Below are positions 1 through 64,000 of a DNA stretch of 64,000 nt, one piece after another; position 1 is the first letter of the stretch, and the number at the start of each line of letters is the position of its first letter. The stretch lies in assembly GCF_964340395.1 (NCBI RefSeq), contig NC_135565.1, forward strand, positions 21,532,209 to 21,596,208, written 5' to 3'. The notes under the pieces were generated by a model, which did not search any database, was not told the DNA's origin, and saw only the letters and a list, made by a program, of their open reading frames with translations. Source of the DNA: Glandiceps talaboti (Eukaryota; Hemichordata; Enteropneusta; Spengelidae). The translations under genes were made by a program, and so were the position numbers.

Positions 1-120
1 ATTAACATTGTGGTATATTTATTTACATTGAATATTGCTATTCTGCTAGATGACAGGCTTGTGACTCATTTTCTGGTTTAAAAAGTTCAAAAAATTATCC
101 ATGAAGACCTCTAAAGACGT

Positions 121-430
121 GCAGTACTGACTGTATGGTACTCCGTCCATATATGAAAATAGTACTGACTATGGTACCCCCATCCATACATGAAAATAGT
201 ACTGACTGTATAGTACCTCGTCCATATATGAAAATAGTACTGACTGTATGGTACCTTGTCCATATATGAAAATAGTACTGACTGTATGGTACCTCGTCCA
301 TATATGAAAATAGTACTGACTGTATGGTACCCCATCCATATATGAAAATAGTACTGACTGTATGGTACCTCGTCCATATATGAAAATAGTACTGACTGCA
401 TGGTACATATATAAAAATAGTACTGATCGT
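121..430. repeat. 38-bp tandem repeat, about 8 copies
   Basis: The unit GTACTGACTGTATGGTACC plus TCGTCCATATATGAAAATA repeats every 37-38 bp. The overlapping open frames of about 110 codons on the minus strand are a by-product. Confidence 0.85.
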
Positions 431-1939
431 ATAGCAGTATCAACTATAAGATTGATACACAAAAGTAGGCTGTTTAAAATCTTTTCTATAGGAAGCATTA
501 ATTAATTTATGGTTTTAAAAAAAATCAAAGAATGACTTAAACATGAAGATAGTACCATGGGTTATCGTTTTAAAGTCATACATGTAAACACAGCAGTAAG
601 TAAATTGCAGCATAAAGTGTAACAGTCCTTTATATGAAGGCTGCAGTAATATCTTAAAGTGGCCATATGGATGAGGATTGGATATTTATTCTGGATTTTT
701 AATTCATAAAACAATTTTATCATGACTTCATCCTTGAAAAATTGATATGAATCAACATAGACCCAGTCCTTGTTTGTAACTCAATACACTGCAAAAAGCC
801 TAAAAATGTGTAAAAAGTTTGTTATCGTATGTACAATAACAATGATTTTACACATTTATTAATCTTTTGCAATTTATTGAGTTACAAACAAGGACTTGGT
901 ATATGTTGTTTCACATCAATTTTTCAAGTAGGAAACCATGATATAAATTAAAAATTAAAAATAAATACCTCCATTTACCATCCATATGGCCACTTTAAAC
1001 ACATTTACTCTCTATTTTTTAAAGTTACCATTTCTATTTACACATGTCACTGGAAGTTGCCATCATCTTAAGAAAAACACTGGGTCTTTAAGTAAACCAG
1101 TACTAGTGCACACAACATCATGTTAGATTTGGTTTGATTTTTAAAAAAAATCACTTTACATTTAATATTACCAATTGCAATTTCTAAACAGGTTAAACTT
1201 AAACAGATATGAAACACAAGTCCTGATTTTTTGGGGAAAGAATAAAACACACAACTTAGCAATTCATTTTGTGTACCTGAAAGCAGATCTTGAGATATGT
1301 TGTAAGTTTATAGTTTATAATTTGAATTGATAATATTTCAGATTGGCAAATGACAAAATTTATTTTTTGGATCTGAAAGCAGGTCTTGATTATATGTTGT
1401 AATATCATATTTTATATATTTATAGTTTGAATTTCAGATTGGCAAATGGCAAAATTTTACAAATCACTAAATCTTACGTAATGATTAGCTCTGAGTTGCT
1501 TCTCCTTTTTTTCAAGTTGCATTTAATATGTACACTATTGTGTACAAGAATTGAAACTACTGTGGATATGAAAGATGTTGTGTACACATATGACCATAGG
1601 GAACTTGTCAACCTGCCATATTGAATGTTGCATCATGGGAAATGTGATAATAAATACTAATCAAATAGTATTGTAAACAATAATGTTACATTGTTTGTAA
1701 CCACGAATGATCAATTCATAGTTACCCTGACCATTGTGGGAGGTTTATTTTATTGGTAGCTCCAGATTAGGTATTACATTAACCACAAATAATCCCATAG
1801 TCCATTGCGTCTGAGCATGCTCAGTCTGGATTGCAAGTTCCCTATTCCACATTGTTTTTAGCGTGTAAAATTTGATGTATTTCAATATCCCTTCATTACA
1901 TCTACACTACCTACGGATTCAAAACAATAGTGGTAATGG
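431..1939. other. 3' flank of gene A with no recognised gene
   Basis: It contains the foldback element at 655-997 and otherwise AT-rich sequence. AATAAA on the minus strand at about 1749-1744 is a candidate poly(A) signal for gene A, some 295 nt after its stop. Confidence 0.5.
655..997. mobile_element. Foldback (long terminal inverted repeat) MITE-like element
   Basis: The ends are perfect inverted repeats (TAAAGTGGCCATATGG and its complement). The inner arms also pair, for example CCAAGTCCTTGTTTGTAACTCA, written here in two parts CCAAGTCCTTG and TTTGTAACTCA, around a short loop near 820. It encodes nothing. A related single arm lies at 54760-54920. Confidence 0.75.
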
Positions 1940-2042
1940 CATAACAGACTCTCATGTTCTATCTTGTTACTTTGTGGTACATGTATGACATCATAGATAC
2001 TGGGTAGTAACTAAAGCTGTGTCTGCCAGGTTACTCATGACA
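1940..2042 (-). repeat. Decayed extra copy of the gene A terminal exon
   Basis: Directly after the TAG of gene A the minus strand repeats the exon's middle portion (TTACTACCCAGTATCTATG, then a diverged AGTAACAAGA segment). It begins with the TGTCATGAGTAACC leader seen in the gene B copies. It carries deletions and is not a functional coding exon. Confidence 0.7.
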
Positions 2043-2201
2043 CTAAATGACATCATCAGTAAAGAATGGTTTAATATTCTCTCTGAGTGTCCAGTTATCA
2101 TCTCCTGTCTTGTTACTCTGTAGTATGACATCATAGATACTGGGTAGTAACTTAGGATACTGGGTTAACACATCACTTTCTGGATTGTTTACAACATGTG
2201 C
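2043..2201 (-). CDS. Gene A terminal coding exon (KEN-like core, short C-terminus)
   Basis: Exactly 159 nt from acceptor to TAG. It encodes 52 residues including LTQYPKLLPSIYDVILQSNK and NWTLRENIKPFFTDDVI, then stops. Aligned by eye to IRE1 KEN domains, the Tyr of TQYPK and the Asn of SNK sit near catalytic Tyr and Asn positions, but the His position is not kept. The last helix of about 20 residues of the usual KEN domain is missing. Gene B ends the same way, so this is not a local truncation. Confidence 0.75.
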   Translation of the reverse strand, partial: AHVVNNPESDVLTQYPKLLPSIYDVILQSNKTGDDNWTLRENIKPFFTDDVI

Positions 2202-5200
2202 CTATGGTTGAAAAAAAAATTCCATATGTTATTGGATACAGAAAAGGTTACGATATAATTCTTTCAGCTGGTACTACATTTAAACATCTAGTAAAACTTC
2301 ATATTTGATTACTGAGAATAATATGTAAATGTAAACACACACACACATATACACACATACACACATACTCATGCACACACATACACACGCACACACATGC
2401 ACACACACATACACACATATACATACACACACATGCACACAAACACACATCACACACAAACATGCACACACATATGAAATGTTAGTTTGGGTCATTTAGA
2501 TAAATAAATACTCATAATGATGGCTTTAATACAACTGTAGTAATTGCCATGAAAATACATCAAAATAAGATTTCTTGCTGTCCTATTGATCATCCATTGT
2601 ACATACATACATATATATACAAACAATAAACAGTAAAGTGTTTCTGACCAAGACATTTAACCAAGGCTATGCAGAGCTGCCTCAGTAGGCCCAGTTCATC
2701 ATACTAATTATTGCTAATATCCAGTCACACACACACACACACACACACACAGACAGACACACATTGTACACAATCAAGTCATATATATATCATACATTGA
2801 ATAACTTACCCAGCCTTTACTGTCTATCTGTTTAGCTGCTGAGTGTAAATTCTTTACAATCTCATCTGATGATTCCCTAGAATAAGAAAAATTACAATTG
2901 GGAATTCAGAGAAAAAAAGAACAGTTCTCTCATTGTTCACCTTTTTAGTACTCTTTCTTGTAAGTAAATGAAAGTTCTTATTGTGTTTGAAAGAATGGCT
3001 TGCATTCCAAATATTCCAAGAACATAATAATAAAGACTCGGCAAAGAAAAAAAATAGCATAATTCATGATAGTGAATATATAGCCAATATCATATGCCTT
3101 CTCTCTTCATTAATGACAATCATCTCACTAGTTTAGTTGCTAAGAAAGTTTGTACATTGATAATTAAGAATTTGTATTTATATATTTATTAATAAACATC
3201 ACATTATCCCAATAATGTGACCATTTAGAAAAAATGATTTTTTTTTGTATATTTCTAAATCTGATTTAAATGCATATGTCATTATAGGCGTTCTTATTTT
3301 CTCTTCTACTTTGACTCTTAATTCAACATTTTCATTGCTATGATGACTAAGTTTACAAAAAACGTCAAAATCATTATAAACTGAAAATACTACATACTAG
3401 TAGTATACATCATATGTAATTTTTCTAAATTGTGACAACTTTGTGAACCATTTGCTGTTAGACACTAGTGCATCAATAATTATGTTTAACTGTAAACAGA
3501 TGTAATTCTGTGATGATGTTTTTGTCGTCATTTTAAGTAATTTGCCTTTGTTAAATATGTTGGGTTTGAATACATAATTTATATGAAACAAAATCAAATT
3601 CTGAATAAATGAAGCTTGAAAATAGTAACAACTTTGCTAGCTGGAAAAAAGGAAAAACATTTGTGTTGAAATAACATAAACAAATAAAGATAGACATTAA
3701 AATCAGGCCCTTCAAATATTGAACACATCTTTATAATCGTTATTTTAAATGACAAAAGTATCATTCAATCTATTTGACTTACACTGTTTCAACTTCTCTT
3801 ATCACTGTTCGCAGAAAATCACAGCGTCTTGCTTCTTCCCAGAAGTATGGATGCCTGAAAGATGGATAAGACAATTGTTTCCAAGTTTTCAGCACTGAAT
3901 TACCATTAACACTGAACCCATGAGGAATGGCCCTCACTGGACTTCTTGGGAGATAAGTATTTAAATGCTTAAAGAACTATCCAGTCTAAATAAAGATTAT
4001 TATTATTATTATTATACAAACATAATTAATCCTCTGGAACTTGGACTTGGAGTCTTAATGTAATCAACCTCATATAAGATATACATGTAAACTAATGCCA
4101 GCACAAAATTTGTCAAGAAAAGAATGGTAACCTTAATCCATAAAGTTAAGATAAACACAGCTTTGAGTTTTTCTGGCACTAAGCCAGAAAGTACATTTAA
4201 AAAATGGCATACACATCATTAATTTGAATACAATGAAACAAAGTCAAATTCTGAATAAATGAAGCTTGAAAATAGTAACAACTTTGCTAGCTGGAAAAAA
4301 GGAAAAACATTTGTGTTGAAATTGTGATAGGTATCAATTTTAATAAAGGCATTTCATATTATACATGTGTATATTGAATTTATACCTTAATACTTCATCA
4401 ACATAGGGTCGGTCTTTACGCTCCATCTGTATCATCCTTGCAATAAGATCTTGGGCTGTGTTATCACAGACAGACTTAGTATTTTTCAAAGAACCTTTAC
4501 GTATGTTACGTCTGCATTTTACAGCATTGTTCAAATTGTCTAGCTTTCCATAGGGATGACTTCCACCAGATAATATGTAGAAAATGACCATTCCTGCAAC
4601 CTTTTGAAATTCAATAATGAAAAAATAAAACATGATTTGTACATTTTTAAAATCAATTATGCAAATAATTGATCATCAATATGCTAGTTGCACCAGCTGC
4701 AATTAGAACATGTTTTGAAACTGTTTTGTTAGGTATGACTAACTCGTATTATATCCTTCACCATGAGGTGTATTAAAGCACCTGTGGGTAGCAGTACGGT
4801 GCAATACCTCAAATTTATTATTGGGTCCACACTCAAAAATCAGCTCCCCAGTGAATCATAATGTCAACTTGTAACTATACTAACTTATAACACATGGAAT
4901 TGACCTATAATTGACATGTACAATGTCTAATTATTGGTATTTTTAACATTCTTCAATGGTCAGTGAATTGTTGGTTGACTGATCAAAAGAAATAACCCTG
5001 GGTTACAGCTAGTGCAGAGTTAATGGATCTTGCTTTTTTTAAGATCATCAATATGTCTGAGCAACCATTGATGATATAACAGCTAACTGAAAACTAATTT
5101 TAATTATGCAAATTAATAATGCATGCTACATCTTAATGTCTAGATAACACACCTCTAAGTAGGGGACTCAATTCTCATACAAGATTAACATTTTCAGAAA

Positions 5201-8200
5201 AGAAGACCAACTATCATTGTTCCTACCTGGATGTCACTTTGTCGACTATATTCCATGGATCTTTTCCCATCACCACCTAATCCAGAATCAGTTTCCATGA
5301 TCTTCTCCTCCTCATCATCATCACTATTACTATCCTCATCCTGGAGAAGTTCTCTAGGTTGCCAACACATAGTTCCTGCCAACAAATCAAACAGGAAAAT
5401 GCTACAACATTGCCAATGTTTTATTTCCATCATTCGAACTCATCTGTACATCAGGGTTGATGAAACCACACAGATGATCAATACTATGGCTGAAGAGACA
5501 CAATATATGCTATGGTTTAATCTGTGCAAGAGTTTATTGTTAGTGTATTAGACTAGAATTTGACTGAACTTACCCTAATGTCAACCATATTTGTCCTTAT
5601 ATCCACTTTTTATAAAACTCTAGAATTATAAAATCTAAAGATTCAGCTTAAAGTGTTCTCTGTGCACATGGTCGTATTTTCACGTAGCATGTGACAGTGC
5701 AGCAGAAAACACTGCAAACAAAACTCATGATGAGCAACCATTATGACATTCACATGGCATGAGATTCTGTTATTACTACATTTGTTTATCCATAACTGCA
5801 AATTTCCACCGGTGAAAATAATACTGTGCGATTAGCATGATTTCATGTACATGGAATGACTGTGCCTTTATTGGCACATCATTTGCATACAGGTATGCAA
5901 TAATGTTTTCAGTATTGCACTGCAGTACATATGCTGCTAGTATATGTATATGCACACACAGTGCGAGTAATGACTGGTACATATGTAATGACTGTTAATG
6001 ATACCATTGTTACTCCTCTTAAAGCTACATGCTATAATTAAAAATTGATAATTGTTTAATACATTTCTACATTACTTACCTAGCTAGGGGGATATGTTTG
6101 CAATGAAGACTTGTTCATATTGTCTTCAATGCACGTAAGATAAACTTTTAGTTGTAATATCAATCCTAGATTGATGTATGATTGTGTTAATTTGGTGATT
6201 TGATATTTGTGAATTCAGTGAGTTATTTCTAATGGGAATACTGTACCCTTGTGATATCAAAAATTATTTATTTGTTGTTATTTAAATTATTCAAATTATA
6301 ACTATCATAATTTTATGTATTACCTTGTAGTGTAGTCGAAATAGTACTTTGGGATAAATCAACAGTGTGACTAATCCCAAAGTCCACCAACTTAGCAGTT
6401 CCATGCACATCTATTAGGACATTGGCAGGCTAGAAATAAAACAAAAATGTAAAACTACCTTTTTACATAATTTGTTTAACTTAATGTTTTGAAAAAGTGA
6501 TCAAACCTATTTGTGAATTTTAGGATAGTAGAGAGTGATAATCCGATGGACACACAGAATCCCAATCCACTACTTTTCCTCACTCCTAATGAGAGGTAAA
6601 AAAGGGGCGATCACTCATCCCGATGATACCTGAAGTAAATTTAAGGACTCACTTTCAAATCTTTATGCAGAATCTTTGGGTCATGATTATGTAGAGTTCT
6701 CAGTCCCTTCAACACATCTATCACCAATTGTTTGGATTTTTCCTGCAGCTTGTCTTTGTCGGATTTCAGTTCCTGGATGTATTTCTCCAGAGTCTTCTCA
6801 CAGAGCTCCATGATAATGTACACATACTGGTCAGTGTAACTGACACCCTGAAATTGTTGTCAATAGTACATGTACATGTTAGTAATAATAATTTTTATAC
6901 TGGATACAATTCTTTAAGCATATAAACACTTGTCTCCCAAGAAGTCCAGTGAGGGCAATCCCTCATCCAGGGTTCATTGTTAATGCAGGAGGAAACCGGA
7001 GTACTGAGAAAAACCTGCATTGTTCGGTTGAGTCAAACTGAATGACACTCCTCGTACTTTAACAGCATTGTAAATCTTAATCAAATCCTGAATGGGTTAT
7101 ATGAACCCTGACCGCAGTGGTAAGAGGCAAGTGGTTTAACCACTCGGCCAACAACAACTCTTTGTGAATGTCATGAAGGATTTATGTCCTTAGGCTTTTG
7201 ATGTGACAAACTAGAAAAATTACAATGGCCAACTTAACAAAGTAGGTATGGTGTACACCATATATATAGTATACACTCATCTACTGGGGCCATTAATTCT
7301 GAAATTAGCAACCTAATTACAAGTCATATTAGCAACCTAATTACAAGGCTTCATTCTCAAATTAGCAACCTGATACATTTATTCTCAAATTAGCAACCTC
7401 AATTACAAGGCTACATTCTCAAATTAGCAACCTAATTACAAGGCTACATTCTCAAATTAGCAACCTAATTACAAGGCTACATTCTCAAATTAGCAACCTA
7501 ATTACAAGGCGACATTCTCAAATTAGCAACCTAATTACAAGGATACATTCTCAAATTAGCAAACTAATTACAAGGCTACATTCTCAAAATAGCAACCTAA
7601 TTACAAGGCTACATTCTAAAATTAGCAACCTCAATTACAAGGCTACATTCTCAAATTAGCAACCTAATTACAAGGCTACATTCTAAAATTAGCAACCTCA
7701 ATTACAAGGCTACATTCTAAAATTAGCAACCTAATTACAAGGCTACATTCTAAAATTAGCAACCTCAATTACAAGGCTACATTCTAAAATTAGCAACCTC
7801 AATTACAAGGCTACATTCTAAAATTAGCAACCTCAATTACAAGGCTACATTCTCAAATTAGCAACCTCAATTACAAGGATACATTCTAAAATTAGCAACC
7901 TCAATTACAAGGCTACATTCTAAAATTAGCAACCTCAATTACAAGGCTACATTCTAAAATTAGCAAACTAATTACAAGGCTACATTCTAAAATTAGCAAC
8001 CTCAATTACAAGGCTACATTCTAAAATTAGCAACCTCAATTACAAGGATACATTCTAAAATTAGCAACCTCAATTACAAGGCTACATTCTAAAATTAGCA
8101 ACCTAATTACAAGGCTACATTCTAAAATTAGCAACCTCAATTACAAGGATACATTCTAAAATTAGCAACCTAATTACAAGGCGACATTCTCAAATTAGCA

Positions 8201-11200
8201 ACCTAATTACAAGGCGACATTCTCAAATTAGCAACCTAATTACAAGGATACATTCTAAAATTAGCAACCTCAATTACAAGGATACATTCTAAAATTAGCA
8301 ACCTAATTACAAGGCGACATTCTCAAATTAGCAACCTCAATTACAAGGATACATTCTAAAATTAGCAACCTAATTACAAGGCGACATTCTCAAATTAGCA
8401 ACCTCAATTACAAGGATACATTCTAAAATTAGCAACCTAATTACAAGGCCACATTCTCAAATTAGCAAACTAATTACAAGGCTACATTCTCAAATTAGCA
8501 AACTAATTACAAGGCTACATTCTCAAATTAGCAAACTTATTACAAGGTTACATTCTCAAATTAGCAACCTCAATTACAAGGCTACATTCTAAAATTAGCA
8601 ACCTAATTACAAGGCTACATTCTAAAATTAGCAACCTCAATTACAAGGCGACATTCTCAAATTAGCAACCTAATTACAAGGCTACATTCTAAAATTAGCA
8701 ACCTCAATTACAAGGCTACATTCTAAAATTAGCAACCTCAATTACAAGGCTACATTCTAAAATTAGCAACCTCAATTACAAGGCTACATTCTAAAATTAG
8801 CAACCTAATTACAAGGCTACATTCTAAAATTAGCAACCTCAATTACAAGGCTACATTCTAAAATTAGCAACCTAATTACAAGGCTACATTCTAAAATTAG
8901 CAACCTCAATTACAAGGCTACATTCTAAAATTAGCAACCTAATTACAAGGCTACATTCTAAAATTAGCAACCTCAATTACAAGGCTACATTCTCATAATC
9001 ATAATAGAATTCATTCCATTAAAAACTTACATAATACTCAACAATGTTATCACCTCTTAGTGATTTCACTATTTCTTCTTCTCTCTTAATAAATTCCAAT
9101 GTGTCCTCATTCTTATCAACCCTCTTCACAGCCACTTCCTTCCCAGTTGTTAGGTTGATACCGAGAAACACTTTAGTGCCTTCACACCTGTCAATTGATT
9201 TTCAGAAAAGGAACGTTTGGGATTGACATATAAGTTATTAACACATCTTCATAGAAGACACAGTCCCTTAAATAATTTACTTCTGTGTGACTAATGTATA
9301 AAATAATTTTGTGTTATTGTTAGTTTTGTTAAATGTGAACCCAGAAGGTAACACTAAGGGTCAAATACAATAAGTAGCAATATTTGCAGAAAGGTCATAT
9401 TAAGCCTTGGGACAGATATTTTTTAATTTCATTTGGCTGAAAAGAATTAATTAAAGGGAATATCACTCAAGGAAGAGGGAGGCATTTTTGCAAATTAAAG
9501 GGAATATCACTCCAGGAAATGGGAGGCATTTTTGCAAATTAAAAGGAATATCACTCCGGGAAATGGGAGGCATTTTTGCAAATTAAAGGGAATATCACTC
9601 CAGGAAATGGGAGGCATTTTTGCAAATTAAAGGGAATATCACTCCGGGAAATGGGAGGCATTTTTGCAAATTAAAGGGAATATCACTCCGGGAAATGGGA
9701 GGCATTTTTGCAAATTAAAGGGAATATCACTCCAGGAAATGGGAGGCATTTTTGCAATTACAGGGAATATCACTCCGGGAAATGGGAGGCATTTTTGCAA
9801 ACTTTGTATTAAAGAGAGTTATTTCATAATTTCACATCTCATAAATTTCATGTGATTGCCATGAAATGCAAAATTGAAAGTTGCTTCCCATTATCCTGGA
9901 AGTGGGTCACCGTTACTTAATCCATGGAGTGTGCAGACATGCATATGTACTAGATGAACAATATTGATTACTAATATGGGAATAAGAACTTAGCAGTCAT
10001 ACATGTTTATTGTTCACCTAATTCATATATGTATGCAGATTCCAGAGTGGCTATAATGGCCTGCTGTTAAGAACAATGAATCTATAAGCATATTGTCAAT
10101 TTGGTGTTTCTTGGCAAATGGCCAAATTCAAGTGATGTAAAATCATGAAATGACTCTCCAGAACCATAATTTGCCTTTATTTCCTAGAGTGGTTAATTCC
10201 CCTTTCAGCAGTTCGGAACATATTTCATAAAGTATTTAAGTATTACACTAGACAAAATGAATTAAATAGTGAATCTATAATTTACATTTCATTGGATAGT
10301 TTCAAGTGAGCCTAAGAGTCAATACATTATACTTGCCCTGTAGCTATCTTGAATTTTTCAGATGTTTCACAAATTTTAATATCACCGATTCTTTTGCACT
10401 TTTCCTTTTTAGTCTTCAATTCCTTCAGTTCTTCCTGCCATACAATACTCTGTGGAAACTTTTCAGGTGTTGGCTGACGTTCCTGCAGTATGGAAATTTT
10501 AAAAAGTTATCAACAGATGGCAAAAATTGACAGATATTGAGATAGATGAAAAAAGTTCATGTCAAACACTTGTATTTTGCACAGTGTATTGTCCATATAT
10601 TTCTAATTCATATTAGGTACAGAAACCTAGTACAACCCATAACCCCAAATTAAACGTTTTATGTATGTAACACAGCCGTTTAGCATCCATATCGAGTACA
10701 ACCCATAACACCAAAGTAAAGCATTTTCTGTGTGTACCACAATCGCTTAAAGCACCCATACCAAGTACAACCCATAACACCAAAGTAAAGCATTTTCTGT
10801 GTGTACCACAATCGCTTAAAGCACCCATACCAAGTGTAAAAGTATACTGTTTAAATTTGTTAATTGACACATTAGAAAGGCCACATGCTAGGCTTGTAAA
10901 TAAACAAATTGAAATAGTATACTTTAATTAACACTTGATATGAATGCCATAAATGAGTGTAGCTTTTCTTGAGTGTTACTTGTTGTATATGTAACCAATG
11001 CCTTACATGCACTTATAGTATTATGAATTACTTTATTACTAAATTCAAATTTTGTAGTCTCGTTGTTCAGTATCAAAATATTTTTGAAAATAAACCTAAA
11101 TTGGTGCTTTGATTAATATTGACAATGAATTACAGATATGTATAAACAGTGTTAATACAAATATTAATCATACATTATAGGTTACTACACACATGTGGAA

Positions 11201-14132
11201 AGGAAAGTCTACACATTAAAAGGAAGGGCATACACTCAATAAAAGAATAAGATAAATGTTTCAAACTTAAATTGCAGAAGAAAAAAGGCATTTTTGTGTG
11301 TGGAAGTTTCTGTGTGCTCTTCATATCCTAAGTCACCCTTCAGGAAATCTTTCATAGTAGATATATGAGAATAGATGTCATATATCACCTAGAATTTCAC
11401 ACAGGGAATTATTCATATTACCTGATTTGTATCCATGGGTTTTACAGAACTGCTTTCTGCTGCACTTACAGTTTTAGGACTACTGCTTTGTGATGCTGCT
11501 ACTTCACTTTGGGTTAGTGCCAATTTACATTGTGTGACAAAGTCATCCTGACATTTCTTGAATTCGATATGTTCAATCAGTGCTTTCTTGAGGACATCTG
11601 ATTTCTTGAAGTTAACTGGCTTTCTGTCCAGTTTGTCATCTATCTTCCTCTTCCATTCATCACTATCTCTATCAGCAGACTGATCATGCACTTTGGTTTC
11701 AACACTAAAAAATGTATCAAAGTCATCTTTTGGGAAGAGTTTCTTCAAGGCTGTGGCAAGTCCGGAACAACTTGGAATGAGAAAGGGTAGACCAGCCTGC
11801 ATGGCAAGGAAAGCAGGAAAGTTCAGTGGATCTTTCTTCTCTGGGGCAACTAACAACACACTTTGTTTCATCACATTCCCTAATTCTTCCATTTCAACGG
11901 GTGCAACAACTATGATATTGAGATTCCCACGACGCTTTGATTTCTTTATCAAATATTCTTTAAATCTATCACTGCAAGAAGTATGTACACCGCACAACTT
12001 CCAGTTTAGTACAGCATTCTGACGGAGACCCCCTGCTACTTTACCCATTGCCAAGGCAATCATATCAAAGAGTGAGAAGTCCTCTCTATTTCTAACATGG
12101 CAGACTGTCATGATCTGTTGATAACCTGTTTCATCAGATGTCATCTTTAGATGGGTGAATTGTTCATTCAGTGCTGGGTAGTAACAGTAGTGTGTGGGAC
12201 GAGCTGCCAGAGCTTTATATTTGCTTTCAAAGTGCTCATACACATAGGGACCAATGGACCAAACAACTTTGGCTTCCTTTGCTGCATCAAGAGCTAGTGC
12301 CTCCAAATCATTGTCACCAACATCTTCAGGTATTCCATGATTGAAAAGGAAGAAATGAGCACCGGGACTTCCCACATCCTCTTTAATCACTTGGGCAGCA
12401 TTTAGCAGTCCACTGTCATCTCCTACTGTCATGTGTCCAACCACAACATTGACTCCAGGAATTGTGTGCATGAATGCATAAAGACTTTTGATGTTGCCTA
12501 CCAACCAATCAGTAGATGGGGTTCTACGCTCTAACTTTTTAACTTTCTCTTTAAGGGCATAGATAAGTGTGACACCAGTGTCTTTATCAATTCTGAAGGG
12601 ATAGGATTTGACATCAAGTGTTGTTGAGTATGTTAGAATTCCTTCCTTGGCAAGACATCCTGAAAGTGATTGATTGACGATATCAAGACTATCAATATCT
12701 TTGGTCCAGCGCGAACAAACAAACACTGCTGCAATATCTGAAAACAAAACAACAACAACCAAACAATGATTCAATTGACCACTTTAATTGTAACTTACCA
12801 TCAGACTTTATTCTATAAATAATGTATGTCATATTTGTAAAATGTATAATCAATGCCAACAATACTTATATTCAATTAGAGGTGTTTAATTGTAAAAATT
12901 TATTCTCATTTCCTTCAATACACTCATTAGGTGAGTAGCAAAGATTCTAATGAACCAACCAATTTACCTTTGTCCTTCAAGTCTTTTGGTCTAGTCTCTA
13001 CTCTCATTTGATCAGTGGGGACCATCTGCTGATCAAGTGGTTCTGCCAGTTTTGGAGTTTTCATTGGTGGAATTGAAGGTTCCTGCACATGACCAACAGC
13101 GGGCCTATTTGGTTGTTGGCCATCTACCTTATCACCAAAGCCCAGCTGGAATCTTGTTCTAACTTGTCCAGCTAATGCCACCAAGCCCACTCTTGTGAGC
13201 AGTTCAGTGATGAGTTCTGGTTTTGTTCTACTGATATGACCAAGATCCACTAACTTTTGAAGGAAAGCATCTTGTGGATTCAATGATTTAAGAATCTCTT
13301 CCTTGTCTGCCACAGTAATCCTAAATTTAGTCAATCCACTGCACAAGTTAAGCAATTTATCTAAGTTAGCTGAAAAATGAATTTAAGTAAAAACAATATT
13401 TCACTCATTTTTTTCTTACATAACTGGAGTTTGAGAATTGTGTGCATATATTACAATCCAAATATGAATATATATGCATGTGTATATACGCACAGATGTA
13501 TGTACGTATGTATGTATGTACGCATGTACGTATATATGTATGTATGTATGTATGTACGTACGTACGTACGTACGTATGTAAGTACGTACGTACGTACGTA
13601 TGTATGTATGTATGTGTATGTATGTATGTATGTATGTATGTATGTATGTATGTATGTATGTATGTATGTACATTGTATGTATGTATGTATGTATGTATGT
13701 TTGTGCATGTGTGTGTGTGCATGCATGCATATGGTATACTTGATTCAATTTTTCTAGTTCATAAATCTTGATTTAACTGATCCACTATATTGTTTCTAAG
13801 GTTTTGAAATCTAAGTTGACTAAAAATATAATTACAAATGATGTAAATTCAGTACCACATCCTCACATCTAGATGATGTTTGAAATCGCATACCCCAAAA
13901 CTAAACCTTTAAACTTAAAGCAAGTAATTACACAAGAAACTTTGCAACTATAATTCAAGGAGAAAGTAAAGAATAACAACTATACTGATACATTTCACAA
14001 AAGTGATACAAGGTGAAATGTGAAACTTAATATTGAGAAAGAATTGTCAAATAAGACATTTTTCCCCTCACCTTGAGTAATATCACCAGCTATTTCACTC
14101 AAATAGATAGTTAATTGATCTATTGATGCCAT
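2043..14132 (-). CDS. Gene A: DED / GT4-like / IRE1-type kinase / KEN-like multidomain protein, 12 coding exons
   Basis: Assembled by splice sites and frame: 14132-14072, 13369-12968, 12737-11422, 10482-10337, 9187-9031, 6847-6653, 6429-6324, 5375-5227, 4600-4386, 3854-3783, 2876-2810, 2201-2043. The total is 3045 nt, 1014 codons plus TAG, with no frame conflict. Domains: DED-like about 1-105, linker, GT4-like about 155-560, Ser-rich linker, kinase about 640-918, KEN-like 917-1014. Kinase residues seen are the glycine loop from G642, VAVK lysine K663, HKD at 755-757 (HRD in the paralogue), N762 and DFG at 775-777, so ATP binding and phosphotransfer look possible. There is no signal peptide or membrane span, so it is probably cytosolic, unlike IRE1 itself. 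The role is inferred: an innate-immune or cell-death signalling protein built like RNase L but with different sensor domains. The start is chosen because MAS- is shared with gene B. I do not know a named orthologue. Confidence 0.85.
2330..2470. repeat. Impure CA/ACAT microsatellite
   Basis: Runs of ACACAC and ACATAC in the last intron of gene A. A shorter (CA)n lies at 2726-2762. Confidence 0.85.
2810..3854 (-). CDS. Gene A exons 10-11: start of KEN-like domain
   Basis: Exon 10 (3854-3783) encodes HPYFWEEARRCDFLRTVIRE and exon 11 (2876-2810) encodes ESSDEIVKNLHSAAKQIDSK then GW. In IRE1 and RNase L the kinase ends at HPFFW and runs straight into the KEN nuclease domain through helices of this pattern (FFQDVSDRIEKE, then a D-W pair). 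The order, the spacing and the closing Trp fit that junction. Confidence 0.75.
3583..3672 (+). repeat. 90-bp direct repeat, copy 1
   Basis: Matches 4233-4322 over 90 bp with one difference (ATGAAACAAAATC against ATGAAACAAAGTC at the start). The two copies flank exon 10 of gene A. Confidence 0.85.
3900..4017. mobile_element. Dispersed repeat, related inversely to 6928-7000, ending in (ATT)n
   Basis: The segment GCCCTCACTGGACTTCTTGG reappears as its complement at about 6935-6960. The right end reads TAAATAAAGATT(ATT)n, like a retroelement tail. It carries no coding sequence. Confidence 0.5.
4233..4322 (+). repeat. 90-bp direct repeat, copy 2
   Basis: See 3583-3672; the offset is 650 bp. Both end with AAACATTTGTGTTGAAAT. 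Confidence 0.85.
4386..10482 (-). CDS. Gene A kinase exons 4-9 (IRE1/RNase L-type kinase)
   Basis: Exon 4 (10482-10337) leads to the glycine loop (FKIATG joined to CEGTKVFLG). Exon 5 (9187-9031) carries VAVKRVDKNE. Exon 6 (6847-6653) carries the YIIMELCEKTLEKYI hinge and HKDLK. Exon 7 (6429-6324) has PANVLI and VDFGIS. Exon 8 (5375-5227) has GTMCWQPRELL and then an acidic insert. Exon 9 (4600-4386) has VIFYILSGGSHPYGKLD and ends RKDRPYVDEVLR. The phrases GCEGT, SGGSHPYG and VLRHPYFW are hallmarks of the IRE1/RNase L kinase group. The HRD arginine is Lys in this copy. The intron after exon 4 begins GC rather than GT. Confidence 0.82.
6925..7165. mobile_element. Dispersed repeat with a GGAGGAAACCGGAGTAC core
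   Basis: The core AGGAGGAAACCGGAGTAC and the block GACCGCAGTGGTAAGAGGCA then AGTGGTTTAACCACTCGGCC resemble a short repeat found widely in marine invertebrate genomes. I recall it from general knowledge and did not search. It lies in a gene A intron. Confidence 0.5.
7290..8995. repeat. 33/34-bp minisatellite, about 50 copies
   Basis: The unit is AAATTAGCAACCT(C)AATTACAAG plus GCTACATTCT. The optional C makes 33- and 34-bp versions, which alternate in blocks. It sits in the intron between kinase exons 5 and 6 of gene A. There are no spacers, so it is not a CRISPR array. Confidence 0.95.
9448..9805. repeat. 44-bp minisatellite, about 8 copies
   Basis: The unit contains GGGAATATCACTCCAGGAAA and GGGAGGCATTTTTGCAAATT. 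It lies in a gene A intron. A single related unit lies at 31985-32022 in gene B. Confidence 0.9.
10629..10835. repeat. 66-69-bp tandem repeat, 3 copies
   Basis: GTACAACCCATAACACCAAA begins units at 10630, 10696 and 10765. The last two are nearly identical. Confidence 0.85.
11422..12737 (-). CDS. Gene A exon 3: GT-B / glycosyltransferase-4-like domain
   Basis: One 1316-nt exon encodes a complete two-lobe domain. The first lobe starts at AAVFVCSRW and includes VVVGHM, a conserved FNHGIPED motif and VVWSIGPYVYEHF, which resembles the sentinel region of GT4 enzymes. The second lobe starts near IMTVCHVRNREDF and ends in the nucleotide-sugar site region DPLNFPAFLAMQAGLP (from about residue 457). 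In GT4 enzymes that region reads E-x7-E; here the positions are Asp457 and Leu465, so the second acid is lost. The domain may bind a sugar nucleotide rather than transfer it. Family assignment is by motif order, not by search. The end of the exon is Ser-rich linker. Confidence 0.7.
12968..13369 (-). CDS. Gene A exon 2: death-effector-like domain and linker
   Basis: Joined to exon 1 it gives a helical region with the DED-like pattern LDKLLNLCSGL, then a long-helix segment ending with LLTRVGLVALAGQVRTRF, where DEDs carry their last two helices. About 85 residues follow of Pro- and charge-rich linker. DEDs assemble with other DEDs (FADD, caspase-8 types), so this is the likely recruitment module. 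The match is by pattern only; a CARD or Death fold cannot be excluded. Confidence 0.65.
13485..13735. repeat. TATG/TACG microsatellite
   Basis: Tetranucleotide runs of TATG mixed with TACG. Open frames of 90-126 codons on both strands come from the four-base period. Confidence 0.95.
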
Positions 14133-14205
14133 GGTTCAATGTATAGCTATTACCAGGATATCGATATGACAAGATAATGTATAACAATTGTAATAAATGT
14201 AGACT
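14072..14205 (-). CDS. Gene A exon with start codon (5'UTR 14205-14133, coding 14132-14072)
   Basis: An acceptor (tctgttgcag on the minus strand) precedes position 14205. The ATG at 14132 lies in a good context (aaccATGG). It opens a 20-codon start, MASIDQLTIYLSEIAGDITQ, that joins in phase 1 at a GTGAGG donor to the next exon. The segment supplies the first helix of the DED-like domain. Gene B has the same arrangement at 32747-32646. Confidence 0.75.
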
Positions 14206-14489
14206 CTGCAACAGAGAAAAACTCATTATTAGGTTAATTAGTGAAAATCATTTAGTTTGCAAAATTAATAGCTATGTCAACAAACCTTAGGACATGCACT
14301 GCTTTGATGTGGTTGATGTTACATAATGTGCCAAATTATATGGAATTTAAAGTGTGCATTAACCTATTAACTGAAAGCCATTAATTATGCAAATGACTTC
14401 ACAAGATGTTTACCAAATCCTAATCAGTTCTTGTCATTATGACATGGGAGATTTATTATAATTGATGCAATAACTGTTTAGATATCACA

Positions 14490-14700
14490 TTCACAGACAA
14501 ACACACAAACACTTGTTCATTATTTCTTTGAGATAAATAATCTATATAAATTTATACTATTTTACAGACAAACACACCTACACTTCCTCATTATTCCTTT
14601 AACATAAATAATCTATATAAATTTATACTATTTTACAGACAAACACACCTACACTTGCTTATTATTTCTTTGAGATACATAATCTACATAGATATAAAGT
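14490..14700. repeat. 71-bp tandem repeat, about 3 copies
   Basis: ACAGACAAACACAC begins units at 14493, 14564 and 14635. Confidence 0.85.
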
Positions 14701-15511
14701 TATATTTGTGTAATATACTTCTTACTTGTAAATTTTGTGACTTAGTGATTTAAAAATGTTGTCATCAAAACAAAATATATACATAATACAAATGTACACC
14801 AAAATGTTTAAATATATGATACACAAAAAATTTAAAAATGCATGAATAAACATTAACATACACAGAGACTCCATACTCTCAATGTGTCAACTTTATATCT
14901 ATTTCCACAAATTCAATGAATTCAACATTTACTTTCAGTTTCTCTGAAAAACATACCATGTGATTTGTTATGAACTTTTTTCAACTACTGCAGACATTCA
15001 CTATATTCAGTTCAGATGTTATCTTTTGGTTTCATATTTGTTTAAGGTGTTTGCGTGTTATTACCAAGCAAAGTCCTATGTACACGAGTGTATGCCCTCT
15101 TGTAAAGTAATACATGATTATAGCAAAGTCCTATGTACATGATTGTATGCCTGCTTGTATTTAGTAATACATCATAGCTTAGAACTGATTCTTTCTCACA
15201 TTCATATTGATTTATTACCCTAGCTACTGATTAGTCCAATGTACACTCCCTCCTTGTAAAACTGTATATTTTGTCTAGAACTATAGTCCATTTTAACAGT
15301 AGGCTTCATATGGCTTGGTTACCCTAGCAACCAATTAGTTTCATAGTTGATGAGACAGCATTTTAAGACAAAGTACAAAAGTATTGTTATCAAATACACA
15401 CTGACCTATTTAAGAAGAACCTGCCATATCAGACCAGTTTATGTTTTATGGTTAATCTATAGTTACCTATTAGTTTCATGCCAGGTCCTATGACGATGAG
15501 TCACTGTCTTT

Positions 15512-15886
15512 GGGCCTAAAATAAAAATTGTTTGGTTCAGATTACTCATCCCCACCTACTTTTTCACGCCGATCCTAAACTTTTTGTTATGTACTCAAGA
15601 AACAATAATAAAATTGTGAAATCTCGCAAGAAATAGTAGATGCGGAAACTGACATCAAATTAATAAAATAATATGAAACTGTTCTTCCAGTTTGTAATGG
15701 CTGTACATCTGATGAGAAGAAACCAATAACACGGAGACAATATGTAAAACAACGGAAAACATAACTACCTGAACTAGACACTTGCATATGAAAAAATATA
15801 TAAAAAAATACAACAAAATATCTACCTACCCCACCTTTTCTAAAATTGCGTGTAATCTGAACCACACAATTTGTTTGTCAGGCCTT
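15512..15886 (-). mobile_element. MITE family M1, copy 1 (both inverted ends present)
   Basis: The left end GGCCTAAAATAAAAATTGTT then TGGTTCAGATTAC pairs with the right end GTAATCTGAACCACACAATT then TGTTTGTCAGGCC. The interior holds the landmarks GTACATCTGATGAGAAG and GAACTAGACACT, shared in inverse orientation with 21396-21766, 45875-46224 and 52358-52712. No transposase is encoded. Confidence 0.75.
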
Positions 15887-16138
15887 ATTATCAAAATTTA
15901 CATATGAGAAATTTAAATTAGATAACTCAAAATAAGAATAATGATCATGACTACATTTGCACCAGAGTATCATATGAATAGCTGTTTGTAATATTAGCTC
16001 AGTTAGTTTTACCAGTATCACATTGGATGAAATTTACATATGAAGATAAGAATCAGACAAAAGTATACTCATAAAAGTTTCCCCTACTCCAATTTACAAT
16101 TCTTGCCTCGTTATTGCCACAACCATTGCTCCACCCCC

Positions 16139-16140
<2 letters not shown>

Positions 16141-16227
<87 letters not shown>
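16141..16227. repeat. (AC)n microsatellite, about 43 units
   Basis: Uninterrupted dinucleotide run. Confidence 0.98.
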
Positions 16228-16229
<2 letters not shown>

Positions 16230-17429
16230 TTATCTGGGCATTGTTAATTAATGATAAGCCTTCTACATTGTTTTTGAAGTGAAAAAAAGAAGACACTGCT
16301 ATAAATGCCAGTGTTATTTTAAAACAATCAAAGGTTGGCAGATATTATGCCCCTTTTAAAGGTGAACCTGTTACACATTACTAAAAGGTCGGTAGTGATA
16401 AACTAACCAGACATCGTTGTTGTTGTTGTTGTTGTTGTTGTTGTTCTACAGGCCTTAGACCTATATTTATAAAGAATGGTTATTGTTGAATTTCTAAGAA
16501 TTCCAGCCGCCATCTTGGGGCACTGTTCATCGTTCAACTTTCAAATTTTTACTGAACATATCTTCTACATAAGTTATAACAACAAAATATCACTGTCATC
16601 CTGTATTCAAATATCACGGCCAGCCTCCCTAAGTTTTAGCTACAATAATTGCAGCGTTAATTTTCATTTTTTTTAAAAGCTTTTTATTGATTTGGTGTTT
16701 GGAGTTGTACTTTAAATTTGGAGTCTCAAACAAACCCCGGAACGATAAAAGCTCAAAAAAACAACAACCCCAAAACACTCCAAACAACCACCTCGAAATA
16801 AAACAAACCAGGGCTTCTATATTGCATATATAGTTCAGCAAAGTATTCTGAAAGTGAAACACATATATTTACCTACCTTGATACAGAACTAGAACATGAA
16901 CATTGGTGACTCTGTGTGACGGCTCAGTTCTGTGTAGTTATGGGGTTCCCCTATACCTCTATTGCCCCATATATCTACTAAAATTCGTACCAGGGGTAGG
17001 CCGTCACGTACTACGTCTATAGTGCGCCGCAGTCCTGCTTGCCTACGGAGTAATCCGGGACTCGATTCTGACAATTGTCCCTCCTAGAGTCAAGTCAGTA
17101 ATATAGACTCGTGCACCGTCTGTAAGCAGGACTAAGTGCGCCGCATCATAATTGATCCGTAATAGTACTTATCAAATGTCACCACTGTCATTACATTCAA
17201 TTTCAAGTGCCCAAAAGTCTTAAATCACTGTTTTGTATCGGTTATGACAGACATATCAACAGACGTCTTGGTATTTCATGCGACAGTTTTCATCAAAATG
17301 TGGCCAAGGTAATACGTTGTCGTTGACATTGATCAAGTACACTGCCGCCAACGGTACAGCTGTTCTGAACAACAGTCGGTGATTGGTCAATAGTTTGACG
17401 CAATTATCATAGGAACAGTGTTTACTTAC

Positions 17430-17530
17430 CGTGCCTGTTGTAGATATATATCGTGGTAAACTAGGACCGGGATAAAACCGAAACTCCGGAATAAATTAAA
17501 CGGTCCACGAAGTCTAACTGCAGCAAACAG
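17430..17530 (-). promoter_or_regulatory. Probable 5' leader exon and promoter region of gene A
   Basis: On the minus strand a consensus donor (CACG|GTAAGT) ends a putative non-coding exon at 17430. The acceptor before 14205 is its likely partner. The surroundings (16.9-17.6 kb) are richer in CG than the rest. Just downstream, 17378-17399 shares a CCAAT-box-bearing block (GATTGGTCAATAGTTTGAC on the plus strand) with the matching place in gene B. The transcription start is not determined. Confidence 0.5.
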
Positions 17531-20500
17531 CTATCTCTCTCAGGGGTACATGACACGACGCGACGTGTGGTTGTACGTACGCGTGGTACGTCCAAATTAA
17601 ATCTTTGGTCAAGCAAAGAGCCCACCTAACCCCTTAATAAAAAAAAAAACTTGTTGAGCTGTCCAATCAAAGTGATTGCTAGCTAGCTGACGCTCTGGGA
17701 AAAACCCTTCTTCAGTAATGTGAGCCTTTAGCGATCATGGAAGGGGTATTTCCAAAACGACATTATCTATCATTTTACTGGACTGTGTACATTTTATCTC
17801 AACAACTGTTTATCTTATTCTGGTCCAAGCAGTGTTTATTATATTTTTACTCCCTCAGATAGTTTTGATCATGTTAGTTCATCCAGCATTTATTATTTTG
17901 GATTATAAAGTGTTAACATTCATTGCAATGATATCCAAGATACTAAATAGTATATATACTTAATACCAATCAGTCAATCAATCAATCAATTGATCAATCA
18001 ACCAACCAATCTATCAATAGCTAAATTTATAGAGCACCAGTTTCCGCTACAATGTAGAGTTCAGATCTCAGGCCTGTGCAATTAGAATGCTCTAGAGAAT
18101 ATATATGTTCATTTCTTTTTTGAAGGTGTGAGTTGTTGATTTTTTGTCATATTTCTAATGACAGTTTATAATTAAAAATATAATACACACTGCTTGGACC
18201 GGACACTGCTATTTGCTGGATCAGTGGATGTTTACACTCACTGAGCAATGTGTTAATTGCGCAAATAGCCTGTGTTTGTTCTAAGATTACCACTCTTATG
18301 CAAAATTGGTAAACTCTGATAAGACAGTGATAAAAGTAGGAAATAGGAAAAACAGTGAGAGGAAACAATAGACTAGTTATGATGACAATATTTAAAACTT
18401 TATTTGAAATATAGAGAAAATAGCATTAGAAATCCGGAAAATTGCAAGAACAAACTTAATTATTCATCCTTTTCCCTGTGGTAATAGATGATATCTGTGC
18501 AAAGCCCAATGTCTGCATTGTACAATGAAAATCTGGGTGTGAACAACAATTGAATGTTTAGCAGAGATACAGAAAAGTTGGTCCTGAACAAAAGAATGAT
18601 TTTATATAATCATTAGGGATAAAAGATAGTACTAATTATCAAGACTGTGGAATTCAAACATTCAAATGTTATTCCCCAATATATTTCTTCATTCAGCCAA
18701 GGAAAATACGAGTGACCTAAGGGGTCTTTGTCACCACAAGTCACTAGGCGAGTATTGACAACCCTTAGGTCACAAGTATTTTCCGGCTGAATGAAGACAA
18801 ATATTGGAGAATAACATAATTATACCATTGCCAGTAATATCAAAGAATAATTGAGGAAAGTAATGGCAATTTTGAATGTTTTGACTCATATTTCAAACAC
18901 AACAGAAGCAGTGATGTAGACACACATTGTCATGACACAAGACATGCATTGTCGTGACGTAGAATGAGTATATATATATTTTTTTTCAACTTGGCCAGTG
19001 TATCATTATGGTATAATGGAGTTTAAAGCTATTGCAAAAGTTTGGGTTGTTTAGTTTAAATTGATGTCATGGTTTCACAGGAGTAAGATATAATATCAAA
19101 GACAAACTTTTCAGCTACTATACTGCTGTATTCTTGAAATGCTGTATATTTCCTTTGTGTCTCAACTTATAATAGACTGTCATTTCTCTATGGGTTGAAT
19201 CTATGACTCCACTACGATTGTTTCATCTGTGATAACAATTTGAAGTTACTTTCAGTAGAGAAGCTGTCCAGAGAATTTGATTTGTTACTACTTTGAGTAG
19301 TTAAATTGCATCAGATGATTTGATTGGTTACTACTTTGAGTGGTTAAATTGCATTAGATGATTTGATTGGTTATTACTTTGAGTGGTTAAATTGCATCAT
19401 ATTATTTGAATATTCATTGAGTAAATATACTGACTACCAATTTTATACAGCAGTTTACATATTAGCAATTAAATAAATCAGGTCCCAACAATACTACCGG
19501 TATGTTGAAGCAGAGTAACATTTGCATTTTTATCTCAGCCAACAAACTATAATCCTAGATTTAATTTTCAGTTATTTACATTTTGCATAGAGGTATTCTA
19601 ATCAAAACCTTTGGACACCTGGCTAGAATAACCATATTCAAAATTGTTATCACCACTTTTGAGAGTTGTAGCAATGTTATCAAATCAGAAAGGAGACAGA
19701 CTTCATATTGAAATTGATACAAAAATGTCCATTTTCACTATATACAAAACAATACACAAAGTTATTACACTGCTCTGCAGTGACGATATTGACTGATTTC
19801 AATAGTAATGACACTTTATCTAACAAATATACATATATTTATATTTTCAATTGTTTCAATATAAAACTTTATCAATTCATCATGTCAATGCCCTAAGGTT
19901 GTAACTACCTCATAACTTATATGTTAGTCATGACCTTATTCCACTGACACAATGAATTACCACTTGGTGGTAGAATATATAGTTAAACCAGACAAAGCAA
20001 TACCAGCAGCAAAGTCATATATATTAAATTCATCTATATGAAAGCAGTATTGAATAATTTCTATGACTGTCAAAGCCACATAAAATTTCATTTCAGTATT
20101 CAGCAAGGATAGAACTCTTTTAATTTTCTGAAAACCTTAATTTAACCGTAATGACTTTTTTTTACCCGGATTATGCTCATCCATTAATGAAACATTATTA
20201 TTGTAAAAAGTTCACAGATTCTTACAGTGATTCCAAGAAAGTAATTTTTTAAAGTACCCTAATGATAAGGACTTAATACTTATCTGTACATCTGGACAAT
20301 ATAAAGTACTTAGCTATTGAACAGAATCAAGACTTATTCGGTGTTGGCATACATTGTAGATGCAATACATAGCCCCACTGTCAAGGCTAGTACATTGCAC
20401 ATTATTGCACTTGGATAAATTCTTTGAATGCTGCCTGTGTTGGTGAGACACACTGTCAAGTTTATCTACTATCAATATCAGTACTTAGTATTCTTACACA

Positions 20501-20564
20501 CTCCAAAGACTAAGCTTCAGATTTTAGTGTCAAGTTCAAGTCAAGTCTGCATTCAAAGCCATGT
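17531..20564. other. Intergenic region between genes B and A
   Basis: No gene recognised. It contains a (TCAA)n-like run near 17970 and a 45-bp tandem repeat at about 19270-19410 (unit with TTTGATTGGTTACTACTTTG). A segment near 18560-18610 (GTTGGTCCTGAACA) recurs at 47390 and, weaker, at 62540, so it is another dispersed repeat. Confidence 0.5.
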
Positions 20565-21041
20565 AAACATGACCTCATCAGTAAAGAATGGTTTAATATT
20601 CTCTCTGAGTGTCCAGTTATCATCTCCTCTCTTGTTACTCTGTAGTATGACATCATAGACACTGGGTAGTAACTTAGGATATTTGGTTAACATAGCTGTG
20701 TCTGCCAGGGGTTACTCATGACACTAAATGACATCATCAGTAAAGAATGGTTTAATATTCTCTCTGAGTGTCCAGTTATCATCTCCTCTCTTGTTACTCT
20801 GTAGTATGACATCATAGATACTGGGTAGTAACTTAGGATACTTGGTTAACATAGCTGTGTCTGCCAGGGGTCACTCATGACACTAAATGACATCATCAGT
20901 AAAGAATGGTTTAATATTCTCTCTGAGTGTCCAGTTATCATCTCCTCTCTTGTTACTCTGTAGTATGACATCATAGATACTGGGTAGTAACTTAGGATAC
21001 TTGGTTAACACAGCTGTGTCTGCCAGGGGTTACTCATGACA
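20565..21041 (-). repeat. Three tandem 159-bp copies of the gene B terminal exon, downstream of the stop
   Basis: After the gene B stop (TAG at 21044-21042) the terminal exon is repeated three more times: 21041-20883, 20882-20724 and 20723-20565. The unit is exactly 159 bp, equal to the coding exon, and the copies are nearly identical. In register each copy keeps an open frame reading PLADTAVLTKYPKLL to FFTDDVI, preceded by an in-frame stop (CHE*). The two nearest copies end in TAG; in the third that codon has mutated. No polypyrimidine tract precedes each copy, so they are best read as 3'UTR or downstream repeats, though use as alternative last exons is not excluded. Confidence 0.85.
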
Positions 21042-22616
21042 CTAAATAACATCATCAGTAAAGAATGGTTTAATATTCTCTCTGAGTGTCCAGTTATCAT
21101 CTCCTCTCTTGTTACTTTGTAGTATGACATCATAGATACTGGGTAGTAACTTAGGATACTTAGTTATCACATCTGTGTCTGGGTTACTCATGGTCATTGC
21201 CTGGTTAAAAAAAAGGAAAATTTCATTTTTTTAAAGTGCTATTAGATGTTTTCAATAATACACGGTTTTTATGAGTGGTTTAATTGAGATTTCCCTTCCA
21301 ACAAAGACAGCATGTAGTATGTAGTCATCAGAGTCTTAGTCTAGATGACAACAGTGTCAAATCATCTCTAACATAAAGAGAGATCTTGAGATTCGATAGA
21401 GGATTCCACTTCCACTATTTTAGAAATGGCGGGGTTAGCAGATTTTTTATTTTATTTTATTATATATTTCTTTCAAGTGTGAGTGGCTAGTTCAGGTTTT
21501 CCATTATTTTCCAAATGGTCTCTGTGTTATTTATTTCTTCCTATCAGATGTACAGCCATTACAGATTGGATGAACAGTTTTATATTGTCTTTTTAAGGTG
21601 ATGTCAGTTTCCTCATACGGTATTTCTCATGAGACTTTACTCTTTTTTTGCTATTTTATTATTTTTTTCTCAAATATGTAAAAAAAAAAAATAGTTTAGG
21701 GTCAGCAGTGAAAAGCTAGGTGGGGTCAGGTAACCAGAACCAAACAATTATTGTTTAGGTCTAATAAGTGTACAATCATGACAATGAGTCCTGGGTTGTT
21801 TTAAAAGTTATTATTTTATATTTAACTGGAACTGTCAAGAGATAGGTTATATAACTGTGACTATCATTATTTAAATATTGTGTTTAACATACCCAATCAG
21901 CACCGTCTATTTTCTCTACTGCACTCTGTAACTGCCTAACAATCACATTTGAGGCATCTCTGGAAATGACAAAATGACATGACAAGCTTTCACAAAAGGA
22001 ACATGATAGTACAATGTATTGTTTGACCAAAAATATTCATCAGTTTGGTAGCTAATAATAATAATAATAACAATAATAAATATATCTATATAGCACCTAG
22101 TCTCCATTTGCTTATGCTCACTGGCACTTTACAATAGAAACTGTTACAGATAAGCTCTCTCAAAAAGGTATGTCTTTAGTCTTAATTTGAAAGTCACAAT
22201 ACTCGGTGCAGAGCGGACAATGTTCGATAGTTGGTTCCAATATGGACGTTGAACAGATTTTACAAAGGTTATATCACACAAGTACCATTTGTGTCATTAC
22301 AGTAATCCAGGGTACAATACTACAAGTTAATGCTTGTCATCAAATGAAAAAGTGATATAAAATAACATCATCATCATATGCATGCACATATCTTCTTGGA
22401 TAAAATACACTGACTTGTCTGAAATATGCATGAACAATGTGCTATAATTTATACAGGGAATCTTGCACACTTACAATTTTTAAAAATATTAAACAGTGAA
22501 ACTTCCACACTGATAATTATTTTGATTTTCTGTTTATATTTACTCACAATTTTGTTTCTTCTAACACTGCTTGAAGAAAGCTACAACATCTTTCATCTTT
22601 CCAGAAGTAGGGATGC
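21042..22616 (-). CDS. Gene B exons 12-14: KEN-like domain
   Basis: Exon 12 (22616-22548) encodes HPYFWKDERCCSFLQAVLEE. Exon 13 (21959-21893) encodes DASNVIVRQLQSAVEKIDGA then DW. Exon 14 (21200-21042) encodes a 52-residue end with VITKYPKLLPSIYDVILQSN and FFTDDVI. Compared with KEN domains the final helix is missing and the catalytic His position is not conserved, as in gene A. Confidence 0.75.
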
Positions 22617-25600
22617 CTGTTTAGGATAGAAAAAAATATACGATTTTATAAAAAAAATATGATTTTAGTAAAGTTATGAGCATCAAATTGAAATTTCATT
22701 CTTCTAATTGAAAATACACTCTACACACGTAGATATGTGTATTCCTGTTTTCAGAATTGTGATGATGCCCATTAACATTGTGTAGTAAAAGAAAGTCTCC
22801 TGCTGCAGTATTAGTCTGTCTGTGTGTGTGTTAATCAACCATGGGGTTATTTTGTTGATCTACATACAAAATTTGATAAAGACATAAAGGTGGTCTATTT
22901 TCTTTAATTTTTATACTTCTACTCTAGAGTAGCCATATGAAATGTCAGACTAGAGTGCACCTGCATTTTAAACTGCAGACAGTACAATTTATTTAATCTA
23001 ATTTTATGCAGATGTCAACAACTTCTTGTATGAATTTACCTCAATACTTCATTTATAGATGGTCGATCTTTACGGTCCTTTTGAAGCATAAGACTTATCA
23101 AATGTTTTGCACGACCATCAGCAATTTGTTTCATGTTTTCTGTCTTCACCTTTCCTTTACATATCCTTTGAAGAATGGATTGAGGTTTCAATATGTCTCC
23201 AAAGGGATGACAACCACCAGATAATATGTATGCAATGATCATTCCTGCAACCTGAATAGGTGTAAACAAAAAGTAATTCTTTGTTCTTAATAAATAGTAA
23301 ATTTTTTATATTCTGTCACCATTTTGGTAAGAAAGCAATATATTAAAAGTACCTAGAATCACTGAACCATGGTACTTAATCAGCTAAACAAGCAGTAGCG
23401 ATATTAAGTATTATTGAAGCAATGATTATAAATTAGTATTGGTGTTTTTTCACAAGGCCAGAAAAAATAAAAAAGCTAAAAAGCTGTTCAACGGGCAACC
23501 TAGCCTGTCACATTGGGTAGGTAGGTTAATTTTCTTCTTTTTTTTCTTTTTTTTAAAGTTTGGACAAGGATGTAAAAACAAGCAATGATGGCAAAACATT
23601 TCAAATTGAGTTTATATAGTACCTATTCAATAATTTTGGTTTTATCTCTTACAATTTGTCTGTATAGCAATCGATTTCCATCAGTTCCACAGTTAGGAAA
23701 TGTGCACAATTTACAGTTAAACACATGTTGTAGCCCCTCTCACCCTCTCACCCTCTCCCCTCAAAAAATGTTAAGACCCGCCAAATGTAACTCCAGAATT
23801 ATTTTAGCCACCCCTTCTGTCACCTACACTACAGTGGAGATATAAAATTATATTATATCTACAATAATAGTCCAAACGAGATTACTTTACACAGGATGTG
23901 GATTTCAAATGCATAAGGACCAATTGTTACTGATTGGGAGGAGACACCTCCAAAGGTGAAAACTTTTTTGAAAATAAGACCATGCAGTAGGCTATTTAGA
24001 GGCATAACATATCAAAACCATAGACATAATTTAAAGTCTTACAATGCTTGAATATGGTAATAAAATACCAGAATTGAGACAATTATACAATTCAGTACAT
24101 ATTATCTGGCTATGAAGTGTATTTTGTTGTGGCAAAGCTGAATTTTTTTTGCATATGTGCACTTGGTAAATGAGTCTCCTGAGTTTAATTTGATTCCAAA
24201 AATCACAAATAAAGAGCAAAACATTTCAAGTTCCCCTTTCAGACTATCAGAGTTTTGATGGCCCAATGACTTCTCAGCCCCTTCCCATTGTCATAAATTT
24301 TGCTCATTCCAAGTAAACCACTATCAGATATTTAATATACTTTGAAATTGACCCAAATGTATATGGTCACATTAATTATTCAGAAAATATAAAGAAATCC
24401 CTTTAAATAATATCAAAACAAAGTGTGCATAGTAGTCCAGCAGCCATTTTACTGCCTTGTGAAGCCAGCATTAGGATATATTGCCCATGACCAAAAATTA
24501 TTTTTTTAAAATTGAAATGTCAAAAATATGGGTAGTTTTTAAAAAAAAAAAATTTAGTTTTGACAATTCAATTCCAAATTTTTTTATGATGTAGTTTCTA
24601 TCACTTAGTACAACATAATATAATATATCATGAATGTTACTGGCGTAGAAATCCTTGTATGAGTCAGTTAAAATGTAAATTCCAGAGAATAATTAAATGG
24701 TGATGGGTTTTTGAGATTTTTTTACCTGAATATCGCTACGCTGACTGTATTTAACAATGGCCGCCATTTCATCAATTCCAGAGTCTTCAACAGATGCCTT
24801 TGCTACCCCTTCCTCTTCAGAGTCACTGTTATCAAACATTTCTTGAGCTACTTCTGTTGCTTGCCAAGGTGCTGTCCCTTTAGATTTAAATTAGTACAGA
24901 CACAAAAACAACTATAGACTGAGCAGATCATACCTTGCACAAGTCAAAGTGAATAAACCAAAACAAAAAATATGGGTTCTTTTGGCCGTACTGTGTTAAG
25001 ATCGGGTACGTCTATGTCTTCGGGTCTGTTTGTGCTCAAACCATGCTTGAAAAACATTCAAAATCACCATTACTTTCTCTGCTTTTACAAACATTATGAT
25101 AGTGCTTGTGAGGGTATACTAATTATGTCAAATAATTTTCTTATTCAGCTGGATAAAACCCTTGCCCTATGGGTTAATGTGTATAAATATAATCATGACA
25201 TTCACAAGCCATTAGCGGTCCAAGTGCAACAAACCCGCGGGCTTGCCTGGCGAAAACGGTTGTCATAGAAGTTGTTTGCATCTCTAAAGCTGTTTGTAGC
25301 GTTACTTATAATAGCCTAATAAATTGATAACAACTGATATAAGACGGAGATAAGGTTTGCCTCAATTGCAGTCCATGCAGACGGCCGAATAGAGGTTTTA
25401 CAGCTGTTTACTTGTGTTATGTAAGAGCCCATCATCACATGTGTAAATATTGGTACTCTTTGATAACAAGTCAACCTGCTTGGCTAATGGCTTGTCCCAG
25501 TAATGGTTATTTTCTGAACACCATTCCATATCTTGCTGTGAGGTGTCATTTCTCCTGTAATAACAGCGAGCCGCAGGTAAGCCGTTATACCGAAAAAATG

Positions 25601-28600
25601 ACAAGAGTAACGATGTGTGACAGTATTTGGCAAATGACATACATCACCTGCAACTTCAATTTTCAATGTCTACAATTGCTGTTTCATCTCAAAATAAATC
25701 ACTTCTGCATTATACTGTTGTGCCGCAGTATTACGCACCTCTCTGATAATTGCAATGTGGTTGTTTACATCTCAGCCTTAACTTTATCACCCAATCAGAG
25801 TGAACGTTTCCTCTATAGCATGACATAATTAATAAGCTTCAGCTAAAAGATGAGTGTATCATTGTTTTGCATATTGTACAGAAATGTTCATAACATGCTT
25901 TGTTCTTCCAGAAAAGCAAAAATTGCACATCTGGGATGGTAATTTTGATATCGTTCACAAATTTTCACAAATCACCTAACAACCATGTGTCCATCATCAC
26001 TGGACTTTTGCCGTTCTGTAGTTGATGTTTTGACAATTTATTTCCCATGTGACACAAAAAAATGTACAGTTCAAAAGCTTGTTACAATGTTTACAGCTAT
26101 GATGTTTCGTACAGTTGACAATAAATTTGGCATTGGAAATGCTGTTAATACTCAGTTATAGCTGGATTTCTAGTTGTCTGCTAGGTTTGTTTACTAGGGG
26201 ATATATCAGGATTACATGTATGTGGGGAAAAATTGTGGTGATGATATTTTTGGAAGTAAAAATGAAAAACTATAAGTTTTGCAATGTACCTGAAGCACCT
26301 GTAATGTAGGTACTCTGTGATGTGTCAATACTTCGACTTATCCCAAAATCACACAACTTTGCAGTTCCATTAGTATTTATTAACACGTTAGCTGGCTGAA
26401 AGGCAAATATTGAGGATTATCAATTGATATGTATGTATGTATGTATGTATGTATGTGTGTGTGTGTATGTGTGTGTATGTATGTATGTATGTATGTATGT
26501 ATGTATGTACATACAAATGTGCACACAGATGTGATAATATTACACAAAAAACACCTATTAGTTTACTTCTTGTAAATTAGTTGTTCAGGTCTTACACAGA
26601 TTAAAAAGGAATTGCCAATATATAAATATTACAGTGTGTCTGTGATAGGCACCAAATAACTTCACTTTGGGAACTGACCTTGATGATCAAGGCCAAAGGC
26701 CAATGGCTCAAAATTTGCATATATCGGATATTGCATGTCTGACAATTGACATATTATGAACAGACACATGCATACATGAATGCACACACAAATAGTGCCC
26801 ATTATAATAGTCCCCCACCCCCTTGGGAGACTAATTACTTGTAAACAGCATATACTTTATCAACTACATTTCATAAAATATTTTGACTGCACCAAATGAC
26901 AGGGGAACCTTATGTCAATGCCATTAATGGTACTTAAATGTCACTGTCAACAATCGTGCACTCTGATTGGTCAAGAGACTTACATAATATACCATATTTC
27001 TTTTGCTGAATCCATATCCTTGGATTGCTATTATTTCTGGACATTCTTTGACCACTATTATTTGTGAAATTCTTCCTCAAGAGCAGGTACCAATACATAC
27101 ATGTATATGTGATTGACTTACCTTAAGATCCCTATGCAGAATCTTGGGATCATGGTTATGTAGAGTTCTCAGTCCTTTCAAGACATCTATCACCAATTGC
27201 TTGAATTTTTCCTGTTTGCTTTTGTCAGATTTCAGTTCCTTGACATATTTATCCAATGTCTTCTCACATAGCTCCATAATAATGTAAACATACTGTACAC
27301 CATGAATCACACGCTGAAGTAATTTAAATTAATTAAGTTTGGTAAGAATTTCTGAACAACTTCAAATTCAACAGTCATTGAATACCCAACTCACTTATCT
27401 GAAGTTCACAAACACATTATAGCAGATTGTATAAAGAAACTTAATGCCAAACTGAAATTTACCAAATTTTTCCCCTCTGTTACCTTTGCTAAAAACAGTG
27501 ATTAGGATTTATCTGTTTTCTAGTATTGGTTAGTATTATTGTGACAAGTTAACAAACTAACACAGGTAGGATTGATTCATGCTCAAACTGAATACCAACT
27601 AACTTACATGATACTTGACGATGTTATCACCCTCGAGTGAAGTGACTATTTCTTCTTCTTTCTTAATAAATTCCAATGTCTTCTCATTCTTATCAACCCG
27701 CTTCACAGCCACTTCTTCCCCAGTTGTTGTGTTTATACCAAGATATACTTTAGTACCTTCACAACTAAATAAAACAAAAAAAGAGTTGTGAAGATCTGAT
27801 CGATATATGCGGTGGATAATTCTGTATTTTTATATCAAGAATGGAATCGAATTTACTTCTAATAGTAAGTAGATTGTAAAGAACAATTGTGTCAGTGTGT
27901 GTTTATATGAAAGATCATTCAAATGTTGTTATATATTGTTTATTTTTGTACATATGCAATCTCAACAATATAAAGCTATTTTGAAAAATATCAGAATCAG
28001 GCTACCACAGTTTCAAGTAATGTTCATAAATATCCAAATTATTTCTTTTGTAAAAGACTTTAACAAATTGTGCATGATCTACAGATAGTTTGTGAGTCAG
28101 AATCTGACTAACAAAGAAGATGTCTTGCAGTTATCTTACCAAAAAGTAATTTGTGTAAGATTTTAAATAATCAAGTCTTTCTAGAAAACATTGGCAAAAG
28201 AAATTATACAAAAATGGTTGTTGATGGATGAATGGACAATATATGGATGGGCAGAGATAAATTAATAGTGAAAGCTCTTACTAAAATGATGAAGTTGACA
28301 TGCTTATACAATTTATAGGGGATATTAAGGGTGCTGACTGATTTTATGTGAATGTAATTTGTAAATGACAGCATAGACTTCCTAAATCTCATCAAAGTCC
28401 ATTCTGCAAATGGATGAGGGCAATATTGTATTAGTGTAAATTGCCAACAAGTTACAATACGATTCTTACCCTGTAGCAATCTTGAATTCATCCCTTTCAC
28501 AACATTTGATATTCTCCAGATTCAAACACTGTTCTCCTTCTAAGGCATTCAATTCTTTCAGCTTTCCACACCATGCAAGACTATGCCATTCAGGAGCTGA

Positions 28601-28751
28601 CTGAAATTCCTGCACCCAATAAAAGATATAATAAGTCATATTACTACTGGCTTTATTGACTCAGAATTCACTTCCCATTAATTCATGATCCAAGCAAGTA
28701 GCATTGATAACATGTATACTTGGGGAATGTATCATGGTTCAAGTTCTGAGC

Positions 28752-28801
<50 letters not shown>

Positions 28802-28826
28802 TTGTTGTTAATGATGATGATGATGA

Positions 28827-28857
<31 letters not shown>

Positions 28858-31800
28858 AAATAATATCTATAAACAAGAATCACTGTTAAATGTTTCATTA
28901 GAATTTTATGAGAAGGGATTAATTTGTGGTGGTTCTAAAATACCTTGTACATGTATTTGTTGTAGTATGTACACAGCAAATAAAATGATGTAGTTTACCT
29001 GCAGACTCAGTTCTATGGCAGTTCTAGTATCTCTTTCAAACTGTTCATCAACAGTGTCCGTACTTGTCTGTGTCTGGTAAAGAACATAAAATAGATAATA
29101 ACCAGTTGACAAATATCAAAAACAAATCATCACATACAAACTAGAGTCAGTTTTCTAGGTGTGATTGGATGATAATATTGTTTTATAATACCTTGTCTGT
29201 CTCCATTGGTGATGACAAACCATCAAATACAAATACATCATCGTCCAATTTACTGGCAGATTTTAATGACATGCTGCTAAGTGAGGATGGTATTCTGTTA
29301 TGAGCACTTCCCTCTGATGTCGATTTTCTTGCATCACTACTTTCACTGACATTTCTTGTTCGACCATATCTATTTGGGTCATCTGATGTGTGTCTTTCCA
29401 TACTTGGCATCGCCTCCCTCTCAGCTGTATGACCAGATCCAGGTTCTGTCATATACCGAGTTCTTTTTGATTCATGATGACGGCTGACATCTTTCGGCTG
29501 AGTTGTTTGTTTTGCTGTAAGAGAAGAATAGTAAAAAAATGGAATAGATAAAATCCAACTTTCCAAACATTTACACTGTAAGCTAGTTCCCAAAATTAAT
29601 GATCACAATATATGACAATTTCATTTCTACTTTTATGCACAAATGTGAATAATGTATTTAGTTCCATTTACATAGCATAAAATTAAAAAAAAAGTCAATT
29701 TTATCAATTTTGACAGAGTAACCTTTCTACCTAAGACTTATAACTTGCCAAGCAATAATGTTTTTCTTTCCTTCATAATATTTTCATACAGTTTTGTCAT
29801 GTACTACTCACCCATCACTTCATAACCAAGAACATGTTGACAGTTTTGAACGAATTCATCCTGGCATTCCTTGAATTTTGGGTGTTTCTTCAGTTCATCT
29901 TGTAGGAGAGTAGATTTCTTAAATCCGATTTGCTTATTTACAAGCCTGTCAGTGATTCTCTCTTTCCATGCATCAATACTGGTTCCTGAATAATCTGTCA
30001 GATTTGTGGGTACACTACAAAAGCTCTCAAAGTCATCACTGGGAAAGAGTCTTTTCAAGGTTCTGGAAAGTCCGGAACAACTTGAAATGAGAACAGGTAG
30101 GCCAGCCTGCATGGCAAGGAAAGCAGGAAAGTTGAATGGATCTTTCTTCTCTGGAGCAACTAACAACACACTCTGCTGGATTGCAGTGCGTAGCTCTTCC
30201 AGTTCCACAGAGGTATAAACGCTGATTTCAAGGGGACCATACTTTGCCTCTTTCTGCAGATATTGCTTAAACTCATCACTGACATCTTTACAAACACCAT
30301 GCAAGATCCACTTTGGTATGCTCCTCTGGACATCCTTATAGGTACCTGCCACTTTACCCATGGCAATTGCAATCTCTTTGTATTGTTGGAAGTCTTCCCT
30401 TGACATGACACTGCATATTGTAAGTATCTGTTGTCTACCTTCATGGTTAGGCTGTACCATCATCTTGGTGAACTGTTCATTCAATGCTGGGTAGTAACAG
30501 TGGTGTGTAGGATGAGGATTCAGAGCTTTGTACTTAGTTTTGAAGTGATCATACACATATGGACCAATGGACCAAATAGCAGTTGCTTCCTTTGCTGCCT
30601 CAAGAGCTGTTTTCTCTAAATCATTGTCACCAGCATCTTCTGGTATTCCATGGTTGAATAGGAACAAGCTAGCAGAACCTGTGACTTCATCCCTTTGTAT
30701 CAAGGCAGCTCCTACCAATGAGTTATCTCTTCCCAATGCCATGTGTCCAACCACAACATCAACTCCAGGAATTGTGTACATATCAGGATAGAGACTTCTG
30801 TGGCTGCCAATCAACCAATCAGAGGATGGATCCTTATTTGACAACAGTCTCACTTTCTTTTCAAGGGCACTGATAAGTATGACACCTGTGTCTTTATCTT
30901 TATTGAATTGTTCAGCTTTGACTTCTAGTGTTGTGGAGTATGTTTGAATTCCCTTTGTGGCAAGGGATGCAGCAAGTGAAGCATTAATGAGAGAAAGTCT
31001 GTCCACATTTACAGTCCACCTGGAGCACACAAATAAGGCTGCTTTACCTAAAAATTAATATTCCAAAATAAAAGCGGGTTAAATTAGTAAGAAAACATAA
31101 AGTATTGAACAGATTAAAAGCCACAGAAACATAAATGCCTCTAATGTAACCATGCATACATTTGTCAGGAGATATATATGACATTGATACAAGATTAAGC
31201 ATTTACCCTGAACATTCTAAAATGGTAAGCTCACTTGCATCTCATTTTAACATGTGTAGACAGAACATTTTATTATTCAATATCACATCTGAAATTCATT
31301 CCTAAAATAAGATTTACTGGTAATTCTTCTACATGGTACTAAATTCATACTGAAATTTATGATTTATAAAATTGTTTCAATAACCAATTCACTTGTTTTA
31401 AGATGCAATTGGTACCAGCTGGCATAAAGAATCACCTTGTTTCTGTCCTGGTGTTGTGTTTGAGCTGCTGCCAACATCTGCTGACTTGGTAATCACATTC
31501 TGATTGTTATCTCGTTTGGTTTCTTCTGTAGTTTTATGTAATGAGGCAGTATCATGACAACTATCAGTTCTATCAGATACCTGTCTGTCTCCCTGACCTT
31601 CAAAACCTTCCTGAAATCTAGCTTCCACGGTGTTAGCTAAGGCTATCAAATCTGCACCTCTTAGGAGTTTAAGGAGGATATCGGGATTGTTCTTGGTAAG
31701 ATGACCTTTATCATATAATTTCCGAAACATATCATATGGTGTTTTGATTTCATCTCTTTCTCGCCTACTTATATATCCTTCAGATAAGTTAAGCATTGAT

Positions 31801-32712
31801 TCAAGTTTTCCTGAAGAAAAAAAAATTGTTAGCTTGCATGTCCATCATACATGTATATCAATGGTACTTGGTCAGCAGATTTCACGGGAGGTGTGGTAAT
31901 TTGATTTTTCTGTTTGTATATTTAGATTGTATTTCACAACTTACTGCTATGTAGGTTGGTTAGATTCACTAGCAATTTTGCTATTTAAGGGGAATGCCAC
32001 TCCAGGAAATACAGGCATTAAGGGTTTTTACTGTAGGCCACATTGCCTCATGGAAACCAGCAGAGATATGTATACATTATGAGGTCATTTTCAAATTTTT
32101 CCGAGGCTTTTAACATTTATTTTCAGGCAAAATTACACATTTAATCCTTAGTCTAATTCTGACTGTAATATAGACTTTTAACCCTTAGTTTTTGAATTTT
32201 TGTAGCAATTGTGATTGTAATTTTAATCCACCATGGTATATTACATAGCAAAGTAACACCCCACCCCCACCCCCTCTCCAAACCTACAGTCAGCACCCTA
32301 AGCCTTGGTGGTTTCCAACATCATTTGTCAATCTAAAATTTGACAATCTCTGTATATAGGCCTTAGTGCCGGAGCTGTATTTTGTTGATTTTATGGTCAA
32401 ATTGCTTGACGTGTCACAGTATTTTCTAGCCTAGCTCTCCCCATTAGCTCCTTGCATCTCTTGTAAAAGACTCATTTATACATTCAGGCTGTATTCAGAT
32501 TTAATTACACAAATACTTATGTCAACAATTTGTGGGTATAAGAATATGTCACAACTACTATAATTGTATATGAATCCGATTGGCACATGTGTATGTTAAC
32601 CTTTACAGACAGAAAGAGCCTCTTCCTGCACCATATTAAACTTACCATCTACAATGTCACCCTGCAAATCCACTAAGTATACCCAAAATGGATCTAAATC
32701 CTTTGATGCCAT
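21042..32712 (-). CDS. Gene B: DED / GT4-like / UIM / IRE1-type kinase / KEN-like protein, 14 coding exons, paralogue of gene A
   Basis: Exons: 32712-32646, 31810-31436, 31047-29812, 29514-29192, 29073-28999, 28609-28470, 27764-27608, 27313-27122, 26395-26290, 24877-24726, 23251-23040, 22616-22548, 21959-21893, 21200-21042. The sum is 3330 nt, 1109 codons plus TAG, frame-consistent throughout. Domains: DED-like about 1-105, GT4-like about 148-550, Ser-rich linker 560-667, UIM 668-692, kinase about 737-1013, KEN-like 1012-1109. Kinase residues: glycine loop from G739, VAVK lysine K760, HRD 851-853, N858, DFG 871-873, so it should be an active kinase. Intron positions and phases match gene A in the kinase half, so the two are tandem duplicates. 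B has two extra linker exons (29514-29192 and 29073-28999) absent from A. An ATG 12 nt upstream (32724) is in frame and would add MTST; the downstream ATG is preferred by homology to A. Confidence 0.85.
21396..21766 (+). mobile_element. MITE family M1, copy 2
   Basis: It shares CTATTTTAGAA, AGTGTGAGTGGCTAGTTCAG, TGGTCTCTGTGTTAT, CAGATGTACAGCCATTACAG and the end GGTAACCAGAACCAAACAAT with the other copies. It lies in the last intron of gene B. Confidence 0.7.
22045..22320. mobile_element. Dispersed repeat with an ATATAGCACC / CACTTTACA core
   Basis: The stretch from (AAT)n through TATATAGCACCTAGTCTCC, TGGCACTTTACA and GGTGCAGAGCGGACAATGTT resembles a short repeat common in invertebrate genomes (recalled, not searched). 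A weak relative lies near 18020. It lies in a gene B intron. Confidence 0.45.
23040..28609 (-). CDS. Gene B kinase exons 6-11
   Basis: Exon 6 (28609-28470) ends FKIATG. Exon 7 (27764-27608) has CEGTKVYLG and VAVKRVDKNEKTLEF. Exon 8 (27313-27122) has YIIMELCEKTLDKYV and HRDLK. Exon 9 (26395-26290) has PANVLI and CDFGISRS. Exon 10 (24877-24726) has GTAPWQATEV and an acidic SDSEEE stretch. Exon 11 (23251-23040) has IIAYILSGGCHPFGDIL and ends RKDRPSINEVLR. All catalytic positions of an active kinase are present. Confidence 0.82.
24890..26285. other. Gene B intron with a CG-richer insert
   Basis: The stretch 24970-25830 differs in base use from its surroundings. It contains the inverted pair ACAAGCCATTAGC (about 25202) and GCTAATGGCTTGT (about 25483), and GGCCGTACTG near 24983 against CAGACGGCC near 25378. 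It may be an inserted element. No protein was recognised. Confidence 0.4.
26430..26512. repeat. TATG/GTGT microsatellite
   Basis: Tetranucleotide run in a gene B intron. Confidence 0.95.
28755..28858. repeat. (GTT)n trinucleotide array with an ATG block
   Basis: GTT repeats interrupted by six ATG units, in the intron between gene B exons 5 and 6. Confidence 0.95.
28999..29514 (-). CDS. Gene B exons 4-5: Ser-rich linker and ubiquitin-interacting motif
   Basis: Exon 4 (29514-29192) encodes a low-complexity, Ser/Arg/Asp-rich stretch such as IPSSLSSMSLKSASKLDDDV, ending METDK. Exon 5 (29073-28999, 75 nt, phase 0 at both ends) encodes DEQFERDTRTAIELSLQ. This fits the UIM pattern of an acidic start, then A-x3-S (A686, S690). 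Gene A has only a short Ser-rich tail ending MDTNQ and no UIM. A cassette exon of phase 0 could be skipped without breaking frame. Confidence 0.65.
29812..31047 (-). CDS. Gene B exon 3: GT4-like domain
   Basis: The 1236-nt exon is collinear with gene A exon 3. It has AALFVCSRW, VVVGHMALGRDNS, FNHGIPEDAGDNDLE, IWSIGPYVYDHF, YYPALNEQFT and DPFNFPAFLAMQAGLP. The E-x7-E positions are Asp450 and Leu458, the same substitution as in gene A. This shows the change predates the duplication and supports a binding or sensor role over catalysis. Confidence 0.7.
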
Positions 32713-32747
32713 AGTGCTTGTCATTCTGGTATGCTACTTCTTTTTAT
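31436..32747 (-). CDS. Gene B exons 1-2: start codon and DED-like domain
   Basis: Exon 1 (acceptor after 32748; ATG 32712, donor after 32646) gives MASKDLDPFWVYLVDLQGDI. Exon 2 (31810-31436) continues LESMLNLSEGYISRRERDEI and ends its folded part with LLKLLRGADLIALANTVEAR. This matches the gene A DED-like pattern helix for helix, including the GHLTKNNPDILLKLL segment. A polar linker follows, with many Asn, Thr and Ser. Confidence 0.68.
31850..32640. other. Gene B first coding intron
   Basis: It contains one degenerate unit of the 44-bp minisatellite of gene A (GGGGAATGCCACTCCAGGAA at about 31989). Nothing else recognised. Confidence 0.5.
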
Positions 32748-32885
32748 CTAAAATGTGACATAATTTAGAAATTTATTACTTTTAGGGACAATAAACACAA
32801 CACATAAGATAAATAAATGAACTTTGTTCACTTATGAGGTAGGGAATTACTGAACTTCATTTTCAAACTTCTAACCAAATTTCAA

Positions 32886-33160
32886 TACATACATACATAC
32901 ATACATACATACATACATACATACGCACATACATACATACATACATACATACATGCACATGGGCATGCACATACACACACATACATAGACAGACTGACAG
33001 ACCGACAGACAGACATGCGTACATACGTACATGTGTGCACGCATGCGTGCGTGTGCATAAAAAATTATGTACGTATACATACATACATACATACATACAT
33101 ACATGCACATCCATACATGCACACATACATGCTTACACACACACACACACACACACGTAT
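32886..33160. repeat. CATA/CA/GACA microsatellite
   Basis: Mixed tetranucleotide and dinucleotide runs upstream of the gene B start codon exon. Confidence 0.95.
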
Positions 33161-34675
33161 TGGTCTTATGCATGAAATGGCATAAAAATCATGTTATATT
33201 CCTTCAATAGCAAACTGTATTAGTACAATGTGTAAATATTTGCTTTTGAAGTAATCCAACATTAAGTGTGTAGCACATTATACTGTTCTTAGAAGTACAA
33301 TGTAGGTTATATTATTCTATTAATAACCATGACAGTATCCAGGTCAAATTAGACCAGTTTCATAATATTGCATATGAATAGAACAGGTTCAAAACCTTTT
33401 CTTTTTTAGACGACAACCTCTTTTGACTTTGATATGTTTGACATCTTTTTTTTCAAGCTTGTTTTCTACAATGTTCTATTTCTTTAAATAAAACATCTAA
33501 CTGAGAGCAATTAAACAATGACTTAGGCTCCATCCCTCTGAAACATACTAAGAATACATATATTGTTGTATGCACAAACTACTGCACGAGCCTATGTGAT
33601 AATTTTGGCACTGTTAAGAAACCAACCAATGGTTGAGAAATCTTTCTGGATAAATTTGGCAACACTTTACCTAAATCTAATTATCCATGTACATCTTGAT
33701 TATCTAACTATAACCTATACACTGTGTCTAAACTGTAGTTAATAATCTACTGGGGCATTCATTACCGTTGAAGCTACAAGTTAAATGTATTTTAGCCAAG
33801 TAATTTACAGAACATTTTCTCTCTATATATTAAATTGATTTTAAGAATCAACCACTACAAAACTAATGTCAATTTCATATTTCAATGTCATTCATGGGCC
33901 TATATGCTGGCTTTTTTGTAATCTACGACCGAAAATTTACATAATTTTCTCTAGGGAAAATGTCAAGTGTTGACAGTATAAATCATCTCACAATAGAAAT
34001 ACTAAAACAATTATTAAAAGTTGTACAAACATAACAACTTAAATTAATCAATTCAACCTTTGTACTCAATAATAGAACCTACTAGTAAGCAATGTTGTTG
34101 TGTACTCACATGTCAGAGATTAATGATGGGACAAAAAGGGCATTGTCATAGCAACAGTCACAGTGTAAACACCTAGCAGCCACTGCACTCTGCTTGAAGG
34201 AAATAGAGGGAAAATATTTGTCAGTTCAGATTACGATAACTTTGAGAAACATTTTAATTCTTCATAGGGCTTTAGTCAGTATTCCACATGTTTCTATAAG
34301 TAGTTTAAGTTATTGATCAATTTATAAACTTAAAATCATAAAAAATATGTATTATTTGAACTAAATTGTTCTTTGAGAATCATTGGCAAGGGATTAAATA
34401 CATCAACAAAATTTTTAAATTTGAACGATTACTGGAAAAAAGTATGACATGGATGATCATCAGCTAACCTTTGATATTTTTGTATTCTGACTCTGGCAGT
34501 ACTGAGTAGAATAGGGTATAGAAAGAAGTGAAAATTTTACAAAGTCACAGATCTGAAACCAGGACAAGGTATTCCAGCTTCAGACAAGCTATTTCAATTC
34601 CTCCCGCCTCCCTCCAAAGAAACCAAACAAACAAAAAAACAAAAACAAAAAAAACAAAAAAACAAAAAAACAAAC

Positions 34676-34717
<42 letters not shown>

Positions 34718-35459
34718 AAATAAAGGAGAGGTGCCTAGTATACCATACTTTCCTTCGCATAAAAAATGTGTCCCTTTTATGGGTCATATTTGTTCATTTC
34801 TTGCTTTTTGTGAGTTTTCTTGTGAACAATGCACTGCATTGACCTCCATTACTGCACTGTATTCATTTGGCAAAGCTCTCAGGTGATTGTGGTATTGTTG
34901 TTATCAAATACAAACAGTATATATTGTGTGGTTCTATATTTGGAACATTTCCTAGAATGCACCCACTTGTTTTGATTGAAACCAAATGATATCACGCGCT
35001 GGTGACGTCATGACAATGACAGTCACTACTTGTCGAGAGGTCCAGTGCACTGTTGTTGTATTTAGTACACTGTTATGTGTCTGTAACTAGGATCAAGTTC
35101 AAAGCCGTTAAACGACATATTTCACGATCACATCACGGACGTTCATAATTTTGTCCGAATTCCAAGAAAAGTGCTTCATTTGACGTTATGTGTACATAAT
35201 GGCCATGACTGACATCACAAAAATGTTGTTCGCAAAATGTGAAATTTGATAACGAACATTAAACGAACTGCCTATAAATCATCAGAGCTAAAAGTACACT
35301 GTGTACTACTTCCTGGCTACAGTCAAGACATCCGGCATTAACTTTGAACGTCACCGCCAACGTTGTTGCATAACTTTCTTTCAGTGATCACTGGTGATTG
35401 GTCAATAGTTTGACATGAAACAACTTTAAAAATAATATCAAGAACTTCTTGTCACTTAC
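33161..35459. other. Presumed 5' intron of gene B
   Basis: AT-rich, with an (AAC)n / A-rich stretch at 34620-34722. A possible donor-like site at about 34108 could mark an extra leader exon but was not resolved. Confidence 0.4.
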
Positions 35460-35540
35460 CTTTTCTGACATACATCGGAATGTATTATGGGACCTTTTGT
35501 AGTATAACTTGTGGTCGAAACATGGAGGAAGAATTATGCG
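35460..35540 (-). promoter_or_regulatory. Probable 5' leader exon of gene B, start of a divergent promoter
   Basis: A consensus donor (AAAAG|GTAAGT, minus strand) at 35460 can pair with the acceptor before 32747. The block at 35393-35414 repeats the inverted CCAAT-containing sequence of gene A. Gene C begins on the other strand within about 200 bp, so a shared bidirectional promoter around 35.46-35.69 kb is likely. Confidence 0.5.
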
Positions 35541-35686
35541 TCGCGTACGCATTTCAGGCCAGTTACTAGTGCTTGAGGCCGAGGTGCAATAAACAAGAGG
35601 CCTGGCGTGACCTGATATGACCCGATCGATATTCAAATTAGATAATTTGCCAACCAATCAGTGTGCACGGTCGAAGGTCATAGACA
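35460..35686. promoter_or_regulatory. Divergent promoter interval between genes B and C
   Basis: The leader exons of gene B (minus) and gene C (plus) lie back to back within about 230 bp. The stretch is CG-richer than its surroundings and contains a CCAAT motif (caaccaatcag) near 35650. No TATA box was identified with confidence. Confidence 0.45.
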
Positions 35687-35766
35687 TGCGATCGTGGATG
35701 TCGAAGGCGCTATTTTGTCGATCTCTTCTCGTCAGCGTGATCTGGTCTCAAAGCATAAAGCACAAG
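35686..35766 (+). CDS. Candidate upstream coding exon of gene C (possible mitochondrial leader)
   Basis: A strong donor (CACAAG|GTAAGC) ends this segment at 35766, and the gene C acceptor is at 37538. Spliced, the frame from ATG 35686 (MRSWMSKALFCRSLLVSVIW, then SQSIKHK) continues as VTM into MAATMM. The segment has Arg, Lys, Ser and hydrophobic residues and no acidic residue, as in mitochondrial presequences. The same frame is open further up to an ATG at 35617. It could instead be 5'UTR, with translation starting at 37545. Confidence 0.4.
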
Positions 35767-37544
35767 GTAAGCTGGATAAGCGACGGGCGATGTAAGTTTT
35801 TGTGAAATGGGAGAAGAATAAAAGACGAGTGCTGCCGATGCGATGCCCGTGGTGGTACAGACGTCCATAATACACTTCCGGGTTGAACTTGGCAGAAAGT
35901 ACGAGCTGACGGACAATTATATGTACTGAAATTCTGCAAATAGAGGGATAATTTCCATATTTTGCGATAACAGTCGGTTGCCCGTATGACCACCACTCTC
36001 TCCAACATAATACTGCTACCGAAATTCGTAGTTTCGAAGCTAAAAGTCGACAGGAACGCAGTGCTAGTGAAGGAGGTACTCGAGTGTGCATGTAGCGTGT
36101 TTACTCGAATTCTTGTTGCGCATGTGCAAATTGCAATGGTAGGGAGTAGGGTGGGTGGTGGGGATAGTGATATATAATATACAAGATGTTTAAACTATAA
36201 CACAAACCTGAAAATTGGACCTGAAATTTCGATTTGGATGAGTGTCAATTTCAGTTACAGTTTTCGAGTTTCAAGTTTTATGTTTGGAACAAAAGTATAA
36301 TTCAATACTACGATTTACAGATGAATTTTTATTTGAAGAAAACACTAATGAAATGGATACACACACAAATTCCCCACTAGCGTAACTCACCTCCAGCAGT
36401 ACGTCGAGGGGGGGATTTGCGTGTGTATAAGTGTTATATTAAAACCTGATTAATGATGAACTGTATACTGGATATATATAAGGACCAATTAATTGGTTAA
36501 AGAACTGGAAACCTAGAATGAACACTGTGATTGCTGATACAACAATTTGAATAAACTTAGGAGGTCAGAATTTGAAAGGACAATGACATTTTAGAGGGAG
36601 TTTCTACAGGTAATTCATGTAATGTATAGTACTGTCAACCTTAAATAAACGCAATAAATTATGCATATAACAGGAAGGTCAGAAGTGGTGACAGATAAAC
36701 ATAAATAATGCCGATTTTTTCACTGATTAGTGACATGACCCAGTTTAGAGTTTCTTATTCTGGAAGCACTCCATGCCTTTGAAACAATGGAAATAGAATG
36801 AAAATTCAATATTTCTATCAAAACAGTATATTGCCTATAGATGTATGAGAGTAGACATCTTAGTATCACCAATTCAAAGTATGTACTCCTGGGAGTGAAA
36901 GTATAGTGATACCTGTGGGGATTTGTTTAGTAACAGGAAAGGACTGATGTACTGTATGTACAACCATGGATCTATTATTGAGACAATAGAGCCATGGTAC
37001 AACTGAGTACTATAAAGACAGCTACTCACACTTTATTGACATTGAACAAAACTCCTACAGATCACACAGAAATGAAGGTTTATAGAGGTTTCCCTACATT
37101 CCTACATATTGGCACGAATTTGATATTGACCTCCATATGATTGGTCAAATAGGAAGAGACAGGATTGGTTAGTAGAGAATGTTTGAACTGTAGGTTAACT
37201 AATTTTATATTACTTGATTGGTTATGTAAATTTCAGTCAGGATCCCAAATTTGACTCAAGCTCAATGTATATTCAAGCTCAGTGTATATTCAAGTTCAGT
37301 GTACATTTTATTCCTGATACTATCTTTTGCTGAATAACCAGAAAGCTGATAAAGAGATTACAAGGTACTTATGCAGATTGTTAATTTAGCATTTTTAGAT
37401 CAGAATAAAGTCCTTGAAGTGTTACTTTGGAAGGTCTCACATGTCGTTAAAAGCAATTTAAAGCCAGATCACATAATAATATTCCTGTAATAAAACAGTT
37501 TGATAATTTCACGTCTTGCTTTTCCAACACGTGTTTAGGTTACA

Positions 37545-40500
37545 ATGGCAGCAACAATGATGAGAGCAGCACAGATAGATGAACCTGGTGGTGCTGAGAA
37601 GTTGTATGTTGGCAATGTGCCAATACCATCATTAAAAGACCAAGAATTATTAATTAAAGTCATGGCAACAGCAATAAACAGAGCAGATACTTTACAGGTA
37701 TTTACTACCAAATTGGAAAGGTTATAGAGTTTCAATTAGATGGCACGATGTTGTTTACATCTCAATAATACTTTGCTATGAATGACTCAAACAATATACA
37801 AGCACTAATAGTGCACCCTCACATGAAGTGTTACATTTTATCTTGCTCTCACATGAAGTGTTACATTGTATCTCACTCTCACATGAAATGTTACATTGTA
37901 TCTCACTCTCACATGAAATGTTACATTTTATCTCACCCTCACATGAAATGTTACTTTGTATCTCACCCTCACATGAAATGGTACATTGTATCTCACCCTC
38001 ACATGAAATGGTACATTGTATCTCACTCTCACATGAAATGTTACATTGTATCTCACTCTCACATGAAATGTTACATTGTATCTCACCTTGACATGAAATG
38101 TTACTTTGTATCTCATCCTCACATGAAATGTTACTTTGTATCTCACCCTCACATGAAATATTACATTGTATCTCACCCTCACATGAAATGTTACATTGTA
38201 TCTCACCTTCACATGAAATATTACATTGTATCTCACCCTCACATGAAATGGTACATTGTATCTCACCCTCACATGAAATGTTACATTGTATCTCACCCTC
38301 ACATGAAATGGTACATTTTATCTCACCCTCACATGAAATGGTACATTGTATCTCACCCTCACATGAAATATTACATTGTATCTCACCCTCACATGAAATG
38401 TTATATTGTATCTCACCCTCACATGAAATGGTACATTTTATCTTGCTCTCACATGAAGTGTTACATTTTATCTCACTCTCACATGAAATATTACATTGTA
38501 TCTCACCCTCACATGAAATGTTACATTGTATCTCACTCTCAAATGAAATATTACATTGTATCTCACCCTCACATGAAATGTTACATTGTATCTCACCTTC
38601 ACATGAAATGTTACATTGTATCTCACCCTCACATGAAATGTTACATTGTATCTGAAGACTATGCTAGTATACGCACTGATAAGACTTTAATTAATCATGA
38701 TCTGATATCAGAGGCCTAAATAAGGCCTATAATCAGAATTGTACCTGTATACCTGTATACCTGTATCTCACCTTCACATGAAATATTACATTGTATCTCA
38801 CCTTCACATGAAATGTTACATTGTATCTCACCTTCACATGAAATGTTACATTGTATCTCACCCTCACATGAAATGTTACATTGTATCTCACCCTCACATG
38901 AAATGTTACATTGTATCTCACCCTCACATGAAATGTTACATTGTATCTCACCCTCACATGAAATGTTACATTGTATCTCACCCTCACATGAAATGTTACA
39001 TTGTATCTCACCCTCACATGAAATGTTACATTGTATTATTTTATCTCACTCTCACATGAAATGTTACATTGTATCTCACTATTAACACAAATAAACAGCT
39101 TTGTATTTGTATCTTCCTTTATTTCATCAGACAGTGATGTTGATTTGAGTTCCCAGTGAGATAGAGTGTATCATTTTATTAATGCGTGTTATCCTTACCT
39201 ATAGATTGTTTTATGTAATTTGCAATAAAAATGTGTGAGATGTAAAAAAGCATTGAGCTGCCTTATTGAAGTGCAATAGGGGAAGGTAGTCCTAAATTGC
39301 CACCCACAGACCCCTACAGTTAATATATGATGATCTCAAACAATGTTACTGCATGCATTGCTATTTGGAGAAAAAACTTCTCAAAAAGTGCCTTGAAAGT
39401 CATCCTTTATGCTGTATATAATTTTGTGTATCTTTTGCAGAGAAAAGGTTTATATCCACCACCTAAAGATACAAGTGAAATATTAGGTCTGGAGGCAACT
39501 GGTATTATAGAGAAAATAGGGCCAGGATGTTCTAACAAATGGAAGACAGGTGACAAAGTGATGGCTCTAGTTTCAGGGGGAGGAAATGCAGAATATGTAG
39601 CAGCCCATGAGGGTCAGCTGATGGCTGTTCCATCTGGTTTGTCATGGAAGGAAGCAGCAGCAGTACCTGAAGTATGGTTGACTTCATATCAGTTACTACA
39701 TCTAGTTGGTAAGTCATTGTATTTCTGAACCAATGATCACCATTCCTTCAGCTGCAGAGTAGATGGCTTTAAGTTTTCACTATAAACGCAATGTGTCATT
39801 GGCGAGGGTAGTGATTTGATCTACTTTAAGCATACCCTCAAAATTCCCAAGTAAACATATATGTTCCACTGATTGTTCCACTGATAAGGTAACACTAATA
39901 TAATGATTTGGGATTGAAACACAGCCCTTTAACAAAACACTGGTAGGAACCCCATCTAATGTGGCTTAGGAACTCAGGTAGATTCACCTATACTTATTGT
40001 CTTCAGCAAAACACAGTGATATATTTATCTTGTCTCTGTGACTACTCACTGTTTTACAATTATTATGACTCTTATCCAGGTAAAGTACAGAAAGATGAAT
40101 ATGTGTTGATTCATGCTGGTGGTAGTGGTGTTGGCACGGCAACAGTACAACTAGTCAGACTAGCTGGAGCTGTTCCTATAGTAACAGCTGGTAGTCAAGA
40201 AAAAATCCAAACGGCAATTGGACTTGGTGCTGAAGCAGGATTTAACTACAAAGAAGGTAGTTTTGTAGACAAAGTCCTCAATCAAACTAAAGGTATGTTT
40301 TCAGAAGACATGTATGCCAATTTTTAACCATATACAACTTTTGGTGTAGATATGAATTCTCTTGTTGAAACTTTTGGCAAGATAATGCTATGACTTATAT
40401 ACCCAAACAATATGAAAGTGAGAGACTATTAAGGTTTTATGGGATAGAAAAGTAGAGGTAAAGTAATTGTTCTCTATCTAGGTTTCATTTAAGGTTTATG

Positions 40501-42709
40501 GGATAGAAAAGTAGAGGTAAAGTAATTGTTCTCTATCTAGGTTTCATTTAAGGTTTATGGGATAGAAAAGTAGAGGTAAAGTAATTGTTCTCTATCTAGG
40601 TTTCATTTAAGGTTTATGGGATAGAAAAGTAGAGGTAAAGTAATTGTTCTCTATCTAGGTTTCATTTAAGGTTTATGGGATAGATAAGTAGAGGTAAAGG
40701 AATTGTTCTCTATCTAGGTTTCATTTAAGGTTTACGGGATAGAAAAGTAGAGGTAAAGTAATTGTTCTCTATCTAGGTTTCATTTAAGGTTTATGGGATA
40801 GAAAAGTAGAGGTAAAGGAATTGTTCTCTATCTAGGTTTCATTTAAGGTTTACGGGATGGAAAAGTAGAGGTAAAGTAATTGTTCTCTATCTAGGTTTCA
40901 TTTAAGGTTTATGGGATAGAAAAGTAGAGGTAAAGGAATTGTTCTCTATCTAGGTTTCATTTAAGGTTTACGGGATGGAAAAGTAGAGGTAAAGTAATTG
41001 TTCTCTATCTAGGTTTCATTTAAGGTTTATGGGATAGAAAAGTAGAGGTAAAGGAATTGTTCTCTATCTAGGTTTCATTTAAGGTTTACGGGATAGAAAA
41101 GTAGAGGTAAAGTAATTGTTCTCTATCTAGGTTTCATTTAAGGTTTATGGGATAGAAAAGTAGAGGTAAAGGAATTGTTCTCTATCTAGGTTTCATTTAA
41201 GGTTTATGGGATAGAAAAGTAGAAGTAAAGTAATTGTTCTCTATCTAGGTTTCATTTAAGGTTTATGGGATAGAAAAGTAGAGGTAAAGGAATTGTTCTC
41301 TATCTAGGTTTCATTTAAGGTTTATGGGATAGAAAAGTAGAAGTAAAGTAATTTTTCTCTATCTAGGTTTCATTTAATCAAAGAACACAGCCCTAGATTG
41401 GCACTAGTCCCTTGTGAATTCTTTTCTTAATAAAATAGAATCATCAGCAGTGCTTTACACATTTTACTAACATTAGTCAACTGTTTAGAGTGCCACCAAC
41501 GACAGCAAATCCACACAGTCAAACTGCCAACACTCTTGGACCACAACAGTCAGAGACGATTCTCTGGTTGCTTTCATCCAGGGTTTATAAAAAGTTACTA
41601 ATTATTTTAAAACCCATTTATCTTTAATGGTCCTCATCTGAGACATTCAGTCTCAATCAATCAATCAGAAGAATTTGTACAGTGTCAAAATCTAATCCGA
41701 CGTAATGTTCTGGCACTGAACCGGAACAATAGTAGATCTGTATAAAAGTTAGAAGGCTATCGCAAACATATATGGCTTGATATCCTCCTTGAATTTATCG
41801 ACAGTGGGTAATGAATGAAGTATTTACCAATGTATAGTTGGAAGAGCCAGATTACCACAGTCAACTTAAAGCATTGAGAAGTGCAGAAATGGTTAATTTT
41901 AAATGAAAATATTCCAAAAACTAATTTGAAGATAGCAAATCTTATGTATTGTGTGTGTTTGTGCAATTTGGTATTTATATATTATAGTCTACAGCAGTAG
42001 GTGACCTTTAACCTTTCATGGTCTATTTGCAGGTAAAGGTGTAAACTTGATTCTAGATTGTGTTGGTTCTAACTTCTGGGAATGGAATGCAGATTCCCTG
42101 GCCATGGAAGGAAGGTGGATAGTTTATGGATTGTTAAGTGGTGGTAATGTCAATGGTCCAATCCTGGCTAAGATTATCAGAAAACGACTGTCAATCACTG
42201 GCACTACCCTAAGAGCACGATCAAATGATGTAAGTTTATAACATGAGGTCATGTCAATCATATAATGACTATCAGTCACTGGTATTATTTCCAAGCTGAA
42301 TTAATACCATATATACCATTCATATTAAGGAGCTGTTGGAAGCACTGCCTCGTATTTTCAACAGAGTGCAGATTCCCTGGAAGGTCTATATGAAACAATT
42401 ATAATACTTTTAACAAATGTTCTAGTTCTGCCTAAGATCAAACAGACAAGAACTGAGTTGTGTAGTATATCAAATACAGTGTGGGTGATGCAGATGGCAT
42501 GTATTCCTTATTTATTTATTAATATACTGTTTAGCTAGTTATAATTTATTTGTTCGTTGAGTTCTAATTTATTCAATAATTTTCATTCATTTGTGTATTT
42601 ATTTATTTATTTACTTATTTATATATATATATATTTTTTTATTTGTTAACATGCTATTTAGCTCTAGTTATGATTTGTTCATTCGTCTGGTTATAGTTTA
42701 ATGATTTGT

Positions 42710-42752
<43 letters not shown>

Positions 42753-43013
42753 TTAATCTATTTATTTATTTATAAGATTGTCTCCTTTCCTATCTCTCAT
42801 TTCCAGTACAAGGCAGACTTGGTGCAAAGATTTAGTGAGAATGCATTGCCTAATTTCAGTCCAGGAGGTACTCCTCAACTGAAAACCATCATAGACAGTG
42901 TGATGTCACTTGATGACATTGCTAAGGCACATCAGATGATGGATGATAATAAAAACACTGGAAAAATTATCCTACAAGTCAGAGAAGATTCAACAGAACA
43001 CAAAGAACTATAG
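37545..43013 (+). CDS. Gene C: TP53I3/PIG3-like NADPH quinone oxidoreductase, 5 coding exons
   Basis: Exons 37545-37697, 39441-39708, 40080-40292, 42033-42229 and 42807-43013 sum to 1038 nt (345 codons plus TAG) with consistent phases. It is a medium-chain dehydrogenase/reductase of the zinc-free quinone oxidoreductase type. The start is [20 protein letters not shown], then [28 protein letters not shown], the NADPH-binding loop [20 protein letters not shown] (residues 152-171), [16 protein letters not shown], and the C-terminal [20 protein letters not shown]. These segments in this order match the TP53I3 family; human TP53I3 is slightly shorter. It should reduce quinones with NADPH, linked in vertebrates to oxidative stress. 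The gene is divergent from gene B. An acceptor sits 7 nt before this ATG, so an upstream exon exists. Confidence 0.88.
37815..38653. repeat. 30-bp minisatellite, about 28 copies
   Basis: The unit is ACATTGTATCTCACCCTCAC plus ATGAAATGTT, exactly 30 bp. It lies in intron 1 of gene C. As 30 is a multiple of three, frames stay open for up to 313 codons; these are not genes. Confidence 0.95.
38764..39081. repeat. 30-bp minisatellite, second block, about 10 copies
   Basis: Same unit as 37815-38653, separated by about 110 bp of unrelated DNA that includes three CTGTATAC units. More uniform than the first block. Confidence 0.95.
40428..41376. repeat. 59-bp minisatellite, about 16 copies
   Basis: The unit is AAGGTTTATGGGATAGAAAA, GTAGAGGTAAAGTAATTGTT, CTCTATCTAGGTTTCATTT. 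It lies in intron 3 of gene C. Variants (AGTAATTG against GGAATTG, and TACGGGA) alternate in the central copies, which suggests a 118-bp higher-order unit. Confidence 0.95.
42590..42775. repeat. (TTTA)n microsatellite
   Basis: ATTT runs in intron 4 of gene C. Confidence 0.9.
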
Positions 43014-43214
43014 GGAACTGTTTTCCCAAATGTGTTTTGGTCATTTCAAAGTTTTGGAATTTTTTTTTTCAAATATACTGTTCTATAGATAATACATTAC
43101 ATGTACACAAAAAGCAATAGTAAGTGTTATTTTCCAGAATGTATTAGAGTCAAGGTTTAATTTTGGGAATCATACAAATATACTGGAATAATAAGCTGTT
43201 TAAACTCTACCTGA

Positions 43215-43220
43215 AATAAA
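43215..43220 (+). terminator. Poly(A) signal of gene C
   Basis: AATAAA about 200 nt after the gene C stop codon, the first such hexamer downstream in a plausible place. Confidence 0.6.
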
Positions 43221-43241
43221 AGATTAAGACGTTTCTTACTA

Positions 43242-43358
43242 CAGCTCACTGTAAATGTCCAAATGGCTGACTGTCAATGTCTACTTGACTCACTGTCGGT
43301 GTTCACATGGCTCACTGTCAATGTCCACATGGCTCACTGTCAATGTCCACATGGCTGT
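43242..43358. repeat. 22-bp tandem repeat, about 5 copies
   Basis: The unit CTCACTGTCAATGTCCACATGG (22 bp, here read as CTCACTGTCAATG plus TCCACATGG) lies just after the gene C poly(A) signal. Confidence 0.8.
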
Positions 43359-43359
43359 A

Positions 43360-45874
43360 CGGGGATTTCAAATAGATGAAAATGATTAAAATGAATAATA
43401 GATTAAACATACTACGTGCAATCCACCAGACACACATACTTGTAAATGTAAATTTACTGTTTTACAGATGATTATATAATTTAAAAGCAAAGGTAATGCT
43501 AATAAATAGCTGCCCATTACATCGGATTTTAATCAGAATGAACCTGAACCAAGACTATAACTTTCAGTTCATATGAAATGATGTAAGAAGTACGTTGTCA
43601 TTTGGCATTAATGATTAGTAACACAAATCGTTATTGAAAATGTAAGATCACATGTAAGCAATTTGTGATAGGCCATGTCTTGCCTTCTGTCAGACATGTA
43701 TAAATCATAGATCGTGGAGAGTCCCTTGCAAGACCTATGTATAAATGAACACCTGAGGGCGTAGTCGTGAGTGCGTCATACCTAAACAAATGGCCATGTA
43801 TGATGGGATAGGATTATCTCTGAACTATGTATACCTTTGTGATATATCATGATTTTCTCACCAGACCACCTGTTGATTATCTTGCCATTAACTTGGTTCG
43901 TGCTGATTTGAATAAATCCAGTCCGTTGACACATGTAGATAACGTTAATAACAAAGCTAACGTATCTCCAATTCATCTTATATATTCATAATGCTTCAAT
44001 TCCAGTTGTCTCTCATTTTGCTTCAATCAAAAGAAGAAATTTATGTATGTCCACATCTGCTTGTGCGAAGATACTTTCAATAAAATTGTGAAGACGTGCA
44101 TCTTTGAAAGACCCTGTTAATGTCGAACAGACCACCTATATAGTCAATAGAAATGAATATCACAAATCTACACAAATATTACCAATGTATACATTTCCAA
44201 CTGTTTATCATCATTTTAGCACAAAACCTATAAATCACGTGATCAACCGATCTTGGTTCGAAGACATGACTAATCATAAGTATACCCACATCTATCTCAC
44301 ACTGAATTACATGTATCAAAAGAATGTACGTAATACTAAGAACAAATAATAACACTCGATCACTTGGTTGTAAAAACATTGCACATTTACTGTGTGAGGA
44401 GAAGAGCCCTTAGCTCAGCAGTCTATCCAGTTTCAATAAAGTCTAATACTAATACAACGCCGCATTCCATACCTATGCAGTCAAGTATTTATAAATACAT
44501 GAATGTAGAACACCATGTTTCTTGGCAATCCTATTTAATCTATACCGACACCTTTCTCTCTTATTCATGTTCACAAAATACTTGTCTAAGTTTACTTTTG
44601 CATATGACAGACTTTGGTTGACTGAATTACAGTGTAACTATATATCAGTGGCGCTATAGTTTATAACCAATGAAGACTGGTATATGCCTGCGAGCTGCAG
44701 TGAGTGTATCACAAAGTGATGGTTTCACCAAGTCCGTACCGCGTAGACGTGATTGATATAGACAATGTAAAATACTCCACTGACTATGTATCCAGACGTA
44801 GTTATAATAGAAACTCAGACATCAATATTATCGCCAATGGTGTATTGAAATATACCTCAGAAACTGATAAACAACCTACGATTTGTCTGTCTGGATAAAA
44901 AAATACACGATTCACCATATATATAAACGTGACAAATTAGGTTTCCAATGGAATAAGTGTGTAATATGACTCTAGGCACAATTGGTATCAGAAAGGAAGA
45001 AAAAAAAAGACAGCTGTATCCATAGACGTATTAACTATTCTATCAATATGCTACTTCAATGCATAACATAAATGAAACAATTTGATGAGATACCGTTGAT
45101 TTCAGAATGTCTTTCTTTCCACAGTGCTGTTTTACACAAATCAATCTTGCGTTTTGGAGTAGTTTAAATCGTCAGAATTGTCTAACCACTTTGTTATGTT
45201 TTCTATTAAATATGTCCAACAACGTGCTGCAGCAAATGTCATGTCGTGTTTCGTACTGGTTTCCTACTGCCGTACATGTGTCGATGACGTCATTTACCCT
45301 GATTAATCTATATTGTATTATGCAAGATAAACCACGTGACGCGATGCCAGAATAGTCACTTTTAAAGCATAAATTTCACACACAAAATGTTGCTGTGCCC
45401 CTTCAAGGCAAACGAAAGATGCTTGCCTAGTAGCTCTTGGCAAACAATATAGTGGTGATTGAAAACAAAATTGTTGTTGGGTCCAAACCGCAAGTCCTCA
45501 AAGAAATTGTTTACCCTAGAAGACAACCCAAGCTATCGACCATGCAAGGCGTGACATGAAAGACAAAATGTCGCGTGACAACATTGGCTTAAAGAGTCTA
45601 TAGCTTGTACATCTTTGTGACTAGCATTTGTTATACCTTTGCAAATAATTGAAAGATTAACCTAGCTGCCTAAACTGGTTTCTCAAGATGAAGTGGATAA
45701 TAAAGTTTTAGTTTAAAACTTTCTATCCAGTGTTAATATAATGTTGTATATCTACTTTACGTTTTCAGGTCATTGACATTAAGGTTTCATTGTCAATATC
45801 ACGATGACGTGGATTTATCTTCTGAAATTCCCTCAACTGAGTTTTCACGAAAGGCTAAACTTGAGGACTTTGTA
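43360..45874. other. Gene-poor stretch
   Basis: Short frames only (under 90 codons), none with recognisable protein features. Nothing supported. Confidence 0.5.
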
Positions 45875-46224
45875 AGGCCTAACAAAAAAGTATGTGGTTC
45901 CGATCACGCTCTATTTTAGAATAGGTGGGTTAGGTGGATTTCTTTTTAAAAATTTTTTTTTTTCATATGCGAGTGTCTAGTTCAGGTAGTTATGTTTTCC
46001 GTTGTTTTCCAAATGGTCTCTGTGTTATTGTTTTCTTCTCATCAGATGTACAAACATTACAGATTGGAAGAACATTGTGTTTTTAATTCCTCATCCACTA
46101 TTTCTTGCACGACTTCACAATTTTCGCGATTTTATTTTTTTTCTCGAATACGTAAAAAAAAGTTCAGGGCCAGCGTGAAAAACTAGATGGGGTCTGGTAA
46201 CCGGAACCAAACATTTTTTTTGAG
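45875..46224 (+). mobile_element. MITE family M1, copy 3
   Basis: It begins AGGCCTAACAAAAAAG and ends GGTAACCGGAACCAAACA. The interior holds GAGTGTCTAGTTCAGGTAGT and TTCTCATCAGATGTACAAAC. Confidence 0.75.
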
Positions 46225-46529
46225 AACTGAAGTATTTCTGTAGGTTAGCCCTTTTATTTACCACTCACGACATCATTTGTAACGGTGCCTTTTCTAAATC
46301 GGTTTATATAAATGTCCATGTATTCAAATGTTACCATAGTTTCTATACTCTCCCGCTGCCTGATTCACAAAGAAACCGATTCGATCAGTCAATGAATGGA
46401 CCACACTACAATCCACTGATTAATCCCAAAATGCATATAGTATGTATCCGACTCTAGAAGTGATGTCTTGAAGAGTTTAGACATGAACGTCGAGGGTCTT
46501 GTAAAGTTAACTATACAATACCAAACAAA

Positions 46530-46624
46530 CGTACGTACGTACATACATACATACATACATACATACATACATACATACATGTACATACATACATACATAC
46601 ATACATACATACATACATACACAC
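46530..46624. repeat. (CATA)n microsatellite
   Basis: Nearly pure CATA run. Confidence 0.97.
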
Positions 46625-46639
46625 GAAACATTTAAGAGG

Positions 46640-48040
46640 CATTATTCGCATGCCTGTGGAGTACAATTCAGTATTACATTGTTTGTAATTTGTATGAGAA
46701 TGATAAAGATAGAATTATACTCCATAACATCTTCATCTTTACTTTTAATGGTTCCGGTTTAGATAACACGTTTGTGATGTACGAAAAGTAACTATGTGAA
46801 CCACTATCATTCTTTTCATGAACATTTAGCTGGTAACCATGGTAACACCCATAAACTGTATAAGGTTTTAAAATGTATAGTTCAATAGTTGAGTTGGACT
46901 CTCTCCCTGTGTTTCGTTAGACCTGAATGTAAGTTTGTTAAAATTAATGTCAGAATGGTTAACTTTCAACTCTGTATAGTAAAGGGTATGTTGTCATGGC
47001 AAAGTAGTACATTCATTTAACTCGCTTGAATGACATCTTCGCTGATGGATTTATATGTAGGCAATTTCCTACAATATAATATACATGTTAAGGTCAGTGT
47101 GTGTTTGAGTAAAGATTACAGTTGTCAATAAATATGAAGATCGTGACTTGGAGTAAATGTACATGGTAATATACCCACGTGATTATTTAAAAGTTGTGGA
47201 TTCCAACCAAACTTTATAAAGGACTGATATATGACTTTTATCTTATGTGCACATGTATACTTGAAGCCCCGCCTGTCCAGGGTAAATTTGTTTTGTTATA
47301 GTCAAGATCTGTGTCAGGTTTCATTTTAAATCCAGTTCGGATGTGTAGTAAAGTTTTGCTGCAAAGAAGTTGTCTGCCGGAGCTATAGAAAAGGTTGGTC
47401 CTGTACAACAGAATGATGTTATATAAGAGAATATTTCAATGGAGTTGATTCTTGGTTTAAGTGATTTAAATTCATATGTTACACTTTCCAAGATATTGAA
47501 TAACATTCCTATCTTTCAATTCACGGAATTGTTGTCATATTTCGGCAAAGTTTGGCCAAGTAATGATATGAAGTTGCATGTGCTTGGATCTGCTTTTAAA
47601 TAGTATCTCACAATTGATCTGTTTTGACATCATTGGCATCAATTCGCTTAGTCTCACAATTCCACTGTTTTGATGGGATCAATTCCCATAGAAATATCTG
47701 CCGGTGAACGTGCACAAACAAACGGGGATAAATCCTTTTTTTATTTTTACCCCTAGAGGAAAAGGTAACAAAACAAGCAAACGTGTTATCCATGTAAAGG
47801 ATTGCATCAATTCAATACTTTAACGTGAATCATTTCCACTATAGCCTATACAATGCTGGAGGGGATTTAGCAAATGTCCTTTGTCGGCACTTAAATCATT
47901 GCAACACTTGAATGATGCAAAACATGTCCTTCTCCCTTAATAATTACCACTAGATATGTCTGAGGTAGATGAAATATCGATATTATTTATTACTTAGTAT
48001 ATCAGTAGCATTAAACAGGCCAGTAAATCATATATTAGAG
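46640..48040. other. Gene-poor stretch
   Basis: No gene recognised. The segment near 47385-47425 (GAAAAGGTTGGTCCTG) is a copy of a dispersed repeat also at about 18563. Confidence 0.45.
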
Positions 48041-48044
48041 CATC

Positions 48045-48046
<2 letters not shown>

Positions 48047-48095
<49 letters not shown>

Positions 48096-48283
48096 CCATA
48101 CATCCATACATACATACATACATACATACATACATACATACACATACATACATACACACATACATACATACATACACATACATACATACATACATACATA
48201 CATACATACATACATACATACACACATACATACATACACACATACATACATACACACATACATACATACATACATACATACAT

Positions 48284-48318
<35 letters not shown>

Positions 48319-48487
48319 TACATACATACATACATACATACATACACATACATACATACACACATACATACATACATACACATACATACATACATACATA
48401 CATACATACATACATACATACACACATACATACATACACACATACATACATACACACATACATACATACATACATACATACATACAT

Positions 48488-48522
<35 letters not shown>

Positions 48523-48563
48523 TACATACATACATACATACATACATACATACATACATACAT

Positions 48564-48618
<55 letters not shown>

Positions 48619-48705
48619 CATACATACATACATACATACATACATACATACATACATACATACATACATACATACATACATACATACATACATACATACA
48701 TACAG
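48047..48705. repeat. Large CA / CATA composite microsatellite
   Basis: About 660 bp of alternating (CA)n and (CATA)n blocks. Open frames up to 257 codons in several frames are artefacts. Blocks recur with similar order (for example 48160-48330 and 48360-48530), which suggests internal duplication. Confidence 0.97.
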
Positions 48706-48719
48706 GGGATATCCCACAT

Positions 48720-50830
48720 ACATTAGATTATTCGTGATATAGCATCCTCACACAGTAACTGCTAAAGCAACATAGGCATAACATATTACTATAAAGTTAA
48801 AAAGATAACGTGTATCCATAAGTTTTAATCCATTGTTTGGATGTATATAGATGTAAACTACCTAGGTTATAGGTAATCATTTACATCAATCGTTTTATTT
48901 TAAACTTTCTTGAAAAAAAAAAAAATAAATCGAGAGCCACTGATATGACCTTTTAATCTGTCGATACATGTTTTCGTGCAAAAATTGTACACTGAATTAG
49001 AAATTGATTTTCAATACAGGAATGTCTTAAAATCAGTGAACATAATCGACATTGATGCGAAACAGATAATTCATATTGGTGAAATCTTTTCTATCAATGC
49101 TATGACATGACAAGACAAAATAAATACAGTCAAGCGAGGTGAAGGTTTCCAGTTTTGCTATTCAAGCAACTTCAGGTACCGTATTGTCTTTAAAAATTCA
49201 TGGAACTTTTTATAGCGTCTCTCTGATTTTACAACATATTTCAAAATACCGTTCATCAGCTCTGTTTGATACAATCAAGCAGAAAATAATAAGAAACTAC
49301 ACATGGTGGCATGATTGAATGAATACAGACTCTTGCTACATATACGAACTGACTTGCCACCATGTAGATATCAAATACAGACGTCAAAACAGTGGCGCCC
49401 ACATGTCTGTCTAGTTGCAGTACATTTAATGGTTTATTTCATTCAGACTAAATGCTGCAATAAATTGCAATCTTGCTATTAAAGTGCAGCATCTTGTTGG
49501 TTTCTGCATGGTTGTATCAGACAGAGCCACTCAATCGTATTTTGAAATCTGCTGTACTTACTGCCTGAGAAACTGTCGGTTCAATCAAACATTTGACATA
49601 CTCTCCTGCTACCGTGTCAGCTAACTTATCATTCAAGTTGTTCAAAGGATACGTCTACCATTCCACTAACATCTTACCCCAGTCTCCCCCCCCCATCTTC
49701 CCTGTGTGTCCAACCCTTCCTCACAAACAACTAATGTAACAAATGATTCACTGTATGGTTGTCACTATGATATGACTAATATGTTCTGATGTTACAGTAC
49801 AGTGGTGGCAGTGGTGGGATGTGTCAGCAATATACAGGATGTGACACTTTTGACAGTGGTCGGCTATATAAAATTGCAAACCAATGTAAAGGTGGACAAT
49901 ACAATGAGTCAAAGTAAAATGTGACCCTCCTCTAATCCCATTTTATGAAATGTGTCCCTCCCCGAGAATTGTGACCCCACCAAACCTCTCTCCATAATTA
50001 CTGAAGCTCCCTTATATGAGTCCTTTAGTAGTCGCCTCAATTGTACAACAAAATCTTTATTCACTAAAAAAATTATTTACACTACATGTAAGATGCTTTT
50101 CGCGTCTCTCCGTACAATGCCATGTATTGCCTACTCGCTACTCGGGCAGATGGTTGTCACCTGACCGTACCCTGTGGGTTTACCTGTAAAACCACTGTCT
50201 GTCATTGATGGCGTTCAATCTTTGTTCTATAAAATCACTCATAATCAAAAACGTCAAAATGTCTTACCATAATTTCCTGATAAAAATGTTATTCCAAACG
50301 TAATAAAGACAAAACAAGACTAAATGTAACAACGTATGCGAATTTCTCTCGCGCAATACATCTTGGAACAGGAAAATCAACCCTGGAAAATGTCGAAGGT
50401 CTTTATATAGTCGTGTAGCAAAGTCGTATTCATGTGTATGCATAGATCGTACTGCTGGGGTTCTATTCTTACACAGTTCAATGTTTGTCTCACAAACGAT
50501 TAAATCTTTTGAAATGTCAAGTGGAAGTCTACCTTATAAAACGACTGTCCATAAAATATAACTATTTTGTAGACATCATCGATCATACCATTTCCATGTT
50601 CAATGCTATTGAAATTTATTGAATTGTGAGGTGTCTTTGAACATAATAAGTTTATAAATTTTGTCCTATTCTTACTATTAAATAAAGGATAACACGGTTA
50701 TATGAATAATGCGTTTTGAAGCATTTAAAGAATATTCTGTGTACTGATTTATTTAACATAGTTACGATGACAACAAGAGATGGCAGAAGGTATACATTGT
50801 TTTGCTAAATGTTTAACCCCTTTTTACCGG
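48720..50830. other. Gene-poor stretch
   Basis: No recognised gene. The longest frame is 70 codons at about 49952-50164, without features. Confidence 0.45.
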
Positions 50831-50834
50831 GAAT

Positions 50835-51110
50835 GTTATACTTATTTATATTCATATTCATATTCATAATTATATTTATATTTATATTTATATTTATATT
50901 TATATTCATATTTATATTTATATTTATATTTATATTTATATTTATATTTATATTCATATTCATAGTTATATTTATATTTATATATTTATAGTTATATTTA
51001 TATTCATATTCATATTCATATTTATAGTTATATTCATATTCATATTCATATTCATATTTATAGTTATATTTATATTCATTGTCATTGTCATATTCATATT
51101 CATTGTCATA
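50835..51110. repeat. (TTTATA/TTCATA)n hexanucleotide array
   Basis: Six-base repeat of TTTATA with TTCATA variants. The six-base period keeps frames open on both strands. Confidence 0.95.
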
Positions 51111-51114
51111 CACG

Positions 51115-52340
51115 TATTACTGTATTTGGGAAGTTATCTGACACATGTAGTTTACTTTCTAAGGAAGTGGCAAGGCATATTGAAAGGTCACAATACAAGA
51201 ACTAACATAGATATGTGATAATCTAACACAAAAATAACACTCGGACGTGATGCATAGTTTACAATGGCCCTTTCACCTTATCTTTATTATTATAGTTGTC
51301 AATAAAGATTCACAACATGCTAATGAATCAATCTCTCACCAGGTACAGAATCGATCGAGTTAATAGGAGGTCGTACTCGAGCAGCTGCAGACTATTCCGT
51401 CCTAGTTTTATATCACATCTTGTTTTGATGCCAACATGATAAGAGAGATCTAAGATTCTATCCTAACTAACTAAGAGTGGTGTGAGTGAGTGTAGTTGAT
51501 TAACTGCATATGAGACGATGTATGGAGTAAAACTGGGACATAGACTTCATTTCGTGTGAGCCAGGAGTTTGGCATCATGGCCTCACTCCAAAGCCAGAGC
51601 CAGGAGAGACCAGCTCCAAGGTCAAAAACCAAGTTTCGAAACTGCGACGCTATGGCCGTTAGAGTAATTAAATCATAATAAGTCACGCATAGGCGATGAC
51701 ACTAAACTTTATCTTGAATGACATCTCTAGACATACGATATTAGTGTACCTATTGTCTTGACACTCATGTGAGCTATTGCAATAAAAGATATTCATTTCT
51801 CTAACTAGGTGTTTGGCGACATGTATAAACAATGTCATATCTGCACCCAAACACATTTTAAAGTATATTATTCAATGCATTTTACACTCGCAGTACTGTA
51901 ACACAGATATCACTTATTAAGTGAAAGCGTGTTGCTGTCTTTGAAGTTTGATACTATATTATTGCTTATACATCAGGCATATCAAATGATACATTGTAGC
52001 TATCATTATCTATGTATCCCCTACATGCCTATATACTTATTGCAACTTGCTGGGTGATGTAGTCTTCATGGAATAGTTTCCATTACCAGTTGATTACAAT
52101 CACACTGATCAGATAGCCATGTGTACGGTGATGTAAATAGTTGATATCAATGAACATCATCATTTGGAGATTTATGATTGTGTCATCTAAATCTGAGACA
52201 ATATGCACTTGAAAATAGATCACTTGAGATATGGAACAAACTGCCAACCTACTTGGTATTATCATCATACGGACATATATTTGAAAGTCGTCTAAATAAA
52301 CAGTGAGAAAACGAACCCTTGTATGATTATAAGGAAAAAA
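51115..52340. other. Gene-poor stretch
   Basis: No recognised gene or repeat. Confidence 0.45.
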
Positions 52341-52357
52341 TAAGGCGAAAAAAATAA

Positions 52358-52712
52358 TTATGTGGTTCCCATTACATTCAATTTTAAAATATGTGGGGTA
52401 GGTAGATTTTTTTTATTTGTTTTATTTATTTTTTCATGTGTGAGTTTCTAGGTCAGGTAGTAATGTTTTTCTGTTGTTTTCCATATGGTCTCTGTGTTAT
52501 TGGTTTCTTCTCATCAGATGTACATCCATTACAGATCGGAAGAACAGTTTTATATTGTCTTTTTAAGTTAATGTCAGTTTCCGCATCCACTCTTCCTTGC
52601 GAGACTTCACAATTTTCGCGATTTTCTTTTTTTTTTCTGGAATATGTAAAAAAAAATAGTTTAGGGTCGGCGTCAAAAACTAGGTGGGGTTGGGTAACAG
52701 GAATCAAGCAAG
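52358..52712 (+). mobile_element. MITE family M1, copy 4
   Basis: It runs from TGTGGTTCCCATTACATTCA to GGTAACAGGAATCAAGC with all interior landmarks, for example TTCTCATCAGATGTACATCC. Confidence 0.75.
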
Positions 52713-52779
52713 TTTTTTATTTGGCCGAACGACACTTCACTTCATGGAGACTAGCACACATAAACCGTATGACTTAGAT

Positions 52780-52927
52780 AGAACACAGAAACCATTTTGA
52801 AAACAATGGAAAACCTGAACTAGACACTCACACAGAAAAAAGGTGATACAATAAAATAAATCTGCCTACCGCACCTCTTCTAAAATTGAGCGTAATCGCA
52901 ACCACACAATTCTTTTATTAGGCCTAA
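52780..52927 (-). mobile_element. MITE family M1, truncated copy 5, inverted against copy 4
   Basis: It has ACCTGAACTAGACACTCACA, CTTCTAAAATTGAGCGTAAT and an end AACCACACAATTCTTTTATT then AGGCCTAA, so it is the reverse of the left half of the element. With copy 4 it forms a head-to-head pair. Confidence 0.7.
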
Positions 52928-53617
52928 CTTAGTAATTGATTACGTTACTGTAGAGTTCACTCAAAGACGATGGTCTAATTGACCTTTGACCCTATTAAAT
53001 ACCCAGTCGTGTTGTATATATTGGCCGAATAGTACTGATTATTTAATAAATTGATTAATGGTAAATGGATGGATAAGTAAAAAAAAGATTATCAAAACTG
53101 TCTTGATGTCAACTCGAAATGTTCTATCACTATGTGCAGATAGTGTGTGCTGTCAAAACTGCCTTATATTGTGAATTTCTCTTATAATAATATGTTACAT
53201 ATTTTTAAAGATTTTGTTGTATCTTGAATCTCCCATCAACTTTATTCATGGTCATTGTATGTACAGAAAACATAATAGTGAACATCAGCATTCACCCACA
53301 AATGAGTTTACATTCAAGCATGAGGACTTTGTCTAAATAGCATAAAATCATCGGACGAATATCCCAAGTAATTAGGTCCCTTCAGACTGAACGAAAAGGA
53401 AACGGTGACCACGTGTACATTGAGATGAACTAAAAACACAATGAAGAACATACCATTAATTTAACATCACTACAATTCAGAGAAGTCGTTCTAATTGAGA
53501 AGAATTTGTCAATCAATCAATAAATACACCGTGTTACGCTTTATCGTTCTCCAGTTGTATTCATCATGTCTTAATTTCAAGGAGCTTTCACTAACAACGG
53601 TCAACAAACTATCATTT

Positions 53618-53619
53618 TG

Positions 53620-53650
<31 letters not shown>

Positions 53651-53798
53651 CATACATACATACATACATACATACATACGCACGCACGCACGCATGCACA
53701 CGCGCATACACATATACATACATACATACATACATACATACATACATACATACATACATACATACCACTCCCCCCCCCCACCACCACCACCACCACAA
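53618..53798. repeat. CATA / CGCA microsatellite with a C-rich and ACC tail
   Basis: (CATA)n, a GCACGCACGCACGCATGCAC block, (CATA)n, then C9 and (CCA)n. Confidence 0.97.
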
Positions 53799-54284
53799 CA
53801 TTATTTGCATATATGGAAGACAATCTGTTACCCAAATGGTCAAAACCTGACGTGATGTGTTGGGAATATTGACAGGGATATGTACATTGTACAAATCACA
53901 ATATTGAAATACTATCTAAAACATCTCGTCGAATGTCGAATCAATGCGTTGCAGCCTTGTCTTATACCCTTTGAATGTCATTGGCTTGCTTCTCATGTAA
54001 CAATTCAATGATTCTGATTGGTCTACATTCTACATCAAGGTACCAACGTATCGATATAAGGGAAAGGAAGATTCGAGAAGTCCTAACTGATGTTTTAGTT
54101 ACTGTGGAGATGTCAAAGAGAAAGCTGCGTACTTCAATGATATAACAGTTGAAGGTGTTGCATGTAAGTGAAATATCAGCTATCACTTTTTAATGCTATT
54201 GTTCTCAGTTATATTTGTATAGCACTGACAAACAAACACTTTTATTTTAAATTGGCTGTATACCTACAGTTTTATATTTGTGAT

Positions 54285-54414
54285 TTGTGTCTGTACGCGT
54301 GTCTTGTATTACGTTTGATGTTTGCCTTGTGCCAAGACGTATTTCCATGTTTTATGGACAGTAAAGTATATCTAATCTAATCTAATCTAATCTAATCTAA
54401 TCTTATCTTATCTT
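54285..54414 (+). mobile_element. Probable LINE (CR1/L2-like) 3' tail with (TCTAA)n
   Basis: The stretch GTGCCAAGACGTATTTCC, ATGTTTTATGGACAGTAAAG, TATATC(TAATC)n has the look of a non-LTR retrotransposon 3' end: an AGTAAAGT signal followed by a short tandem tail. There is no coding part here. Confidence 0.5.
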
Positions 54415-54754
54415 ATGTGTGATCAAAGCTATTCAATGTATTTGATATATTGCATTTTATATAGCAATGCAACTAAGAAGGTGACTGCATAGTTGTACGT
54501 TCTCTAACGTACATAGACAAACACATCACAGTGGAGACCTGTATTAAGTATAGATCAATGTTGTCGTTTGGTTCAGTGCTTAATGTTTTATTTAGATTGA
54601 GTGAATATGCGTGCATATTAACTAATGGGATTAGTTTGACAAATGTTTATCTTATGGAACTTGAACTTGCATCTCGTTTAATTTGAATTCGTTATATATT
54701 CACGATTTGTATTTTCGTCTTCTTTTGGCCACATCTCACATATCTGTGCTCACA

Positions 54755-54920
54755 ATAACAAATTTTAACACATTTTTTAAAGATCTTTTTGCAATGTACA
54801 AACACAGACTTGGTCTATGTTGTTTTACTTTGATTTATCAAGTAGGAAGTCATGATAAAATTGTTTTATAAATTAAAATTCCAAAATAAATACTAAATCA
54901 TCATGTGGCCACTTTAATAT
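54755..54920. mobile_element. Partial copy of the 655-997 foldback element
   Basis: It shares the order of the right arm: ACAAACACAGACTTGGTC, TATGTTGTTT, TCAAGTAGGAAGTCATGATA, AAATAAATAC and GTGGCCACTTTAA. The left arm is not recognisable. Confidence 0.65.
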
Positions 54921-54929
54921 GCTAATATC

Positions 54930-56425
54930 AAACAATTGGATCCAATACGATAACACTATCCTTCTCCTAAAAACACATCCAAATAAGTCGCCAGGTATTT
55001 TCTACCTCTAGCTTACACTAAAAGATTATTATCCCTGTGGACAGCCATCATTGGTTCTCGTTGTTGTTTTCAGTGCATTTACGTCTTGTTGTGTTCCCCA
55101 TAGTCTACACACCTGAATAATACCGATAGAGTTACATGACATGTCGGCCATAAAACGATATAATTCCAGACGCTGTCATAAGACCCCATATATCTCTTCT
55201 CTGCTCTCACCAAACCGTCTACAAATAGGTGTTAATATTCTGTGTCTATACGGTCTTTACGTACATTGACGTCATTGTTGACTTTTATAGATTGTTGTTT
55301 TATAGATTGAAGCCAACATGTTTTCACTCAACTATGTTATCTGTTAGGAAATTGAAGTCAAGCCAAGATATATCCTCGTCCTAATGTTAACTGATTATTA
55401 TAATTTTATTATTCTTAAATTTTATCCAAAATCCTTGAAAAGGTTTGAAACATAAAAACGTTTCATTTCTCAGTTCGCAATACAAAGCGAGAACAGGGTG
55501 ATTAATATATATTGTGAGAAAGTGTGCAAGGATAAAATGTGGAATTTTGGGGAGATTATCATTCCTATAGCACAAGGATATATTCACTAGTTTGAAAGCT
55601 TTTATTAGAAAAGAACACGAAAAAACAAGATAACACTTAATTCCTCAGAGTCGGGGTAAGTTTTCTAAGCATCCTCATTTAAATTTATATGGTAATTATA
55701 TTATATTGTATATTACTACACATTTCTCACATGGCATAGTTACTGGACGACGCAATACTTTTTTATATTTATAAATTTGACATATTAATGATTAAATTTC
55801 CATCTAGTGACATTTCTTTTTATTATCAAGACAATTTATAACATAATTTATAACAAATTACATTAAATCAAAATCCACCCAGGAACTCAGGTGGCATGGG
55901 CTTTTGTTATTATTGCATATGTTTACGTGTTATCTGTTATTATTACATATATTTATCCCAAACGAGCAATTTCGGTAAAAGTCATACTGTGCAATATCAA
56001 GCCATGCCAAATACAATTTTCAAAAAAAGAAACTCATTTGCATATATGTGTGTTCTGTATTGCACTGACTAAGAAGTGTAAATACCATTGGTATACACGT
56101 GCCCCATTGAAAATAATGACGAGTAGATATGAAATAATCAGTTTCCTTATCAGTCCTGTATGCATGTCTCTCTTATTTCTAGATGGATATTTGTCGGCAC
56201 ATTTTGATCATACTGTCTTGTCGATCTTTCTTTCATATACTTTGATTTAAGCTTACGACAAGAGGATAATCGCTGACAAGGATATTAAGTGAAGGCAAGT
56301 AATCTGGTGATATGAAATTAACAAGCTTTTGTTTTGAACTATGCCCCCTTTTAATCTCCTCTGTTTTCTGTACTAGAAAAGTCTTTTCCTTAAGTTTCAT
56401 CAAAATTGATTTTTTAAGGTATCGT
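54930..56425. other. Gene-poor stretch
   Basis: The longest frame is 119 codons (55891-56250), with hydrophobic patches but no recognisable domain. Not supported as a gene. Confidence 0.45.
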
Positions 56426-56429
56426 GTTC

Positions 56430-56431
<2 letters not shown>

Positions 56432-56486
<55 letters not shown>

Positions 56487-56503
56487 TAGGAAGGCACACA
56501 GAC

Positions 56504-56588
<85 letters not shown>

Positions 56589-56590
56589 AA
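56432..56590. repeat. (GACA)n microsatellite
   Basis: ACAG/GACA repeats with one interruption at about 56485-56505. Confidence 0.97.
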
Positions 56591-56599
56591 GCTTATAAC

Positions 56600-57830
56600 C
56601 CTTTCTTCCTTACAGATGGTAAAAAGCATAATGCCACCAGAAATGATGATAAAAAATACACTGTCCTGTTACAATCTTTTCAACATCTTTTGCCTGCCCC
56701 TAGAGACAGATAATGCCAGTTGAAATCTTATTAGACGTCTTTCTATGTATAACCTCAAACGGGCCACGAGATTCCCCCAACGATCTGGGCAGGATTATCC
56801 CCGTAAGTAATCATAATCCGAGGAATGAATCATAAATAATTTACAATGAAGTATCAGAGGTTATTTTCAAACTCACAAGAACAGGATTCTTTACAAACTA
56901 ATATATGCCAGAAAATAAGTGTGACTTGAAAAATGTTTTAAGAATAATTGGAACAGGAGACAAATATTAGTAAATGTGACATCTATTGTATTATTTAGTA
57001 ATATTATCCCTGATAGATAGCTTTAGTAATATTATATTATTTAGTAATATTATCTCTGAAAGATAGCATGTGCTGAAGAATTATTATCGTGGCAACGTGG
57101 GTTAACTACGTTCTTTTTTGTAGATACTAGCACGATTCACAGTGTTTGGAAAATGACGGTTATTTTCGTGACTACAAATTAAATAACTAACTTTCTATCG
57201 ACTGGTGTACCTTGTAAAGATGACATTATTTCTGGTTAGTGATTTGTAATTACTTACTTGTTCATCAAGTCATCGTCAAATTGAGGAATACTAGAGTAGT
57301 TAGCCTTTAACCATAATATCATTTGAAATCATTCCAAGTGTAACATACGATCAAAAACCCGGGAACAATCGACATTGATTAGATTGATTACCCTATGTTA
57401 TCATATACAATGCACGTAATGTTTGTAAAGTAAAGACGTCGACAAGGGATATGTAGCTGGTACATGCACAACTGTGTTCTAGGTGTGCTCTGCACAGCTA
57501 TGGTAAAGAGATGTGCAGAACAGTCTTGGCACAGACGTGAATTGCAAATCCATGTAACAAGCATACCTTTCACAGCCATATAACAGGACTGTGGAAAAAT
57601 ATATCCTGTACCAGGACTGTGCAAAACATGGCTAATACATGCCTGTGCTCCTCTACCTGGCACTAGGATATGGCCACACTGCAGCACTATAGGACGTGCA
57701 CATCATAGTGGTAGGATATATAAGGTTCCCTGTGGTATGTTCAATGGATAAGCGATATGCATAATAATTGCTGTGTGAAAATGTAAGACGATATAATATT
57801 AGAACACTGGGGTAAATGTCAAATAAAGTA
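56600..57830. other. Gene-poor stretch
   Basis: A 99-codon frame on the minus strand (57687-57388) is Cys- and His-containing but has no recognised domain. Not called as a gene. Confidence 0.4.
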
Positions 57831-57834
57831 CATG

Positions 57835-58100
57835 TATAGCGTACTTGTTATTCCTGCTCACTGTGATTCCCTGCAACTTAAAACACTGGTTTTCAGGTTC
57901 CTTGCTGCAGTACTATATACAGTAGCTTACCTGTCATTGCTTCTCACTCTATATTGCAGGGGATCACATTGTCATCCCCTGCAATGCACAACAACAGTCT
58001 TCAGGTTCCTTGCTGCAGTACTATATAGCTTACTTGTTATTCCTTCTCCCTGCGATCCCCTGTGATGTACAACAACGTACTTCTGGTCATTTGCCGCAGG
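57835..58100. repeat. About 108-bp tandem repeat, 2-2.5 copies
   Basis: CAGGTTCCTTGCTGCAGTAC then TATATA occurs at 57894 and 58002, each following a CTGYRATSCCCTG-like block. Confidence 0.75.
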
Positions 58101-58857
58101 GCTGTCTCTTGAGAAATCGAACAGAATGTAACCCATCTTAATTTTAAAGTGATTAAGATTACAGTAAAACAGTATATCTCACCACCTTGATTTCCTGCAA
58201 TTTAATTCCTGACATTTGCTTGATTGAATTTCAATTGCCAAGGGTCATATAACATGCCGAGTGTTAATTGAATCTGTAAAATGACACTTGAATACAAGAT
58301 TATGTTTAATATTTTCTTACTTAGCAGATTAATCTTGTTAAATAATTGATATTTTATTAGGTGTACCATACTAACATGTAATGCAGTCCATAATTAATTA
58401 CATCATTGACGTTTTCAAATAACAATATTTCATTAAAATCTTTCAATATTTCATGGATTCCATTACCCAACGAATAAATGATGCGTACTAAAATATTACT
58501 GTAACTTTACATATACCTCAAATAGACATATCACAAACACTTTGATCATTAAAGTCAACAGATACAGAGTCATACCGATTCTTTTGTATAGTAAGATGGA
58601 TGTGTTCCATGAACCACCATTGCTTCTTTGATGGCTGACAGTCCATCTATCACTTAATGTATAACACCTTATTTGAATTAGCTTGGGTGTTTTGAATACT
58701 ATCATTAACGAGCTAAAGATAGTCTTATCATAATATCTCCCCTGTCTTTCAGACCAACAGGTTGTTCCAAAAACGCAACGTGTTCTCTGGGCCTTGGACA
58801 CAACAGTAGCGGAAGAACTGTAGTTTTCACATTATTCGCCAGATTGCACGAAACAAG
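58101..58857. other. Upstream region of the GPCR gene
   Basis: AT-rich up to about 58700, then CG-richer toward the start codon. It probably holds the promoter, but no element was recognised. Confidence 0.4.
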
Positions 58858-59856
58858 ATGGCCGCCAACGTAACGGAGAGTGCGCCGCCTACGTCCAGCA
58901 GACAATTTCACTTAGACGTAATATACGCAACAGTTGGTGGTATCGGCGTCACTGGCAACCTCTTTGTTTGTTTTGTATTACTCCGTGTACCTCGTTTGCG
59001 AACGATCACAAATCTCTTTCTTGCGAACCAATCCATTGTTGACATGTCAAGTTCACTCCTGTTCTTACTTTTAAAGTTCAGCCTAGTGAGTGCGCCCCCT
59101 GTGGGCATAATGGCAAAACTGTACTGTAAATTTTGGTTTTCAGAATTTTTCATGTGGATGTTATTTCTTACCTCAACAGCCAATCTAGCAGCAGTGACGA
59201 TAGAGCGATATTTAGCGATTTGTCACCCGATATTACACCGTAACAAGTATACCAAGACGAAAGCTAAGATTATCATAACCGTTGGATGGATTTGGGGATT
59301 TCCGATAGAGTTGTTATGGGGATTACCTTTTCATCGCACCGGAGAAACATGCGAATATCGATTCATTAGTGTCGGTTACAACCTGTTCAGTGGTTGTGTA
59401 TTTTTCATCGCTTCTTGGTTACTACCTTTGTTGTTGATGGCATTTTGTTATATTGCGATAATATCAACGCTGAGAAAAAACAAAGTGAACACTGCTGCGA
59501 CCGGTGAGAACAATCCATCAGCAAGTAACAGTCACAAGTCCATGATCAAAGCACAGAAGAATGTTATTAAGACATTGTTTATTGTCTGTTTGACGTACGC
59601 ATTGTGTTGGGGACCTAATGAAATTGCATTACTTTACTTCAATCTTGGCGGTTATCTCGATTTTACCAGTGATTTCTACTATTTTTCTGTTGCTCTAGTT
59701 TTCTGTAACATGTGTGTGAATCCTTTCATCTACGCCTTTCAGTATGAACAGTTTCGTAAAAACATCCCTGTCGCGTTTGGTTTTAAGCGGAGCATGGCAG
59801 ACCAAAGTGACAACAGTAACACCAATAATAGTATAACTGTCTCGGGGTCAGTATAG
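58858..59856 (+). CDS. Gene D: intronless class A (rhodopsin-like) G-protein-coupled receptor
   Basis: A single 332-codon frame with seven hydrophobic segments. N-glycosylation site N4-V-T; TM1 about 20-44 with Asn34 in GNL; TM2 about 52-74 with Asp62; Cys90 before TM3; ERY at 116-118 closing TM3 (DRY variant); TM4 about 137-158; Cys165 in the second outer loop, a partner for Cys90; TM5 about 178-204; TM6 about 236-261 with CWGP at 250-253; TM7 about 273-293 with NPFIY at 288-292. The tail is short, Ser/Asn-rich, with no clear palmitoylation Cys. The pattern is that of a peptide or amine receptor, but I cannot name the ligand. The start codon lies in a good context (aagATGG). An AATAAA at 60537 is a candidate poly(A) signal. 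Confidence 0.9.
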   Translation: MAANVTESAPPTSSRQFHLDVIYATVGGIGVTGNLFVCFVLLRVPRLRTITNLFLANQSIVDMSSSLLFLLLKFSLVSAPPVGIMAKLYCKFWFSEFFMWMLFLTSTANLAAVTIERYLAICHPILHRNKYTKTKAKIIITVGWIWGFPIELLWGLPFHRTGETCEYRFISVGYNLFSGCVFFIASWLLPLLLMAFCYIAIISTLRKNKVNTAATGENNPSASNSHKSMIKAQKNVIKTLFIVCLTYALCWGPNEIALLYFNLGGYLDFTSDFYYFSVALVFCNMCVNPFIYAFQYEQFRKNIPVAFGFKRSMADQSDNSNTNNSITVSGSV

Positions 59857-60536
59857 AAACAATCTCATTGTCATGGAAACAATTGTAACGTTATCCTTTC
59901 ACTTACAAATCCAGTAATAGTCTGCACAGATGTCAATTATCAAACACGACATATCTCGAAATAGATCCATTTTCACCACACTCTCTATATTCAAATATCC
60001 CTCGTGACCAATCGCAAATAGCCGACACTTTCAAAGTTGATGTCAAAGTCATCAAGACAAAATGTTGTTGTTCAGTCAATAGTATTGTAAATATGACAAA
60101 CTCTAAACAACAGTAACCATAAGTAATCAATCATCAGAGAGTTTTCATGACATACCTAGCCCTAAATACCAATGAACGTCATTCATCTAGTAGGTTTAAT
60201 TTCTCTTGGTAGGATCTTAGCTGACAGCTGATTTGGCTACAACATATTTTACTTGAATTTGGATTTTAAACACCTTTTAACATTTTATCATACAATTTTA
60301 TCATTTTTATCTTTCTGTTATTCTACTGAGCTGTAGTGAATCACTTGATTAGCCAAACGGACTTTCTTGTTAGTCTGTCTAGCGCGGCTGTTGTTCACAT
60401 TTGCATTGTATATACAAAGAACGACAACAACAAAGATGCCCAATGTATTAGTATTTATGAATTCAATTCCGTTGAACTTTCGACGCTTTTAGGTGAAGTA
60501 CTTTGTTTAACAGTTGGGAATATTTGATACTTGTAG

Positions 60537-60542
60537 AATAAA
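60537..60542 (+). terminator. Candidate poly(A) signal of gene D
   Basis: AATAAA about 680 nt after the GPCR stop, just before a CA/TA microsatellite. Others occur further on (for example near 60851), so the choice is uncertain. Confidence 0.35.
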
Positions 60543-60549
60543 AAGGTAA

Positions 60550-60573
60550 TATATATATATACACACACACACA

Positions 60574-60642
<69 letters not shown>
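60550..60642. repeat. (TA)n / (CA)n microsatellite
   Basis: TATATA, then ACACAC, then a long (AT)n run. Confidence 0.97.
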
Positions 60643-60643
<1 letters not shown>

Positions 60644-60699
60644 GTGCAAGTTATGTTATGTACAATTTTACGATATCATAGTTTTTATAATATTGCATA

Positions 60700-61095
60700 T
60701 ATGATTAATATATATTAGGATATTATGTAAACTTGTATGTTATCAGGATAGTGTTTAATAATATCGTATGAATCATGTTATGATATTGGGAGTATAACAC
60801 CTTAGAATCAAAATGTATCTATTCCTAATGTTAATTATTTATTTATGTTTAATAAAAAAAACTGAAAAAGAGGATGATGTGGTGTTTTCTATGATATTAG
60901 GTTAATCAATGTTTTTAAACAGTCTGTTCAATTATTGATTTGGTACATCATTATAGCAAATGTTGATATGGTCATCACAAATATTTAACATATGTAAAAT
61001 TTCAATTTTAATTTTTAGGCTGCTACTCAGATGTATACTCAAATGGTTGGACGTTGAGTTTGCCCATCTAGGTTTGTGGATCAACACTATAACAG
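60700..61095. other. Intergenic AT-rich stretch
   Basis: Nothing recognised. Confidence 0.4.
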
Positions 61096-61096
61096 C

Positions 61097-61156
<60 letters not shown>
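61097..61156. repeat. (GACA)n microsatellite
   Basis: About 14 pure CAGA units, the same motif as 56432-56590. Confidence 0.97.
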
Positions 61157-61663
61157 TGAATAGTGATAGGACCTGACACTTAGATAGACAATCTGTATAT
61201 GACCGCGAGGTGGTGAAGCTAGAGAGAAAATGACAGTCAGAGAGAGTCTGAACTATTAAATAATTATATACAATAAGGCTAACAGCTCTAACCAGAAAGT
61301 ATTCATAGGGGAAAATTGATAGTTTAGCATTGAGATTGAAAGAAATTGACAAATGAAAGTAAATACCGATGAATGTATTATAAAAGAAATTTCAGCAACA
61401 TTTAACACTAATATATTTACAAATACCCAGAAGCAACAGACACTCAACTAGTATGGTGATTCATTTGCTAAGATTTCTTTTAATTCCCAGTGTATACCAA
61501 ACCATAAAATAACAAGATAATATTGGAATCCAATAATTCAATTCTATCAGGAAGACAAAATGAATAATCTAGACGAATAATATCTAATCATTACTACTTT
61601 TGAGTACTTTCAAATTGGTAGGTCCAGATTTGTTGACATTGAATTTAGACAATCTACGTGATT

Positions 61664-62941
61664 TCAACACCAATTTGGAATCCAGATGCCTTTATTAGCT
61701 ACCGAGTTAGGATCAGCAACCTCAGGTGTCCTGTCTGGATAAAATGCTGGTGGTGCTCCAGCTGTGATAACTTCAGCGTACTTCCGCAATTCATTCACTT
61801 TGTCAGGCATTGCAGCTGATAGGTCGTTGGTTTCACGTGGATCATCTAACAAAGCAGAAAAAGATGATAATTACTTGAATAATGAATTTCAAATGCTATA
61901 CCCAAACTATAATACCATATAGATCCTGGCTTATGAATCTTCCCAAATGAAGTTAAAAGTATTTGATTGAAATATTACAACAACATCTCTTGGACTGATA
62001 AAACTTCGACTCATGTTATATATTGGCTATATAATTAAGATTCAATTTCTTTTATTGGGGAAAATGTAGAAGTTAGGAAACAACCTGTGGATTCCAACAT
62101 AAAACACACAGTATTCTCACATTTTAAGGGTATATCTGTCACTTGTGGATGTCGGCAACATTGTAAGTAAAATATAACCCGGCGGCTAGTTTCTATAACT
62201 GTCAGTCGTTAACTGGTGACTATCTTGAAATACATCCACATGCCGAATTTGGAACATTTCACACTATCATTCCGATATTCGTATACGTAATCTCATCAAT
62301 GACTACTACATCAAGATATATGAATATATTGTACTTTGAGATAATCTATAATGTTACTTTTCCAATTTTATAAAGGTGATATTATTATAATGCTATTTAT
62401 ATTAGTTTAAATTACTTAATGTGAAATTAATACTGGACACATCAGCTTCTGTGTTATTGAAGGAAATTGTGTTAAAGGTCCATAAGTGGATAAGGATTAA
62501 AATTTTAAGAGTGAAAAATATTTTCCTGGCAAAGCTATAGAGAAAGTTGGTTCATAACAAAACAAACAATCTTATGTACAATCTATATGGTTCTACTGAT
62601 AGGACAACACTAATGCGAGCACGTAGGATTGAAACCCAGGCCTTTAACATTACAGCTTTGCCGTTTAATATATTCATGCCTTAGTTAATTATATTACCTT
62701 GCTAGGACGCCCTCTATTTCGTTCTTGTCGCATTACTGCATGTTTTCCATGCAGCTCCATTGCAAGGCAAAGTTTAACTTTACATGGCTTAATCAATACA
62801 TTATTATTAGTCTCATCATTATTATCTTTTATGTTTTAATTTCAATACCTTTGATATTGAATAGAAGAGTTCCGCCTTTTGGTGCCACAGGTACATTAGG
62901 TATGTCTGGATGGAGCATTTCTGGTTTAGGATACCAACGAT
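61664..62941 (-). CDS. Gene E: arylsulfatase B-like, last two coding exons (partial)
   Basis: Exon 62941-62849 (93 nt) encodes RWYPKPEMLHPDIPNVPVAP, then KGGTLLFNIK. Exon 61845-61664 encodes DDPRETNDLSAAMPDKVNEL and ends DPNSVANKGIWIPNWC and TGA. The phase-1 junction is consistent. The segment L-F-N-I-x-D-D-P-x-E-x-x-D-L-S followed by a closing DPxxxxxxxGxWxPW-type end is the C-terminus of the arylsulfatase B/I/J group (ARSB has LFDIDRDPEERHDLS and ends GVWGPWM). The catalytic Cys-x-Pro-x-Arg part is not in the window; it should lie to the right of 62941 and probably past 64000. The likely product is a lysosomal or secreted sulfatase. Confidence 0.82.
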
Positions 62942-62944
62942 CTA

Positions 62945-64000
62945 CAAATAAAGAAAATATTAGTTAAATAATAACACATGCTAGCGAGAGCATATCACAA
63001 TTTAGTGCCTGCACATTTGATGATATTTTGATAATTTTGATGATACCCAAGCCTAAGGCGAGGGCATCATCGAAATTTTGGTAAAGAATGCCAGTCTGAA
63101 TAAATATTTATTTATTTATTCATTTATTTTATATGGAAGCTGATTTAATGCCATACAAAATAGACTGAACGAAAACACAGTAAAACATTAACAATCATGA
63201 CAATGAAAAACATACAAACAAAACTAATTCAAGTTGGATTGGTCTGTTGGTGGCATTGCTATATATATATATGTTTTACACCGCGCATGCCATATACATT
63301 GCACGAATAATTTGCAGGCTACTCCTGACCGATTGTGCTACCGGTAGGTAACGTTTTCTCATCATTGCAACAAATTGCTCTTCAGATGAGAGTGATTTTT
63401 ACATTATTAAGTGTTTTTTTCAAACTGAACCATTAATTCTTTCCTTTCTTTATTAAACTTATACACTCCATTATAATCTTATGACATACTTTACATTTTC
63501 GTTCTGCTCTAGGAACATTCGCATGTCTCTCGGTTTGCAATTAACAGCTTATGTTCTGAAATTCTGAACTGAAAACAACAGTCTCCTTAATTCTAAATTC
63601 TTGAGTTCTTCCAAGTAACTCTCTTAACTAAATTCATTCTTAAATCTCCTATTTGTACTCAGCTTATTTGTGTTCCCATTTATACTAATAATTTATATTT
63701 CCAATGTTTTCTATACTTTTCCATACATATGTATCTTCTTCGGAGAGTTGCCTATTTTTTTCTGTTGTTCTATATAATATCCCATACCTGGTCCATTATT
63801 GTGTATTATCAAGTCTACTTCCCATGCCGGGCAATAGTCTTGGCACGCACGATCAATATCATCGCGCGAGCAGTGGTCTATTTAAAGAAGCTAGAAGGTC
63901 ATGTGATTCGATTCTGACCAACGACAGCTCGTGTAAGAACGTTGAGGTGTAATAATATGCATTCAAAGGATTACATTTCAAAATGTTAGAGAAATTATCT
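62945..64000. other. Presumed intron of gene E
   Basis: No further arylsulfatase exon recognised before the window edge. It contains a TTTA-rich tail at 63100-63130. Confidence 0.4.

Follow-up and report, generated by a model that had tools for sequence, protein, structure and literature searches.

Can a death-effector domain (DED), a glycosyltransferase-like domain and an IRE1/RNase L-type kinase belong to one protein, and how might such a protein work? The question is raised by a tandem gene pair in a window of 64,000 nucleotides, the whole stretch analysed here, from the acorn worm Glandiceps talaboti (Spengelidae; NC_135565.1, 21,532,209 to 21,596,208).

Two tandem genes and their relatives

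Both genes are encoded on the minus strand within positions 2043-32724, and exon models with matched splice phases gave uninterrupted frames through each. The upstream gene (32724-21042) encodes 1113 amino acids in 14 exons, and the downstream gene (14132-2043) encodes 1014 in 12. The domain order in both is DED, GT4-conflict domain, linker, IRE1/RNase L-type kinase and KEN-related tail, as assigned from Pfam and the exon models and, for the downstream DED, from profile comparison. An earlier note on this DNA had described full-length frames over 12 and 14 exons with the same domain order in both genes; the exon models and the NCBI model bear this out, and its observation of two fused tandem genes is confirmed at the level of sequence.

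Our own 13-exon model of the upstream gene (1088 amino acids) was identical to NCBI LOC144448192 (P0001), annotated there as uncharacterized, except for a 25-amino-acid micro-exon (29073-28999) present in the NCBI model, and the start codon is the same in P0001. The 25 modelled exons (13 + 12) are separated by 23 introns, 22 of them GT-AG and one, in the downstream gene, GC-AG. The downstream gene was absent from the retrieved protein sets (n=13 and n=5). The two paralogues differ with dN 0.27 and dS 0.70 over five compared exons (612 codons).

GT4-kinase loci number six in the G. talaboti genome; four have a DED-like exon, and a search of some 4.5 kb upstream of the other two gave no DED. Ptychodera flava carries GT4-kinase relatives as well, with no DED in the three proteins scanned, two of which start inside the GT4 domain. 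Both Spengelidae and Ptychoderidae, two families of acorn worms, have the GT4-kinase-short-tail build. In a GT4 tree of 17 rows, the GT4-kinase family, represented by ten rows of which one is truncated, formed a group at 99/97, and the P. flava short-tail protein joined two short-tail loci of G. talaboti at 97/93. One could argue that adjoining DED-GT4 and kinase genes have merely been fused on paper by a gene-model or assembly artefact, and P. flava model P0017 does stop before most of its kinase. We regard this as highly improbable, as GT4 exons are accompanied by kinase exons at all six loci and in P. flava models, the splice phases match in both window genes and the NCBI model is identical across the shared exons.

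The death-effector and GT4-conflict domains

The HMM search called for in the earlier note matched a DED in the upstream gene and the GT4-conflict and Pkinase families in both genes. The upstream DED begins with the start codon in exon 1 (32646..32724, phase 0-1) and is completed, together with linker sequence, in the symmetric 1-1 exon 2 (31436..31810); it matches PF01335 at E 5.6e-9, with 36.6 bits against a cut-off of 35.9. Its downstream counterpart, divided in the same way between exon 1 (14072..14132, with the start codon) and exon 2 (12968..13369, with linker), is diverged and scores 18.6 bits, far under that cut-off. Against a profile of ten genomic DEDs it nevertheless reached 90.2% probability, whereas none of 30 column shuffles exceeded 1.1. 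Among the four DED-like copies of the family, the upstream window gene alone is above the Pfam cut-off, the others scoring 15.5 to 19.8 bits. As a lone query against the PDB the downstream DED found nothing DED-like, and the matches of a profile of all four copies were weak, the best being a phage-type scaffold protein (E 0.08), followed by the Fas death domain (0.64) and caspase-8 (1.3). Pfam and profile comparison carry the identification of both the DED and the GT4 domain, and on this evidence the N-terminal DED of the earlier note stands, above the cut-off in the upstream gene and by profile comparison in the downstream one. Elsewhere in the genome, a listed DED lies no more than 5 kb upstream of at least 5 of the 109 GT4 places; the list was drawn from 150 scored of 211 candidates and misses DEDs as diverged as the downstream one.

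A glycosyltransferase-fold domain had been placed in the sensor position, and both genes indeed match GT4-conflict PF20706 there, at E 5.5e-29 (101.7 bits) upstream and E 9.4e-21 (74.7 bits) downstream, with a cut-off of 26 bits. In the upstream gene the entire domain is held by a single symmetric 1-1 exon (exon 3, 29812..31047), followed by a Ser-rich linker (exon 4, 29192..29514) and the NCBI micro-exon (exon 5, 28999..29073), which has a weak UIM-like motif (Pfam UIM 13.6 bits, cut-off 21). In the downstream gene exon 3 (11422..12737) encodes both the domain and the Ser-rich linker. The GT4 domain alone had no solved relative in the PDB; its single match was mitochondrial Era, at E 0.82.

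In GT4 enzymes the Gly loop, the Arg/Lys pair and the EX7E motif have roles in the active site. Upstream exon 3 has lost these motifs, and the loss extends through the family: Arg and EX7E, the latter changed at both positions, are gone from all nine distinct kinase-linked copies, the Gly loop from all seven that reach that region, and Lys from eight of nine, one copy retaining it. Eight of the nine have Asp in place of the first Glu of EX7E, a change that is mild by itself. EX7E is retained in all 21 further relatives compared and in 15 of the 21 G. talaboti GT4 exons L011-L031. The three closest copies that lack the kinase are likewise degenerate, so loss of the active site is not tied to kinase fusion alone. 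We conclude that the window GT4 domain is a predicted pseudo-enzyme, belonging to the fold family and not to the active enzymes.

This bears on what the domain could do. The earlier note had suggested sensing of sugar nucleotides or glycans. In the usual glycosyltransferase mode this is not supported, and classical nucleotide-sugar sensing is rejected, because Arg and EX7E of the GT4 active site are gone; the domain may bind other ligands. The same changes, in Arg and both EX7E positions and in the Gly loop, make it very unlikely that the domain is an active effector which glycosylates invader or host targets under kinase control, even though it matches PF20706 and such a role is proposed in the text of PMC8195603 for animal GT4 conflict proteins.

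Another possibility is an integrated decoy: the dead GT4 domain would imitate active GT4 conflict proteins encoded elsewhere in the genome and so bait a pathogen product directed against them, and tampering with the domain would fire the kinase and DED. The genome has at least 109 GT4 places, and EX7E is retained in 15 of the 24 examined copies without this kinase. The kinase-linked GT4 clade is also monophyletic with an altered loop that is constant across it, and the GT4 exon of the two window genes is under constraint (dN 0.34, dS 0.74). However, there is no known pathogen product and the sequence fits a direct ligand sensor equally, and we consider the decoy unlikely, if less so than an active enzyme.

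An IRE1-type kinase with a reduced KEN tail

The kinase gave Pkinase matches of E 1.8e-41 upstream and 1.9e-40 downstream. In the upstream gene it runs from its start to the Gly loop in exon 6 (28470..28609), through the VAVK lysine in exon 7 (27608..27764), as far as HRDLK in exon 8 (27122..27313), and on to DFG and the activation loop in exon 9 (26290..26395), a post-activation-loop region with an acidic insert in exon 10 (24726..24877), the C-lobe in exon 11 (23040..23251) and the HPYFW kinase/KEN junction in exon 12 (22548..22616). The downstream exons follow the same course: exon 4 (10337..10482) has the kinase start and precedes the GC-AG intron, exon 5 (9031..9187) has VAVK, exon 6 (6653..6847) HKDLK with R changed to K, exon 7 (6324..6429) DFG, exon 8 (5227..5375) the post-activation-loop region with its acidic insert, exon 9 (4386..4600) the C-lobe and exon 10 (3783..3854) the HPYFW junction. 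The Gly loop, VAVK, H[RK]D and DFG are present in all seven proteins examined, as is the HP[YF][FV]W junction. For the downstream kinase region the 16 best distinct PDB sequences were all IRE1, which, with the HPYFW junction, upholds the proposal of an IRE1-type kinase in the same protein. Kinship with RIPK was rejected: of 669 PDB sequences matched, the best 60 include no RIPK. Neither gene had a Pfam match to an IRE1 lumenal domain or to ankyrin, and five proteins judged on a simple scale had no strongly hydrophobic segment of the transmembrane kind (best 19-residue mean hydropathy 1.62).

The KEN half of the proposed kinase-KEN module fared differently. Pfam found no KEN in either window gene, but a profile of four short tails matched IRE1 at E 1.4e-5, with the HPYFW junction and the first part of KEN alignable. 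This first part is encoded by upstream exon 13 (21893..21959) and downstream exon 11 (2810..2876), and the last part by upstream exon 14 (21042..21200) and, with the stop codon, downstream exon 12 (2043..2201); the RNase core between them is missing, and the profile alignment skips it (99.1%). By eye, no KEN-core exon was seen among the candidate AG-to-GT frames in the tail gaps of both window genes. A hidden middle exon was also sought by tblastn of the two gaps with the cores of the longer-tailed relatives P0003, P0014 and P0015, giving best E values of 1.3 and 8.0, which is chance level, and such an exon was rejected. Among the cores themselves, two of the three pairings scored 1e-6 to 1e-7, and P0014 against P0015 gave E 5 to 6. 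One core match in another gap, at C18:3.84 Mb (E 0.012), lies on the opposite strand to the gene, has an internal stop and was taken as chance. Past the stop codon of the upstream gene are three extra tandem copies of its last exon, as a 159-base unit (20571..21023, minus strand); their in-frame use was rejected since the nearest acceptor, worked out by hand, is in the wrong phase.

The kinase part of the earlier claim therefore stands, while the tail is better described as a pseudo-KEN whose RNase activity is apparently lost. That the tail cuts RNA upon kinase dimerisation, in the manner of RNase L, draws on the KEN homology of relatives, namely a Pfam KEN match of E 1.7e-8 in the longer tail of P0003 and a profile of three longer tails for which RNase L was the best PDB match (1.4e-9). 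The core is nonetheless missing in both window genes and also in P0002 and P. flava P0004, and even the cores of the three longer-tailed relatives have no Rx4-6H motif, which makes an RNase L-like enzyme the least credible of the explanations weighed here.

With two domains of one protein predicted to be pseudo-enzymes, a negative regulator has also to be considered. c-FLIP, in which a dead enzyme domain accompanies the DED, provides the precedent, and the DED and pseudo-domains would in the same manner dampen caspase-8/FADD-like signalling by competition. The intact kinase motifs of all seven proteins suggest an active output instead, and we think dampening distinctly improbable.

Proposed working and comparison with known systems

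The reading that we favour, and hold on balance to be probable from the predicted domains, is that each gene encodes one cytosolic receptor-like kinase, built from a DED, a pseudo-glycosyltransferase, a linker, an IRE1/RNase L-type kinase and a pseudo-KEN, that senses through its GT4 domain, is active as a kinase and signals through its DED. The degenerate GT4 domain would serve for binding or sensing and gather two or more molecules; the kinase could then phosphorylate in trans, as in IRE1, with the pseudo-KEN aiding dimer packing without RNA cutting. The clustered DEDs might recruit FADD- or caspase-8-like DED partners, with cell death or inflammatory signalling as the output. Signalling through DED partners and kinase activity, as the earlier note had supposed, appears to us the most plausible output, and from the family context a role in defence is probable.

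Taken further, the family may represent a type of animal immune receptor particular to this lineage, in which the pseudo-GT4 domain senses or acts as a decoy, the pseudo-RNase clamps the dimer and DED assembly is driven by an active IRE1-type kinase; this we propose tentatively, as possible rather than probable. With two dead enzymes framing a live kinase, the IRE1/RNase L chassis would have turned from an RNA cutter to a cell-death kinase. If this is true, a kinase platform known for RNA cleavage has been rewired to death-fold adaptors in a deuterostome, and a conflict-system GT4 domain can persist as a pseudo-enzyme sensor. The proposal makes it testable whether an IRE1-type kinase switches on DED assemblies without RNase output, and it offers a route to the ligands of animal GT4 expansions.

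RNase L consists of ankyrin repeats, a kinase homology domain and KEN. The window proteins resemble it in placing a cytosolic sensor half ahead of an IRE1-type kinase and a KEN-type tail, and differ in having a GT4-conflict domain in place of ankyrin repeats, an N-terminal DED, intact kinase motifs and no RNase core. IRE1 is closest to their kinase among solved structures and shares the HPYFW junction and an alignable first part of KEN, but they have no strongly hydrophobic segment or lumenal domain, their KEN is a pseudo-KEN and their N-terminus is DED and GT4. The RIPK family combines a kinase with a death domain, and so couples a kinase to a death-fold adaptor. The window proteins would work similarly, although their kinase matches IRE1, without a RIPK among those best PDB matches, and they carry a DED and not a death domain.

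GT4 conflict domains with death-fold partners, for example GT4-TRADD-N-LRR, are described in the text of a study of marine invertebrates including hemichordates (eLife 2021, PMC8195603), so this pairing is a known theme, to which the window genes add an IRE1-type kinase and loss of the GT4 active site. The main text of that paper contains none of the words IRE1, RNase L and KEN, and among 12 of the 14 mentions of kinases in it there is no animal GT4-kinase fusion. The combination of DED, glycosyltransferase domain and IRE1-type kinase, which the earlier note did not recognize from any known protein, was not found either among the top-ranked titles of the literature searched or in the text of PMC8195603. 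What is new is that an IRE1-type kinase is joined to the GT4/death-fold theme and that both enzyme activities have apparently been lost. Overall the architecture appears to be a new design of signalling protein, which would be RNase L-like on its input side and RIPK/FADD-like on its output side.

Gene structures and domain content

Exon-by-exon models, assembled from splice sites and conservation between the paralogues, place two genes in tandem on the minus strand of the window, the upstream one spanning 32724-21042 and the downstream one (12 exons, 1014 amino acids) spanning 14132-2043. Exon phases agree at every junction of both models and 22 of the 23 modelled introns are GT-AG, the one exception being a GC-AG intron that follows exon 4 in the downstream gene. 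When 5.8 billion proteins were searched, 13 came back; they included a match to the upstream gene, LOC144448192 of the acorn worm G. talaboti (NCBI; here P0001), and did not include the downstream gene protein. P0001 equals our own 1088-amino-acid model plus one extra 25-amino-acid micro-exon at 29073-28999, and the upstream gene therefore has 14 exons. The tandem pair with 12 and 14 exons described in the earlier note is borne out by these in-frame, phase-matched models and by the agreement of the upstream one with P0001. The reading frame of the downstream gene is intact, and over 612 aligned codons from the five exons compared the paralogues differ with a dN of 0.27 and a dS of 0.70. The DED and GT4 exons of the upstream gene are each symmetric (1-1), which fits exon shuffling.

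Both proteins matched the GT4-conflict domain (PF20706; 5.5e-29 upstream, 9.4e-21 downstream) and the protein kinase domain (1.8e-41 and 1.9e-40 respectively) in a Pfam HMM search, the check named in the earlier note. The DED was above the cut-off in the upstream gene, although barely, and was weak by itself in the downstream gene (18.6 bits). A profile of the four DEDs of the family matched one built from ten Pfam-level DEDs of this genome (97.4% probability), as did the downstream sequence taken singly (90.2%); column-shuffled controls (30 shuffles each) reached at most 1.8 and 1.1 respectively. Against the PDB the four-DED profile gave weak matches only. We regard this domain architecture as close to certain. 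A UIM-like motif in exon 5 of the upstream gene (13.6 bits) and in the Ptychodera flava protein P0014 (18.6 bits; Pfam cut-off 21), with no UIM match in the corresponding piece of the G. talaboti protein P0002, is a below-cut-off candidate that hints at ubiquitin binding.

Past its stop codon, the upstream gene is followed by three further tandem copies of its terminal exon in 159-base units (20571-21023); the exon recurs in two extra copies at C18:21.432 Mb and in a further partial copy at L041:7002-7094. Translations at 7240-9000, 9455-9855 and 37769-39085 look repetitive and short-tandem-repeat-like in ORF lists, the first two stretches lying inside downstream-gene introns. Elsewhere in the window, a quinone oxidoreductase-like protein is represented by two exons (39324-40327; ADH_N and ADH_zinc_N) and a rhodopsin-type GPCR by a single frame (58810-59856; 7tm_1, E 1e-39).

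An intact-looking kinase flanked by two predicted pseudo-enzymes

The GT4 domain was compared in an alignment of 59 rows (six proteins of the P series, 23 further proteins and 30 genome GT4 exons), scored for the Gly loop, Arg, Lys and EX7E motifs, which we take to be the active-site motifs of GT4 enzymes. Among nine distinct kinase-linked copies, EX7E and Arg were found in none and Lys in one, and none of the seven reaching the Gly loop retained it. The 21 relatives P0018-P0038 all have EX7E and Lys; 19 have Arg, and the Gly loop is present in all 20 that reach it. Among a further 21 G. talaboti exons (L011-L031), some of them near-identical to one another, 15 retained the full set of six residues when either Lys or Arg was accepted at the Lys site, and the EX7E pair was kept in 15 of the 24 examined GT4 exons without a kinase of the window-gene type. 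L008-L010, the nearest three copies that lack a kinase match, are also degenerate, and motif loss is therefore not restricted to the kinase fusion. The GT4 domain of the kinase-linked proteins is thus predicted to be a pseudo-enzyme; its replaced loop is constant among these copies (EK[KQ][DN]P[FL]N[FY]), which speaks for kept function over decay. In P0003, a G. talaboti protein with its GT4 exon at L005, the GT4-kinase linker is made of tandem repeats of about 30 amino acids each.

The kinase, by its motifs, looks alive. All seven proteins examined have the Gly loop, VAVK, H[RK]DLKPxN and DFG, with HKD instead of HRD in the downstream gene, and there are several Ser and Thr residues in the activation loops. 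The kinase-KEN module of the earlier note holds in part: the 16 best distinct PDB sequences for the downstream kinase region are all IRE1, but past the HPYFW junction both window genes encode the first and last parts of a KEN domain with nothing, and so no RNase core, in between. Neither gap contained a KEN-like exon on inspection by eye, and tblastn with the cores of three relatives gave chance-level matches only. A profile of four short tails matched the profile of three longer tails from relatives with 99.1% probability, skipping the RNase-site part, and in the PDB the short tails matched IRE1 over the first part only (E 1.4e-5). The longer-tail profile matched both RNase L (1.4e-9) and IRE1 (2.1e-9 and weaker), and by this comparison these tails are true KEN relatives. 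The Rx4-6H motif, described as the RNase site (PMC3710099), is absent from the core in all three; in P0003, whose tail is long, the bare pattern matched farther along, outside the core. The core is missing from the two window genes and P0002, all three modelled in G. talaboti, and from P. flava P0004, and short-tail pieces with no core found occur at two partly modelled loci (C18:3.84 Mb and C22:9.55 Mb). Because the core is missing in short tails and Rx4-6H in longer-tail cores, we predict that the tail of the proteins examined is a pseudo-RNase.

Distribution and conflict repertoire

A search of the G. talaboti genome at E 0.001 found six kinase exons of the window-gene type. Each has one of the six best GT4 matches no more than about 8.3 kb away, and four of the six loci lie inside 140 kb of a single contig. 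A DED-like exon was found at four, namely both window genes, C18:3.82 Mb and C22:9.57 Mb, the last two at 15.5 and 19.8 bits, under the Pfam cut-off; at the other two, the loci of P0002 and P0003, about 4.5 kb of upstream sequence showed none. Ptychodera flava, which belongs to a different acorn-worm family, has at least three GT4-kinase proteins (P0004, P0014 and P0015) and one truncated relative (P0017); a DED was seen in none of these, P0004 and P0015 starting inside the GT4 domain. In a GT4 tree of 17 rows, several inner forks of which lack resolution, the ten kinase-family rows cluster with support of 99/97. The P. flava short-tail protein, its row spanning only about half of the domain, clusters with two G. 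talaboti short-tail loci (97/93), which makes it probable that the short tail arose before the two families separated. Two protein searches, scored over the roughly 8000 candidates that shared the most words with the query, returned no GT4-kinase protein from another phylum.

With at least 109 distinct GT4 places, at least 150 DED places and at least 81 NACHT places, this is a very large conflict-type repertoire for one acorn worm. Four more GT4 exons, at C15:11.62-11.64 Mb, C13:6.14 Mb and C26:6.66 Mb, are preceded by a DED at a distance of 0.5 to 3.2 kb, and there the genome search at E 0.001 found no kinase exon of the window type, so the DED-GT4 pairing may serve other proteins. Animal GT4 domains have been described as closest kin of bacterial conflict versions, fused with TRADD-N and LRR in cnidarians, cephalochordates and hemichordates, with over 500 paralogues in one coral (eLife 2021, PMC8195603). 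The words 'IRE1', 'RNase L' and 'KEN' are absent from the main text of that paper, and of the 12 kinase mentions examined among the 14 there, none refers to an animal GT4-kinase fusion. NCBI labels the upstream protein and several relatives uncharacterized, and one P. flava relative in the protein search carries a PAK kinase name. The modules are known singly; what appears new is their joining, in which an IRE1-type kinase sits between two enzyme domains that both seem to be dead and shares its chain with a DED. The earlier note knew of no DED and GT-type domains combined with an IRE1-type kinase, and we found no description of the present build among the literature matches listed.

Comparison with RNase L and IRE1

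We propose, with confidence only a little better than even, that the degenerate GT4 fold would act as a sensor, triggered by a ligand or as a decoy, and that the triggered kinase would cluster the DEDs, which in turn would call FADD- or caspase-8-like partners. In RNase L and IRE1 the N-terminal half is the sensor and the kinase-KEN half the dimerising part. By analogy, the N-terminal half of the window proteins may serve as sensor and their kinase-KEN half may dimerise. Unlike in RNase L and IRE1, a degenerate GT4 fold takes the place of the putative sensor, and RNase output appears to be gone; the outputs remaining would therefore be the kinase and the DED.
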